A stretch of 64,000 nt of DNA from Mytilus galloprovincialis (taxonomy: Eukaryota; Mollusca; Bivalvia; Mytilida; Mytilidae). This document shows positions 1 through 64,000 of this stretch, piece by piece. Location of the stretch: contig NC_134846.1 of assembly GCF_965363235.1 (NCBI RefSeq), positions 59,695,121 to 59,759,120 of the forward strand, read 5' to 3'. Position 1 is the first letter of the stretch. The number at the start of each line of letters is the position of its first letter. The notes under the pieces were generated by a model. That model did no database searches, was not told the DNA's origin, and saw only the letters and a program-made list of their open reading frames with translations. The translations under genes and the position numbers were made by a program.

Positions 1-545
1 TTAAGTTGATTGAGTTGAAATTTTGTAATCAATTGTGATCAATAGTATCAATCGTTACGATCAAGTGTTTGTAATTTCGTATTGAGTTGATTGAGTTGAT
101 TTTTGGTAATCAATCGTGATCAATCGTATCGATCGTTTGGATCGAGTCGTTGTATTTCGTATTGAGTTGATTGAGTTGATTTTTGGTAATTAATCGTGAT
201 CAATTGTATCGATCGTTACGATCAAGTGTTTGTATTTCGTATTGAGTTGATTGAGTTGATATATGATAATCAATCGTATCGATTGTTACGATCGAGTCGT
301 TGTATTTAGTATTGAGTTGAAGTTGAGTTGATTTTTGGTAATCAATCGTGATCAATTGTATCGATCGTTACGATCAAGTGTTTGTATTTCGTATTAAGTT
401 GATTGAGTTGATATTTGGTAAACAATCGTGATCCATCATATTGATCATTACTATCGAGTGTTTGTATTTCGTATAGGTTGATTGAGTTGATATTATATAA
501 TCAATCGTATCTATCGTAACGATCTATGGTTTGTACTTTTTAATA
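1..545. repeat. Minisatellite, about 80-bp unit, about 7 copies
   Basis: Tandem units begin near 1, 82, 161, 241, 311, 393 and 472. Each starts with a doubled TTGAGTTGA-type motif and continues through AATCAATCGTGATCAATCG and the near-palindromic ATCGATCGTTACGATC, then GTTTGTATTTCGTA. The copies differ by point changes and small deletions, and the array decays into single-copy sequence by about 620. It lies about 600 bp upstream of the GSPT1 start codon and may continue beyond the left edge of the window. Confidence 0.85.
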
Positions 546-764
546 GAATTGAAAACTGGTTATCAATCGTGATCAATCGTATCAATCGATGTTTTAAAGT
601 CAATTGTTATTGTATCAATCGATTGTCGAATACTGTACCTTAATGCACACTGTGACCTTTCTTCACATATGACACATAATTTAAACGCAGTGTAAGGGAG
701 GTTATCCAAACTTAACATTGTACTTAAAAGAAATTGTCCTTAACTAGGAAACCCTTGTTTTTCG

Positions 765-1018
765 CCATATTTTGCCCCTAATTTTTAAACGGTTTGAGCC
801 ATAACCCCTAAAGCCAATCTTAAACATCCCTTTTTTCCTTTATGGTTTTGAAACTTGTGGTATAATTTCAGAGAGATCAATACACCGTTCCACAAGTTAT
901 TGTCTGGAAACTAGAAACATGCTTATTTGGGACCCTTTTTAGTCCCCATTTCCTAAACTGTAAGGACCACAACCCTTATAATCAACAATGATAATCAATC
1001 CCAACCTTAATCCTTTTG
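765..1018 (-). repeat. Degenerate relative of HINE family A, minus orientation
   Basis: The stretch GCTTATTTGGGACCC, followed by a 'cctaaactgt' block and AATCAATCCCAACCTT, follows the same order as the minus-strand copy at 36113-37135, but with many changes. It carries no recognisable ends and is much older than the other copies. It sits between the minisatellite and the GSPT1 promoter motif. Nothing else is visible from 546 to 1106. Confidence 0.5.
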
Positions 1019-1106
1019 TAATTATAAATTATTTTCCGAAGATTTCCGATATAGGTTTATTTTTACTTTATGAAACGTTTTCTTGATTCAGACTCTCATA
1101 ACAAGC

Positions 1107-1121
1107 ACTTCCGTGACGTCA
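1107..1121 (+). promoter_or_regulatory. ETS site abutting a CRE, likely GSPT1 core promoter
   Basis: ACTTCCG (an ETS core on the minus strand) is directly followed by the full cAMP-response palindrome TGACGTCA, about 96 bp upstream of the GSPT1 ATG. Abutting ETS and CRE sites are common in promoters of constitutively expressed metazoan genes, which suits a translation factor. There is no TATA box at a suitable distance. Factor identity and use in vivo are inferred. Confidence 0.55.
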
Positions 1122-1216
1122 TATTTACACGCGGTGTTGAAAATCTGATTGTTCACCTATTGTGAAACTATTCTTATTTTTAATCATTCATTAACCTTAC
1201 ATATAGTTAAAACAGA

Positions 1217-4200
1217 ATGGCTTCTGAAAACGGTGGTATAAATGCCCCAGATTCTTGGGACCAAGAAGACCAAGACGACTCCACCTCCGGGGTGTCAAAA
1301 CCTGCCTCCAGCTTGAAGTTGAATGCGAATGCAGCTGCTTTTGTACCAGGAAAAAACCCGTACGCCAACACATTTGTACCGTCATTTGGAAACAAGAATA
1401 ATCAAGGTAACTTTTCCTAACCCAGATTGGTCGTTTCAAAATTTTTCGATAAATGACGCATATGTTTTTTCTTCTTGAATTGCTGAAATATGTTGATTAA
1501 ATTGACAATCTTTATTAACATATATCAAGTAAGACACTCTCCTTCAAACAATTGAATAGTAAACTATTAGATATATCCAAACTCCAAAGACATAGCTGAA
1601 CTGTTTCTGTACCTTCAACAAGTTGTCTGACCAATTATCAGTGGAATGGCTGTTTGATGATCAGAGTTTCCTAACCGTCTGGACAATCTCAAGTCTTACC
1701 AGAATTACAGAAGGTATTCAGATAAGGCAATTAGAATATACCTGATAGAGAGCTTATTTGGTTTTTCTTGTCCATTCAGGCATTCTTTTTCATTATAACC
1801 AATTATTTCATATTTACTAATTTGACTCATATTCTTATATTTGATTTATGATAAAATAAACATATGCATCATGCTAATGTCTATCTGAATTACAAGGGGG
1901 CCAAGTGGTCTTAGTAGTTTCTACTGTAATCACTAGTCAATCAACACAGGTTGTGAGTTCGAACCCCACTCATGCGGTTGCACTAGACTCCAATCTTAAT
2001 ACACCTAATCGCTTTTCCGGATAAGTTCTAAAATTACACAACTTTTTCATCCAGTTGAAGCTATCTGGGACCCTGTTTAAACAATTCACCATGCATGATA
2101 CTTTTTAATGAGACCTGTTTAAACTACCGTAAATACTTCAAACAAAATATTTTTTTACTTCAATTTTAATTTCGAAAAAAGTGGATCATACTATATCAAA
2201 GTTTCTTGATGATCACTTTCTAAAGTTTTTTCTCCCTCAGCTCACTACTGATGACCTCCATTTTTCGGCCGGTGACCTAAACAGGAAGTTGTATAAATTA
2301 CTGTTTTTCCCGGAATGGACTAAATAGCGATAAGGTGTATTGACTATGCATATATATATATGGATGTCAGTTTTCCTATCAAAGATCAGTGTTTTTTTAC
2401 TTCAGTACTAGCACTCTGGCTTACTCCACTAAAAGTAACTAGCAGCCAAGAAAAAGCCCAAAAGCAATGCTCAAAGGTGGCGTTAAAACACAGAAAATCA
2501 AATCAAATCTGAATTTACAAAAACATTTTCAATCAATTAACAATGCTTGACTTGTTATAAGGTATCAGCATTTTGTCAGGGGTGCTGGCAATGTACCAGT
2601 ATGAATTATACAAGGTAGTCTGGTAACTTAGTAACTCATATGGTCTACTAATGTTCTTCCTATTACCTTTTGCATTTTTTTATGTGACTGATTTTTTGGG
2701 TAATTTTGGTATAACATGCACTTAGTAATATGTACACACTGAAGTTTACATTTGTATCTTTTTCAAAGTTCTTAGAAACCTCTAAAGTTATTATTTTAGG
2801 GCTTCTCATTAAATCATACACTTGCCATTGCTTTTAATTGGGGAACTCCCATTTTGTATGCCTTTAGTCTGGTCTGCTTAAATTACATTAACTGTTAAGT
2901 TCCTCTATTACTTAAGCAACAGAAGTTAAAAGAACTTTACTTTTGCAACATCTGTTAACGTTGAATAAGCTAATGCAGAATTTTGGTAACATTTACAAGT
3001 AAAGATATTGAAAGACAGCTGGTGTTTTGGGACTTCTGTTCTAATATTGGCATCTTCAATTGTATGATCTGCTTAGTGCTTAGTAAGTATAATAAATTTA
3101 TATTTACTAGCTGTAGATTCAACACCAAATCCACCTGAGAAAGAAGAGGAAGCAATGAATACAAATAATGAAGGTAAATATATTTATGTAGCTTTAAACA
3201 GATAAAAGCTTCAAGAAGGCTGGATATACACATTATATCAATGTCATAAAAATAAAATTGAGAATGGAAATGGGGAATGTGTCAAAGAGACAACAATATA
3301 ACCATAGAACAGACAACATAATACATTGTAAGCCAGTTAGTAAATTTCATTGTACATTTGTTGGGAAGCTGAAAAATGTATATGATCTCTACCAATATCT
3401 TAAACAATAAAATTCACAAAATAATAGATATTGAAGACAGACATGATAGAAATGAAGACAAATTGAACAAAACTTATATTTTCAACTGATATTGCCTGTG
3501 AATATATGAACAACTTGTATATCTTTTTTTATTAGCCTTATTGAAAAAGGGTTACTAAAAAATGTGTATGTTTTATGTCCGAAATATGAGCTTTGAGTGC
3601 ATTATAGTGAAACTAGGAACAATTCTGTATCAATATAAAATTGTGTATTTCACAGTGGCTGCAAATTGGGAAGGTGAAACAGAAACACAGCCTGAAAAAG
3701 CTGAAATGCCAGAAGAGAAAAAAATTGAAACAACTGATGATGGAGGGGGTGAAGATGAAGGGATAGAAGAATTATCTGAGGAGGAAGATGATGAGGAAGA
3801 AGATGAAGGGGGGACAACTTCTGTTGTCAAACCCAAAAAAATCATTCAAGAACAAGAATCTGGTGAAAAGAAAGATCATGTTAATGTGGTCTTCATTGGT
3901 CATGTAGGTCAGTATATCTAGGAACAATCCAGACCACAGGTTATTGTGTTCCAGGTTTTGGTAGCTCTCTTGTCCTAACCAACATAAAGACTTAAATGTA
4001 AAAAAAATGACAAGTATATCTTTTTTTCATTAAGATAGAGCTGGATCAGCCAAACCTTTAGATTGTGTAGTGCTTTACATGGTCAAATGAAAATCATGTC
4101 AACTGGAAGACATTTTGGTTTCTATTGTTAAATTGCAGATATTAGTTTTGAGAGGGAAACTTTTGTCTTCCAATTTTTACAATGATGTGAAGTTTGTGAG

Positions 4201-7200
4201 ATTGTTAGATATAAGAAAAAAAAGTTTTATGATTGTCAATGAGACATCCATCCACCACACTACAAAAAAATAGGGATATAAACTAACGCAAGTCTCCAAT
4301 GATGAGCAAAACTGATATGAACCATATTCTTAAAAGGCACAGAAGTAGCAAAACATGAATGTTCTAACAATGGAACATATATAAAAACCATGAATTATAA
4401 ATATAAAAAGTTATCGGTACAATTTTCATGTTTTTGCATAAATTAAGTTCTTTATCAAACTATATATACAGCTAATGTTTGAAATTTGGAAGACTTTCCA
4501 GGGTTCTCGTTAAGACGCGTATACGCATCCTGGACGCATGGAAATCGAGCTGGACACATCATTTTAGAAACCCGTGAGTCCCTGGGACGTGTTTTTATAC
4601 GACCGCAAATTTTGAAAAAATTTTCGTCGTATATTGCTATCACGTTGGCGTCTGCGTCGTCGTCGTCGTCGTCGTCGTCGTCCGGCGTCCGAATACTTTT
4701 AGTTTTCGCACTCTAACTTTAGTAAAAGTGAATAGAAATCTATGAAATTTTAACACAAGGTTTATGACCATAAAAGGAAGGTTGGTATTGATTTTGGGAG
4801 TTTTGGTCCCAACATTTTAGGAATAAGGGGCCAAAAAGGGCCCAAATAAGCATTTTCTTGGTTTTCACACCATAACTTTAGTTTAAGTTAATAGAAATCT
4901 ATGAAATTTTGACGCAAGGTTTATGACCACAAAAGAAAGATTGGGATTGATTTTGGGAGTTTTGGTTTCAATAGTTTAGGAATAAGGGGCCAATAAAGGG
5001 CCCAAATAAGCATTTTTCTTGGTTTTTGCACAATAACCTTAGGTTAAGTAAATGGAAATCTATGAAATTTAAACACAATGTTTATGACCACAAAAGGAAG
5101 GTTGGTATTTATTTTGGGAGTTTAGGACCCAACAGATTAGGAATTAGGGGCCAAAAAGGGACCCAAATAAGCATTTTTCTTGGTTTTCGCACTATAATGT
5201 TAGTATAAGTAAATACAAATCTATGAAATTTAAACACAAGGCTTATGACCATAAAAGGAAGGTTGGTATTGATTTTGGGAGTTTTGGTCCCAACAGTTTA
5301 GGAAAAAGGGGCCCAAAGGGTCCAAAATTAAACTTTGTTTGATTTCATCAAAATTGAATAATTGGGGTTCTTTGATATGCCGAATCTAACTGTATATGTA
5401 GATTCTCAACTTTTGGTCCCGTTTTCAAATTGGTCTACATTAAGGTCCAAAGGGTCCAAAATTAAACTTAGTTTGATTTTGACAAAAAATGAATCGGTTG
5501 GGTTCTTTGATATGTTGAATCTAAAAATGTACTTAGATTCTTGATTATTGAAGTTTTTTTGGTCCAGTTTTCAAATTGGTCTACATTAAGGTCCAAAGGG
5601 TCCAAAATTAAACTTTGTTTGATTTCATCAAAAATTGAATCCTTGGGGTTCTTTGATATGCCAAATCTAACTGTGTATGTAGATTCTTCATTTTTGGTCC
5701 TGTTTTCAAATTTCAAATTCTACATTAAAGTCCAAAGGGTCCAAAATTAAACTAAGTTTGATTTTAACAAAAATTGAATTCTTGGGCCTCTTTGATATGC
5801 TGAATCTAAACATGTACTTAGATTTTTGATTATGGGCCCAGTTTTCAAGTTGGTCCAAATCAGGATCTAAAATTATTATATTAAGTATTGTGCAATAGCA
5901 AGTCTTTTCAATTGCACAGTATTGTGCAATGGCAAGAAATATCTAATTGCACAATATTGTGAAATAGCAAATTTTTTTTAAATTAGAGTTATCTTTCTTT
6001 GTCCAGAATAGTAAGCAAGAAATATCCTATTTGTGCAATAGCAAGAATTTTTTTTAATTGGAGTTATCTTTCTTTGTCCAGAATCAACTTAAATCTTTGT
6101 TATATACAATATACAATGTATATACACTTTTTACTACCAACTGATAAATTTAAATAATCTTTACCATTCAGTGATAACAAGCAGTTTTTTTACATCTTAA
6201 TATTTTATGATGTATTTAAATGAGTAGTTATTGTTGCAAACTCCATTAGAAATTTGAATTGATATCAGTTTTGAAAAAGGGAAACGGGGATGTGAAAAAA
6301 AAGGGGGGGGGGGGTTAAATTTTTCTCATTTCAGATTTCATAAATAAAAAGAAAATTTCTTCAAACATTTTTTTGAGAGGATTAATATTCAACAGCATAG
6401 TGATTTGCTCAAAGGCAAAAAAAACCTTTTAAGTTCATTAGACCACATTCATTCTGTGTCAGAAACCTATGCTGTGTCAACTATTTAATTTTAGATTTAA
6501 AAAGTTTGAAGAAGAAATCTTTAATTGATTTGTAAAATCTTGGCATTTGTTTTGTGTAAAAAAAAACCATGTAATGTCAAAAATTTGATCACAATCCAAA
6601 TTCAGAGCTGTATCATGCTTGAATGTTTTGTCCATACTTGCCCCAACTGTTCAGGGTTCGACCTCTGCGGTCGTATAAAGCTGCGCCCTGCGGAGCACCT
6701 GGTTATTGTATCCCCAGAGTTCCAGAAACATCGTTTTGCCTAGAAGATTTATGATTTGACATTGTTTTGAGCCATTGTTTTGACAAGAAACTAAATCAGA
6801 AGTCAAAAATGATGGGATGTGTTGCAGTGTAGATCAATTTTTTTGACAGCTGATAGATTTATAATTTACATTGTCTGCATGGTTGAACAAGCCAATGAAC
6901 GATCATGACCCATTTGTCAAATAAAAAAAGTTAAAATTGTTTGCAAAAACTATTTTTTTAAATACAAATGCTTGACTGTACCTTTAATGGAATGAATATA
7001 AATCCAAATAAATTATTAAAAGCAGAATAATCCAGAAATTAAATGAATTCCAAGACCACATGTTTTCTTTTGTTTTTGGCGGGGAAAATACTTGGGGAAT
7101 CCCCAAAATAACTGACAACCCTGTCTGGATATTTAAAGACATTTAAAATAAACAGCTGATATAGCAGTGCCATGAGAATAGTTAAACTTGGTACAGTAAA

Positions 7201-10200
7201 ACCTGTATAAACCGGCCGGCTACGGGACTATTAAAAAGGGCCGGTTTGGACGGTGAGCCGGTTTATTCAGGTTTCCGTTTTGACCGGAAGTTAATGACTT
7301 GTGATGTCCGATATTTTGTATGTAAAAGTTCTTTCTGATTGTAAATTATATCTGATAAATTAAAATACTTCACTTCGTTTTTCATTGTTTGCATTTGCAT
7401 CATAATGCTCGCGTTTTTTTTGGATTGTCAGACGAGAGTTCGATTTACTTCCATGATCATTAATTTGAAATGTTGGAATGGCCGATTAAAAAGCCAGAAT
7501 ATTATCAAACGTAATTTCATCACTATCGAAACGTTGTCGTACAGCGTACAATACCCATTGATTGTTGTCATCTGGGTGTTTTTCATTATCAAGGTCATTT
7601 GTTTAGGGGCTTACAACAGGGAATCCGGGACTTCGAATCACGATGTAGATTTCTTACTCAGCGATTTAAATTTGTTTATCCAAGTTACAATAATTTCACT
7701 CCAAGATATATTCGTTGTGTCTTTCCGTTTAATTGACACGTTTATAATGTTTTAATAAATAATACAGCTCACTACTGTACGATTGTAAGTTCACAGTTTA
7801 ACACCTGACTAATTGATTACCTGAAAAGCCATATTGTATAAACAAAGAAATATGTTTTGATTGCATATCGATCATTGAAATTAATTAGACAAACCGGTTT
7901 TGACAGGTAATAATTAATGTAATTAAGAGTATTGGAACTTCATAATTAGACCGGAATTCGGAATACACAGGGTCCGGTTTACAAAGGGTATTTTAACATA
8001 GACTTTGAAAGGGAAAACTTGGGACTTTCATTTTCGACCGGAATGGACAGGAAACCGGTTTATTCAGGGTCCGGTTTAATCAGGTTTGACTGTATATATA
8101 AATCAATCTATACCAATTTAATTGGGAAAAGGGTGTAAAGGGGACTTCAGGGGTTAATTTGTAAAGTTTTTTTTGTTTGTCATTTTAAATTTTGGCAACT
8201 AAAAATCTCCATGCAGATTCTTTTACTGAGTTTATTATTAAATAATACATTCATATTTAAAAAAAAAAAAAAAAACTAAAACCCTACTTGTCGCCCTGAT
8301 CTTTTTTATGGAACTCTGGCTTTGGCAAACCAACATTTTTTCAATGTGGCCCCACATCAAGAATTGATAGACCCAGAAAGAAGTCTGTTACATGTATATA
8401 TTTTGAACAATAACTATTTAGATATCATAATTTTTAACCGGATTTTTGTGACAAAAATGTCGGTTATTGATTTGGGGATGTACGGCGGGCGGCCGGGCGG
8501 TCGGGCGGGCGGGCGGCAATCAAATGTTGTCCGTGCATTAACTCATGAACCGTTCAACCAAAGCTTTTAAAATTTTAATATGTTATTACTGACAACTATA
8601 CGAAGGTCAAGTTCAATAATGGCGATTTTGACTTTTACCGTTCAGGAGTTATGGTTCTTGAAAGGCAGCAATCAAATGTTGTCCGTGCATTAACTCATGA
8701 ACCATTCAACCAAAGCTTTTAAAATTTTAATATGTTATTACTGACAACTATACGGAGGTCAAGTTCAATAATGGCGATTTTGACTTTTACCGTTCAGGAG
8801 TTATGGTTCTTGAAAGATTGAAAAATGGAGTTTTCAGTCGTGTCCGTGCATTTACTCATGAACTGTTTTACCAAAGCTTCCCAAATTTTAATATGTTGTT
8901 ACTGATGACAGAATGGAGGTCAAGTTCAATAATGACGATTTTGACTTTTACCGTTCAGGAGTTATGGTTCTTGAAAGATTGAAAAATGGAGTTTCCAGTC
9001 GTGTCCGTGCATTTATGCATGAATTGTTCTACCAAAGCTTCCGAAATTTTAATATGCTGTTACTGATGACAAAATGGAGGTCAAGTTCAATAATGACGAT
9101 TTTGACTTTTACCGTTCAGGAGTTATGGTTCTTGAAAGATTGAAAAATGGTGTTTCCCGTCGTGTCCGTGCATTTTCTCATGAACCATTCAACCAAAGCT
9201 TTTGAAATTTTAATATGTTGTTACTGATGACAAAATAGAGGTCAAGTTCAATAATGACGATTTTGACTTTTACCGTTCAGGAGTTATGGTTCTTGAAAGA
9301 TTGAAAAATGGTGTTTCCCGTCGTGTCCGTGCATTTTCTCATGAACCATTCAACCAAAGCTTTTGAAATTTTAATATGTTGTTACTGATGACAAAATAGA
9401 GGTCAAGTTCCATAATGACGATTTTGACTTTTACTGTTCAGGAGTTATGGTTCTTAAAAGATCGTAAAATGGCGTTTCCATTCACGTTGTTGCATTTACT
9501 CATGAACCATTCAATCTAAGCTTTTCAAATATTATTATTTCAAAATGTTGATACTGATGACAAAATGGAGGTCAAATTTGATATTGATGATTTTCACTTT
9601 CACCATTCATCAGTAATGGTTCTTGTGATATTGCCAGGACACAAATAAATGTAAATAAATCCGGTTTGCTGTCGTTGTGACAGCCTCTTGTTATTGATAT
9701 AATAAAAACTAACAATCCAACATGCATCATTTAAGTTGTATTTCGTCATATTTCATTATATTATGACACAAAAAATTACATGCATCCTGGACTCATCAAA
9801 ATCTGTTGGGACTCACCATTTCTAAAAGTGATGAGTCCCAGGACTCGCCATGAAAAATTCCTAGTGAGAACCCTGCTTTCATTTTTTGATGGTCATTCCA
9901 TTTATATGGATGTAGATGTGTGGATATGTAGGAGCTTAAATTTCTACCCCACAACAAGATACTGGTTGTTGGTAAATTGTGGTTGGATGTCTAATTAATG
10001 AGTGTGAAATTACAATGTGGAAAATGAATAAAAAATCAATTCCTATCCTCCCATGTCCATTTTAACAGAATAGCCTGTTGTATTAATATTTAAACTGAAA
10101 CAAACATGCTAATATTTTTTTTAGAAAGAAGCTGTTCTTTTAAAAGAGTTATAATTTTTGTCTCTAATTTTTTCAGATGCTGGAAAATCAACTATTGGAG

Positions 10201-13200
10201 GTCATTTGATGTAAGTTTGATAATCTTGATACCACAGTACAATTCACAAAAATTATTCAGTAAAAAATCCCTATTTTGAGTGTCAGATTAACCCTGAAAT
10301 AATTTGTATATATATTCAATAGATAATCTATGACTATTTGTGTAAATTTTAGCATTTTCGCTTTCACCAGCTATTATTAAGTTTAACTTTGGTAACAGAG
10401 TGTTTTTTAACTGGGAGAACTTGTGTGTATGTTGTATTTGTTTAAATTGCCTTCTGTAAAGCCGCACAAGTTAATTGGCCTAGATATCTTTGTGGTCTAT
10501 TTCTACCTGTGCAAGACACACAAGTGTTTCTGCATTCAATTTTCAGCTGCACTATTATTACTAACAACAATGAGATTTAATTTTTTAGCTCACCTGACCT
10601 GAAAGGTCAAGTGAGCTTTTCTCATCACTTGGCGTCCGTCGTCCGTAAACTTTTACAAAAATCTTCTCCTCTGAAACTACTTGGCCACAATCATCCTTGG
10701 GGTATTTAGTTTAAAAAATGTGTCCGATGACCTGGCCATCAAACCAAGATGACCACCATGGCTAGAAATAGAACACAGAGGTAAAATGTATATTTTGGTT
10801 TATATCTTTAAAACCAAAGCATTTAGAGCAAATCTGACGGGGTAAAATTGTTGATCAGGTGAATTTCTATTTGCCATGAAATTTTCAGACGAATCGGACA
10901 ACCTGTTGTTGGGTTGCTGCCCCTGAATTGGTAATTTTAAGAAAAATTTGCAGTTTTTGGTTATTATCTTGAATACTATTATAGATAGAGATAAACTGTA
11001 AACAGCAATAATGTTCAGCAAAATAAGACCTACAAATAAGTCAACATGACCAAAACTCAGTCAACCCCTTAAGGAGTTATTGTCCTTTAAAGTCAATTTA
11101 ATAACTTTTTCCTCATTTTTTGTAACTTGTACAAAAATCTTCTTCTCTGAAACTACTGGACCAAATTTAAACTAACTTGGCCACAATTGTAATTGTGGTA
11201 CAGTCGAACCTTGTGTCGCAGTCGAAGGGACCGGACCAAAGTATTCGACTCATCCGAGGTCGAGTGTATCGTCATAAATTTGAATGCATGAAATACGGTA
11301 TGAGATTTGTGTAAACTAGATAAAATGAACAGTGTGCCTTTTCCATTCAATCTCCATTTTTGGTCCTTCGTAATAATTAAAAACACAAGTACAGATACAA
11401 ATCATGCGAAAATAAAATCAATAGTCTACACAAATAGTTACAAAGGTCAGTCGCTATAAATTATGAAATCACGCGCGGCACGAAATAAGTTCTGAACGGT
11501 CTCTAATGAGGTCGTCTGCTTTACATTAATTTATCATGAATTGATTATAATTGTCCTATTCCTTTTATCTATTGTAATTAATGAGTTTTAAATCTAACGA
11601 TTCATTTAATCTGGGCTTGGGTCATTTAAATTCGTTTCGTTTTTATCTCAGGTGAAAAATGTTCAACACACTAACATTCCGCTTGAACGATCAACAAAGG
11701 TGTTAATTAGCGGCCACCATAAACATGTCATTTTAAATGTTATACAAACAAGTATGTTTACTCAGCTTTAATCTCTTTTGAAAATGATTAGTTGACATAA
11801 GAAATACATCCGACTTAAATTTTTATCATCATGATCATAAGGTCTGCATCTTTCGAAAATTGTTACTTTCGAAGTCGAGACATTGGGGTCAATTTACATT
11901 AATTTTACTTCGACGGGACTATAAAATTTACTTGACTTAACTGAGTATTCGAATCAACCGAGTTTGACTCATCAGAGGTAATTATGCATTGATCAAACAG
12001 GAATTTTACCAGGACCGCGAAATTACCTCGACTCATCCGAGTTTTCGACACAACCGAGTTCGACACAACGAGGTTCGACTGTATATAGTTTAATAATATC
12101 TCAAAAGTACAGGAATGATAATACACCATGAAACTATTAACTCCCTTAAAGGAAAATTGACAGCTTTCTGTGTAAACTAGATGTCTCAATCCTACTTTTA
12201 TCAACCCATTGGTTCAAATTAGACACTCATATCTCAGATTCTAAGTGACCTACATTTCATTTCTATTTCACACCATACTTGCTTCAATTATTTTACATAG
12301 GAGTTATCAAACCCGCTTGTAGACTAGTTTATTATTTGCCATTTTACTTGGAAAATTGGAAATGGGTACAATCAGCAAGAACCAAACATTAACTATAATG
12401 CCTAATAAGGTAATATGTCATTCTGTAATTAGAATCTTTTTCATTGGGCTTTTACAAAATTAATTGTATTGGGGGGGGGTTATATTATGATCATAATGAT
12501 TACAGAATAATACCAATGTTGGAAAATTTTGATCCACTCCCATCTTGTGATTGTAAACCCGCACTGAAAAGTATAGACCAATTTTTATCCAGGCTTCAAA
12601 GTTGAAGTCAAATTTAATTTCAGTTAAATGTTTAATATAGATAATTCTTTATTGTTAATAAGGAGCATTCTGTACAAAATCTGGTCATTTGAGTAACTTA
12701 TAAATTGTTTTGCAGTGATTATTAAAACACTAATGACTTTATTTTGATATTCAATATTGACCACATACATTAAACAGTCACACATAAATAGGTACAAAAT
12801 TTTAATTATATTATACAATTTTATGGTGTTGTTCATTGTTGGAATGAGATATGCATCTGTCTCATATTTTATTTTATTTCAGTTTATGAACAAGAGATTT
12901 TTAAAAGTTGAAACAGTTAATTAATCTCAGAATTTTATATCAAAAAAATATTTATAGGTATCTGACTGGTATGGTTGATAAAAGAACTCTGGAAAAATAT
13001 GAAAGGGAAGCAAAGGAGAAAAACAGAGAAACATGGTTTGTACAAAAAATTACTATTAATAGTACATTTACATAAAAATTAACATTCAGTTGTTACTAAA
13101 GTAAAAGCTGAAATTTTGGTATGAACAACATGTGTTCACAAAAATATAGTATGATTATACATTATGTATTGGCTGCAATATTGCTGATTGCAAAAGAAAT

Positions 13201-16200
13201 ATCTAGTTTCCTGGGGTAACCACTTGGATAAAACTTTTTATCAGGTAACAATTGACTAAATTATATATATAAATATAATTTTATTTGGAACCTATTAAGT
13301 GCTTCAATTATCGATTTGAAACAAGTTGATAAAAGTTGTTTTGTTGAAAATATTGTTATTGAAATAACTAAGAGTTGCTAGTAAATTTACACAAATAAGT
13401 TGATTTAATATTAACATCAATATATACCGATATGGTTTTATGTATATGGTCATGACGATTCACATATTGTCCAAATACTTCAATGGTCTGTAACATGTAC
13501 ATTTGTTATTTATTGGTATATAAGCAATTCGAAACTAAAAATATGCATGGGGGAGGAATGTATTGGTTCCGCAGATTGAATATTGTTAGTTTGTTACAGG
13601 CATAAAAGAATATTTTTAGTTCTGTATGATTTATTTTAATCTCTACAGGTATCTGTCATGGGCTTTAGACACAAATTCAGAAGAAAGAGAGAAAGGAAAA
13701 ACAGTTGAAGTAGGCAGGGCATACTTTGAAACAGAGAAAAAACATTTTACAATACTAGATGCCCCTGGGCATAAATGTTTTGTACCTAACATGATTGGCG
13801 GAGCTTCACAAGCAGACTTAGCAGTATTGGTATGATCTGCTCTTTTATATTAAACTTTTGAAATATTAAAATTGTTTAAATAATATTACTGTAATTAATT
13901 TATAAAGCAGATGTTCTTATTTAATCATAACTCTAAAGCATGAATTCAATTACTTCTTATCTTCATTAAAACTCATCTGTGAAACAATTACTGTGAAAGT
14001 ACTTTTATTCGTGGGGTACCAATTTTCGTGGTTTTCGTGGATGACTTTATCCACGAATTTAAGTGTCCAACGAAATAAAAAGAAACATTGTCCAAATCAA
14101 GACATGGAAAGATCCCCATCGGTAGGAATGACTACTGATATGATCTCGAGAAAATTGAATTAAGCCAAACATAAGAATACTTTAAAAGCATTCACAAAAC
14201 TACAACCGAATGAAGAATTATACCCATTTAATCTTTAATAACCTAAACTGTACAACTTTTGATCTTTTAATTCTCATTAAAATATTTTTGGTCGATGAAA
14301 GTCAGATTTCCGGTATTGACATGCTACAATGATAAAGTGTTCATTTTATATCATCATAGTTCTCGTACACATGGGAAATAATATTTCATGCTGGCTTGAT
14401 TTTGATAAGAATAAATTGACAACACAAGATACGTTTATAGCATTTGTTTATGTTACTGTATTCTCTAGGGGACATGTTTATGGCCTAATTAACACCTTTG
14501 ATGGTCTTTAATCTGTTGATCACTTTATCACAGGTTAATAAGTGTTATCACTACGATTTACACGGGTCTATGTTTATTTTGCAACTTCCTTCAATCTAGA
14601 CTGTTTGTACCTTTGTTCCTAAAGAGGCTTTAATTTTCCTTTTCTTTTTTTTTTTAGAAAACTAATATCCACGAATTTAAAAACCCACGAACATGTAAAT
14701 ATTGCTCAAACCACGAAAATTGATACCCACGAATTAAAGTACTTTCACAGTAACACAATTTCTTTCTTCACTTAAATTGATATCACCTTGATGACTTGGT
14801 TTTGATGTGCGAAGTTTGTTTCTCTTATTTATAACTCTTAAGAACTGATAGCAAGGGTTAATATCCTTACCACAGAGAAAATATATAAGAAAAATGTTCA
14901 TGAAATGTGCATTTAGAAAGATGCATCTCTTATTTTAGGTAATATCAGCAAGAAGAGGTGAATTTGAGACAGGATTTGAGAAAGGGGGACAAACAAGAGA
15001 ACATGCCATGTTGGTCAAAACAGCGGGAGTAAAATTTTTGATAGTTGTGATAAATAAAATGGATGACCCAACAGTCTTGTGGTCAGAGGAAAGGTAAACA
15101 ATTTTATTTACCTGTGTACATACATGAGTTTCAAACCACTTTATATAAGAATAAGGAGATGTGGTATGATTGCCAATGAGACAACCATCCACCAAAGTTC
15201 AAATAAAGTGGATGTCAGCAATTATATGCATCTGTACAGCCTTCAAAAATGAGAAACACCCATACTGCATAGTCAGCTATAAAAAGCTTGAAATAAAAGA
15301 TTTGAAACAAATTGTGTATTTTACAACAAAACAAATTATGGGAAAAAATGACAAGACATGAATCAACCACAACCACTGAACAGCAGGCTTCTGGGATAGG
15401 CACATATAGAATGTGGCGGTGTTAAACTAGTTTGCTAGCACAGTGGTATATCAGTATAATGTAAGAACAAACTATTAAAATCAGTTGAAAAGTGCTGAAG
15501 AAATAAGATTCAATTCAAGGCTACACAAATATAATTTCTTTTTCTTTTAATTTGCTCTCTCGTAAAAATTGTTGATTTATTTTCAAAAAACAAAAATGTA
15601 TTCATTGGTTCTTTCATGTATTGATTTGTTCACTAAAATTATAATTGACTGTATTTGATTGTACATATTTCATAGTTTGATACTAAGGTATTGTTATTTT
15701 AGATATAATGAGTGTAAAGAGAAATTGATACCTTATTTACGGAAGGTTGGATTTAACCCAAAGACAGATATACATTTTATGCCAGTGTCTGGTATGACGG
15801 GAGCATTCCTTAGAGATATACCAGATGAAAGTATTTGTCCATGGTACAGGTATGTGACACTGAGAAAAGTTGCTTGATTACTTGAAAATCATTAGGCAAA
15901 GCAAGTTTTTTGTAGACATCACTGTTTTATTTTTATTTTACATTTGACTTCAGAGTTTTTATTTTTTTAACAGATTACCTACCCTGTGGTAGGACATTCT
16001 GGTACTTACTAAATTAAGAGGAACTAATAAGGAGGAATAAAGTCAAATCAAGCTATCAATCAGAGCAATTTTTTTTTTTGGGGGGGGGGGGAATAATTGT
16101 TTTATGTGTTTTCTACACACAACAAAATCATCAGAAAACAGATATTTTCCCCTCAAATTGTGCATATTGTTAGCACGCTCATTTAGTTATTCTTTCTTCA

Positions 16201-19200
16201 ATTTTGAACCATTGAAATAAAACTGTTTTCTTAAAATGTTCTGGAAGCATCAGTTGTAAATACCAGCTTATTATTTGACTGGCAGAAACTCATTTATATA
16301 GACAGCTTTTCGTTATCTTTTAATTTGTACTTAATAAGGCCGTTTTAATTGGAGTGTCACATTGAAACCGAAAGCCGATTTGTCTGGCATGCTAAAAACT
16401 CGACATAGGGATAGTGATCCAGCGGCAGAAGTGGCATTTGCTAATTTCTTAAAAGCTTTATATTTTAGAAGGTGGAAGACCTGGATGCTTCATACTTTGT
16501 ATATGGATGCCTCATGTTACCAGGTTTCCGTCAGTCACATGTCCAATGTCCTTGACCTCATTTTCGTAGTTCAGTGACTACTTGAAAAAAAAGTTAAAAG
16601 ATTTTTTGTAATGTTAAATTCTCTCTTATTATAAGTAATAGGATAACTATATTTGGTATGTGCTTACTTTGCAAGGTCCTCATCCCTGTCAGACAGTTTT
16701 CACTTGACCTCGACCTCATTATTCATGGATCAGTGAACAAGTTAAGTTTTGGTGGTCAAGTCCATATCTAAGATACTATAAGCAATAGGTTAAGTATATT
16801 CTGTGTATGGAAGCACTGTAAGGTGTACATGTCCAACTGGCAGGTGTCATCTGACCTTGACCTCATTTTCATGGTTCAGTGGTTATAGTTAATTTTTTGT
16901 GTTTTGATCTGTTTTTCTTATACTGTTTGCAATAGGTCTACTATAATTGGTGTATGGAATGATTGTAAGGTGTATATGTCTAGCTGGCAGGTTTTATTTG
17001 ACCGTGACCTAATTTTTACGGTTCATTGCTCAGTTTTAAGTTTTTGTGTTTTGGTCTGTTTTTCTTAAACTTTAAGCAATAGGTCAACTATATTTGTTGT
17101 ATAGAAGAATTGTTAGCTGTACATATCTACCTTAGCATGGTTCATCTGACCTTGACCTCATTTTCATGGTTCATTGGTCAATGTTTAGTTTTCTTGGTTA
17201 AGTTTATGTGACAGTTGTAATAAAGCTTTATATTTAGGACTATCAACATAATACCAATGATTAGTAAAGAAGGCAAGTCATTTCAGCTTGTGCACTTTTG
17301 TCTTGGTTAATGTTAAGTTTATGTGACAGATGCAATAAAGCTTTATATTTAGGACTATCGACATAATATCAATGATTAGTAAAGAAGGCGAGGCATTTTA
17401 GTGTGTGTGCACTCTTGTCTTGGTTAATGTAAAGTTTATGTGACAGTTGTAATAAAGCTTTATATTGAGACTATCAACATAATATCAATGATTAGTAAAG
17501 AAGGCAAGTCATTCAGCGTGTGCACTCTTGTCATGGTTAATGTTAAGTTAATTTGACAGTTGTAATAAAGCTTTATATTTAGGACTATCAGCATAATATC
17601 AATGATTAGTAAAGAAGACCTGTGCACTCTTTTATGTCGATAGACATATGCCAGCAATTGATTCTTTCCAAAATTGGTGATGTGTATGTCCAAATAAGTT
17701 TTGTTTCTTCTTTATCTTATGACAAATGTCTACCCTGCCCTCCCCTAAATCAGCTATGGTCTTATTGTAGGGGTCCTGCATTTATAGAATATATTGACCA
17801 GTTGAATCTATCGAGTAGCAGTGAAGATATTGATAAACCTGTAAGGATGCCTATAGTTGACAGATATAAGGTAGGTTTTTTTCATATATATAGTCTTTAC
17901 TAAAATTTCATTTTCTGAAAAAATAATCATTTGATAAAATATCAATGTTCCATGTTGTAAGGTTGATATTGCTTATACATATCCAGTAGTTTCATTATCT
18001 TTCATGTTGACTGGTACTTTCCTCGTTTCTAGGTGGTACTTTTCAATTTATTCCATGAATATCTTATATAAAATTCCTACATTTAGGCGGTACTTGTCAA
18101 TATCATAGAAGGGTAAAAGTACCGGGTACCGCCTCCTAATGAATGGCCTGCATATCCGTAAATTGTACTGAAAACTGTGGTGCACTCTGGTGCTTTCAAA
18201 GGGTAATTGGTTATTCAGCTCCTTTTGGAATATATATTGTTAATGACAACATCAAGTTATAAGTCAGCTTCTGTGATGGCATTAATGATGAAAGAAGGAT
18301 GACATTGTGACTATAATAAGCTAACGTGGCTGTTATGAAATAATTCTTTTAAGCTTGTCTATAAATGTGATGAATGAGATTCAAATTGCATTCAAATTAA
18401 GCATTGTTGTTATATAAAGTTAAAACTTTTGCAATGATGAGAAGTTTAATTTGTTTTGATTGTTTTTCAGGACATGGGAACCATTTTACTTGGAAAATTG
18501 GAAACGGGTACAATCAGCAAGAACCAAACATTAACTATAATGCCTAATAAGGTAATATGTTATTCTGTAATTAGAATCTTTTTCATAGGGCTTTTCCAAA
18601 ATTAATTGTAATGGGGGGGGGGGGGGGGGGGTTATATTGATTGAACATTTAAAGGAAATGTCTAATTAAAAATTTATGCATGGTGGGTTAAAACAAAAAG
18701 CGCCTTCCAATCCCCCCCTACATTTATTTTTGGAACAACCCATATCTTGATAAGATGTTATGTTCCTATATAGGTATGGCATGCATATTCCTTTAATCAG
18801 TAAGAATCTGATGAAATTAGAAAAGTTAATTAACCAAACCGAAAAGTTATATGAACTATTCTAGTCTAAACACTATTTTTGTTTTGTATTTAGCAATGCA
18901 GAAACTAGAAAGCATACCCACAGCTCAACATAACCAAGAATTCACTATCCTTACAATTTCATGTGGAAAATGTTGTTTATAATGGAAAGACAATTCCTAA
19001 ATACAAAAACAGTCAAAATCCAACATCCTGGGTTAAGTAATCAGTAGTGAGAATGATTGAACAAGCTTTGTAAATTTTGATATCTATTCTATTGACATTT
19101 CATTTTGACAAAGACTTATTAATGTTCAATTTGAATTTCAGCAAAATGTAAAAGTAATGCAGATGTGGTCTGATGATATTGAAACAGACAGTGCGAACCC

Positions 19201-22116
19201 CGGGGAAAATCTCAAAATCAAAGTTTCTGGAGTAGAGGAAGAGGTAAGATAACAACAGGGATTGAAAATATTTTATTTCTGAGATTGTAGGAAGAGATAA
19301 AATTCCCAAGCAGAGATACATTCTGCTGTTAATAATATATAGTTGCCCTTCATTTGGTTATGATAATGAAAGGAATGGAATGCATATGATGACAAAATCA
19401 ATTATTTCTTGCCTGTAAGATGTTACAAAAAATTTACTTGTCACATGAATTAAAATATTTCAGTCATATTTGAAGAATGAAAAATAGATATTAGGATTAC
19501 CTTATTGTCTACATTGAAAAGTGTAATCTATTGATGTAAATAAGTCATTTAATTTGATAACATCAAATAATATATATTTTTGTGAAAAAGTAAAACCAAA
19601 AGAAATATTTTGTCACAATACAAATTATCTATTATATTAAGTAAGTTTATGTTGTGAATTGTATTGACCCTGTCTAGTCACTTTTGTAAACTGCTGTTGT
19701 TTTGCTGTTTCATAATTTCATGAAAAAAAGAAAGAACATTTATCCCAAGAAACTGCCACAACAGGCATGAATCAAATATATTGCATAAATAAAACCAACT
19801 GTGTTTAGATTATATGTTAACTTTTGGTTCATTTATCAAAACTAACAACAGACATCGGCCATAATCAGGGATCTGAAGCAGCTTCACTATAAATTAAAAT
19901 GATATGATCCATACTTCATCAAGTCCATTCCATGATTTCAAGAAGATCTAGGTTACCACATTTTAACTTGTTAAAATAAATGACTTTTATCTATATGTTT
20001 ATCTTGTATATTTTAATAGGATATAACTGGTGGTTTTGTGTTGTGTTCGCCTGAAAATTTATGTCATACAGGAAAATTGTTTGATGCTCAGGTAAGAAAT
20101 AATATATAATTAAGAGAGATTTTTTAAGTGTCAGAATGATTGTTTTAATTAGTCCCCTTATGACAGGGTTATGGTCCTTGGACTTAGAGAAAATACACTT
20201 AAATATTAAATCAGTTTTCCACCTTTTTTTCATCATGCTTGAAGATATTGATTTGAAATTTGTTTAATATTTTACACTATGACAAATTTTAGATCAATTT
20301 AGCATTTTGTTCCAGGTCAATGAATTTTTAACCGATAGGTGACTATATATTGCCATGTAACATGTGTAATGCTCTCAGAATGCTTGTTTCATATACACAT
20401 TATAATGAATGTATCTTCAAAGTTGATTTTGTTTTGCTTTAAAGTAATATCTGAAAAATATATAATATAATTCAGCTCATTTCAAAAATTATGCTTGATA
20501 AGTTTCTTGTCTAAAAATTATGCAAGTTATATATATTCACAAAATGAATTCTGATATCAGAAGTTTAATTTTTTCATCATGATACTTTTTATTTTCAAAT
20601 CAAATATATTCCTGATAATTTTGTTTTATAAGTACGAACTGATGATATATACTTTTGTGTTCCAGATTGTTATTTTAGAACACAAATCTATTATTTGTGC
20701 GGGATACAGTGCAGTTTTACATTTACATACATCTTCAGAGGAAGTAACGATCAAGGCATTATTGTGTATAATAGACAAAAAAACTGGAGAAAAAACTCAA
20801 ATAAAACCCCGATTTGTTAGACAGGATCAGTTAGCTATAGCAAGAATGGAAGTAAATGGAGGTTTAATCTGTCTAGAAACTTTCAAAGACTTCCCACAAA
20901 TGGGACGATTTACACTTCGAGATGAGGGTAAGTTCATCTAGAAAATATATTCCTCCCCTCTTTAAAAAAACAGTCTGTTATAATTCTGACTTGATGTTCC
21001 AATATGGAGGAGAAGTTGTTTTTATGTCTACCTGTGCGAATTTCAAACGGGCAATTTTACACCAGTAATGAAAACCTTCTATCATTTATGGGTAGACTTT
21101 ACATAGATAAATTCAGCCGTATTTGACGTGAAACTGTACTTATGTGTCCCGTCATACTTTGAACCACACCATTATTTTATTTATTATTTTTACTGTAAGT
21201 CTGTTTTTTGTTATATCTACTTTACGTGAGTCTGCATTTATGTATGCCGTCATACGACAAAATTATTTTTATGTCTACCTGTGCGAATTTCAAACGCGCA
21301 ATTTTACACCAGTAATGAAAACCTTCTTTCATTTATGGGTAGACTTTACATAGATAAATTCAGCCGTATAAGAAAAGCAAAATGAGAATGTTAAATTTTA
21401 TGTATGCCTTTTTGTGCTACTTTGTTACATTTGTTGTTTATGTAGTGATATTAAGATAACACAATATTGACTGTTGTACCCCTATTTTTGACATTTTTAC
21501 TCTTTGAGTATGTTTGTTTTGTTCATGCATCGTTGACAATGTAATGGAATTTGATGCGACTGTCATACAAGTGAGAGGTTTAGCTAGCTATAAAACCAGG
21601 TTCAATCCACCATTTTCTACATTAGAAAATGCCTGTACCAAGTCAGGAATATGACAGTTGTTATCCATTCGTTTGATGTGTTTGGACTTTTGATTTTGCC
21701 TTTTGATTTTTGATTTTCCTTTTTGAATTTTCCTCCGAGTTCAGTATTTTTGTGTTTTTACTTTTTAAAAGCCATTTTTAGGGTGTGTTTTTTTTTTTTA
21801 AATTTACCTCCTCATTAAAACAATGATATAATTGCATGAACAAAATAAAGTTTCCACCGTTTATAAATAAGATTTACAAGGGATTGTTTTGACATTTACT
21901 TTAAATACAAATCTCAAGGTTTAAACCACAAAACAAGTGACACTTTTAAATTTGCTTTGTTCAGCATCATTTACCTTTAAAGACTACTTGAAGTGCAATA
22001 ATCCATTCAATAATGTTGTTATTTTGTGAATAATTGTATTAAGATTTTAATGTTTGTTTTGTTGTTTTTCAGGTAAAACGATTGGAATTGGAAAGGTGCT
22101 GAAAGTTTTAGATTAA
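1217..22116 (+). CDS. GSPT1: Eukaryotic peptide chain release factor eRF3 (GTP-binding subunit)
   Basis: eRF3 is the GTPase that partners eRF1 at stop codons. Coding exons: 1217-1406, 3111-3173, 3656-3907, 10177-10210, 12958-13035, 13649-13829, 14939-15093, 15703-15849, 17771-17870, 18471-18551, 19142-19243, 20020-20091, 20666-20927, 22073-22116. All junctions are GT-AG and phases close to one 586-aa frame, slightly shorter than the vertebrate proteins (about 630 aa). The N-terminus carries two overlapping PAM2-like motifs, [10 protein letters not shown] (35-44) and ANTFVPSF (50-57), the poly(A)-binding-protein contact. An acidic tract follows (about 113-133). GTPase motifs are GHVDAGKST (166-174), GKTVEVG (222-228), DAPGHK (243-248), NKMD (305-308) and SGMTGA (347-352). 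Two beta-barrel domains end in [19 protein letters not shown]. The start is the first ATG after the promoter motif and opens the PAM2 frame. One oddity is Cys249 after DAPGHK, where Ser is usual. Confidence 0.97.
1896..2515 (+). mobile_element. tRNA-derived SINE, probably interrupted
   Basis: The 5' part (1896-1990) is tRNA-like. It has a pol III A box, TGGTCTTAGTAG, and a B box, GAGTTCGAACCCC, in the usual spacing. Near 2480-2510 lies GGTGGCGTTAAAACAC followed by AATCAAATCAAATC, a tail I associate with bivalve SINEs. The middle (about 2060-2400) looks like unrelated sequence, so the element is either long or split by an insertion. It lies in GSPT1 intron 1; the rest of that intron (1407-1895, 2516-3110) shows nothing recognisable. 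Confidence 0.6.
3262..3450 (+). repeat. Remnant of an interspersed repeat in GSPT1 intron 2
   Basis: The block GAGAATGGAAATGGGGAATG followed by TGTCAAAGAGACAACAA resembles the opening of a repeat family common in mussel DNA (from memory; no second copy in this window). Only the first 60-70 bases look conserved. Assignment is weak. Confidence 0.35.
4230..4370 (+). repeat. Degenerate copy of the 'GCCAATGAGACA' repeat family
   Basis: ATGATTGTCAATGAGACATC, then CATCCACCACACTACAAAAA and AATGATGAGCAAAACTG, follows the same order as the better copies at 15145-15440 and 53195-53520 in this window. It is shorter and worn, and lies in GSPT1 intron 3 upstream of the transposon nest. Confidence 0.5.
4594..6702 (+). 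mobile_element. HINE-like non-autonomous element, family A (copy A1)
   Basis: The 5' end is TTTATACGACCGCA, repeated inverted near the 3' end as TGCGGTCGTATAAA. A (GTC)n microsatellite follows at about 4650-4683. Next come about four 165-bp modules (marker GGAAGGTTGG), then about 145-bp modules (marker TTCTTTGATATGC), then about 36-bp units rich in TTGCACA and TGTGCAATAGC. A G-run lies near 6303-6314. The 3' end is the imperfect hairpin GCTGCGCCCTGCGGAGC, then ACCTGG and host TT. No protein is encoded; open frames here are by-products of the repeats. The architecture is that of Helentron-associated elements. Confidence 0.75.
7194..8092. mobile_element. MITE-like element with TA target duplication (pogo/mariner type)
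   Basis: The termini are inverted: CAGTAAAACCTGTATAAACC at the left and its near complement, ending CAGGTTTGACTG, at the right. Each is flanked by TA (7192-7193, 8093-8094). Several internal copies of GGTCCGGTTT / AAACCGG extend the inverted repeats. A 116-codon open frame inside (7405-7755) shows no transposase motif. TA duplication and a CAGT..AACCT end suit a non-autonomous Tc1/mariner-superfamily element. Confidence 0.7.
8434..9690 (+). mobile_element. HINE-like element, family C, about 160-bp tandem core (pearl type)
   Basis: It opens with the hairpin AACCGGATTTTTGTGAC/AAAAATGTCGGTT. A GGCG-rich microsatellite (8483-8515) follows, then about seven tandem units of 152-161 bp. Unit markers are 'gtccgtgcat' near 8529, 8681, 8840, 9001, 9162 and 9323, with a worn last unit at 9483. 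The 3' end has the inverted counterpart AATCCGGTTT, a hairpin GCTGTC-GTTGT-GACAGC, then CTCTTG and TT. A roughly 160-bp core next to a tetranucleotide microsatellite matches the published description of bivalve pearl elements. Confidence 0.75.
10585..12093 (+). mobile_element. HINE-like element, family B (copy B2), interrupted and truncated
   Basis: It starts with the hairpin AGCTCACCTGACC / GGTCAAGTGAGCT, then CATCACTTGGCGTCCGTCGT and one core module (marker CTCCTCTGAAACTAC). It is split at 11200 by a TA-flanked MITE (11201-12081) and resumes for only a few bases. The 3' hairpin is missing. It lies in GSPT1 intron 4. Confidence 0.7.
11201..12081. mobile_element. MITE-like element inserted in HINE B2, TA target duplication
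   Basis: The left end is CAGTCGAACCTTGTGTCG and the right end CGACACAACGAGGTTCGACTG, near-perfect inverted repeats flanked by TA on both sides. Internal repeats of CGACTCATCCGAG extend the symmetry. The uninterrupted relative at 60046-60063 (gtggtttatagttta) shows the empty site. Its ends resemble those of the 7194-8092 element, so both are probably pogo/mariner-type. Confidence 0.75.
12339..12486 (+). pseudogene. Partial duplicate of GSPT1 exon 10 with its intron donor
   Basis: 12339-12409 repeats GSPT1 exon 10 from its 11th base (18481-18551), and 12410-12486 repeats the following intron up to and including the G-run. There are about five differences in roughly 136 bases before the G-run. 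One makes Met from Thr in [10 protein letters not shown]. The donor GTAATATG is intact; the authentic acceptor and first 10 exon bases are absent. A cryptic acceptor, GACTAG, ends at 12327 and would join exon 4 in frame. The resulting 82-nt exon would shift exon 5 out of frame and reach a stop within a few codons. It most likely arose by local segmental duplication; whether it is ever spliced is unknown. Confidence 0.85.
13991..14750. mobile_element. MITE-like element, CTGTGAAAGTACTTT termini, TA flanks
   Basis: CTGTGAAAGTACTTTTATTC at the left is matched by GAATTAAAGTACTTTCACAG at the right. The inverted similarity continues inward for about 40 bases through 'cgtgggg' and 'caattttcgtgg' words. 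TA flanks both ends (13989-13990, 14751-14752). There is no coding potential. It occupies most of GSPT1 intron 6. A half copy lies at 50408-50487. Confidence 0.75.
15145..15440 (+). repeat. Interspersed 'GCCAATGAGACA' repeat in GSPT1 intron 7
   Basis: It begins GGAGATGTGGTATGATTGCC and continues through AATGAGACAACCATCCACCA, CATACTGCATAGTCAGCTAT and 'caggcttctgggataggcac' to GTGGCGGTGTTAAACTAG. The same order of words occurs at 53195-53520, in part at 4230 and 32675, and inverted at 60655. I recognise it as very common in mussel DNA. No ends or target duplication were resolved. Confidence 0.7.
16330..17640 (+). repeat. Interspersed repeat family F, about 147-bp monomers, GSPT1 intron 8
   Basis: Monomers are marked by GACCTTGACCTCATTTTCAT near 16550, 16706, 16853, 17000 and 17147, with 'gcaataggt' and 'ctggcaggt' words between. 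A different tandem block closes it (17203-17640). Other copies lie at 32430-33200 and 62135-62800. Unlike families A-E, no terminal hairpin or inverted repeat was found, so its class is open. A 12-base G-run (16080-16091) lies just upstream. Confidence 0.7.
17203..17640 (+). repeat. Four tandem units of about 116 bp
   Basis: Units carry 'gtgacagttgtaataaagc' (near 17208, 17323, 17440 and 17554), 'tttatatttaggactatc' and 'tcaatgattagtaaagaag'. It forms the 3' end of the family F copy; the copy at 33090-33200 has a single worn unit. Confidence 0.8.
18613..18631 (+). repeat. 19-base G-run in GSPT1 intron 10
   Basis: An unbroken run of 19 guanines begins 62 bases after the exon 10 donor. A shorter run of nine (12471-12479) sits at the matching place in the exon 10 duplicate, so it was carried along. 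The rest of intron 10 (18632-19141) and introns 9, 11 and 12 show nothing recognisable. Confidence 0.9.
21018..21371 (+). repeat. Two near-identical 105-bp direct repeats
   Basis: The block from TTTTTATGTCTACCTGTGCG to AAATTCAGCCGTAT occurs at about 21020-21130 and again at 21264-21371 with only a few differences. About 135 bp of other sequence lie between. It is in GSPT1 intron 13, directly before another interspersed repeat. Confidence 0.85.
21380..21760 (+). repeat. Interspersed repeat of uncertain class in GSPT1 intron 13
   Basis: The words 'gtagtgatattaagataaca', 'gcgactgtcatacaagtgag', 'ataaaaccaggttcaatcca' and 'gcctgtaccaagtcaggaat' form a block I recognise as frequent in mussel genomic sequence. 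There is no second copy in the window to fix its ends. The two 105-bp repeats upstream may belong to the same element. 21761-22072 shows nothing else. Confidence 0.45.
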
Positions 22117-22251
22117 ATAAACCATAAATTCCACACCACCTGTTAGTATGCAAAATACACATATCTGGATGCCACTAAACAGGTTTTGGTGCCACTTATT
22201 TGTCAAATTTGTTGCTTATATTTCAGCTAAATTTATGTCACAGCGAAGTAA

Positions 22252-22257
22252 AATAAA
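22252..22257 (+). terminator. Candidate GSPT1 poly(A) signal
   Basis: AATAAA lies 136 bp after the stop codon. Another AATAAA overlaps the stop itself (22116-22121), too close for a usual 3' UTR, and a third lies near 22357. Which one is used cannot be told from sequence. Confidence 0.45.
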
Positions 22258-22357
22258 GTAGTTTCTTGTATCATGTAAGAAATGTAACACTTGATAACCA
22301 AAAGTTTCAATGAGGACCAAATTAATTTGTACAGGGTAACTGATATTAGTACTCTAA

Positions 22358-24088
22358 TAAAGACGGGACTATTATTTAGTTTGGTATTAGTTTTTGTAGG
22401 TGAAGGACGTCTATGATTTAAGTGTTAAAGAATACTGTAAGCTTGTATGAAATATTTGCAGAATCAAATATACAAAAAAAATACTTTTTTCTGCCATCCA
22501 CAAAAACTAGTACCCACTAAAATAATATATTCATAGGACACACTTTTTTGGAAAAATATGTTACTCAGAAAGAAAATAGCTGTCTTAAAATATGGGTATC
22601 TACAATTAATAATGCGTTCTATGATCTTTCGGCTGTGTTGCATGGATTACACAATTTACAAACGATTGTATCGTAGATGCAATTACTTTATATATCTACT
22701 GTAAATTGGGAACCTTTATTTGACTTCACTAATTCTAGATGGTCTTTCAGTCTTTAATGTGACATTGAGGTTGTTTCTAACTACTGTTCTTACTTACAAG
22801 TGCTGTGTGATGAGAGAAGTTAGAGATGTGATGATGATTGCTAAAACTTTGTTCAAGTCTACTTTTAATGCAACTTGAGACGATTCAGACAATGTTTGCT
22901 GTAAACCAGTAATATGTAAATGATGTACAAATAGTGCTGAAAGATTTTGTTAATTTAGTTACTTTGTTATTTTACCAGAGAATATGATACATGTATTTAT
23001 GATTATATAGTTTGCTCACCGAGCCAAACAAGGTCTGTGTCTACTATTGCAATTAACTGTCAGTCTGTCAACCATATGACTTTTCATCAACTTAGCTATT
23101 CAGTTACAAAATAAATTACAGTGATTCTTGTTATGTCTACTTTCTAAACTACATATGAGATGTCCAATGGGAAATTTTACATGGATGACACTAAAGTTTC
23201 ACTTTCACATGATTTAACAGCAAGATTTATTTATATTTGATTGTGGTTATAATTTTTTTTTCATTTACGGTGGATTTCTTTAATCTATGTACATTGAGAT
23301 TTATTAAAAAAAAACAATTAAAAATAAGAGAATACCAGTCATTCAGCCAATTTCAGATACTTGTCTCAGTTTGAGAATTATCTCAAAGGTTTATGTTATT
23401 TTGAATTGTTGAGAAACAAAGCTCTATATGAAACAAATGGACAATTTTCTTTTTCAAATTAAGACAGGAAAATAAAGCATTCTTTCCAACCTTGTTGACA
23501 ATATTTGCATTCATTTTTTTTTTTTTTTTGGGTTGATTTTGTTTTATAGTAGACAACACATGACAAATAATATTTTTGCTACAGGAAACAGCCTAGTACT
23601 CAAAACCAAAAGATGAGGGATTATCTCCCTTATATCAATACATCCACAAATTTATTCAGGTTAAAGGTTGTCCCTGTCCAATATTTCAATATGAGTATAC
23701 CAAGAAAAAGATTTTGATGTGATTTTTTCATAGAATCGTGAAATTGTATCTATTTCAGAAATAGATTATACTGTAAAAATTGAATACTTGTATATTGAAA
23801 AAGTGTAACTGCTTCTATAAAACAACATACTTCACTTTTAAAAATAAAACTAAGAAGTTTGTTGTCATTCTTTATATTAGGGCCAGTAATGTTGAAATTT
23901 CTTTTGTCCATTATATTGCATTGTATCTTTATTTGGATTCCATATATTTCTCATTGGTAATTTTTACTGGTTTTCATTCATGATGCTGTTAACATAAAAA
24001 AAAATCATAGTATTTTACTCTGTATTGAAACCCATCTTAAGTTTGCATTGATTTAGTAAGACCGTAAATATAAAGTACCCCTAGTATA
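22358..24088. other. Intergenic stretch without recognisable genes
   Basis: AT-rich sequence downstream of GSPT1. Open frames are short and lack family motifs, and no inverted or tandem repeats stand out. It may contain distal 3' UTR. Confidence 0.5.
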
Positions 24089-24266
24089 GGCACTGTGGAT
24101 TCTTTATTTTCAAGGATACCAATTTTCTTGAATTGAGGAAAAATTGTATTTTTAGATACCAGATTTCATTGTTTTAACAAATTGTTTTGGAGATGTTTAT
24201 GAGCTTCACCGATACCCATGAAATCAAGACAATAAGGACCCTGGGAATTATTATGAATCCACTGTA
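24089..24266. mobile_element. Short worn MITE-like inverted repeat
   Basis: CACTGTGGATTCTTTATTTTC at the left is mirrored by GAATTATTATGAATCCACTG at the right, with GGATACC and GATACCC as inner words. The element is about 175 bp and worn; a TA follows the right end. The boundaries are approximate. Confidence 0.4.
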
Positions 24267-24880
24267 TAAAAGAAATTTATCTTATTTTTGTCATGACTTT
24301 TGTTTAATGAGCAGAGTCTTGCCTTGTATGCGACATTGCACTTGTAATTGTTATCTGATTTCTCATGGACATGCTTGAAAAACCCAGCAATCTTCCTTGA
24401 AAATTATTTTTTTGGAATATCATTACAAATATTGACTTTTTTGTTCCTGTAACAAAGCTTTAAACATAATTCTTTTTTCATTTATTTTCTTTGAAGTTCC
24501 CAGAAGTAATCTTTTATATGACTTGAATGCTTTATATGAAAAATATTTGCATGTTAAACATCTAAATTTCACACAATTTAAGGCAAATAAGTGTTAAATG
24601 TATGTAGCTGTGCTAGTACTGTTTAAATGGAGTGCTTTAAATTGTTGATTTTTTTCTGTCTTTTTTTTTTTAAAGCATACCTTCATCCTAAACGAAATAG
24701 ATTAAATCTATTAAAACTTTCTTAAGAATTTGTTTCTATTATAGAGTTGCTTTGTTCATACATACTCATTGATTATATTGATATATGTAAGATATTTTGT
24801 ATAAATAAACCAAGCATTTTGTTTTCAATTTTAATGTGTTTTATTGTCCTGATTTATTGTCATGTGATGGGTTTATTTTT

Positions 24881-24950
24881 AGCTCTCCTGATACATAGAA
24901 TCAGTGAGAGTGATTTGCTATCACTTGGCATCTTTCATCCTTTGTTAATT
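24881..24950 (+). repeat. 5' remnant of HINE family B
   Basis: TTTTTAGCTCTCCTGATAC, AGTGAGAGTGATTTGCTATC and ACTTGGCATCTTTCATCC follow the 5' hairpin and the 'cacttggcgtccgtc' start of family B with many changes. Nothing recognisable follows from 24951 to 26249. Confidence 0.5.
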
Positions 24951-27037
24951 AACTGGAAGTCCTAGCTAAATTCGAAAGAAAACATTGCAAGACATTTCTT
25001 CATTAACTTAAACTAGAATAAAATTTTTCAAATTATGTAAATGATGTTTTGTAGAACCTTTACAAAAGTTTCATTTGGTGCAGATAAACATTTTCACTGG
25101 ACATAAATAAAAACGGTGGAATAAATTCAATAGAAGCAGGAATATTTTGATAATAAAATTTGAATTAAATTGTGATTTCAAGTAAAAAAAGATGTCTTCA
25201 GCACACAGGCACACTCCTTTACATGTTCACAAGGGGAGCTGTACAGACTGTCAATTTTCTGTTATTTTAAAGGCACAGTCAGTAATTTTTTAGTCCTGAA
25301 TTTTCCCACCCAATTTAAAGAAACGCAAGGTATTTTTGTGTTTGGTACAGAGGTAAACGTCTGTTTATTCTAAAAGAATCTAAATCTAAAAATGTTTTAA
25401 ATTTTTGTTTTCTACAGTAAATTCCTGTTTAGTTTAATGTATAAACTTTGTTTTTTTTTTGTATATGAAATAAGAAAAGTTGAATGCTTTGTTGTGGTAA
25501 ATGAATATTTTGTCTAAAATTCAAAAGACAGGAAATGCACCAAATGTCTTTAAATTGTAAAACAATATGGAGATAATAATAGCTTGTATAAATGATATTT
25601 TATTTATGATAATTTGTTTACACATTTATTGATTCAAAAGATGTCACAGTTATGAAATTAACTGAATAAACATATGAAAGATCTTTAACATGTGTTAACT
25701 TATTATTAAAGCCAGGAGAGAATAAGAGAATCAGGATTTGTAAGCATCATAAACATGGATAGTGGGCCGTTGTTGTAATGTTATTTTCATGTTGGTGTTA
25801 ACACAGTTTAATAACCTCTGATACTTATAGATTAATGATCATCTCAACAAGATTGATTTTCTCTCTAGGGGTGGTACAGCAATAGTGAGAAATGCAAACG
25901 AGTTGAGATGACCAATGAATATCTGTTTGTTGCTATATAACCTATGACAACCTTGTTAATCTCATTGACCATGGTCATGTGCACCCCTAGTTTCTAGCGA
26001 TAATTTTTCATATCGCTCTACTGTGCTGATAAAGGAAATTATCAGTCCGTTAGATTAAAGGGAAATTTTGTAAAATAGTGATAATTCACGTTGTTGCCAT
26101 AAGATAGATCTCTTGCATAGAAGTTGTAATGGAATTTGTTTCCAATTTTAACTATCTGAAATACAGAATCGCATCACATTTCTGGCATGCAAAAAGCAGT
26201 GTGAGACATGCTTTAATATCATAAAAAGTATTATTTGGGAATTGTAATTTTTATACGACCGCAAAAATTTTTATTTTTCGTCGTATATTGCTATCACGTT
26301 GGCGTCGTCGTCGTCCGTTACTTTTAGTTTTCGCACTCTAACTTTAGTAAAAGGGAATAGAAATCTATGAAATTTTAACACAAGGTTTATGACCACAAAA
26401 GGAAGGTTGGGATTGATTTTGGGAGTTTTGATCCCAACATTTTAGGAATTAGGGGCCAAAAAGGGCCCAAATAAGCATTTTCTTGGTTTTCGCACAATAA
26501 CTTAAGTTTAAGTAAATAGAAATCTATGAAATTTTGACACAAGGTTTATGACCACAAAAGGAAGGTTGGGATTGATTTTGGGAGTTTTGGTTCCAACAGT
26601 TTAGGAATTAGGGGCCAAAAAAGGGCCCAAATAAGCATTATTCTTGGTTTTCGCACAATAACTTTAGTTTAAGTAAATAGAAATCAATGAAATTTAAACA
26701 CAAGGTTTATGACCACAAAAGGAAGGTTGGTATTGATTTTGGGAGTTGAGGTCTGAACAGTTTAGGAATTAGGGGCCAAAAAGGGGCCCAAGTAAGCATT
26801 ATTCTTGGTTTTCGCACCATAACTTTAGTTTAAGTAAATAGAAATCTATGAAATTTAAACACAAGGTTTATGACCACTAAAGGAAGGTTGGGTTTGATTT
26901 TGGGAGTTTTGGTCCCAACAGTTTAGGAATAAGGGGCCCAAAGGGTCCAAAATTGAACTTAGTTCGATTTCATCAAAAATTGAATAATTGGGGTTCTTTG
27001 ATATGCCAAATCTAACTGTGTATGTAGATTCTTAATT

Positions 27038-29274
27038 TTTATACGACCGCAAAAATTTTAATTTTTTGGTCGTATATTGCTATCACGTTGGCGTCGTCGT
27101 CCTGCGTCGTCGTCGTCCGAATACTTTTAGTTTTCGCACTCTAACTTTAGTAAAAGTGAATAGAAATCAATGAAATTTTAACACAAGGTTTATGACCACA
27201 AAAGGAAGGTTGGGATTGATTTTGGGAGTTTTGGTCCCAACATTTTAGGAATTAGGGGCCAAAAAGGGCTCAAATAAGCATTTTCTTGGTTTTCGCACTA
27301 TAACTTTAGTTTAAGTGAATAGAAATCTATGAAATTTTGACACAAGGTTTATGACCACAAAAGGAAGGTTGGGATTGATTTTGGGAGTTTTGGTTCCAAC
27401 AGTTTAGGAATTAAGGGCCAAAAAAGGGCCCAAATAAGCATTATTCTTGGTTTTCGCGCAATAACTTTAGTATAAGTAAATAGAAATCAATGAAATTTTA
27501 ACACAAGGTTTATGACCACAAAAGGAAGGTTGGGATTGATTTTTGGAGTTGAGGTCAACAGTTTATGAATTAGGGGCCAAAAAGGGACCCAAATAAGCAT
27601 TATTTTTGGTTTTTGCACCATAACTTTAGTATAAGTAAATAGAAATCTTTGAAATTTAAACACAAGGTTTATGACCATAAAAGGAAGGTTGGGTTTGATT
27701 TTGGGAGTTTTGGTCCTAACAGTTTAGGAATAAGGGGCCCAAAGGGTCCAAAATTGAACTTTGTGTGATTTCATCAAAAATTGAATAATTGGGGTTCTTT
27801 GATATGCCGAATCTAACTATGTATGTAGATTCTTAATTTTTGGTCCCGTTTTCAAATTGGTCTACATTAAGGTCCAAAGGGTCCAAAATTAAACTTAGTT
27901 TGATTTTAACAAAAATTGAATCCTTGGGGTTCTTTGATATGCTGAATTTAAAAATGTACTTAGATTTTTAATTATTGGCCTAGTTTTCAAGTTGTTCCAA
28001 ATGGGGGTCCAAAATTAAACTTTCTTTGATTTCATCAAAAATTGAATAAATGGGTTCTTTGATATGCCAAATCTAACTGTGTATGTAGATTCTTAATTTT
28101 TGGTCCAGTTTTCAAATTGGTCTACATTAAGGTCCAAAGGGTCCAAAATTAAACTAAGTTTGATTTTAACAAAAATTAAATTCTTGGGCTTATTTGATAT
28201 GCTTTATCTAAATATGTACTTTGATTTTTGATTATGGGCCCAGTTTTCAAGTTGGTCCAAATCAGGATTCCATATCAAGTATTGTGCAATAGCAAGAAAT
28301 TTTCAATTGCACAGTATTGCACAATAGCAAGAAATATCTAATTGCACAATATTGTGCAATAGCAATTAATTTTCAATTGGAGTTATCTTTCTTTGTATAG
28401 AATAGTAGTTGATAATATATGTTGGAAATTTGCCAGACATGACTATGATGTCATTTTCTATTTTTATTTGCCAATAACTTTATGTAAATAACTTCATTGG
28501 AAATTTGCCAATATAAAATGTTGCTGATGAAGCTTTTTTTCCTTATCTTATCTAAAATGTTTTTAGATAATGTATGTTGGACATTTGCCAGACATGACTA
28601 TGATGTCATTTTCTATTTTTATTTGCCAATAACTTTATGTAAATAACTTCATTGGAAATTTGCCAATATAAAATGTTGCTGATGAAGTTTTTTTTATTGT
28701 TTTATACAATAAACAATGTATATTCACTTTTACTACCAACCAATCTTTACCATTCAGTGATAACAAGCACTTTATTTTACATTTTAATATTTTATGATGT
28801 ATTTAAAAGAGTAGCTATTGTTGCAAACTCCATTAGAAATTTGAATTGATATCAGTTTTGGAAAAAGGGAAACGGGATGTGAAAAAAAAAAGGGGGGAGG
28901 GGTTTAAATTTTTCTCATTTCAGATTTCATAAATAAAAAGAAAATTTCTTCAAACATTTTTTTGAGAGGATTAATATTCAACAGCATAGTGAATTGCTCA
29001 AAGGCAAAAAAAAAACTTTTAAGTTCATTAGACCACATTCATTCTGTGTCAACTATTTAGTTTTAGATTTAAAAAGTTTGAAGAAGAAATCTTTAATTGA
29101 TTTGTAAAATCTTGACATTTGTTTTGTGTAAAAAAAAACCATGTAATGTCAAAAATTTGATCACAATCCAAATTCAGAGCTGTATCACGCTTGAATGTTT
29201 TGTCCATACTTGCCCCAACTGTTCAGGGTTCGACCTCTGCGGTCGTATAAAGCTGCGCCCTGCGGAGCACCTGG
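27038..29274 (+). mobile_element. HINE-like element, family A (copy A3, nested inside A2)
   Basis: This is a full-length copy, from the TTTATACGACCGCA end through GCTGCGCCCTGCGGAGC to CTGG at 29271-29274. It splits A2 inside 'cttaatttttggtcccg', a stretch still intact in A3 itself (27833-27849). Removing A3 restores that sequence if insertion was between two T residues, with no target duplication. It carries its own tandem duplication (28411-28690). Confidence 0.85.
28411..28690 (+). repeat. Tandem duplication, about 156-bp unit, inside A3
   Basis: The block from 'gataatatatgttggaaatt' to 'tgttgctgatgaag' is repeated almost exactly, with unit starts near 28411 and 28567. Other family A copies lack it, so it arose in this copy. 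Confidence 0.85.
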
Positions 29275-30539
29275 TTGGTCCCGTTTTCAAATTGGTCTAC
29301 ATTAAGGTCCAAAGGGTCCAAAATTAAACTTAGTTTGATTTTGACAAAAATTGAATCCTTGGGGTTCTTTGATATGCTGAATCTAAAAATGTATTTAGAT
29401 TTTTGATTATTGGCCCAGTTTTCAAGTTCATCCAAATCGGGTCCAAATTAAACTTTGTTTGATTTCATCAAAAATTGAATAATTGGGGTTCTTTGATATG
29501 CCAAATCTTACTGTGTATGTAGATTCTTAATTTTTAGTCCCGTTTTCAAATTGGTCTACATTAAAGTCCAAAGGTTCCAAAATTAAACTAAGTTTGATTT
29601 TAACAAAAATTGAATTCTTGAGCTTTTTTGATATGCTGAATCTAAACGTGTACTTAGATTTTTGATTATGGGCCCAGTTTTCAAGTTGGTTCAAATCAGA
29701 ATCCAAAATTATTATATTAAGTATTGTGCAATAGCAAGAAATTTTCAATTGCACAGTATTCAGCAATAGCAAGAAATCTTCAATTGCACAGTATTGTGCA
29801 ATAGCAAGAAATTTTCAATTGCACAGTATTGCGCAATAGCAAGAAATCTTCAATTGCACAGTATTGTGCAATAGCAAATATTTTCAATTGCACAGTATTG
29901 CGCAATAGCAAGAAATATCTAATTGCACAATATTGTGCAATAGCAAGAAATTTTCAATTGATTGGAGTTATCTTTCTTTGTCCAGAATAGTAGTTGAATC
30001 GACTTAAATCATTGTTTTATACAATATACAATGTATATTCACTTTTACTACCAACTGAAAAATTAAAACAATCTTTACCATTCAGTGATAACAAGCACCT
30101 TTTGTTACATTTTAATATTTTATGATGTATTTAAATGAGTAGTTATTGTTGCAAACTCCATTAGAAATTTGAATTGAGATCAGTTTTGGAAAAAGGGAAA
30201 GGGGGATGTGAAAAAAAAAAATGGGGGGGGGGGGGTAAATTTTTCTCATTTCAGATTTCATAAATAAAAAAGAAAATTTCTTCAAACATTTTTTTGAGAG
30301 GATTAATATTCAACAGCATAGTGAATTGCTCAAAGGAAAAAAAAGTATTTTAAGTTCATTAGACCACATTCATTCTGTGTCAGAAACCTGTGCTGTGTCA
30401 ACTATTTAATCACAATCCAAATTTAGAGCTGAATCCAGCTTGAATGTTGTGTCCATACTTGCTCCAACCGTTCAGGGTTCAACCTCTGCGGTCGTATAAA
30501 TCTGCGCCCTGCGGAGCATCTGGTTTACTTCAATTACCC

Positions 30540-31105
30540 CGGTAATCAGGAAAGTATTTGATCAGATCTCCTGAATTTATGAAGACCTATAAGGTTAATG
30601 TTGATAAGTTTTAAGTCAGAACAGGTTTAAATCGGATTTAATATTCTGTAGTCAGAACAAAATGTGATGTGTTGCCTTTTAAGTCAGGACAGGATAAGAT
30701 GAGATTCTTATATATCAGCACACAATAAGATCAGATCTATCTTATAAATGAGGACATGATTAGAATAGACCTTCCTTGTAAATCAGGACAGCATGAGATC
30801 AGAATCTACTTTATAAGGCAGAACACAATTTGATCTGATCTACTTTATAAAACTAGACAGGATAAGATCAGATCTACCTTATATATCAGCACAGGATAAG
30901 ATCAGATCTTCCTTTATTATCAGAACAAGTTAAGGTCAGATATTCCAGAAATTTTGGACAGGATAAGATCAGATCTTCCTTAAAGATCAGGACTTGATGA
31001 GATCAGATCTACCTTATTAACTGTGGCAGGATTCGATCAGATCTATCTTATAAATCAGGACAGGATAAGAATAGGTCTACCTTATTAATCAGGACAGGTA
31101 AGATA
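30540..31105 (+). repeat. Minisatellite, about 35-38-bp unit, about 15 copies
   Basis: The consensus unit is roughly AATCAGGACAGGATAAGATC followed by AGATCTACCTTAT. Most units contain the palindromic word AGATCAGATCT or a variant. Copies diverge by substitution and small indels. The array begins just after the 3' end of HINE A2. Confidence 0.85.
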
Positions 31106-31484
31106 AGATGAAAGTTCTTAGCTGTTGGTCTAGATTTTATGTCTTACAATGATAGTTGGAAGCATTTACTAGAAGAATTTTTGATTTGCAATTGTTTGCT
31201 TTTTTGAAACATGTTCAGAACAGGCAACATTATTTGGATAAAATATAAACTGCAGTTTAAATAGAATTGTGCAAATACCCATGTGAGACCCATATTATTT
31301 AATTTTAATTTGAGCTCATTTTATTCTCATACTGGAAAAGCACTTTTCCTTCTAAAGATCTGCTGTTAATGCAATTTTCAGCAATAGTGCTCTATTAATG
31401 TTCATTTTCCCCCACCATAAATTAATATGAAATTTTTCAAACTACTCTTCTAATCTTTTCATGAGTGATATCCATCACTTTGAT

Positions 31485-32035
31485 TAAATTGGTCTACATT
31501 AAGGTCGAAAATTAAACTTAGTTGGATTTCAACAAAAAATCGAATATATGGTGTCCTTTGATAAGCTAAATATGCGGAATCTAACTGTGTATTTAGATTT
31601 CAAATTGGTCAACATTAAGGTCCAAAGGGTCCAAAATTAAACTGAGTTTGCTTTTAACAAAAAGTGATTTCTTGGGGTTCTTTGATATGCTGAATCTAAA
31701 CATGTATTCAGATTTTTTATTATGGGCCAAGTCTGCAAGTTGGTCCAAATCGGGGTCAAAAATTAATCTTTGTTTGATTTCAACAAAAATTGAATATATG
31801 GGGTTCTTTGGTATGCTGAATCCAACCATGTATTTAGATTTTTGATTTTTGGGACCTGTTATCCAATTGGTCCACAATGGGACATTGAGGTCAAAAGGGT
31901 CCAAAATTAAACTTTTTGTTTGATTTCATCAAAAATTTAATTATTGGGGTTCTTTGATATGCTAAATCTAACTGTGTATTTAGATTTTTGATTTTAGGCC
32001 CCGTTTTCAAGTTTGTCCAAATCTGGATCCCAAAT
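31485..32035 (+). repeat. Fragment of HINE family A
   Basis: Four or five 145-bp modules with the markers TTCTTTGATATGCTGAATC and 'ggtccaaaattaaac' are present, but neither terminal hairpin. From 32036 to 32374 the sequence is not assignable. Confidence 0.7.
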
Positions 32036-32374
32036 TAAACAGTTGAACAATTTGGTTTTATAAAACAAATTGCAATTTGGTCAAAATTTTGAATGAGTTG
32101 CAATTGGTGGAGGGCAACACCAACAGTCAAGTCACTGTAAGATAGATAGAAACTTAAATCAGCAAGACCATAAAACGAGCTACTCACAAGTCTCATTTTG
32201 CTGATAAAGGTAGAAAGAAGACTGTTATTCTTCATAGAAGTGATTGCCCAGCCCCTTAGATTAGGATTTTTTACCCTCTTTTGGGTTTTGAGCAAAAACT
32301 GAAGAAGATGGAGAGATAAACTTAACAGACTAAATGATCAACAATAAAAGATCAATTCTATTCTCATCTTCAAT

Positions 32375-33200
32375 CGTGTCCTTTGTTGAATATTAACATA
32401 GACCAAGGTGAGTGACTTTATATGATATATGCATACCTCATGCCTGTCAGTTTTCACTTGACATCAACCTCATTGATCAGTGAACAACTATATTTGGTGT
32501 ATGGCATAATTGTAAGGTGTACATGTCCAACTGCCAGGTGCCATTTGACCTTTACCTCATTTCCATGGTTCAGTGGTTAAAGATGTTAAGTTTTTGTGTT
32601 TGGGTCTCATCTTCTTAAACTCTAAGCAATAGGTCAGCTATGTTTAATGCATAGAAAGGTTGAAAATTTTATATATAAAAAAGAAGATGTGGTTTGATTG
32701 CCAATGAGATAACTGTCCACAAGAGACCAAAATGACTCAGAATAAGTAGACAGCTCTCTCACAAGCAAAAAATCCCTACCTGTAAAAAATATAAAGGCGT
32801 CTGTCTGGCAGGTATCGTCTGAACTTGACCTCTTTTTCATGGTTCATTAGTCAATGATAACTTTTCTTGGTTTAGTTTGTTTCTTTGATACTACATTTGA
32901 TCCATGAAATGAAGAGTACAATGTCTATCTGGTAGGTTCCTCTGATTGTGAACTCGTATTTATGGTTCATTGGTCAAAATGAGGTTTTCATGGTTTGGTG
33001 GGTTTCTTGTATATTATAAGCGACATGTCAACTTCATTCTATGTATGGAATGATTGCAAGGTGTATTTGTAACCTCAATTTCTTTTTTTATAAATAATGT
33101 GATACTTGAAGTAAAAACTTTATATTAAGGGCTTTCAACATAAAATCAAAAATAATAAAGGATATGAAACACTAAAACATGTGTACTCTTGTGTTGCAGA
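32375..33200 (+). repeat. Family B 3' remnant followed by family F copy
   Basis: 32375-32415 (AACATAGACCAAGGTGAGTG) matches the sequence before the 3' hairpin of family B. From 32440 the family F words follow: 'ttgacatcaacctcattgat', 'gcaataggtcagcta' and 'ggtatcgtctgaacttgacc'. A short piece of the 'GCCAATGAGA' repeat (32675-32800) interrupts it. One worn 116-bp type unit ends the copy near 33200. Confidence 0.6.
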
Positions 33201-35171
33201 CCTGTCAATAGCTAAAAATACAATTATACAAAATTTAAAGTTTTAAATATAATTTTATTCAATTTTTATCACAGAACATACAAAATAATTTATAACAACA
33301 ATAAACATTCTCACATGTACTCTCATCAGATCCCAAATACAAATGTTTTTTTTTCACACTTAAAAAGAAAAAGGCATGTTTTTACACTGAAATCTCTCAT
33401 CTTGCACAACTAATAAATACTAAAAACAAATTATTCTAACATACACTTTGAGATAATATTATAGCATAAAAATAACCCCTCCTTGTAGCCAGAATATATA
33501 AAAATACCAATCCAGTATGGTTTTCATATATATAAATATAAGGAGATGTGGATAAAATGTCAGCATCTAACCAATACAACAACCAGATTTATACTTTGTT
33601 TGATAAGAATGTTTAAAATAAGCTTACAGTATCATATATTTTTACTCTACATAACTAGATACCGTTAATTCTAAGTAATTGTTAAAGTTTATTATATAAA
33701 AGGACAAACTCGTTATTGAACATGTAGCTAAAAATTAAAAATATACATTGTTATCTTACATGTGTTAACTTACATATTTTGTAAGAATAGTCCAGAACAC
33801 TAACTTTCAAAATAAAATATTTTAATGAATGTAATATCCTAATGCTTGAAAAAACTAAATGTAAAATGTAACAAAAGCTGAGACCTAGGATCCTATTAAA
33901 TGTCTGTATATTATTCTCTTTCTTAAGAGCCTAAGAAAATGTTGAATTTAGCTGCTTAATTCAAAGCAATTATTATAATTGTTTTTTCCTCTAATTTTAT
34001 TGATGATTATTATTATCTTTCTACAGATTTTTAATTACATTGCATACACGATGAATTTTAAGATTATACTATTAGTTTAAATCTAAAAATGTATGGAAAT
34101 GAAGAGCGCTTGTCTGATAACCCATCACAAAAAGCTGAATGATCAGTTATTTTTGTTCAAGCCTGTTACAAAATGACTTTAAAATAGTTGCAAAGCAAAG
34201 TGTAGGGATTGTTCTAAAATTAGCTATCAAAAGGATGAGAGATGCTATCCATAAATTGCTTTAATTGTGACGTCTATATGTTTTTTTAAATGCGATTTGC
34301 ACTCTTGATACAGATGATTCTTAAAAAGAAAGTGACAATGATGGCAAAATATCAATGAAGTCAAATCTTTGTTGACTTTGGAAAACACACACACTTGTAA
34401 AAGCAGATAAAAAAGGACACATCTACAGCAAGTCTGATGGATGAAATTTGGCAAGAATTTTAAATAAATGTAAAATGATCATAATTCAAATTTGAATTAT
34501 ACATGTACATGTATATATATTTTTGCGTAACAATTTTCATAGTCTCTTTGTCATGTATTTCAAATGTATAATAATTTTCAATTTTTACCAAATGATCTGA
34601 ATAGATTTTTTTTACTGTGAAAGTTGCATTAATGGTACCGTTATTAATTTCAGCTATTAACTTCATATGACATGGATAGATTTTGTCTGATCATACTGAA
34701 ATTAATTTATTCCCTCTTACAATGGGATGAAGTGGAAAATATTAAGTATGGATCTTAAACACATTATGACGCTATAAGTGAAATGGGGCATAATATGTTC
34801 ATTGGATATTTATTGTGTTTTCATTAGATAGGTATGATATAAAGTCACTTCTTATTTTGCAGGAGCTGAACCTTATACATCTTAACAGGGAACCAGGCCC
34901 GATATAGCATGTAAATTACTGGCCATTTATCACAAACAAAATGGATAAATAAAAACTATTGTATGATGAAAATAATTTAGAAACTGGTGTCATTTTCGAA
35001 ATTAACCATGGGACTATATAGTTAATATTAAAATAGATGATGCACTTAGAACAAAATGGAGGAAAGTATAATAAATGTAATATTATCTACATGAACAAAT
35101 GATATTTACAAAAAAATGAATTCATAAGAAGCTTTAATATCACCCTATTCTGTCAGTCAAACTCAGGGTTA
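33201..35171. other. Repeat-poor AT-rich stretch between genes
   Basis: There are no recognisable genes, inverted repeats or HINE parts. A minus-strand AATAAA (TTTTATT near 33255) could end a very long CANT1 3' UTR, but nothing in the sequence proves transcription. Short open frames here have no family motifs. Confidence 0.4.
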
Positions 35172-35622
35172 CCAATGTAGATTGTAATGCTCACTGATGA
35201 TACCCCCGTCGCAAGTGGATAATGTTAATAGTTTAAAAATATGTAAGTGTTCGGTAAACAGGAAGTTGTGATGTGATGAATCTGAAAACGCATCACATGG
35301 TATAGCTGACTTATATAAAGCCTGAAACCAAATTTCAGATATCCTGGCATTGTAGTTCCTTAGAAAAATGCGATGAAAATTTTCAACTTGGCCATCATGT
35401 GTAAAATGATACAAGTGTTCGGTTAACAGGAAGTTGTCAAGTGATGAATCTGAAAACACATCACACAGTATAGCTCATTTATATAAAACCTGAAACCAAA
35501 TTTCAGAAATCCTGGCATTGTAGTTTCTGAGAAAAATGCGACAAAAATATTCATGGGACGGACGGACTGACAGAGGTAAAACAGTATACCCCTCCTTTTT
35601 CAAAGCGAGGGTATACATATTA
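35172..35622 (-). mobile_element. HINE-like element, family E, minus orientation
   Basis: Read on the minus strand it opens with a hairpin, GTATACCCTCGCTTTG / GGAGGGGTATAC. A GTCCGTCCGTCC microsatellite (35558-35570) follows, then two units of about 220 bp (markers 'cctgaaaccaaatttcag' and 'gtgttcgg..aacaggaagttgt'), then GGGGGTATC, the inverted counterpart of the 5' end. The final 3' hairpin is worn and its last base was not fixed. The plan matches families A-D. Confidence 0.6.
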
Positions 35623-36112
35623 CATACTAATGAATAGTACATAGATATTATTCAAATTCATCATTTTTTTTTTGGAAAACTATAGGGACTGTTCAAATTT
35701 ACACCTGGTGTCAAATGATGTCACCAGCCCAGATTGGGCCATTCTCTTTGTGATAAAAATATGGATTTCAATTAAAATGATATGCATGTACATATTGCAC
35801 TTATAAAACCCTGAACACCATGCTATATCAATTTTTTTCATATAAAATAATGCTGGAGAAAAACTGCAGATCTGTGGATATTTATATAAAATAATGTTAG
35901 GAATATCTGCTAGGTCATAAGCCGTCTTTATCTGTCAAAATATCACCCTTTCATACATATTAAATATTGTTTACAACATAAGTTAACAAAATTATTGAAA
36001 ACAGTTAAACATTAAAACTAACATGTTATAACTTGTTACTTGACTCCATTAATAAAATATATTCAGGACAATAGTATGGTGTTATTTATATATTTCACAA
36101 ACTAAATCATAA

Positions 36113-37135
36113 CCAGATGCCCTGCAGGGCGCAGCTTTATACGACCGCAGAGGTCAAACCTGAACAGTTGGGGCAAGTATGGACACAACATTTAAGCTTG
36201 ATGCAGCTCTGAATTTAGATTGTGCTTAAATAGCTAACACAACAAAGGTTTCTGACACAGAATGAATGTGGTCTAAGAATTTAAACTTAAAAACTTAAAA
36301 ATTTTAAATCGGACATTTACCTATTATGGTCCAATATCCAAAATCTAAATACATGGTTAGATTCAGCATATTATAGAAACCCAAGAATTCACTTTTTGAT
36401 AAAATCAAATAATGTTCAATTTTAGACCCTTTAGACCTCCATGTGGAACAAAGTTTAAATTTGGACCCTGATTTGGACCAACTTGACAACTGGGCCCATA
36501 ATCAAAAATCTAAGTACCGGTATATGTTTAGTTCAGCATATCAAAGAACCCCAAGAATTCAATTTTTGTTAAAATCTAACTTCGTTTAATTTTGGACCCT
36601 TTTGGTCCCTTATTCATAAACTGTTGGGACCAAAACTATCAAAATCAATCCCAACCTTCCTTTTGTGGTCATAAACCTTGTGTTAAAATTTCATAGATTT
36701 CTATTTACTTATACTAAAGTTATTGTGCAAAAACCAAGAAAAATGCTTATTTGGGACCTTTTTTTGGCCCCTAATTCCTAAACTGTTGGGACCAAAACTC
36801 CCAAAATCAATCCCAACCACCTTCCTTTTGTGGTCATAAACCATATGTTAAAATTTCATAGATTTCTGTTTACTTATACTAAAGTTATTGAGCGAAAACC
36901 AAGAAAAATGCTTATTTAGGCCCTTTTTGGCCCCTAATTTTTAAACTGTTGGGACCAAAACTCCTAAAATCAATCCCAACCTCCCTTTTATGGTCATAAA
37001 CCTTGTTTTTAAATTTCATAGATTTCTATTTACTTTTACTAAAGTTATAGTGCGAAAACCAAATGTCTTCGGACGACAACGACAACGTCGTACCAATATA
37101 CGACCAAAAATTTTTTAATTCTTGAGGTCGTATAA
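36113..37135 (-). mobile_element. HINE-like element, family A (copy A7), internally shortened
   Basis: In minus orientation it starts at 37135 with TTATACGACC and ends at 36113 with the 3' hairpin and CTGG, followed by TT. It keeps two 145-bp modules and three 165-bp modules but lacks the 36-bp units. The stretches on either side (35623-36112, 37136-37734) show nothing recognisable. Confidence 0.8.
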
Positions 37136-37734
37136 AAAAATAGAACAGTTTGGGGTTTATGTAATAATCTGTCAAAATGTACAGTAAAAAATTGAGAAAA
37201 AATAATATTAACCTTGATATAGTATTATTAAAACCTAAAAAGTTAAGAAATACATATATGCATTTATATCTCTAAATTATTATTTTATCCCCATGTTAAT
37301 TGCATAATGCTTATACTCATTTTATACAATGTACCACATATTTAAAAACACATACGTCTCAAAAGTATTCTGGCAAAATAAAGCACTCTAATGCTATCTA
37401 GCTAGTCTTATATTCTTCTATAAATGTAAAAATTAAGTAAGAAGAATCATGACAATAACTGTATCCTTTACTAAATTTAAAACTAGTAAAATGTTAATTG
37501 TTTATTTTTAAAATTTCTAAACATAGACATAAATTTTGATGTAAATGTTTATTTTTTTTCACAAAAATATATAAACCATTCCCTTATGTTTTATGGATAG
37601 TAAATCAAATCTATATAATCAATGCAGTCTTAGGATACACATAATATAACGGAAAAAGGATAATTTTATACAAGGCTTAAATAGCACTCAAACCACAGTT
37701 TAAACAATATCTATCTTAAAACAAAATTTTCATT

Positions 37735-37885
37735 TAAGAAATGACTGTAATATTTTTTCTATGAAGAAATAACATAAAAAATGTGGTGCACACTGAATAA
37801 CGCGCGTAGCGGGTTATTTAACAGTGTGCACCACATTTTTTATGTTATTTCGAATAGACAGAAAAAATATTAGTCATTTCTTATA
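37735..37885. mobile_element. Foldback element, about 70-bp arms, core CGCGCGTAGCG
   Basis: The arms pair almost perfectly around 37800-37812: AAATAACATAAAAAATGTGG and GTGCACACTG on the left, the complement on the right. The pairing extends outward through AATATTTTTTCT / AGAAAAAATATT and AAATGACT / AGTCATTT. Downstream lies GACGCGTTACATC (38007-38019), a word also seen in the foldback at 50214-50364. It is probably a foldback MITE. Confidence 0.7.
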
Positions 37886-38127
37886 ATTTAATTCTAAATT
37901 CCATTTTAAACTGTAGAAAACCATGAAAAAAAGTTGATGACGTCACTGTCACATAACTAAATTATGTCTATGGGCTAATAACAAAATAACGTCAGCCAAT
38001 CAGAAGACGCGTTACATCCAAAATTAAATTATATAATCTTAACACTTATATTCTAACTACAGTAAAACTATCACAGTTAAAATATTGGACAGATCAATAT
38101 TAAAATGAGTCTTAATTGATTTTTGTA

Positions 38128-38133
38128 TTTATT
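38128..38133 (-). terminator. Candidate CANT1 poly(A) signal
   Basis: TTTATT on the plus strand (AATAAA on the minus strand) lies about 570 bp past the CANT1 stop. It is the nearest clear signal; longer 3' UTRs are possible. From 37886 to 38700 nothing else stands out. Confidence 0.35.
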
Positions 38134-38700
38134 TCAAATTACCATAGGCAATTATTTCTCGACTCTGATTGATTTGAGTTAAGAATGATCAACAGGATAT
38201 ATAATCTGTCAAAACATAAATGCAAAGATCAATCTTCTTAAAGTATATGGGACTTTTAACTTGTAATCAAAGACTAGATTTCATTCAGTTAAACTGAAAT
38301 TCCATAACTGCCATCCCCCTTTTTTGCTTAATTTTGTGATTGAAAAGGTTTTTTGATGTCTTTCGAACATGCACACATAAATGAGTAGAACTATCAGTCG
38401 CATAGACTCATATTTCAAGGCACAAAATACTGTATATTCATGATCAGCAATTAACACATATTTTAAATAATGCAATTACTCGAGGGAACACAATTGACCA
38501 AAATGTTGGATAAATATAATTTCTGTGTATGCTGCTTAGTAATATCAATCTATAAAAGTTGGTTTTAAGTATATCTGGTTGCATCTTTGCATGAAATACA
38601 ATCAAATTATGTTTGAATTTACGTTTGAATGTACATTGGTTTCAATGAAAGAACTTTTCATTTAAAATATATTAAAAGTTGATTCTAGTTATGACCAATA

Positions 38701-41567
38701 CTATATAAATTCTATCCCTTCATATTTTACATCACCTATTTTCATATCAGGTAATAAAATTTCACCTGAAAGTGTAAAAACTGTCAAATATGATGATAAT
38801 TTCCCCGCCACCTCTTGAGATTTCAGTGCTACTATCAATTTATCATCTGTCCATGGTATAAATCTGAAAGATGAATAACCTTTTGTCTTTTGTTTCTTTC
38901 CTATAAACTTGAAATCTACATCTGTAAAATCTTCATTAGCAGACAATAAAATGTTTGTAGCTCTACTTTCATCAGCTGTTTCGTCATACGATTGTTGGCT
39001 GGCTCGACGAGGAAGAAAAAACCAGCGCTGATGGACATCACTCCACATCCCAGATTCATGAATCATGTAACCTAAAAATAAAAAAAAAATAAAATCTATA
39101 AATTTCAAAACAGGTTCTTCCTATGATTTAAGTAGGGATGAATACAAACCTGGGATATTTGTTAATGCATGACAGAGCCAGTCACCATTGAGACCTAAAA
39201 TCAATTATAGACTCTAAAGAGCCTGAGTCGCTCACATGAATAAAATGTCAAGTAAAGCTTTTGAGAAAATTAAGGGGAGATTATTCAATTCTTACAAGAA
39301 AATATGAACATAACAAAATTTACTTAAATATAGGTACATGTATACTATTATTTACGTCTTCAAGTCAATCAAAATAAGTTGTGCATGTAGTAACCCTGAC
39401 TGCCTGACACCTTGAGTTAAAGGCAGTCCTTAGCAGTGGTTTGGGCATAAATGTTTTCTTTTTTAATTTAGAAAATTCTCTTCTAATATTCAGATATTAT
39501 CCTATATAATTACCAGGATAAGAATAGCCAGAAACTTTTCTGATTTTATTATAAATATGTTTCCAATCAATGTGCTCTACATCTCCCTTTGGTCCTATTG
39601 ACTTCACCCATTGTGGATTGGTGTTTAGAACAATGCCTTCAGCAGACGTCCACTCTTTACCCAGTCCTCCTACATATAACCTTCCATGCTTTACTGTTGC
39701 CCATTCACACTTAAATCCTGAAAGATAAATAGCAGAAATAAAAAATGTTTGTTCATGTTTCTTTTTATCTTATTGTAGAACATGCATGATATTTGCAAGT
39801 ACATGTGTCTACTCTGACGCCATCACACAGGGCCTTTTAACAGAATTGTAATCAATGGGTTGCTATAACTTCAAGAAAACAAGGTGGTGCATTGGAAACT
39901 TCTCTGTTTAACAGTGAAAAACAGTTCAATTTAATCCCAGGATGCTTCCATGTATATGAAATATGCAGGGATAATTCTGCATAGTACAATATAAATGTGT
40001 GTCTACTAATATATTTTCACTTTTACAGTTTTATGTACCTCTGAAAAAATACTTTAACAATAGCCTTTGCAAGATCTGGTTAATCATGTTAATGTCCAAT
40101 TATCATTTTGTAGGTATATTCTTAACAAATTTGGAAGACGGGTAACATTTCTAAACATAGACAAACATCAAATTAAAACATTTATTTTGTAATTACAGCA
40201 AGCTTGTTTCTTACTTTATTTTAAATTGTTTTACATGTACGATCAGACAATCTGTGATCAATTGATAATGTGCATTACTTTATTTTGTGTGTAAATTTGA
40301 ACTATATAAATTTTTATCTATTTGTTTATTTATTTTTATTTTCAATAATGATATATATACAATGTACAGTCCATCATAAGCCTATTTGGCTGGCCGAAAA
40401 TTACTTGTATATGAATGTAATTGTTTGTTATAATTCAGATTAACCTTCAATATTAAAATATTCATTCATAAATAAATAAATACATTATGGTGTGTTCAGT
40501 GTTTTTCTTAGGGTGTTCATTGGTGTTTGGCTGTGTTAGGTGGTAAAAAAATCAAGCAGTTTAAAAGACATTGTACATTTGGATACACCTTTATATCGCT
40601 ATTTGTCCACCATAACTGGACATTGCAAAGGTTCCTGTAAAATTTTGACGTCACAATAGAAAATATATCACCACAACCATTTGACAATGGAAAAGTAATT
40701 TTTGTTTGATGTCCAAAGTTCAATAGGCGCAGATTCTCAGGTCAAGCAGAACAGCTTTCCAAATAAGGATAAGGTGTATTGACCATTACTCACGATACAT
40801 AGGAAATTTTAAATTGATTTTGTTTTAAATTGATTTTTTTTTTAAACCGAGGCTTTTCATTAGTTATCTTAGGGTGTTTACTGATTCAAATCATATTAAC
40901 AAAATTGTTCACTGATTTCTAGTAAGATAAGTTCTTTTTATAACATGTATACTGGTCCATACAATGTATACAAGTGTAATTATCAATTACCCTTGTGACT
41001 TGTTCCATTGCCATCCACCAGTAAAACCCATGGATAAACAGCATTGTTTTTAATGAAATAAATTATGCCAGTTCTATCATCAACAGAATAAAGATTTCCA
41101 TTATATACCACAAGCTCAGATAACTCCATTCCTCTACCACCCTGTGACAAACTTGAAGACAGTGTTACTGGTATTTTATCCAGTTTAACTGTAACTTTAC
41201 TATGGTCACTTGATAATGTTAAATTTCCTGTCTGTAAATAACTTAGCCAAGTATTCTCTTTCTTTTTACTTTTAGATTCTGTATCTAAATCTGTGACCAT
41301 AGCAATTTTGTATGTTAACCCATAGTCAGTAATGTAGGGTTTTGATAGAGGATATCTATTATCATATTCTACTGAACAGTCACATTTCTCTTTGGAACTA
41401 TTTTGTGGTAAAATGTTGACAATTAAGATTAAAAAGGCAACAAAAAACAGCATGAAGTATGCAACGGTTCTGGTTTTCAAATGAAGTTTGGCATTTCCAA
41501 CTCTATATGGTGTAGGTCGACGTATTGCTAGCATCCAATCATGCACAGTTGACGGATTTGATAGCAT
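38701..41567 (-). CDS. CANT1: Calcium-activated nucleotidase (apyrase family)
   Basis: CANT1 hydrolyses UDP, GDP and other nucleoside di- and triphosphates in a calcium-dependent way in the ER/Golgi or outside the cell. Coding exons (minus strand): 41567-40991, 39717-39514, 39071-38701. Junctions are GT-AG with phase 1 throughout, giving 383 aa against about 401 in human. Residues 35-53 ([19 protein letters not shown]) form one membrane segment, so the protein is probably a type II anchored form. Conserved family blocks follow in order: [12 protein letters not shown] (87-98), [23 protein letters not shown] (159-167), [38 protein letters not shown] and the C-terminal VKYEGIEFI. The two DD/DLD acidic sites fit calcium binding. 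The start is the first ATG in frame before the membrane segment. An upstream ATG at 41577 is out of frame. Introns hold only a family B remnant. Confidence 0.96.
39208..39236 (-). repeat. 3' hairpin remnant of HINE family B in CANT1 intron 2
   Basis: On the minus strand it reads GTGAGCGACTCAGGCTCTTT then AGAGTCT. This is the inverted-repeat end and 3' hairpin of family B with few changes. The body of the element is not visible. CANT1 intron 1 (39718-40990) shows no repeats. Confidence 0.6.
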
Positions 41568-41577
41568 TTTGATCCAT
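41539..41577 (-). promoter_or_regulatory. Upstream ORF overlapping the CANT1 start
   Basis: An ATG 10 bases before the chosen CANT1 start opens a 12-codon frame ([12 protein letters not shown]) that ends inside the CANT1 coding sequence. It follows CACTCACCAG, which looks like a 3' splice site, so a 5' UTR exon probably lies further upstream. If both ATGs are in the mRNA the short frame could lower CANT1 translation. From 41581 to 42242 no other signal was recognised. Confidence 0.4.
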
Positions 41578-42242
41578 CTGGTGAGTGTTCATTCCTCAAT
41601 TTTAATGTTTTTTTAAAACACCTCCCGACGTGGCTAAAAGATGTCCATAGTAATTAGGTAAACAACCGAAGTGTTCCAAAATATAAAAAATCATAATCTG
41701 CAAAACGTTTAAAAATTAAGGAAAAGACAAAATTAAAGAGTAGGATCCGAACAAATAATAAAAAAATTACAACTCTATTGCTAGCAAGTTGTTAAAATGC
41801 TAATTTACTTTGTTCTAGGGACATTTGTTCTTTTATTGAGAAGTGATTACTGTGTTTTATTTTTTATGAATCATCCAAAAAACAAAGTGAAACAAATGTT
41901 CACTTGTGGAATAAACCGGGATCGTCTGTTTTAATTTAGGTTATTTATGAAAGCGTCCATATGATGAAATATCGAGAAGTTCCGGTTTTCTGTGCACGTT
42001 GTTTTGTTGTTGACTGTAATCTGGCAATTATTTAAAGTTTTTGACTGTCTTAAATATGAGCCTAGGAGTAAAGAAAACTGAGGTATATCATATATACAAG
42101 ATGTTGAAAATTTATAGTTATCTTCAAAATGTTGACAGTTTTTGTACCAAAAGAAGAAGATTCTGAAACCGAGTTCATTCTCCCACCGTGTCCATTCGCC
42201 CACATTGTCATTTTGTTTTGTTGTAATATGAGGCAGGCATTA

Positions 42243-42601
42243 GGTAGCAATACACAGTTAGAAGTTTAGTTTCGCATTATGGCCCCTGTGAATTTTTTTA
42301 AATATGAAAATTTTTGTACAATAAAATTGATTTTTAGATAATTGAAGAATAATTTAGCCTTCTTAGTGGGTTTATATGATCATCTAGATTGTTTTTAACA
42401 TGTTTTATAGGCCATTTAAATGATTGACAGTCCGTATTTTCCTATCCGTACCGTCCATAGGTCCATAAATTATTGTAGTGTTTATCAACTTTTTTATAAA
42501 CACACATACAAAGCCTTCTTTGTTAGACAGGAGGGGAAAGAGGGTGTTTAAAAATTATGAGTGTCAATTTTAAGTTTTTTTCCTAACTGTGTATTGCTAC
42601 C
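42243..42601. mobile_element. MITE with TTA target duplication (PIF/Harbinger type)
   Basis: GGTAGCAATACACAGTTAG at the left is matched by CTAACTGTGTATTGCTACC at the right, a perfect 19-bp inverted repeat. TTA flanks both ends (42240-42242, 42602-42604). The length is 359 bp with no coding potential. A 3-bp TWA duplication is the mark of the PIF/Harbinger superfamily. It lies upstream of CANT1. Confidence 0.8.
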
Positions 42602-42604
42602 TTA

Positions 42605-43594
42605 CCTGTAAATGGGGACGAAGTCTGTATAAATTATTTTTTTTTGTAACTTTTTGGTGGAAGAAGACTTCAAGTCTTCTGAAGGCCAATGGTGCCGACT
42701 TTAAAATCATTGAATTCTCTGTATACCGCATTCGTTTCTGTGTATTACAATTTCATAACAACTTCTGATTCCTGTCACCGATTTTTACACATGATTAAGC
42801 ATCTGAATCATTTAATTTGTAAATTAGAATTGAAAAACAATCAATATGAACCCTTTTATTTATGTAAATTATTAGATTTCATCTCATCTACATGAACGTT
42901 ATTTATTTACTTGTAACTGGATGTTTTTACTGTATATTTGAAGTACGCATGCGTGAATTTGGTATCGGGACAACTCGCCCTGTTTACATGTTCGCCCTTG
43001 AAGTAACGAATTTAAATAGAAAGGATCTATTTCTTACTAAATTGATGTCTTTATTCATTGTTTTCCTTTGTCATGTGAATTAGATGCCCTTCTACTTCAA
43101 ATGGTTTGAATCTATTTATAAAAGTATTCAAGACTCAGTTGACAAGAGCAGTACTTTGCTGTTGGGAGAATTTTAATTAAACTCTAAATGCTCATAGGAA
43201 ATATAATCTAAACTGAATGTACCTCCTTCTGAATAATTTATTGCAATATAGATATAAATCCCTTTTGACAAGAGAAATCTGACTTTTGTCAGAAATATTT
43301 GTTTCACATGTGCAAAGGTAATCACGTGTGGCGGCCATATTGGTTTGTTTACAAATATGTGAAGAAGCCTCTAGAACCATGACCTAAACATGAGTAGTCT
43401 TCCGAAAACGTAAACTTTATGCAATACTATTTTATCAATCATGATTATTTTCATAAATTTAAATTTGATTATTTAAAGAAATAAAATTATAACAATTACG
43501 ATTTTAGATTAGAGATTCTACACAGGCATGCTTTGATCTTTTTATAGCCAAATTAGTTTACCTGAGTGAAAATGTAAATAATGGTCTAAATGGA
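42605..43594. other. Intergenic stretch, nothing assigned
   Basis: No gene or repeat was recognised. The word GTGGCGGCCATATTGG (43329-43344), next to CACGTG, resembles YY1-type and E-box promoter elements, but no gene start could be tied to it. Confidence 0.35.
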
Positions 43595-43758
43595 TATTAA
43601 TTTGTTTACTAAACAAGTAAAGACAAACTATGGATGGAAGATAATAATTCACATGAATATTTCAGGACATTTGATTTATTAATTTGTTTACTAAACAAGT
43701 AAAGACAAACTATGGATGGAAGATAATAATTCACATAAATATTTCCGGACATTTGATT
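43595..43758 (+). repeat. Tandem duplication, about 82-bp unit
   Basis: 'attaatttgtttactaaaca' to 'ggacatttgattta' occurs twice in a row, with starts near 43595 and 43677 and only two or three differences. Confidence 0.9.
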
Positions 43759-43826
43759 TACTTTAATAAATATAGGATTTAAAAACTGCAAGTGCATACA
43801 AATTTTAATCTTCTTCTTCTTCTTCT

Positions 43827-44113
43827 TTGCTTAAAACTTTACAAACTTCTTTGTTATATTATAAATCTAAATCTCAGTTATTTGGTATTTTGTAAAAAAG
43901 GGGGAGGTTTTTTTTACATGTCGCGCTGTATCTCAAAAACAATTTATGATTATTGCTTAAAACTTTACACACTTCTTTGTTATATTAATGTAAAGATCTG
44001 TATACTTTTGGTTTTGATTCAAAATTTTATTTTAGTGATATTTAGTTTTTTTGTGAAGAAAAAAAAGAGGGGAGGGGGGGGGTTCATATGTCCCTCCGTA
44101 TCTCAAAAACAAT
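43827..44113 (+). repeat. Tandem duplication, two units of 125-160 bp
   Basis: Both units begin TGCTTAAAACTTTACA with CTTCTTTGTTATATTA and end with a G-rich run followed by 'atctcaaaaacaat'. The second unit is longer and carries a nine-base G-run (44071-44079). Confidence 0.8.
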
Positions 44114-45460
44114 AAATGGAACTAAGCAGCCTGTGTTAGTGGGGCTGCTTTTATGGTAATTCAAATTGCCTTTTATTCACCTTCTTCCACCTCAGAGCTA
44201 TCAGCTCTTTGATTAAAAATATTTGTTAAAAAAAAGAAACGAATGATAGATCTGTGTTTGACTTGCTCGGATACTAAAAACAATATTTTTGTATCTATTC
44301 TATATCCTCAAAACTACATCTAAACATTTCATTTACGCTACAAATCTACAATTCTCTAAGTTTATGGCTACACCTGCTGATCTTATCTATAGTCATGCAT
44401 ATTCATTTTAGCTATGTAGGCGTGTCAAAATCCTATCATACGCGATAATGACCAGCCAGTACACACACTGTAATGATTTCATTAACCAGTATTAAAAAGA
44501 TAAACACAACATCCCCCGCCCACAAATTAGAAATTTCTAAAAATTTCTAACTGGTAAATGAAATCTATTAATATAAAAATTATGAATAATAATAATAAAA
44601 AAAAAATTGAAACAATCTCTCAGCAAATACTAATTGTACTATAATATACACACATTTAAAACTTGAAAAAAAATCATATCGGTTCTCATTAAATAATAAT
44701 TCTGTGTGTTAAATTAAATAACTGCAAATTTTGTTAAGTCTTAAAAAAAAATCAGACAGTTTTAAAAGATCTAGATAAAAGGTTTCTTTTTCTTCGTTAA
44801 AATAGGCAGTAAACAAAAATATTATGTCTAAATGTATATGAAAACAGAAAACAATAAAACATTTAAAATCAATGATCATAGTTTAAACTTAGATCCCAGT
44901 GTAATTAAATTGCAGTCTTGAAACAGAAATTCTGTTTATTGGATCTGTCAAAATGACAAGTGTGCATAAATTTAATAGTTACAAATCAACTAATCTAACC
45001 ACTAAATCTCATTAGAACTCATTATGTAAAAACCACTACATCATTTTATACTCTCTGTGAATTCCAAGACACAGATGTTCGATACCATAGGTCGTAAAAT
45101 CTTGACCATTAACCTCTCACTTGTTTATTTTACGGATACTTCCAAGAGCACGACAGATTACAACCGTCAACTTTGCTCAAGTGAACACTTGCGATGCATA
45201 AAAATGTAGCTTTAAACATAAACATACATGTTTCAAAGTGATGACACTAGCAGAGACCCGTGACTCTTTAAAATATATTTCAAATAATAATAACTAGTTT
45301 ATCTCACACACACACAATTATCCATTAATTCCTGGCCAGGGATTAAAGAGTCTTACAACATTCATTCAGAATAGATATTAATATATGAAAACAAAGGTTA
45401 TTTCTAGCATAGCATCTTTTGCGCCACTACATCTGTTGTTCAACGTTTAAACATTTTACA

Positions 45461-45570
45461 AAATCCCAGCCACCAATTTTTGGCCACTATTACTCTTGAA
45501 TCATTTGATTCTACCTAGCCACCAATTTTTGGCCACTATAACACTTTATATCTCTAGAATCATTTGGTTC
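45461..45570 (+). repeat. Two copies of a 65-bp unit (GCCACCAATTTTTGGCCAC)
   Basis: AGCCACCAATTTTTGGCCAC followed by TATTACTCTTGAATCATTTG / 'gattctacct' occurs twice. Each copy contains the near-palindrome CCACCAATTTTTGGCCAC. It lies inside the LTR-like element. Confidence 0.75.
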
Positions 45571-45879
45571 CACTTAAACGATCCTAATACAATTTGACAC
45601 TCAAATACAAATGTAGCAAAAGTAACTTTTACAATTAACCTTATCAGCACGATTTTTAAATCAACAACAACAAATGTACCACTACTAAATGCAGTCACGT
45701 GTAGCCCTATATATAAGCATACAAAAGAAGAAAAAAAAAAATCAATATAACAAACAAATAGAGTTAGTGTCACTAACAGTTCAATGCAGATCAATTCTAA
45801 AACATATCATCAAAATGTTAAAGTTATTTAATTTTGTCACACAAATATTCTTTCATCTCTGGGTTGGTATTTAGATATA

Positions 45880-46080
45880 TTGAAAGTGGCGAGACAATCA
45901 CATTACAGGTGGCGAATCAATATTCACACACTCAATTCCAGAATCTTGTGGCGAGGCAATTCTCACACACACGTATAAAACTTCATCTTGACTTTCTGTG
46001 GCGAGGCAATTCTCACACACAGATCTGTATAAAACGACTGACACAGTGTTTGTGGCGAAACAATTTTCACACACTAAAAT
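45880..46080 (+). repeat. Short tandem array, GTGGCGAGGCAATTCTCACA units
   Basis: Four spaced copies of GTGGCGARRCAATTYTCACA (near 45887, 45949, 45998 and 46051) are separated by about 30-45 bp containing 'gtataaaac'. The spacing is fairly regular and the motif well kept. It lies inside the LTR-like element; its role is unknown. Confidence 0.75.
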
Positions 46081-47287
46081 AGACTCACAGTATCACTGGA
46101 GAAAACAGATTAAAATATATATGCACTGGATCCAATATTTAACAGCTCAGCGTTTATTTTACATTAAAAAATGATTTGGAACTAATAGATATATTGAAAA
46201 ATCCAAGAGAGTTTCGTACACTGGCCTACCTCTAATATGGAAATGAAAATCCATCGTTAAATGTAATGTTCAGAAATAATAAGATGCATGTCCACAATAC
46301 CATATAGAAATTCACGCTGCCGTATATAAAGTTCCTGAAAAGTCATTAGTAGGTAATAATTATATGTTTCACTTGTTTATATCGCCGTTCTATCTTTAGT
46401 GCAACAGCACCACCTACGATATCCACAAAATGTTATACAATCAGCAAAAAAACTATATAAATCCAAAGAAAAAGTTAGTGTATCCAGGAGAAAATCAAGC
46501 CATTATGAACTGTTTAAAGAACTACCACGAAATTAAAGTCACAATATTAATATATACAATTTGAGTCCTCAACCATGATAGATCCGTGTTTTACTTGCTC
46601 AGATACTAAAAACAATATTTTTGTATCTATTCTATATCCTCAAAACTACATCTAAACCATGCTAAACATTTACACTACAAATCTGCAACTCTCTAAGTTT
46701 ATGGCAACACATGCTGATCTTATCTATAGTCATGCATATTCATTAGCTTTGTAGGTGTGTCAAAATCGTGTCATACGCGATAATGACCAGCTAGTCCACA
46801 GACTGTAATGATTTCATTAACCAGTATTAAAAAGATAAACATAACACGAAAATAACGTAATGTTTCTGATTTTGGTTTTGTTGTTAGGGATTTTAGTTGT
46901 GACGTTATTTAAGTTATGATGTCATATGCAATGTAAACAAAGAAAGGCTATTATCAGGTAATGTTTTTTCATATCAAGGAATTATTAAAAATGAAATTGG
47001 TATTGCGTTCCTTCCTATTTTATACTAGACTGAAAAATATATATTTTACTCAAAGTTTCATACAAACGAGACCAGAAAAAGGAAGTACATTGTAGATTTC
47101 TGCGCAGATGCTGGAATTCAAAACATGACATCAAAGAAATTGAACGATTTTAAGTTCATTAGTACAATGAAAATTTCGGGAAAATTTTCCTGATTTTTTT
47201 TTTTTTTTTTTATTGATTTTTCTTCTGTTATTGGGGACAAAGGTCCCCATATTATCGAATCACATTCTTAATTTTATAATAACTATA

Positions 47288-47447
47288 GAATAACTAATCG
47301 GAGAATTCAAATAGAGAAAAATATTCAACGAATGACCGAACTACACAATAATTCACGAATGTGCGTAACGCATGAGTTAATTTTCAGTGTTGTTCGGTCA
47401 CGAGTTGAAATATTTTTCGATATTTGAATTCTTTAATTTGTTATTCT
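47288..47447. mobile_element. Foldback element, core GTGCGTAACGC
   Basis: The arms pair around 47361: GAATTCAAATA / TATTTGAATTC, GAAAAATATT / AATATTTTTC and TGACCGAAC / GTTCGGTCA, with outer GAATAAC / GTTATTC. The core resembles that of the 37735-37885 foldback. The flanking 46851-47287 and 47448-47787 show nothing else apart from a T-run near 47193. Confidence 0.65.
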
Positions 47448-47787
47448 TTTTATTACATTGGCAAATGGCTTGTTTTTAAAGAAATTAATGTAAAACATGT
47501 AAGGTACTATATCTTTTTTCTACACATTCACAATTTGTTTTGATCTGCCGTTATCGACGTCTTGAAAACACCTATTATTATACTTTTCATATATTTTAAA
47601 CAATTCTATTGGGTAAAACGTTATCTCGTGACATGGAATAATTCAGTTGTTTTCATTCAATTGCAAGGAAGGACGAATAACCCTAAAAATTTCTACCAGC
47701 GGTGAATAACCCTAAGTAACCCTATTATTCACCGGCGAATAACCTTTTGAGATTATTGATTTGTACTTGAGTTATCTTCCATGAAAA

Positions 47788-47795
47788 TGACGTCA
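47788..47795 (+). promoter_or_regulatory. CRE palindrome TGACGTCA
   Basis: A full cAMP-response element lies 25 bp before an ATG (47814) and 123 bp before a histone-type stem-loop. By itself it is a short motif and could be chance. Confidence 0.35.
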
Positions 47796-47917
47796 CAGAC
47801 GTAAATAAAGAAAATGGCAGAGTTCACTTTTCACTGGAAGCCCACCGAGAGGCGAGGAAATAATGCAATCCACATGAATAGAGTGCCAGCAGCTAATGAC
47901 AGCTCTTATAGAGTAAC

Positions 47918-47950
47918 GGTCCTTTTCAGGGCCATCAATATTTTACAAAA
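47918..47950 (+). promoter_or_regulatory. Histone-type mRNA 3' stem-loop with purine-rich element
   Basis: GGTCCTTTTCAGGGCC (47918-47933) fits the replication-dependent histone stem-loop consensus: six pairs, one of them T-G, and a four-base loop. It is followed 11 bases later by ACAAAAAGATTC, resembling the U7-binding downstream element. No histone coding sequence lies upstream; the frame from 47814 (MAEFTFHWKP...) runs through the loop and is not histone-like. This may be the 3' end of a lost histone gene or a fragment carried by duplication. Confidence 0.55.
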
Positions 47951-48121
47951 AGATTCTACCTTTGTTGTACATTCTAGAAATTCTAGAACACAATTGTATT
48001 TTCAAACGTCAGCTTGTCTTTGACTTTGTTATGTAAAGTTTAAAAAATATAGAAAGTGTTCTAAAGGCCTTTCCACTATTAGTTCGGTATTTAATAAAAC
48101 AATTGTGGCCCCTAAGAATCG

Positions 48122-48205
48122 ATGAATATCCAAAATTGTCAACCCTTAAAAGTTATTTGGGCCCTCAGTGAAATAACCTTTCTGATTGACAATTTTGGAT
48201 ATTCA
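48122..48205. repeat. Hairpin with 20-bp arms
   Basis: TGAATATCCAAAATTGTCAA is repeated inverted at 48186-48205 across a 44-bp spacer. The arms are perfect. No target duplication is visible. It lies upstream of HINE A4. Confidence 0.7.
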
Positions 48206-48296
48206 CCTTTTCAACGGGCCATACTTGTATATTGTTGTATGATGTCACAGGGTGAAATAACCACGTTTATTTCACATGTGAAATTATCAGTTTTTA

Positions 48297-50007
48297 TTAT
48301 ACGACCGCAAAAATTTTAATTTTTCGTCGTATATTGCTATCACGTTGGCCTCGTCGTCGTCCGAATACTTTTAGTTTTCGCACTCTAACTTTAGTAAAAG
48401 TGAATAGAAATCTATGAAATTTTAACACAAGGTTTATGACCACAAAAGGAAGGTTGGGATTGATTTTGGGAGCTTTGATCCCAACATTTTAGGAATTAGG
48501 GGCCAAAAAGGGGCCCAAGTAAGCATTATTCTTGGTTTTCGCACCATAACTTTAGTTTAAGTAAATAGAAATCTATGAAATTTAAACACAAAGTTTATGA
48601 CCACTAAAGGAAGGTTGGGTTTGATTTGGGGAGTTTTGGTCCCAACAGTTTAGGAATAAGGGCCCAAAGGGTCCAAAATTGAACTTAGTTTGATTTCATC
48701 AAAAATTTAATAGTTGGGGTTCTTTGATATGCCGAATCTAACTGTGTATGTAGATTCTTAATTTTTGGTCCCGTTTTCAAATTGGTCTACATTAAGGTCC
48801 AAAGGGTCCAAAATTAAACTTAGTTTGATTTTGACAAAAATTGAATCCTTGGGGTTCTTTGATATGCTGAATCTAAAAATGTACTTAGATTTTTGATTAT
48901 TGGCCCAGTTTTCAAGTTGGTCCAAATCGGGTCCAAATTAAACTTTGTTTGATTTCATCAAAAATTAAATAATTGGGGTTCTTTGATATGCCAAATCTTA
49001 CTGTGTATGTAGATTCTTAATTTTTGGTCCCGTTTTCAAATTGGTCTACATTAAAGTCCAAAGGGTCCAAAATTAAACTAAGTTTGATTTAAACAAAAAT
49101 TGAATTCTTGAGCTTTTTTGATATGCTGAATCTAAACATGTACTTAGATTTTTGATTATGGGCCCAGTTTTCAAGTTGGTTCAAATCAGGATCCAAAATT
49201 ATTACATTAAGTATTGTGCAGTAGCAAGAAATTTTCAATTGCACAGTATTCAGCAATAGCAAGAAATCTTCAATTGCACAGTATTGTGCAATAGCAAGAA
49301 ATTTTCAATTGCACAGTATTGCGCAATAGCAAGAAATCTTCAATTGCACAGTATTGTGCAATAGCAAATATTTTCAATTGCACAGTATTGCGCAATAGCA
49401 AGAAATATCTAATTGCACAATATTGTGCAATAGCAAGAAATTTTCAATTGATTGGAGTTATCTTTCTTTGTCCAGAATAGTAGTTGAATCAACTTAAATC
49501 ATTGTTTTATACAGTATACAATGTATATTCACTTTTACTACCAACTGATAAATTAAAACAATCTTTACCATTCAGTGATAACAAGCACCTTTTGTTACAT
49601 TTTAATATTTTATGATGTATTTAAATGAGTAGTTATTGTTGCAAACTCCATTAGAAATTTGAATTGAGATCAGTTTTGGAAAAAGGGAAAGGGGGATGTG
49701 AAAAAAAAAATGGGGGGGGGGGGGTTAAATTTTTCTCATTTCAGATTTCATAAATAAAAAGAAAATTTCTTCAAACATTTTTTTGAGAGGATTAATATTC
49801 AACAGCATAGTGAATTGCTCAAAGGAAAAAAAAGTATTTTAAGTTCATTAGACCACATTCATTCTGTGTCGGAAACCTATGCTGTGTCAACTATTTAATC
49901 ACAATCCAAATTTAGAGCTGAATCCAGCTTGAATGTTGTGTCCATACTTGCCCCAACCGTTCAGGGTTCAACCTCTGCGGTCGTATAAAGCTGCGCCCTG
50001 CACTTGG
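48297..50007 (+). mobile_element. HINE-like element, family A (copy A4), clipped 3' hairpin
   Basis: It has the TTATACGACCGCA 5' end, a short GTCGTC tract, two 165-bp modules, 145-bp modules, about seven 36-bp units (49210-49455), a G-run and CTGCGGTCGTATAAAGCTG. The last hairpin lacks about six bases compared with other copies. It ends about 125 bp before the predicted RSL1D1 start codon, so it may reach into the promoter. Confidence 0.8.
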
Positions 50008-50130
50008 AAATCGATGTAATTCATTGCACCCAATGTAATAATGTAAATTGCATTATCAATTATGAGGTTGGACCTTTCTGTTTTGTGAATTGTCCAATCC
50101 TCAATCTAAGATAATTTGCTTTGACCTGAA

Positions 50131-53100
50131 ATGGCTGTTTTGAACAAATTAGAACGCCTTGATTTTCATGTATATAATCAAAATGAGTTATACATAATTT
50201 ATTCCTGTCAATTTTGGTTAGAGGAGTAGTCCAAATAATTATGACGTCTTAAAAGGCTATTATATTTTTTTCTTTGACGCGTTACATCAACGGTGTCAAA
50301 GCAAAAAATTTAAAATAGCCTTCCAAGATGTCATAATAATTTGGACTACTCCTCCCCTAACCAATAAAATCTAGGATCTGTCCATGTCTTGATTGGACGA
50401 TGGTTGGTATATTTCGTTGGACACTTAAATTCGTTGTTTAAGTCATCCACGAAAATTGGCACCCCACGAATAAAAGTACTTTCACAGTATTTAAAATTTC
50501 TTGGCTGAAATTTAAAATTACAGCTGAATATTGCAGCTTGAACAGTTGTTTACGATCTGTGATTAGGCTAGATAATTATGGGTTTAGCTTATTCTTGCAT
50601 AATTTTACAGGTCAAACAGATTACAGAAGCATTAAAGAAATTGACCAAGACCTCAGATGAACTGTTGGATGAAGCAGCAGATATAAATCTCCAGTTTACA
50701 GTAAAGAAAATTCCTAAGCTTACAAACAAAACCATTAAAATGTAAGAAAATTATAACGTATTTATTTAAACAAACACTGTGGCATTTATGATAAAATTTA
50801 TACGACTGCAAAAACAATTTGTGGTCGTATATTGGTATGACGTTGGCGTCGTCGTTGTCGTCCGAAGACACATTGGTTTTCGCACTATAACTGTAGTATA
50901 AGTAAATAGAAATCTATGAAATTTAAACACAAGGTTAATGATCACAAAAGGAAGGTTGGGATTGATTTTGGGAGTTTTGGTCCCAACAGTTTAGGAATAA
51001 GGGGTCAAAAAGGGACCCAAATAAGCATTTTTCTTGTTTTTCGCACCATTACTTTAGTATAAGTAAATAGAAATCTATGAAATTTAAACACAAGGTTTAT
51101 GACCATAAAGGAAGGTTGGGATTGATTTTGGGAGTTTTTGTCCCAACAGTTTAGGAATTAGGGGCCCAAAGGGTTCAAAATTAAACTTTGTTTGATTTCA
51201 TCAAAAATTGAATAATTGGGGTTCTTTGATATGCCGAATCTAACTGTGTATGTAGATTCTTAATTTTTGGTCCTGTTTTCAAATTGGTCTACATCAAGGT
51301 CCAAAGGGTCCAAAAATAAACTTAGTTTGATTTGAACAAAAATTGAATTCTTGGGGTTCTTTGATAAGCTGAATCTAAACATGTACTTAGATTTTTGATT
51401 ATGGGCCCAGTTTTCAAGTTGGTCCAAATCGGGGTCCAAAATTAAACTTTGTTTGATTTCAACAAAAAAGAATCCTTGGGGTTCTTTGATATGCTGAATC
51501 TAAACATGTATTAAGATTTTTGCTTATGGGGCCAGTTTTCAAGTTGGTCCAAATCGTGGTCCAAAATTAAACTTTGTTTGATATCAACAAAAATTGAATC
51601 CTTGGGGTTCTTTGATATGCTGAATCTGAACATGTATTTAGATTTTTGATTAAAGGCCCTGTTTTCAAGTTGGTCTAAATTGTGGTCCAAAATTAAACTG
51701 TTTGATTTCAACAAAAATTGAATATATGGGGTTCTTTGATATATGCTGAATCTAACCATGTATTTAGATTTTTGATATTTGGGCCCGGTTATCATTGAGG
51801 TCTAAAGGGTCCAAAATTGAACTTTATTTGATTTTCACCAAAAATTGAATTCTTGGGGTTCTTTGATATGCTGAATCTAACCATGTATTTAGATTTTGGA
51901 TATTGGACCATAATAGGTAAATTTCCAATTTAAAATTTTTAAGTTTTTAAGTTTAAGTTCTTAGACCACATTCATTCTGTGTCAGAAACCTATGTTGTGT
52001 CAACTATTTAATCACAATCCAAATTCAGAGCTGTATCAAGCTTGAATGTTGTGTCTAAACTTGCCCCGACTGTTCAGGGTTCGAACTCTGCTGTCATATA
52101 AAGCTGCGCCCTGCAGAGCATCTGGTTAATATGTGTTCTGTTTCCTACTTAATTAAGTAATTCTGGAATAGCATTGTCATTAGTTTGCCATTCAACTGGT
52201 ACTTTGATTGATTAATAAAATTACCTGAATCGATCTCCAGTTCGTTGTTGATATTTTACAAAAATATTATTTGTTATCATCAGGCCTCGACAATAACGCT
52301 TGTACGATTGTCCAGTACCAGAGGCAAAAAAGGTCGGACAAGTAAAAGCTGTATTAAGCTTGTCCGTTGAGTCTAGTGCAATTATTCTGCAGAAAATAAA
52401 TTTAATCCAATTTTGATGAACAAAGTAATTATAAACAAAAAACAAGAAATTCTGAAAACAAATATTAATTTGACATGTTTCTGTATTCTGTTTATTCAAG
52501 TGCAAAACCTTTTTCTTCGACATGTTTGCAATCGATAATTTTTAACTGGTTCTTTGTCAAGTACTTTTTAACAGGTAAAAGGTATACTATTCTCGGAAAC
52601 CAGTCTTACTAATCTGAATCAATGATGCGCTTTGTAGATAAGGTAACTTTACAGGACAGTAAGTTTGTCACCTCGAAAGATTCAAGACAAATCAGTACCT
52701 CATTTTGATATCTTATTCTGTTCCTTATAATAAATACCATTCCCGTAATTTTTTCACAAAAATATTTTTTTTTAATAGAAATTTTGTGGACAAGTAACAA
52801 ATTTTGGTATGTACTTGTCCTACAGGACAAGTTGAAATAAAAAGTTATTGTAGAGGCCTGATCATTTATTTATATATTGAACAACTATAAATTTTCTCTT
52901 GATATGAAACGATGTGTACAGTGCTCTGATAGAAACAGGTAAATATTATAAAGTATTAGGTAGTTATTTTGAATGTAGTTGTACATTGTATATGATGAAC
53001 TACTGTTTTTCAGAAAACTACCACATGGATTACATAAAAAGAACACAGAAGTCTGTTTATTTGTTAAAGATGTAAATAAAAAAAGTAGAGAGCATGAACT

Positions 53101-56100
53101 ATCATCAGATCATTTCCAAGATTTACTCAAGAGTAAAGGAGTCACATGTATTTCAGAGGTAACTTCCAACTTTTCTTAAAATTTAAAATCATTATAATAC
53201 ATATAAAAAAGAAGATGTGGGATGTTTGCAACTGAGACATTTCTTCACAAGAGACCAAAATGACACAGGAATTAACAACTAATGGTCGCTTACAGACTGC
53301 AACATGGGCAAAGTCCATACCCCATAGTCAGCATTAAAAGACCCTGATATGACATCTGTAAACAATTTAAACAAGAAAACTAACAGCCAAATTTATGTAG
53401 AAAATAATGAACCAATTACAAATATGAATTTCTGCAACAAATGGCAACCACTAAATTACAGGCTCCTGACTTGGGACAGGCTACATTAAACAACAATCTA
53501 TAATGCATATGATATTAACATTCAATTTTTTTTTTATTAACATTATTATATACATGTATGTCAAATTAGAAGGCATTTGATATTATTGTCTTTTGAGTAC
53601 ATTAACATGTATTACAAATATTTAAGTTTTAAATAATGTTGTTTTTTTATGCCCCACCTACGATAGTAGAGGGGCATTATGTTTTTTGGTCTGTGCCTCC
53701 GTTCGTTCGTCCGTTCGTTCGTCCCGCTTCAGGTTAAAGTTTTTGGTCGAGGTAGTTTTTGATGAAGTTGAAGTCCAATCAATTTGAAACTTAGTACACA
53801 TGTTCCCTATGATATGATCTTTCTAATTTTAATGTCAAATTAAAGTATTGACCCCAATTTCATGGTCCACTGAACAAAAAAGAAGATAGTGTGAAGCTCA
53901 GGTTAAAGTTTTTGGTCAAGGTAGTTTTTGATGAAGTTGAAGTCCAATCAACATGAAACTTAGTACACATGTTAACTATGATATGATCTTTCTAATTTTA
54001 ATGCCAAATTAAAGTATTGACCCCAATTTCACGGTCCAGTGAACATGTAAAATGATAGTGCGAGTGGGGCATCCGTGTACTATGGACACATTCTTGTTCT
54101 CAATGTATCTGAATTTATATAATGTACAAACTCTTGACAATTGATTTCATATATTTTTAGTCTAAGTAATTAAATTAAAACTTGCCCAAAAGGTATAATG
54201 TTGAAAAGACATTGACAAATAACTAACAGGCAATGGACTTATCTTCATATTTTTATATTAATGGAGTAAAAAAGTTGAGCATGACATCATCTGGTTGGAT
54301 TCTCTGCTCACATTTTTAGCTCACCTGGCCTAAAAGGCCAAGTGAGCTTTTCTCATCACTTGGCGTCCGGCGTCCGTCGTCGTCCGTCGTCCGTCGTCGT
54401 CCGTCGTCGTCGTTAACTTTTACAAAAATCTTCTCCTCTGAAACTACTGGGCCAAATTAAACCAAACTTGGCCACAATCATCATTGGGGTATCTAGTTTA
54501 AAAAATGTGTCCGGTGACCCGGCCAACCATCCAAGATGGCCGCCATGGCTAAAAATAGAACATAGGGGTAAAATGCAGTTTTTGGCTTATAACTCAAAAA
54601 CCAAAGCATTTAGAGCAAATCTGACATGGGGTAGAATTGTTAAACAGGTGAAGATCTATCTGCCCTGAAATTTTCAGATGAATCGGATAACCCGTTGTTG
54701 GGTTGCTGCCCCTGAATTAGTAATTTTAAGGAAATTTTGCTGTTTTTGGTTATTATCTTGAATATTATTATAGATAGAGATAAACTATAAACAGTAATAA
54801 TGTTCACCAAAGTAAGATTTACAAATAAGTCAACATGACTGAAATGGTCAGTTGACCCCTTTAGGAGTTATTGCCCTTTATAGTCAATTTTTAACCATTT
54901 TTCGTAAATCTTAGTAATATTTTACAAAAATCTTCTCCTCTGAAACTACTGGGCCAAATTAATCCAAACTTGGCCACAATCATCTTTTAGGTTAGCAGTT
55001 TGAAAAATGTGTCCGGTGACCCGGCCATCAAACCAAGATGGCCGCCATGGCTAAAAATAGAACATGGGGTAAAATGCAGTTTTTGGCTTATAACTCAAAA
55101 CCCAAAGCATTTAGAGCAAATCTGACATGGGGTAAAATTGTTTATCAGTTCAAGATCTATCTGCCCTGAAATTTTCAGATGAATCGGACAACCCGTTGTT
55201 GGGTTGCTGGCCCTGAATTAGTAATTTTAAGGAAAATTTGCTCTTTTTGGTTATTATCTTGAATATTATTATAGATAGAGATAAACTATAAACAGCAATA
55301 ATGTTCACCAAAGTAAGATTTACAAATAAGTCAACATGACTGAAATGGTCAGTTGACCCCTTTAGGAGTTATTGCCCTTTATAGTCAATTTTTAACCATT
55401 TTTCGTAAATCTTAGTAATCTTTTACAAAAATCTTCTCCTCTGAAACTACTTGGCCAAATTAATCCAAACTTGGCCACAATCATCTTTTGGGTTAGTAGT
55501 TTGAAAAATGTGTCCGGTGACCCGGCCATCCAACCAAGATGGCCGCCATGGCTAAAAATAGAACATGGGGTAAAATGCAGTTTTTGGCTTATAACTCAAA
55601 ACCCAAAGCATTTAGAGCAAATCTGACATGGAGTAAAATTGTTTATCAGGTCAACATTTATCTGCTCTGAAATGTTTAGATGAATCGGACAACCTGTTGT
55701 TGGGTTGCTGACCCTGGATTGTTAGTTTTAAGGAAATTTTGCTGTTTTTGGTCATTATCTTGAATATTATTATTGATAGAGATAAACTGTAAACAACAAT
55801 AATGTTCAGCAAAGTAAGATTTACAAATAAGTCAACATGACCGAAATGGTCAATTGACCCCCTTAGGAGTTATTGTTCTTTATAGTCAATTTTTAACAAT
55901 TTTCATAAAATTTGTAAATTTTTACTAACATTTTCCACTGAAACTAATGGGCCAAGTTCATTATAGATAGAGATAATTTTAAGCAGCAAGAATTTCAGTA
56001 AAGTAAGATGTACAAACACATCACCATCACCAAAACACAATTTTGTCATGAATCCATCTGCTTCCTTTAATATTCACATAGACCAAGGTGAGCGACACAG

Positions 56101-59100
56101 GCTCTTTAGAGCCTCTAGTTTATCCACTGATCATTTGAAGTATGCTATGTTATCTCTACATTACAGATTATTCCATTGAAGTCTTTGAAACTAGAATATA
56201 AACCATATGAAGCCAAAAGAAATCTTTCCCAGAATTATGATATGTACCTAGCAGACAGTAGAATTGTCAGATTACTACCATCATTATTAGGCAAAAGTTT
56301 TTATGGGAGAAAAAGGTAACATATATGTTTGTCATGTTCTTGTTACAATTGGTGAAAATACATGTATCATGCAAGTTAAAGTCCATGAGGATTTCAAGAA
56401 ATTTCAATTAAGGGGAAAGATTTTTTTTAAAGCATTTATAAATTTCACAAACTTAATATATCTCTTTTACCTTAAAATCCTACAGACTATAGACTATTCT
56501 TTGACAATGAAAAAAGAAGGTCTATTTAACTTATCAAACTGACTGCCATGGAACAGATTGCATTATAAACAAGTAGTTAAATTATTCCAAATACAAAATG
56601 TTCCTTTGCAGTTTATATATAGTAGAGGGTAACAGTTATGTGATGTTACAGTTAAAATATTAAAGCATGCAATCCAAGAGTTTAAATGCCTTGCTTGCCA
56701 ACTTTGTTTGGTTGTTTGCTCATGCATCGTAATTGAGATTGACACCTAAATTCCATGGAGAGGCGGAGTAAAAGTTTGTTTACTATATAAAAAAGATTTG
56801 ATTGAAGAATGGATATTACATTGGAAACAAGTTTAATATTCATTGACCAATCAAACCTTCGTGTATAGTAAACAGATTGGTATACTCCACCTACCTATTG
56901 AATTAAGGTGTCAATCTTAATTACAATGCATGAGCAATCAACCAAACAAAGTTGGCAAGCAAGGCATTTAAATTCTTGGATTGCATGCTTTAATATTTTA
57001 ACTGTAATGTTTAGTAAGAACTTATATTTATAACAGGCAACCAGTACAAGTGAACTTAGAGGCTAAGGACTTGAATAAAGAAATAACAAATGCTGTAAAT
57101 AACACAAGATGCATTATAACAGGAAAAGGTCCAGTCAGGTAAATAATTTTTTTTTTAAATTTGGTAAAATCATTAAGCCTAAGGGTCCATCATTTTTAGG
57201 GATATCTCGTATGATGTGTTTTGAACATATATTGAGTCACATATTTTCCACATCATAAAAATTGTTTATCTGTGTTTTCAAAATTTATATTTAGATTAAA
57301 AATCTAGATTTTCTACTCTTTGACACAATCCCCATTTCCATTCTCAATTATTAATGAAATATTGCACAAAAAAATCTGCATCAAATGAATACTTATAATT
57401 TAACAATAGAAAATAAATCATTGCATGCCAGTAGAACAATTATTATTCATGTTTTTTCTCTCAAACAATGGTCACAATATTCTGTTACCCTAAATTGTAT
57501 TATTTTCTATTTTCTGATCAGTATGGTAAGAGTGGCCCATTTTGACCAGAAGACACCACATATCGTAGACAATGTCATGTCTGCCTTAGAACAGTTGGTT
57601 TCCGCAATTCCAGGAGGTGCTGTCAACATCAGAAATGTTTACCTTAAAACTAAGGACTCTATGGCTTTACCTTTATACGTGTCAATGGGTAAGTAATCTA
57701 GGTTTATTTAATTTATCCGTGTTTCTCGTTTCTCGTTTTTTTATTGTATATAGATTAGACCGTTGGTTTTCCCATTTGAATGGTTTTACACTAGTAATTT
57801 TGGGGCCCTTTATAGCTTGTTGTTCGGTGTGAGCCAAGGCTCTGTGTTGAAGGCCATACATTGACCTATAATGGTTTACTTTTTTAGCTCACCTGACCTG
57901 AAAGGTCAAGTGAGCTTTTCTCATCACTTGGCGTCCGTCTGAAATTTTCAGACGAATCGGACAACCTGTTGTTGGGTTGCTGCCACTGAATTGGTAATTT
58001 TAAGGAAATTTTGCAGTTTTTTTACGACCGCAAAAATTTTAATTTTTCGACGTATATTGCTATCACGTTGGCGTCGTCGTCTGCGTCGTCGTCGTCCGAG
58101 TACTTTTAGTTTTCGCACTCTAACTTTAGTAAAAGTGAATAGAAATCTATGAAATTTTAACACAAGGTTTATGACCATAAAAGGAAGGTTGGGATTGATT
58201 TTGGGAGTTTTGATCCCAACATTTTAGGAATTAGGGGCCAAAAAGGGCCCAAATAAGCATTTTCTTGGTTTTTGCACAATAACTTAAGTTTAAGTAAATA
58301 GAAATCTATGAAATTTTGACACAAGGTTTATGACCACAAAAGGAAGGTTGGGATTGATTTTGGGAGTTTCGGTTCCAACAGTTTAGGAATTAGGGGCCAA
58401 AAAAGGGCCCAAATAAGCATTATTCTTGGTTTTTGCACAATAACTTTAGTTTAAGTAAACAGAAATCAATGAAATTTAAATATAAGGTTTATGACCACAA
58501 AAGGAAGGTTGGTATTGATTTTGGGAGTTGAGGTCTGAACAGTTTAGGAATAAGGGGCCAAAAAGGGGCCCAAGTAAGCATTATTCTTGGTTTTCGCACC
58601 ATAACTTTAGTTTAAGTAAATAGAAATCTATGAAATTTAAACACAAGGTTTATGACCACTAAAGGAAGGTTGGGTTTGATTTTGGGAGTTTTGGTCCCAA
58701 CAGTTTAGGAAAAAGGGGCCCAAAGGGTCCAAAATTGAACTTAGTTTGATTTCATCAAAAATTGAATAATTGGAGTTCTTTGATATGCCAAATCTTACTG
58801 TGTATGTAGATTCTTAATTTTTAGTCCCGTTTTCAAATTGGTCTACATTAAAGTCCAAAGGGTCCAAAATTAAACTAAGTTTGATTTTAACAAAAATTGA
58901 ATTCTTGAGCTTTTTTGATATGCTGAATCTAAATATGTACTTAGATTTTTGATTATGGGCCCAGTTTTCAAGTTGGTTCAAATCAGGATCCAAAATTATT
59001 ATATTAAGTATTGTGCAATAGCAAGAAATTTTCAATTGCACAGTATTCAGCAATAGCAAGAAATCTTCAGTTGCACAGTATTGTGCAATAGCAAGAAATT

Positions 59101-61876
59101 TTCAATTGCACAGTATTGCGCAATAGCAAGAAATCTTCAATTGCACAGTATTGTGCAATAGCAAATATTTTCAATTGCACAGTATTGCGCAATAGCAAGA
59201 AATATCTATTGCACAATATTGTGCAATAGCAAGAAATTTTCAATTGATTGGAGTTATCTTTCTTTGTCCAGAATAGTAGTTGAATCAACTTAAATCATTG
59301 TTTTATACAATATACAATGTATATTCACTTTTACTACCAACTGATAAATTAAAACAATCTTTACCATTCAGTGATAACAAGCACCTTTTGTTACATTTTA
59401 ATATTTTATGATGTATTTAAATGAGTAGTTATTGTTGCAAACTCCATTAGAAATTTGAATTGAGATCAGTTTTGGAAAAAGGGAAAGGGGGATGTGAAAA
59501 AAAAAATGGGGGGGGGGGTTAAATTTTTCTCATTTCAGATTTCATAAATAAAAAGAAAATTTCTTCAAACATTTTTTTGAGAGGATTTATATTCAACAGC
59601 ATAGTGAATTGCTCAAAGGAAAAAAAAGTATTTTAAGTTCATTAGACCACATTCATTGTGTCAGAAACCTATGCTGTGTCAACTATTTAATCACAATCCA
59701 AATTTAGAGCTGAATCCAGCTTGAATGTTGTGTCCATACTTGCCCCAACCGTTCAGGGTTCAACCTCTGCGGTCGTATAAAGCTGTGCCCTGCGGAGCAT
59801 CTGGTTGGTTATTATCTTGAATACTATTATAGAAAGAGATAAACTGTAAACAGCAATAATGTTCAGCAAAATAAGACCTACAAATAAGTCAACATAACCA
59901 AAATTGTCAGTCAACCCCTAAAGGAGTTATTGCCCTTTATAGTCAATTTTAACAACTCTTTTGTCATTTTTTGTAACTTGTACAAAAATCTTCTTCTCTG
60001 AAACTACCGGGCCAAATTTAAACTAACTTGGCCACAATCATAATTGTGGTTTATAGTTTAAAAAATGTTGCCGCTGACCCCACCTACCAAACAAAATGGC
60101 CGACATGGCAAAAATTAGAACATAGTGGTAAAATGCAGTTTTTGCTTTATATCTTTGAAACTAAGACATTTAGGGCAAATCTTTCAAGATTTAAATGTCC
60201 ACCAGAATAAGATCTATCCCCTCACAAATTTTCAGATGAATCCTACAACTCGTTGTTGGGTTGCTGCCCTAAAATTGGTAATTTTAAGGAAATTTTGCAG
60301 TTTTTGGTTATTATCTTGAATACTATTATAGATAGATATAAACTGTAAACAGCAATAATGTTCAGCAAAGTAAGATCTACAAATAAGTCAACATGACCAA
60401 AATTGTCAGAGAACCCTTAAGGAGTTATTGTCCTTTATAGTCAATATTGAACAACTTTTCGTCATTTTTGTAACTTATACAAAAATCTTCTTTTCTAAAA
60501 CTATGGGCCAAATTTAACCAAACTTGGCCACAATCATTACTAGGGTATCTATTTTAAAAAAATGTCTAATGACCCCGCCTACCAACAAAGATGGCCGACA
60601 TCAGTAAATACAGTAACAGGTGAGCGACACAGGCTCTTGAGAATTTATTTTAAATTGTTATTTTGATGGAGAGTTATCTCATTGGCACTCACACCACATC
60701 TTCCTATATCTATTCAGGCATAACATCTATAGAATAGCGGGGGGGTTAACTATTTCATCAGGTGCTGTCAATATCATTCATAGGTTCAAGGTACAGGTGA
60801 ACTAAATTTTCAATACATGTATTTCAAATGTGTCAGGCAGGTTGATCATTTATTCATTATTGTAAGCCAAACAATCCAAATTGTAGGTATTCTAGAGATG
60901 TTGTACACATAGCAACATTAAAAGTTGATGAAGTTTGCTGTATGTAGAAAAGACCCATATTTACCATAAATTACTGTATTCACAGCATTTAGTTTTAACA
61001 TTCAATCTGTTATGTGATAAAAATACTCATCTTTTTATGGATGTTTTAACTTCTGAAAAAGAATAAATGACGCTTGAAAAATGATGACAATCTGCTGGTA
61101 GTGAGGTCTTCAGTGGTGAATCAATAAATCTGCCTTAGAGGGGCCCTGCTTCAATGATTCCCTACATGTATATAATCAACAAAATTTTTCCCATAACACC
61201 CCCTCCCCTTTCTACGTCCTCCTCTTGATGTAAAATACCCAAGTCAGGAAACTGATGATATAACCACAAGGCCAATTTGAAACAAATTTTGGGCTTTATG
61301 TGCAAATTGAATTATGAAATTTGATTATTTTGTCCTATTTGCATTAAATAATTTCTTCCAGATGCAATGATAGATTCAGATTTTGAAAAATTCTTCTCAG
61401 AAACTATGAATTTTTAGTCCCACATTATATTTAAGTTTTCAATGTTAAAAAGCCACAGAGATCTATCATCTAGGTGAGCAACACATGCTCTTTAGAGCCT
61501 CTAGTTGTCGTTGAGTTGCTTTTCAATTTAAATTTTAATAAACAATATCATCTTTTATTCATAAAGTAGAATAAATATATGTTACATTGTTTATGTATCC
61601 CTTCTGTAAAGCTATATTTATAAGACTTAACTCTTTACAGGATCAATCGAAGAGGTTAACTTGCCTAACACTAAACAGACAAGAAAGGAGTTAGTTGTAG
61701 ACGAAATCACAACAGTAGAGGAAGGCAAGGTGGAGATAACTCCTACAGGATTTGTCACAGTAGTCAAAGAGGGACAAACAGGTGGAAAAATAACATTGAG
61801 AGGAAAAAGATCAGGAAAGAAGAGACTGACTTCAAAGAAAAAGAAAATGAAGTTAAATAAAGCAAAGAAAACATAA
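50131..61876 (+). CDS. RSL1D1: Ribosomal L1 domain-containing protein 1 (nucleolar)
   Basis: RSL1D1 is a nucleolar protein with a ribosomal-L1 fold, linked to ribosome biogenesis and senescence control. Coding exons: 50131-50169, 50611-50741, 53014-53158, 56167-56315, 57037-57138, 57522-57688, 61641-61876. All are GT-AG, and phases close to 322 aa. The L1 domain spans about residues 10-245. Recognisable blocks are VKQITEALKKL, KLPHGLH..VCLFVKD, LEYKPYEAKRNL, MYLADSRIVRLLPSLLGKSF, YGRKR, VRVAHFD, and NVYLKTKDSMALPLYVSMG. The tail ends in a lysine-rich stretch (last 23 residues), fitting a nucleolar signal. Human RSL1D1 is about 490 aa; the long acidic/basic C-terminus is missing here. Exon 1 (MAVLNKLERLDFH) is predicted from frame, donor GTATAT and its fit to the family's N-terminal helix. 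Exons 2-7 are firm. Confidence 0.9.
50214..50364. mobile_element. Foldback element in RSL1D1 intron 1
   Basis: TTGGTTAG, GAGTAGTCCAAAT, ATTATGAC, AAGGCTATT and TTTGAC on the left pair with their complements on the right around GACGCGTTACATC (50277-50289). The arms are about 60 bp with a few mismatches. It is related in core wording to the 37735-37885 and 47288-47447 foldbacks. Confidence 0.75.
50408..50487 (-). mobile_element. Half copy of the CTGTGAAAGTAC MITE
   Basis: On the minus strand it reads CTGTGAAAGTACTTTTATTC, then 'gtggggtgccaattttcgtgg' words and 'tttaagtgtccaacgaaata'. This matches about 85 bases of the left end of 13991-14750. The second terminus is missing. TA follows at 50488. 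Confidence 0.75.
50798..52125 (+). mobile_element. HINE-like element, family A (copy A5)
   Basis: It has the TTATACGACTGCA 5' end, a GTCGTC tract, two 165-bp modules and five 145-bp modules, and lacks the 36-bp units. It ends in a mildly changed 3' hairpin and CTGG at 52122-52125, followed by TT. It occupies most of RSL1D1 intron 2 with the MITE at 52281. Confidence 0.8.
52281..52860. mobile_element. MITE with 18-bp terminal inverted repeats, ATCAT duplication
   Basis: CAGGCCTCGACAATAAC at the left is matched by GTTATTGTAGAGGCCTG at the right (one mismatch). The flanks are ATCAT on both sides (52276-52280, 52861-52865), a 5-bp duplication. The inside has several 'ggacaagt' and 'acttgtcc' words. 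No transposase is present. The superfamily was not resolved. Confidence 0.7.
53195..53520 (+). repeat. Interspersed 'GCCAATGAGACA' family copy, RSL1D1 intron 3
   Basis: AAAAAAGAAGATGTGGGATG, 'cacaagagaccaaaatgaca', 'ccatagtcagcattaaaaga', 'acaagaaaactaacagcc' and 'ttacaggctcctgacttggg' run in the same order as 15145-15440 but cover more of the family. It lacks the final GTGGCGG..TTAAAC block. Confidence 0.75.
53647..54096 (+). mobile_element. HINE-like element, family D
   Basis: It opens with the hairpin ATGCCCC-ACC..AGA-GGGGCAT, then a GTTCGTTCGTCC microsatellite (53699-53724). Two units of about 169 bp follow (marker 'caggttaaagtttttggtc', at 53730 and 53899), then the inverted counterpart GTGGGGCAT, a GTGT..ACAC hairpin and TTCTTG with TT. 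It is a compact example of the shared plan. Confidence 0.75.
54316..56118 (+). mobile_element. HINE-like element, family B (copy B1, most complete)
   Basis: It opens with the hairpin AGCTCACCTGGCC / GGCCAAGTGAGCT, then a (CGTC)n-type tract (54365-54413) and three core modules of about 501 bp (marker CTTCTCCTCTGAAACTAC near 54430, 54931 and 55433) plus a partial one. The 3' side has CAAGGTGAGC (inverted match to GCTCACCTG), the hairpin AGGCTC-TTTA-GAGCCT, then CTAG and TT. It lies in RSL1D1 intron 3. Confidence 0.85.
56647..57006. mobile_element. Foldback MITE in RSL1D1 intron 4, ATGT duplication
   Basis: The outer arms are about 120 bp and near perfect, from TACAGTTAAAATATTAAAGC inward through 'gccttgcttgccaactttg' to 'tgacaccta', and mirrored on the right. 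The spacer is about 120 bp. ATGT flanks both sides (56643-56646, 57007-57010). The element ends 30 bp before exon 5, so its right arm lies across the usual branch-point region. Confidence 0.85.
57892..60640 (+). mobile_element. HINE-like element, family B (copy B3), interrupted by A6
   Basis: It has the 5' hairpin AGCTCACCTGACC / GGTCAAGTGAGCT and 'cacttggcgtccgtc', then a jump into the middle of the core (57938). A6 interrupts it at 58019, and core modules resume at 59805 and run to AACAGGTGAGCGACACAGGC. The final hairpin half is cut near 60640, where an inverted 'GCCAATGAGA' fragment begins. Confidence 0.8.
58020..59804 (+). mobile_element. HINE-like element, family A (copy A6, nested in B3)
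   Basis: All family A parts are present: the 5' end (with one A-to-T change, TTTTACGACCGCA), a GTCGTC tract, 165-bp, 145-bp and 36-bp modules, a G-run, the 3' hairpin and CTGG at 59801-59804 followed by TT. The host gap is within 'gcagtttttggttattatc', intact in B1 at 54735-54752. Confidence 0.85.
60650..60720 (-). repeat. Inverted fragment of the 'GCCAATGAGACA' family
   Basis: On the minus strand it reads AGATATAGGAAGATGTGGTG, then GAGTGCCAATGAGATAACTC. This is the opening of the family seen at 15145. It is truncated within 70 bases. From 60721 to 61440 nothing is assigned. Confidence 0.65.
61470..61504 (+). repeat. 3' end remnant of HINE family B
   Basis: TAGGTGAGCAACACATGCTC followed by TTTAGAGCCTCTAG is the inverted repeat and 3' hairpin of family B, followed by TT. 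It could be the displaced end of B3. It lies 137 bp before the last RSL1D1 exon. Confidence 0.65.
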
Positions 61877-62096
61877 CTAAAATAGTGTTGGCTCTTGAAT
61901 TGTTGTATAAGTACAACATGTTTATAGCCTGGAGTTACATGGAACTGCAACTTGAATTATGCCAAAATAATTTTGCAATCATCACATCTTTTCAATTAAT
62001 AATACTATTGATTCCAATTTTTATCATTTTGTCAAACTCAATAGAACTTGTTTTTGTTGACCATACCTTGAGCAAAAAAATGAATATCTTAATTGG

Positions 62097-62102
62097 AATA
62101 AA
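62097..62102 (+). terminator. Candidate RSL1D1 poly(A) signal
   Basis: AATAAA lies 221 bp after the stop codon and is the first one past it, giving a normal-sized 3' UTR. Confidence 0.5.
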
Positions 62103-62134
62103 AGACTGATGTAAACTATTTTTATATTTCATAT

Positions 62135-62800
62135 AGAAAACCAGGATGCTTCATACCTTGTACGCAGATTCCTAATGTAATGAAATTTCCATCTGTAATG
62201 TCCATTGTCCTTTACCTCTTTTTATGGTTGAGCAACTGCTTGAAAAAAGAACAGTTCTTTTGTTTTGTCAATTTCTCACTTATGAGTAAAAAGATATCTA
62301 TATTTGGTATATTGGTTCCTTGCAACATCTACCGGTACATGTCTGCCAGAAAGAGATTACCTGATTTTTTACCTATTATGCTTCAGTGATCAAGGTTAAG
62401 TTACATAATAGGGTCCGTTTCTCAGATACTATAAAAAGTAGGTCAACTATTTGTGGTGTATGGAATTATTGTAAGGGGATAATGTCAGTTTAGCTGGGAC
62501 ATTTGACCTTGAATTAATATTCAGTTTTTTTTAATCAATTTAAATATTTGGACAGTTTTTCAGATACTAGGTCAACTATATTTGGTATGTGGAATGATTT
62601 CAGGTGTAATTGTTGGTCTGGCAGGTATATTCTGACCTTAGTGATATCATTTTCATAGTTCATAAGTCAATATTAAGTTTTCATGTTTTGGTCTGTTTTT
62701 CAATTACCATATAATAATAATAATACTTTATTCCGAAAGCAATACAGCTTATAGGATACTATAAGGGATAGGTAAACTATATTTAGTGAATGGAATTATT
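62135..62800 (+). repeat. Family F copy downstream of RSL1D1
   Basis: It opens 'gatgcttcataccttgtacg', as at 16486. 'gtaggtcaactat', 'ggtgtatggaattattgtaagg' and 'gacatttgaccttgaat' follow in about 150-bp steps. At 62703-62755 it is broken by TAATAATAATAATACTTTAT and 'tccgaaagcaatacagctta', which looks like the 3' tail of another retroposon. Confidence 0.65.
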
Positions 62801-64000
62801 GTTAAAAAAAAATCTGTAGACCTTGCATCAATGCCTGTGACATGAAATGTATGTTTGAATATGCCTGTAAAGAAATCTTTCTAGTAGTTCATGACAAATT
62901 GTTCAAGGGCAATAACTTCTATGAGGAACCAGTTAACTTTTTTGGTCAAGTTGAGTTATTTGTAGGTCTTACTTTGCTGAACTTTTTTTGCTGTAAAAAG
63001 TTTCTGTTTATCATAGTTTCCGAAGCCATGTGAGCTGCCATCATCATCCTAACCACCCAAAATATGAGTATTTATTGTACTTATTATCCATACATAATTC
63101 CAAGGAAAAAGAAACTATCCATTATTAATTTAATTTGAGTGCATCTTTTTGATACAGTTTGATGCACTTTCATATTCATGACTTATTACTTCCTATTCAC
63201 CATTTTCTTAATATTCTTACACATTCTTAGAATTATTTGTCGATCTCAATTTAAAGAACAGTTTTTCTATTTTCTCTAGAATACTAAGAGCAAGGAGTAA
63301 TATTAATGAGCTGTAAGTCCCAATTTTACTTGTTCTTACAACCAGCAAAAAACAATTCATGTAAATTAAACCTTGATACCAGATTTAAAATACAAGTCTT
63401 CTCAGGTAAATTAGCACCCTTCAGGCAAATATAATACATATGAAAAAGACGAAAATTATAATATCACATTTTAATGAGTTTTGGGTAAATTAAATCTAGT
63501 ATTTAAAACATCCAATGCTTTTGTTGGATTCAGTTTATATATTTGCTGCTCATGTAAGGCATTTTGTTTTTTCACTGCTTCTTTTTCTTCACATAAAAGT
63601 TCTTTCAATAAACAAGCAGATCCTGTTTTTAATGTCAAAAGAATGCAGGCCTCTTTTATTCTACAAAGAAAAATATAACGAGAAATGGCTTTATATATAC
63701 CATATGCACAAACAATTACTTATGATTTATACATAAAGATTTTTCCACCCTTTGAAAGAAGACAATAGTTAACAAAGGTCTACAACTAAATATCATATTG
63801 GAGCAACTTTTCCTTCAATAATTGGTTGTTTCTATTATAGTCAAGAGTACCAATTACATATGCGTCTTCAAGGCTTCCATAATTGTATAAATAAATTTAG
63901 TCAATATATATATGCTGTCATATTTAATAATAATAAACAATTATATGAATGCCAATTACACAGTTTTTTTTTACCAACAATGCATTTGCAGTTACAGGAT
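62801..64000. other. Right-hand flank, nothing assigned
   Basis: AT-rich sequence with short open frames and no family motifs, splice-consistent exons or clear repeats. A gene could begin beyond the window. Confidence 0.4.

Follow-up and report, generated by a model that had tools for sequence, protein, structure and literature searches.

We asked why five repeat families, here called A to E, are built to one plan within a single 64,000-nucleotide stretch of the Mytilus galloprovincialis genome (C9:59695121-59759120, hereafter the window), and what moves them. Searches covered the window and the whole genome (1.385 Gb in 331 contigs). Taken jointly, the results make it very probable that the five families are HINEs, the non-autonomous passengers of the Rep-helicase rolling-circle transposons called Helentrons, that family B arose by internal deletion from an element like those of a Rep-encoding clade, g12, and that the other families arose likewise.

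The order of parts was the same in A to E: a T-run, a hairpin holding an inverted repeat, a microsatellite, tandem modules, a complementary subterminal repeat and a small hairpin. The 3' terminal motif was CTGG in A, CTAG in B and CTTG in C, D and E, and host T(T) followed it. The common plan that the earlier note had proposed, with 5' hairpin, microsatellite, tandem core, inverted counterpart and 3' hairpin, was thus confirmed, the 3' hairpin being weak in D, and the coordinates that it gave for A, B, C and D were borne out by the sequence.

Family A was represented on the forward strand by a copy at 4594..6702, with a 5' hairpin, a CGT microsatellite, 161-bp and 135-146-bp core modules, 35-bp modules and a 3' end reading ...GCGGTCGTATAAAGCTGCGCCCTGCGGAGCACCTGG^TT. 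A second forward copy (27038..29274) lay inside another A copy, whose parts are 26250-27037 and 29275-30523, and so offered an empty-site comparison for an A insertion. Further A copies were found at 50798..52125 and 58020..59804 on the forward strand, the latter 0.1 kb downstream of a variant B 5' end at 57886, and at 36113..37135 on the reverse strand. The family B element (54316..56118, forward) comprised the hairpin AGCTCACCTGGCC..GGCCAAGTGAGCT, a CGTC microsatellite, three modules of about 500 bp, the 3' subTIR GGTGAGC, a hairpin and CTAG^TT. A B-type 5' hairpin in a compensatory variant, GACCT..AGGTC, was also present at 10587..10617 (forward), with a second one at 57886. Family C (8434..9690, forward) had the hairpin AACCGG..TCGGTT, a GGCG microsatellite, 161-bp modules and a 3' CTTG^TT, while family D (53647..54096, forward) had the hairpin ATGCCCC..GGGGCAT, a CGTTC microsatellite, two 169-bp modules, a weak 3' hairpin and CTTG^TT.

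Family E had been described as probably of the same plan with a worn 3' end. Both points held, with the correction that the element lies on the reverse strand at about 35184..35616, carrying the hairpin TATACCC..GGGTATA, a GTCC microsatellite and two 168-bp modules. A forward-strand reading of E was rejected, as the microsatellite and 5' hairpin sit at its right-hand end. Its 3' end is degraded in the window, but CTTG^TT was intact in 10 out of 10 fetched genome copies, each showing the subterminal repeat, the hairpin region and ...CACTTG before TT; the wear therefore belongs to the window copy. Apart from these elements, the sole listed open reading frame of at least 150 aa in the window (40983-41567, reverse strand) carried a PF06079 Apyrase domain (E 1.6e-32) and is probably an exon of a host nucleotidase gene.

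We tabulated the host bases at the 3' junctions, as the earlier note had suggested, and found mostly TT in all five families. In fetched copies TT followed the 3' motif in 9 of 10 A, 18 of 19 B-type (a count that takes in 8 autonomous g12 ends), 6 of 10 C, 17 of 18 D and 9 of 10 E rows. The C rows without TT were two real copies followed by TC and TA (L093, L095) and rows with GG and CT; genome-wide, 1257 of 1476 C 3' ends were followed by TT, while TT makes up 13.9% in the window. At the other end, the T-run was exactly five long in 6 of 10 A copies (5 of 15 rows having been dropped as opposite-arm or 3'-end matches), 10 of 16 B, 5 of 7 C, 13 of 16 D and 2 of 11 E copies, and in 3580 of 5305 D ends across the genome. 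We rejected a TTTTTA start common to every family: the modal T-run is five in A to D, and E usually has two or three T's.

Empty sites were available for two nested insertions in the same kind of A module, namely A in A (27038-29274) and C in A (L090/L091). In both cases five T's stand at the empty site, and the filled site has five to the left of the insert and two to its right. The two T's gained in both would follow from an element that begins with TT or from duplication of a TT target. In three copies (L087, L092/93, L094/95) the right side has one T and the left still has four or five; these copies disfavour an obligatory 2-bp TT target duplication, and they favour, without proving it, an element start of TT and a T-run of variable length. 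Among the flanks read, the insertion sites gave no consistent target duplication.

In A to E the 5' hairpin outdid every one of its 200 shuffles in folding (z -3.4 to -6.1). Among 200 shuffles of each 3' hairpin, those folding at least as well numbered 12 in A, 2 in B, 0 in C and 6 in E, where the ends of genome copies were folded and not the worn window copy; the weak D hairpin was matched by 47 of 200 and was not significant. Families B to E are high-copy in the genome: a first look gave 8479 candidates for B, 2694 for C, 5084 for D and 2888 for E (40 of each scored), and exact end patterns matched 5684 B-type 3' ends, 5393 B-type 5' ends, 1476 C 3' ends and 5305 D 5' ends. The reversed control patterns of these four ends had 0 matches each genome-wide. 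In the genome search the best B copies were 98-99% identical to the window copy, which suggests recent activity.

The B-type ends also covaried. Among the first 100 of the 5684 3' ends we found three fully paired hairpin forms (97, 2 and 1 copies), the forms being AGGCTCTttAGAGCCT, GGGTCCttGGACCC and one CTCC/GGAG form, and no unpaired hairpin, with a pattern that admitted all sixteen combinations. The 5' hairpin occurred as GGCCC/GGGCC, GACCT/AGGTC and GGCCT/AGGCC; in the first 100 of the 5393 5' ends, 93 were Watson-Crick at both varying pairs, 4 wobble and 3 mismatched, and the two varying pairs were paired in 96 and 97 ends versus 77 and 70 expected. Judged from these sequences, the covariation supports a constraint on the folded strand; it falls short of proof, because related B copies share history.

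A genome search with PF14214 (Helitron_like_N) returned 138 matches, many of them in open frames of 2000-3100 aa. The Rep motif was read in 30 loci as RGSPH in 28 (L011-L038) and RGLPH in 2 (L009, L010); by the diagnostic described in PMC4067079, the S marks Helentrons and the L Helitrons. We defined clade g12 as those Rep matches whose PF14214 profile match starts at 70. Its assignment as Rep rests on a PF14214 match above the cut-off, the RGSPH letters having been read in L011-L038 of other clades. The g12 open reading frames reach 2,665 aa, with a weak endonuclease signal at the C terminus (PF14529 E 3e-4, PF03372 E 1.3e-3, below the Pfam cut-off); an AP-type endonuclease, the domain by which Helentrons are defined, is clear in clade g3. 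One g12 open reading frame contained a 165-bp tandem repeat (L047:2308-3115, 4.8 copies), close in length to the non-coding HINE cores.

The 3' end of g12, GAGCGACACAGGGTCCTTGGACCCTCTAG, is a B-type end with a compensatory change in the hairpin stem, and 173 exact copies occur in the genome. It agrees with the B end over about 37 bp at 89%, and the g12 and B ends, compared at the ends read, both contain AGCTCACCTGGCC and AAGGTGAGCGACACAGG; the published rule for the family is that subTIRs are identical to those of the partner over at least 11 bp. By energy the g12 3' hairpin was not outstanding, as 20 of 200 shuffles folded as well.

We compared the positions of the first 100 of these 173 ends, spanning C1 to C6:87.3 Mb, with the 63 Rep matches on C1-C6, a count from which four fragment rows belonging to these loci had been removed. 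For 16 out of 19 g12 Rep matches, versus 1 out of 44 other Rep matches, a g12-form end lay downstream on the same strand at no more than 30 kb, and the profile match of that single exception starts at position 73. Fourteen of the distances were 6.5-7.8 kb, one was 15.6 and one 23.9 kb. Among these 100 ends, 1 lay upstream of a Rep match within 30 kb and 0 on the opposite strand, and by arithmetic chance alone would give about 0.04 coincidences for 19 matches (173 ends, two strands, 1.385 Gb). Two of the 3 g12 Rep matches without the end were fragments. The remaining 83 of the 100 ends had no Rep match within 30 kb upstream, as expected for passengers. Read by letters, the g12-form end was present in 8 of 11 fetched g12 copies, and in the other three it lay just beyond the fetched stretch, at 7.5, 7.6 and 15.6 kb. 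B-type ends thus flank a Rep-encoding clade, g12.

The core of B was found in the same elements. The B tandem core lay upstream of the g12 open reading frame in 6 of 7 copies examined (L069 lacked it in the fetched stretch), with a period of 502 and 2.9 units in the leader of L066, and the leader sequence common to g12 copies comes after the core. A 3,287-bp match between two g12 copies, on C4 and C12, showed 98.9% identity, with core making up the first ~514 bp. In L052 and L067 the core is preceded by the B 5' end TTTTTAGCTCACCTGGCCCGAAGGGCC. A search allowing 25% mismatch gave no B-type 3' end in the leaders of L051-L053 and L066-L071, over the stretches fetched. Elements bracketed by B-type ends measured about 17.3 kb on C13, about 17.3 kb on C1 (taking the nearest exact same-strand 5' and 3' ends around the Rep match, among the matches listed) and about 15.1 kb on C4. 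The outer limits of the C13 and C1 elements rest on the nearest end, since a second, damaged B-type 5' end lies 0.4 kb further out on C13 (L067) and a further same-strand one 13.5 kb farther out on C1. At L052:4-814 a 38-bp satellite array of 21.6 copies breaks off at the 5' boundary of a g12 Helentron, with CATTTTTTAC as the empty left target.

Read most simply, B derives from a g12-like Helentron by internal deletion. Because the B core already stands in the leader of the autonomous element, the core was probably inherited and not newly captured. The leader cores are ~83-90% like the window B copy in the top matches, so the window B did not arise very recently by deletion from the copies read. 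Such a deletion would have kept the 5' end, the core and the 3' end, and the product would be moved in trans by a g12-like protein. By analogy with the family, the strand may be nicked at the 3' CTNG end and displaced as a single strand, with integration at TT. The Helentron machinery would recognise structure more than one particular sequence: a 5' subterminal repeat folded with its own complement, an inverted copy near the 3' end, the 3' hairpin, C-T-N-G and a T-rich target. Recognition of that kind would explain why A to E share one plan, and A, C, D and E would have the same origin from other Helentron lineages, present or lost. Head-to-tail arrays of B occurred at C13:17821595-17828378, C9:22324235-22329120 and C3:32100717-32103576; in the C13 array the 3' end is repeatedly joined to internal position 586 with a period of about 1220 bp, which could reflect rolling-circle read-through or unequal exchange.

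The other clades had other 3' ends. A further B-type end, GGTGAGCGATTCAGGCTCTTGAGAGCCTCTTG^TT, belongs to clade g8 (two copies); g4 ends in GTAACAG..CTGTTAC..CTTG^T (two copies), g11 in GACGGGCGTATCATGCGC..GCGC..TTCA (two copies), with the terminus TTCA and not CTNG, and g3 in another, different end that is placed less exactly. The ends of A, C, D and E had no match in the clades with readable 3' ends (g12, g8, g4, g11, g3), so that the search for autonomous elements with matching ends, proposed in the earlier note, succeeded for B and came back empty for these four families in the clades examined. Clades g2, g5, g6, g7 and g10, for which the fetched stretches stop short of the 3' end, may include the partners of A, C, D or E.

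Several further arrangements were recorded around these loci. Tandem arrays made up most of the 3' regions of clades g2 and g6 (L042, L073, L074; L112, L113), with a long array of ~185-bp units in g2 and a 34-bp array of up to 82 copies in g6. Copies of A, B and D near Helentron open reading frames in L043, L051, L053 and L065 were considered as Helentron ends and set aside, as they have their own ends, some degraded, and look like separate insertions. An additional HINE family, H (L053:480-1170), had a 5' AGGGTCCCCCC hairpin, a GTCC microsatellite, 169-bp modules, the 3' hairpin GAGATGG..CCATCTC and CTAG^TT. The 5' end of another, G, lay beside an E copy in the right flank of L102 (TTTTATACGCCCGTC..GACGGGACGTAT, with a CCGT-type microsatellite); it opens with the complement of g11 GACGGGCGTAT and so matches the g11 3' subTIR. 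Finally, two g3 Rep matches on one strand of C4 (33807824 and 33813426) are 5.6 kb apart, each in a frame longer than that spacing, and are possibly tandem or overlapping Helentron copies.

We then compared the cores of the families. Sequence comparison showed homology between the 161-bp core of A and that of C: BLAST aligned them at 55% over 361 nt, the majority consensus monomers aligned without gaps over 125 bp with 0 of 2000 shuffles as good, and profile comparison gave 0 of 300 shuffles in both directions. The ends of A and C differ; the statement in the earlier note that the families have no shared sequence is wrong for these cores. The subterminal repeats of A and E, TATACGACCGC and TATACCCCCGC, look alike by eye.

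The A-C homology bears on a wider proposal, that a tandem core of ~160-170 bp is ancestral in bivalve Helentron leaders and that ends and microsatellites diverged faster. Beyond A and C, directed profile tests among families A to E and H gave same-strand signals at 5% or better in 8 of 30 cases (A-C, B-C and A-E both ways, E to D, and H to C), with the opposite-strand median at the floor in 30 of 30. The presence of the B core in the g12 leader points the same way. Against this, the signals other than A-C were weak and carry no correction for multiple tests, and single opposite-strand monomers reached 4.0 bits, in H to C above the best same-strand monomer (3.8). A simpler pairwise test found no general same-strand excess among the cores, and its A-C score (z 3.9) was below that of an opposite-strand pair (z 4.2) and of a control (z 4.9). 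We hold the proposal tentatively, as a possibility that falls short of an even chance, and treat a common ancestral core as a lead from sequence comparison and not as a result. The same doubt attaches to its corollary, that the bivalve HINE core might be an inherited cis-acting part of the Helentron 5' leader from one ancestral module, and not a captured satellite. If this were so, dispersed bivalve satellites would be offcuts of Helentron leaders, and it would be the ends, not the cores, that turn over.

The earlier note had instead suggested that a single transposition machinery captured new cores repeatedly, so that interchangeable ends would have taken up unrelated tandem cores again and again. 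Several families of one plan do occur in one genome, a partner was found for B alone among A to E, and in oyster related flanks carry unrelated cores (group 2 in PMC7492417). Nevertheless, the B core was found inside the leader of B's own autonomous partner, and A and C combine homologous cores with different ends, the reverse of shared ends filled with new cores; together these two observations argue against fresh capture as a general rule. The 3' ends differ among g12/g8, g4, g11 and g3, which leaves the idea of one machinery unsupported. We consider this account improbable as a whole; A, C, D and E may still have acquired their cores by capture.

MITEs, too, have terminal inverted repeats and occur in many copies, and both features are present here, but cut-and-paste MITE-like elements, or a plain dispersed satellite with incidental hairpin ends, are scarcely credible given the asymmetric ends, the lack of a consistent duplication (single-right-T copies keeping four or five T's on the left) and the attachment of B-type ends to Rep proteins. 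The assignment to Helentron-associated elements made in the earlier note was accordingly upheld: the ends and the TT target agree with it, the insertion sites read show no consistent duplication, and a Rep clade with B-type ends is present in the genome.

HINEs with satellite-like cores are abundant in bivalves, and their autonomous partners were left open by the oyster work, as reported in PMC7492417. What is new here is the autonomous driver of B with the core inside it, together with the homology of the A and C cores; titles and abstract openings on Helentrons, HINEs and pearl elements in bivalves, among which subscription papers and preprints were thinly covered, announced no pairing of a HINE with an autonomous Helentron. 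Whether dispersed satellite arrays of bivalves were inherited from Helentron leaders or captured becomes a testable question, and an end variant sitting at a fixed distance behind Rep offers a route to pairing the other families.

The A to E HINEs are a known type of non-autonomous rolling-circle transposon. Helentrons and HINEs of mite, Culex and Drosophila, as described in PMC4067079, likewise have subTIRs, a 3' stem-loop and TT insertion; they carry 2-5 terminal T's, the number varying, and some have tandem repeats. The variable T-run with a TT start resembles the published Culex Helentrons (PMC4067079). The HINEs of these animals are deletion derivatives of their autonomous partners, with identities of 84-99.9% in mite, over 95% in Culex and 98% in Drosophila (PMC4067079), whereas B and g12 share their ends and, with ~83-90% likeness, the core. 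The pearl elements CvE of oyster and MgE of M. galloprovincialis, with a tandem core of ~160 bp, are similar as far as their description in PMC7492417 goes. The closest likeness is to Cg_HINE of Crassostrea gigas, which, according to PMC7492417, has a 5' subTIR with a complementary inverted repeat, a microsatellite, a tandem core of 140-180 bp, a 3' subTIR and palindrome, a T-rich or TT target without target duplication, and several families unrelated in sequence. Its authors report that they could not relate any of them to 10 Repbase autonomous elements (PMC7492417). Family B, unlike Cg_HINE, is linked to an autonomous element, and, in a different species and with the likeness drawn from the published description, its pairing with g12 addresses the partner question from that oyster study (PMC7492417).
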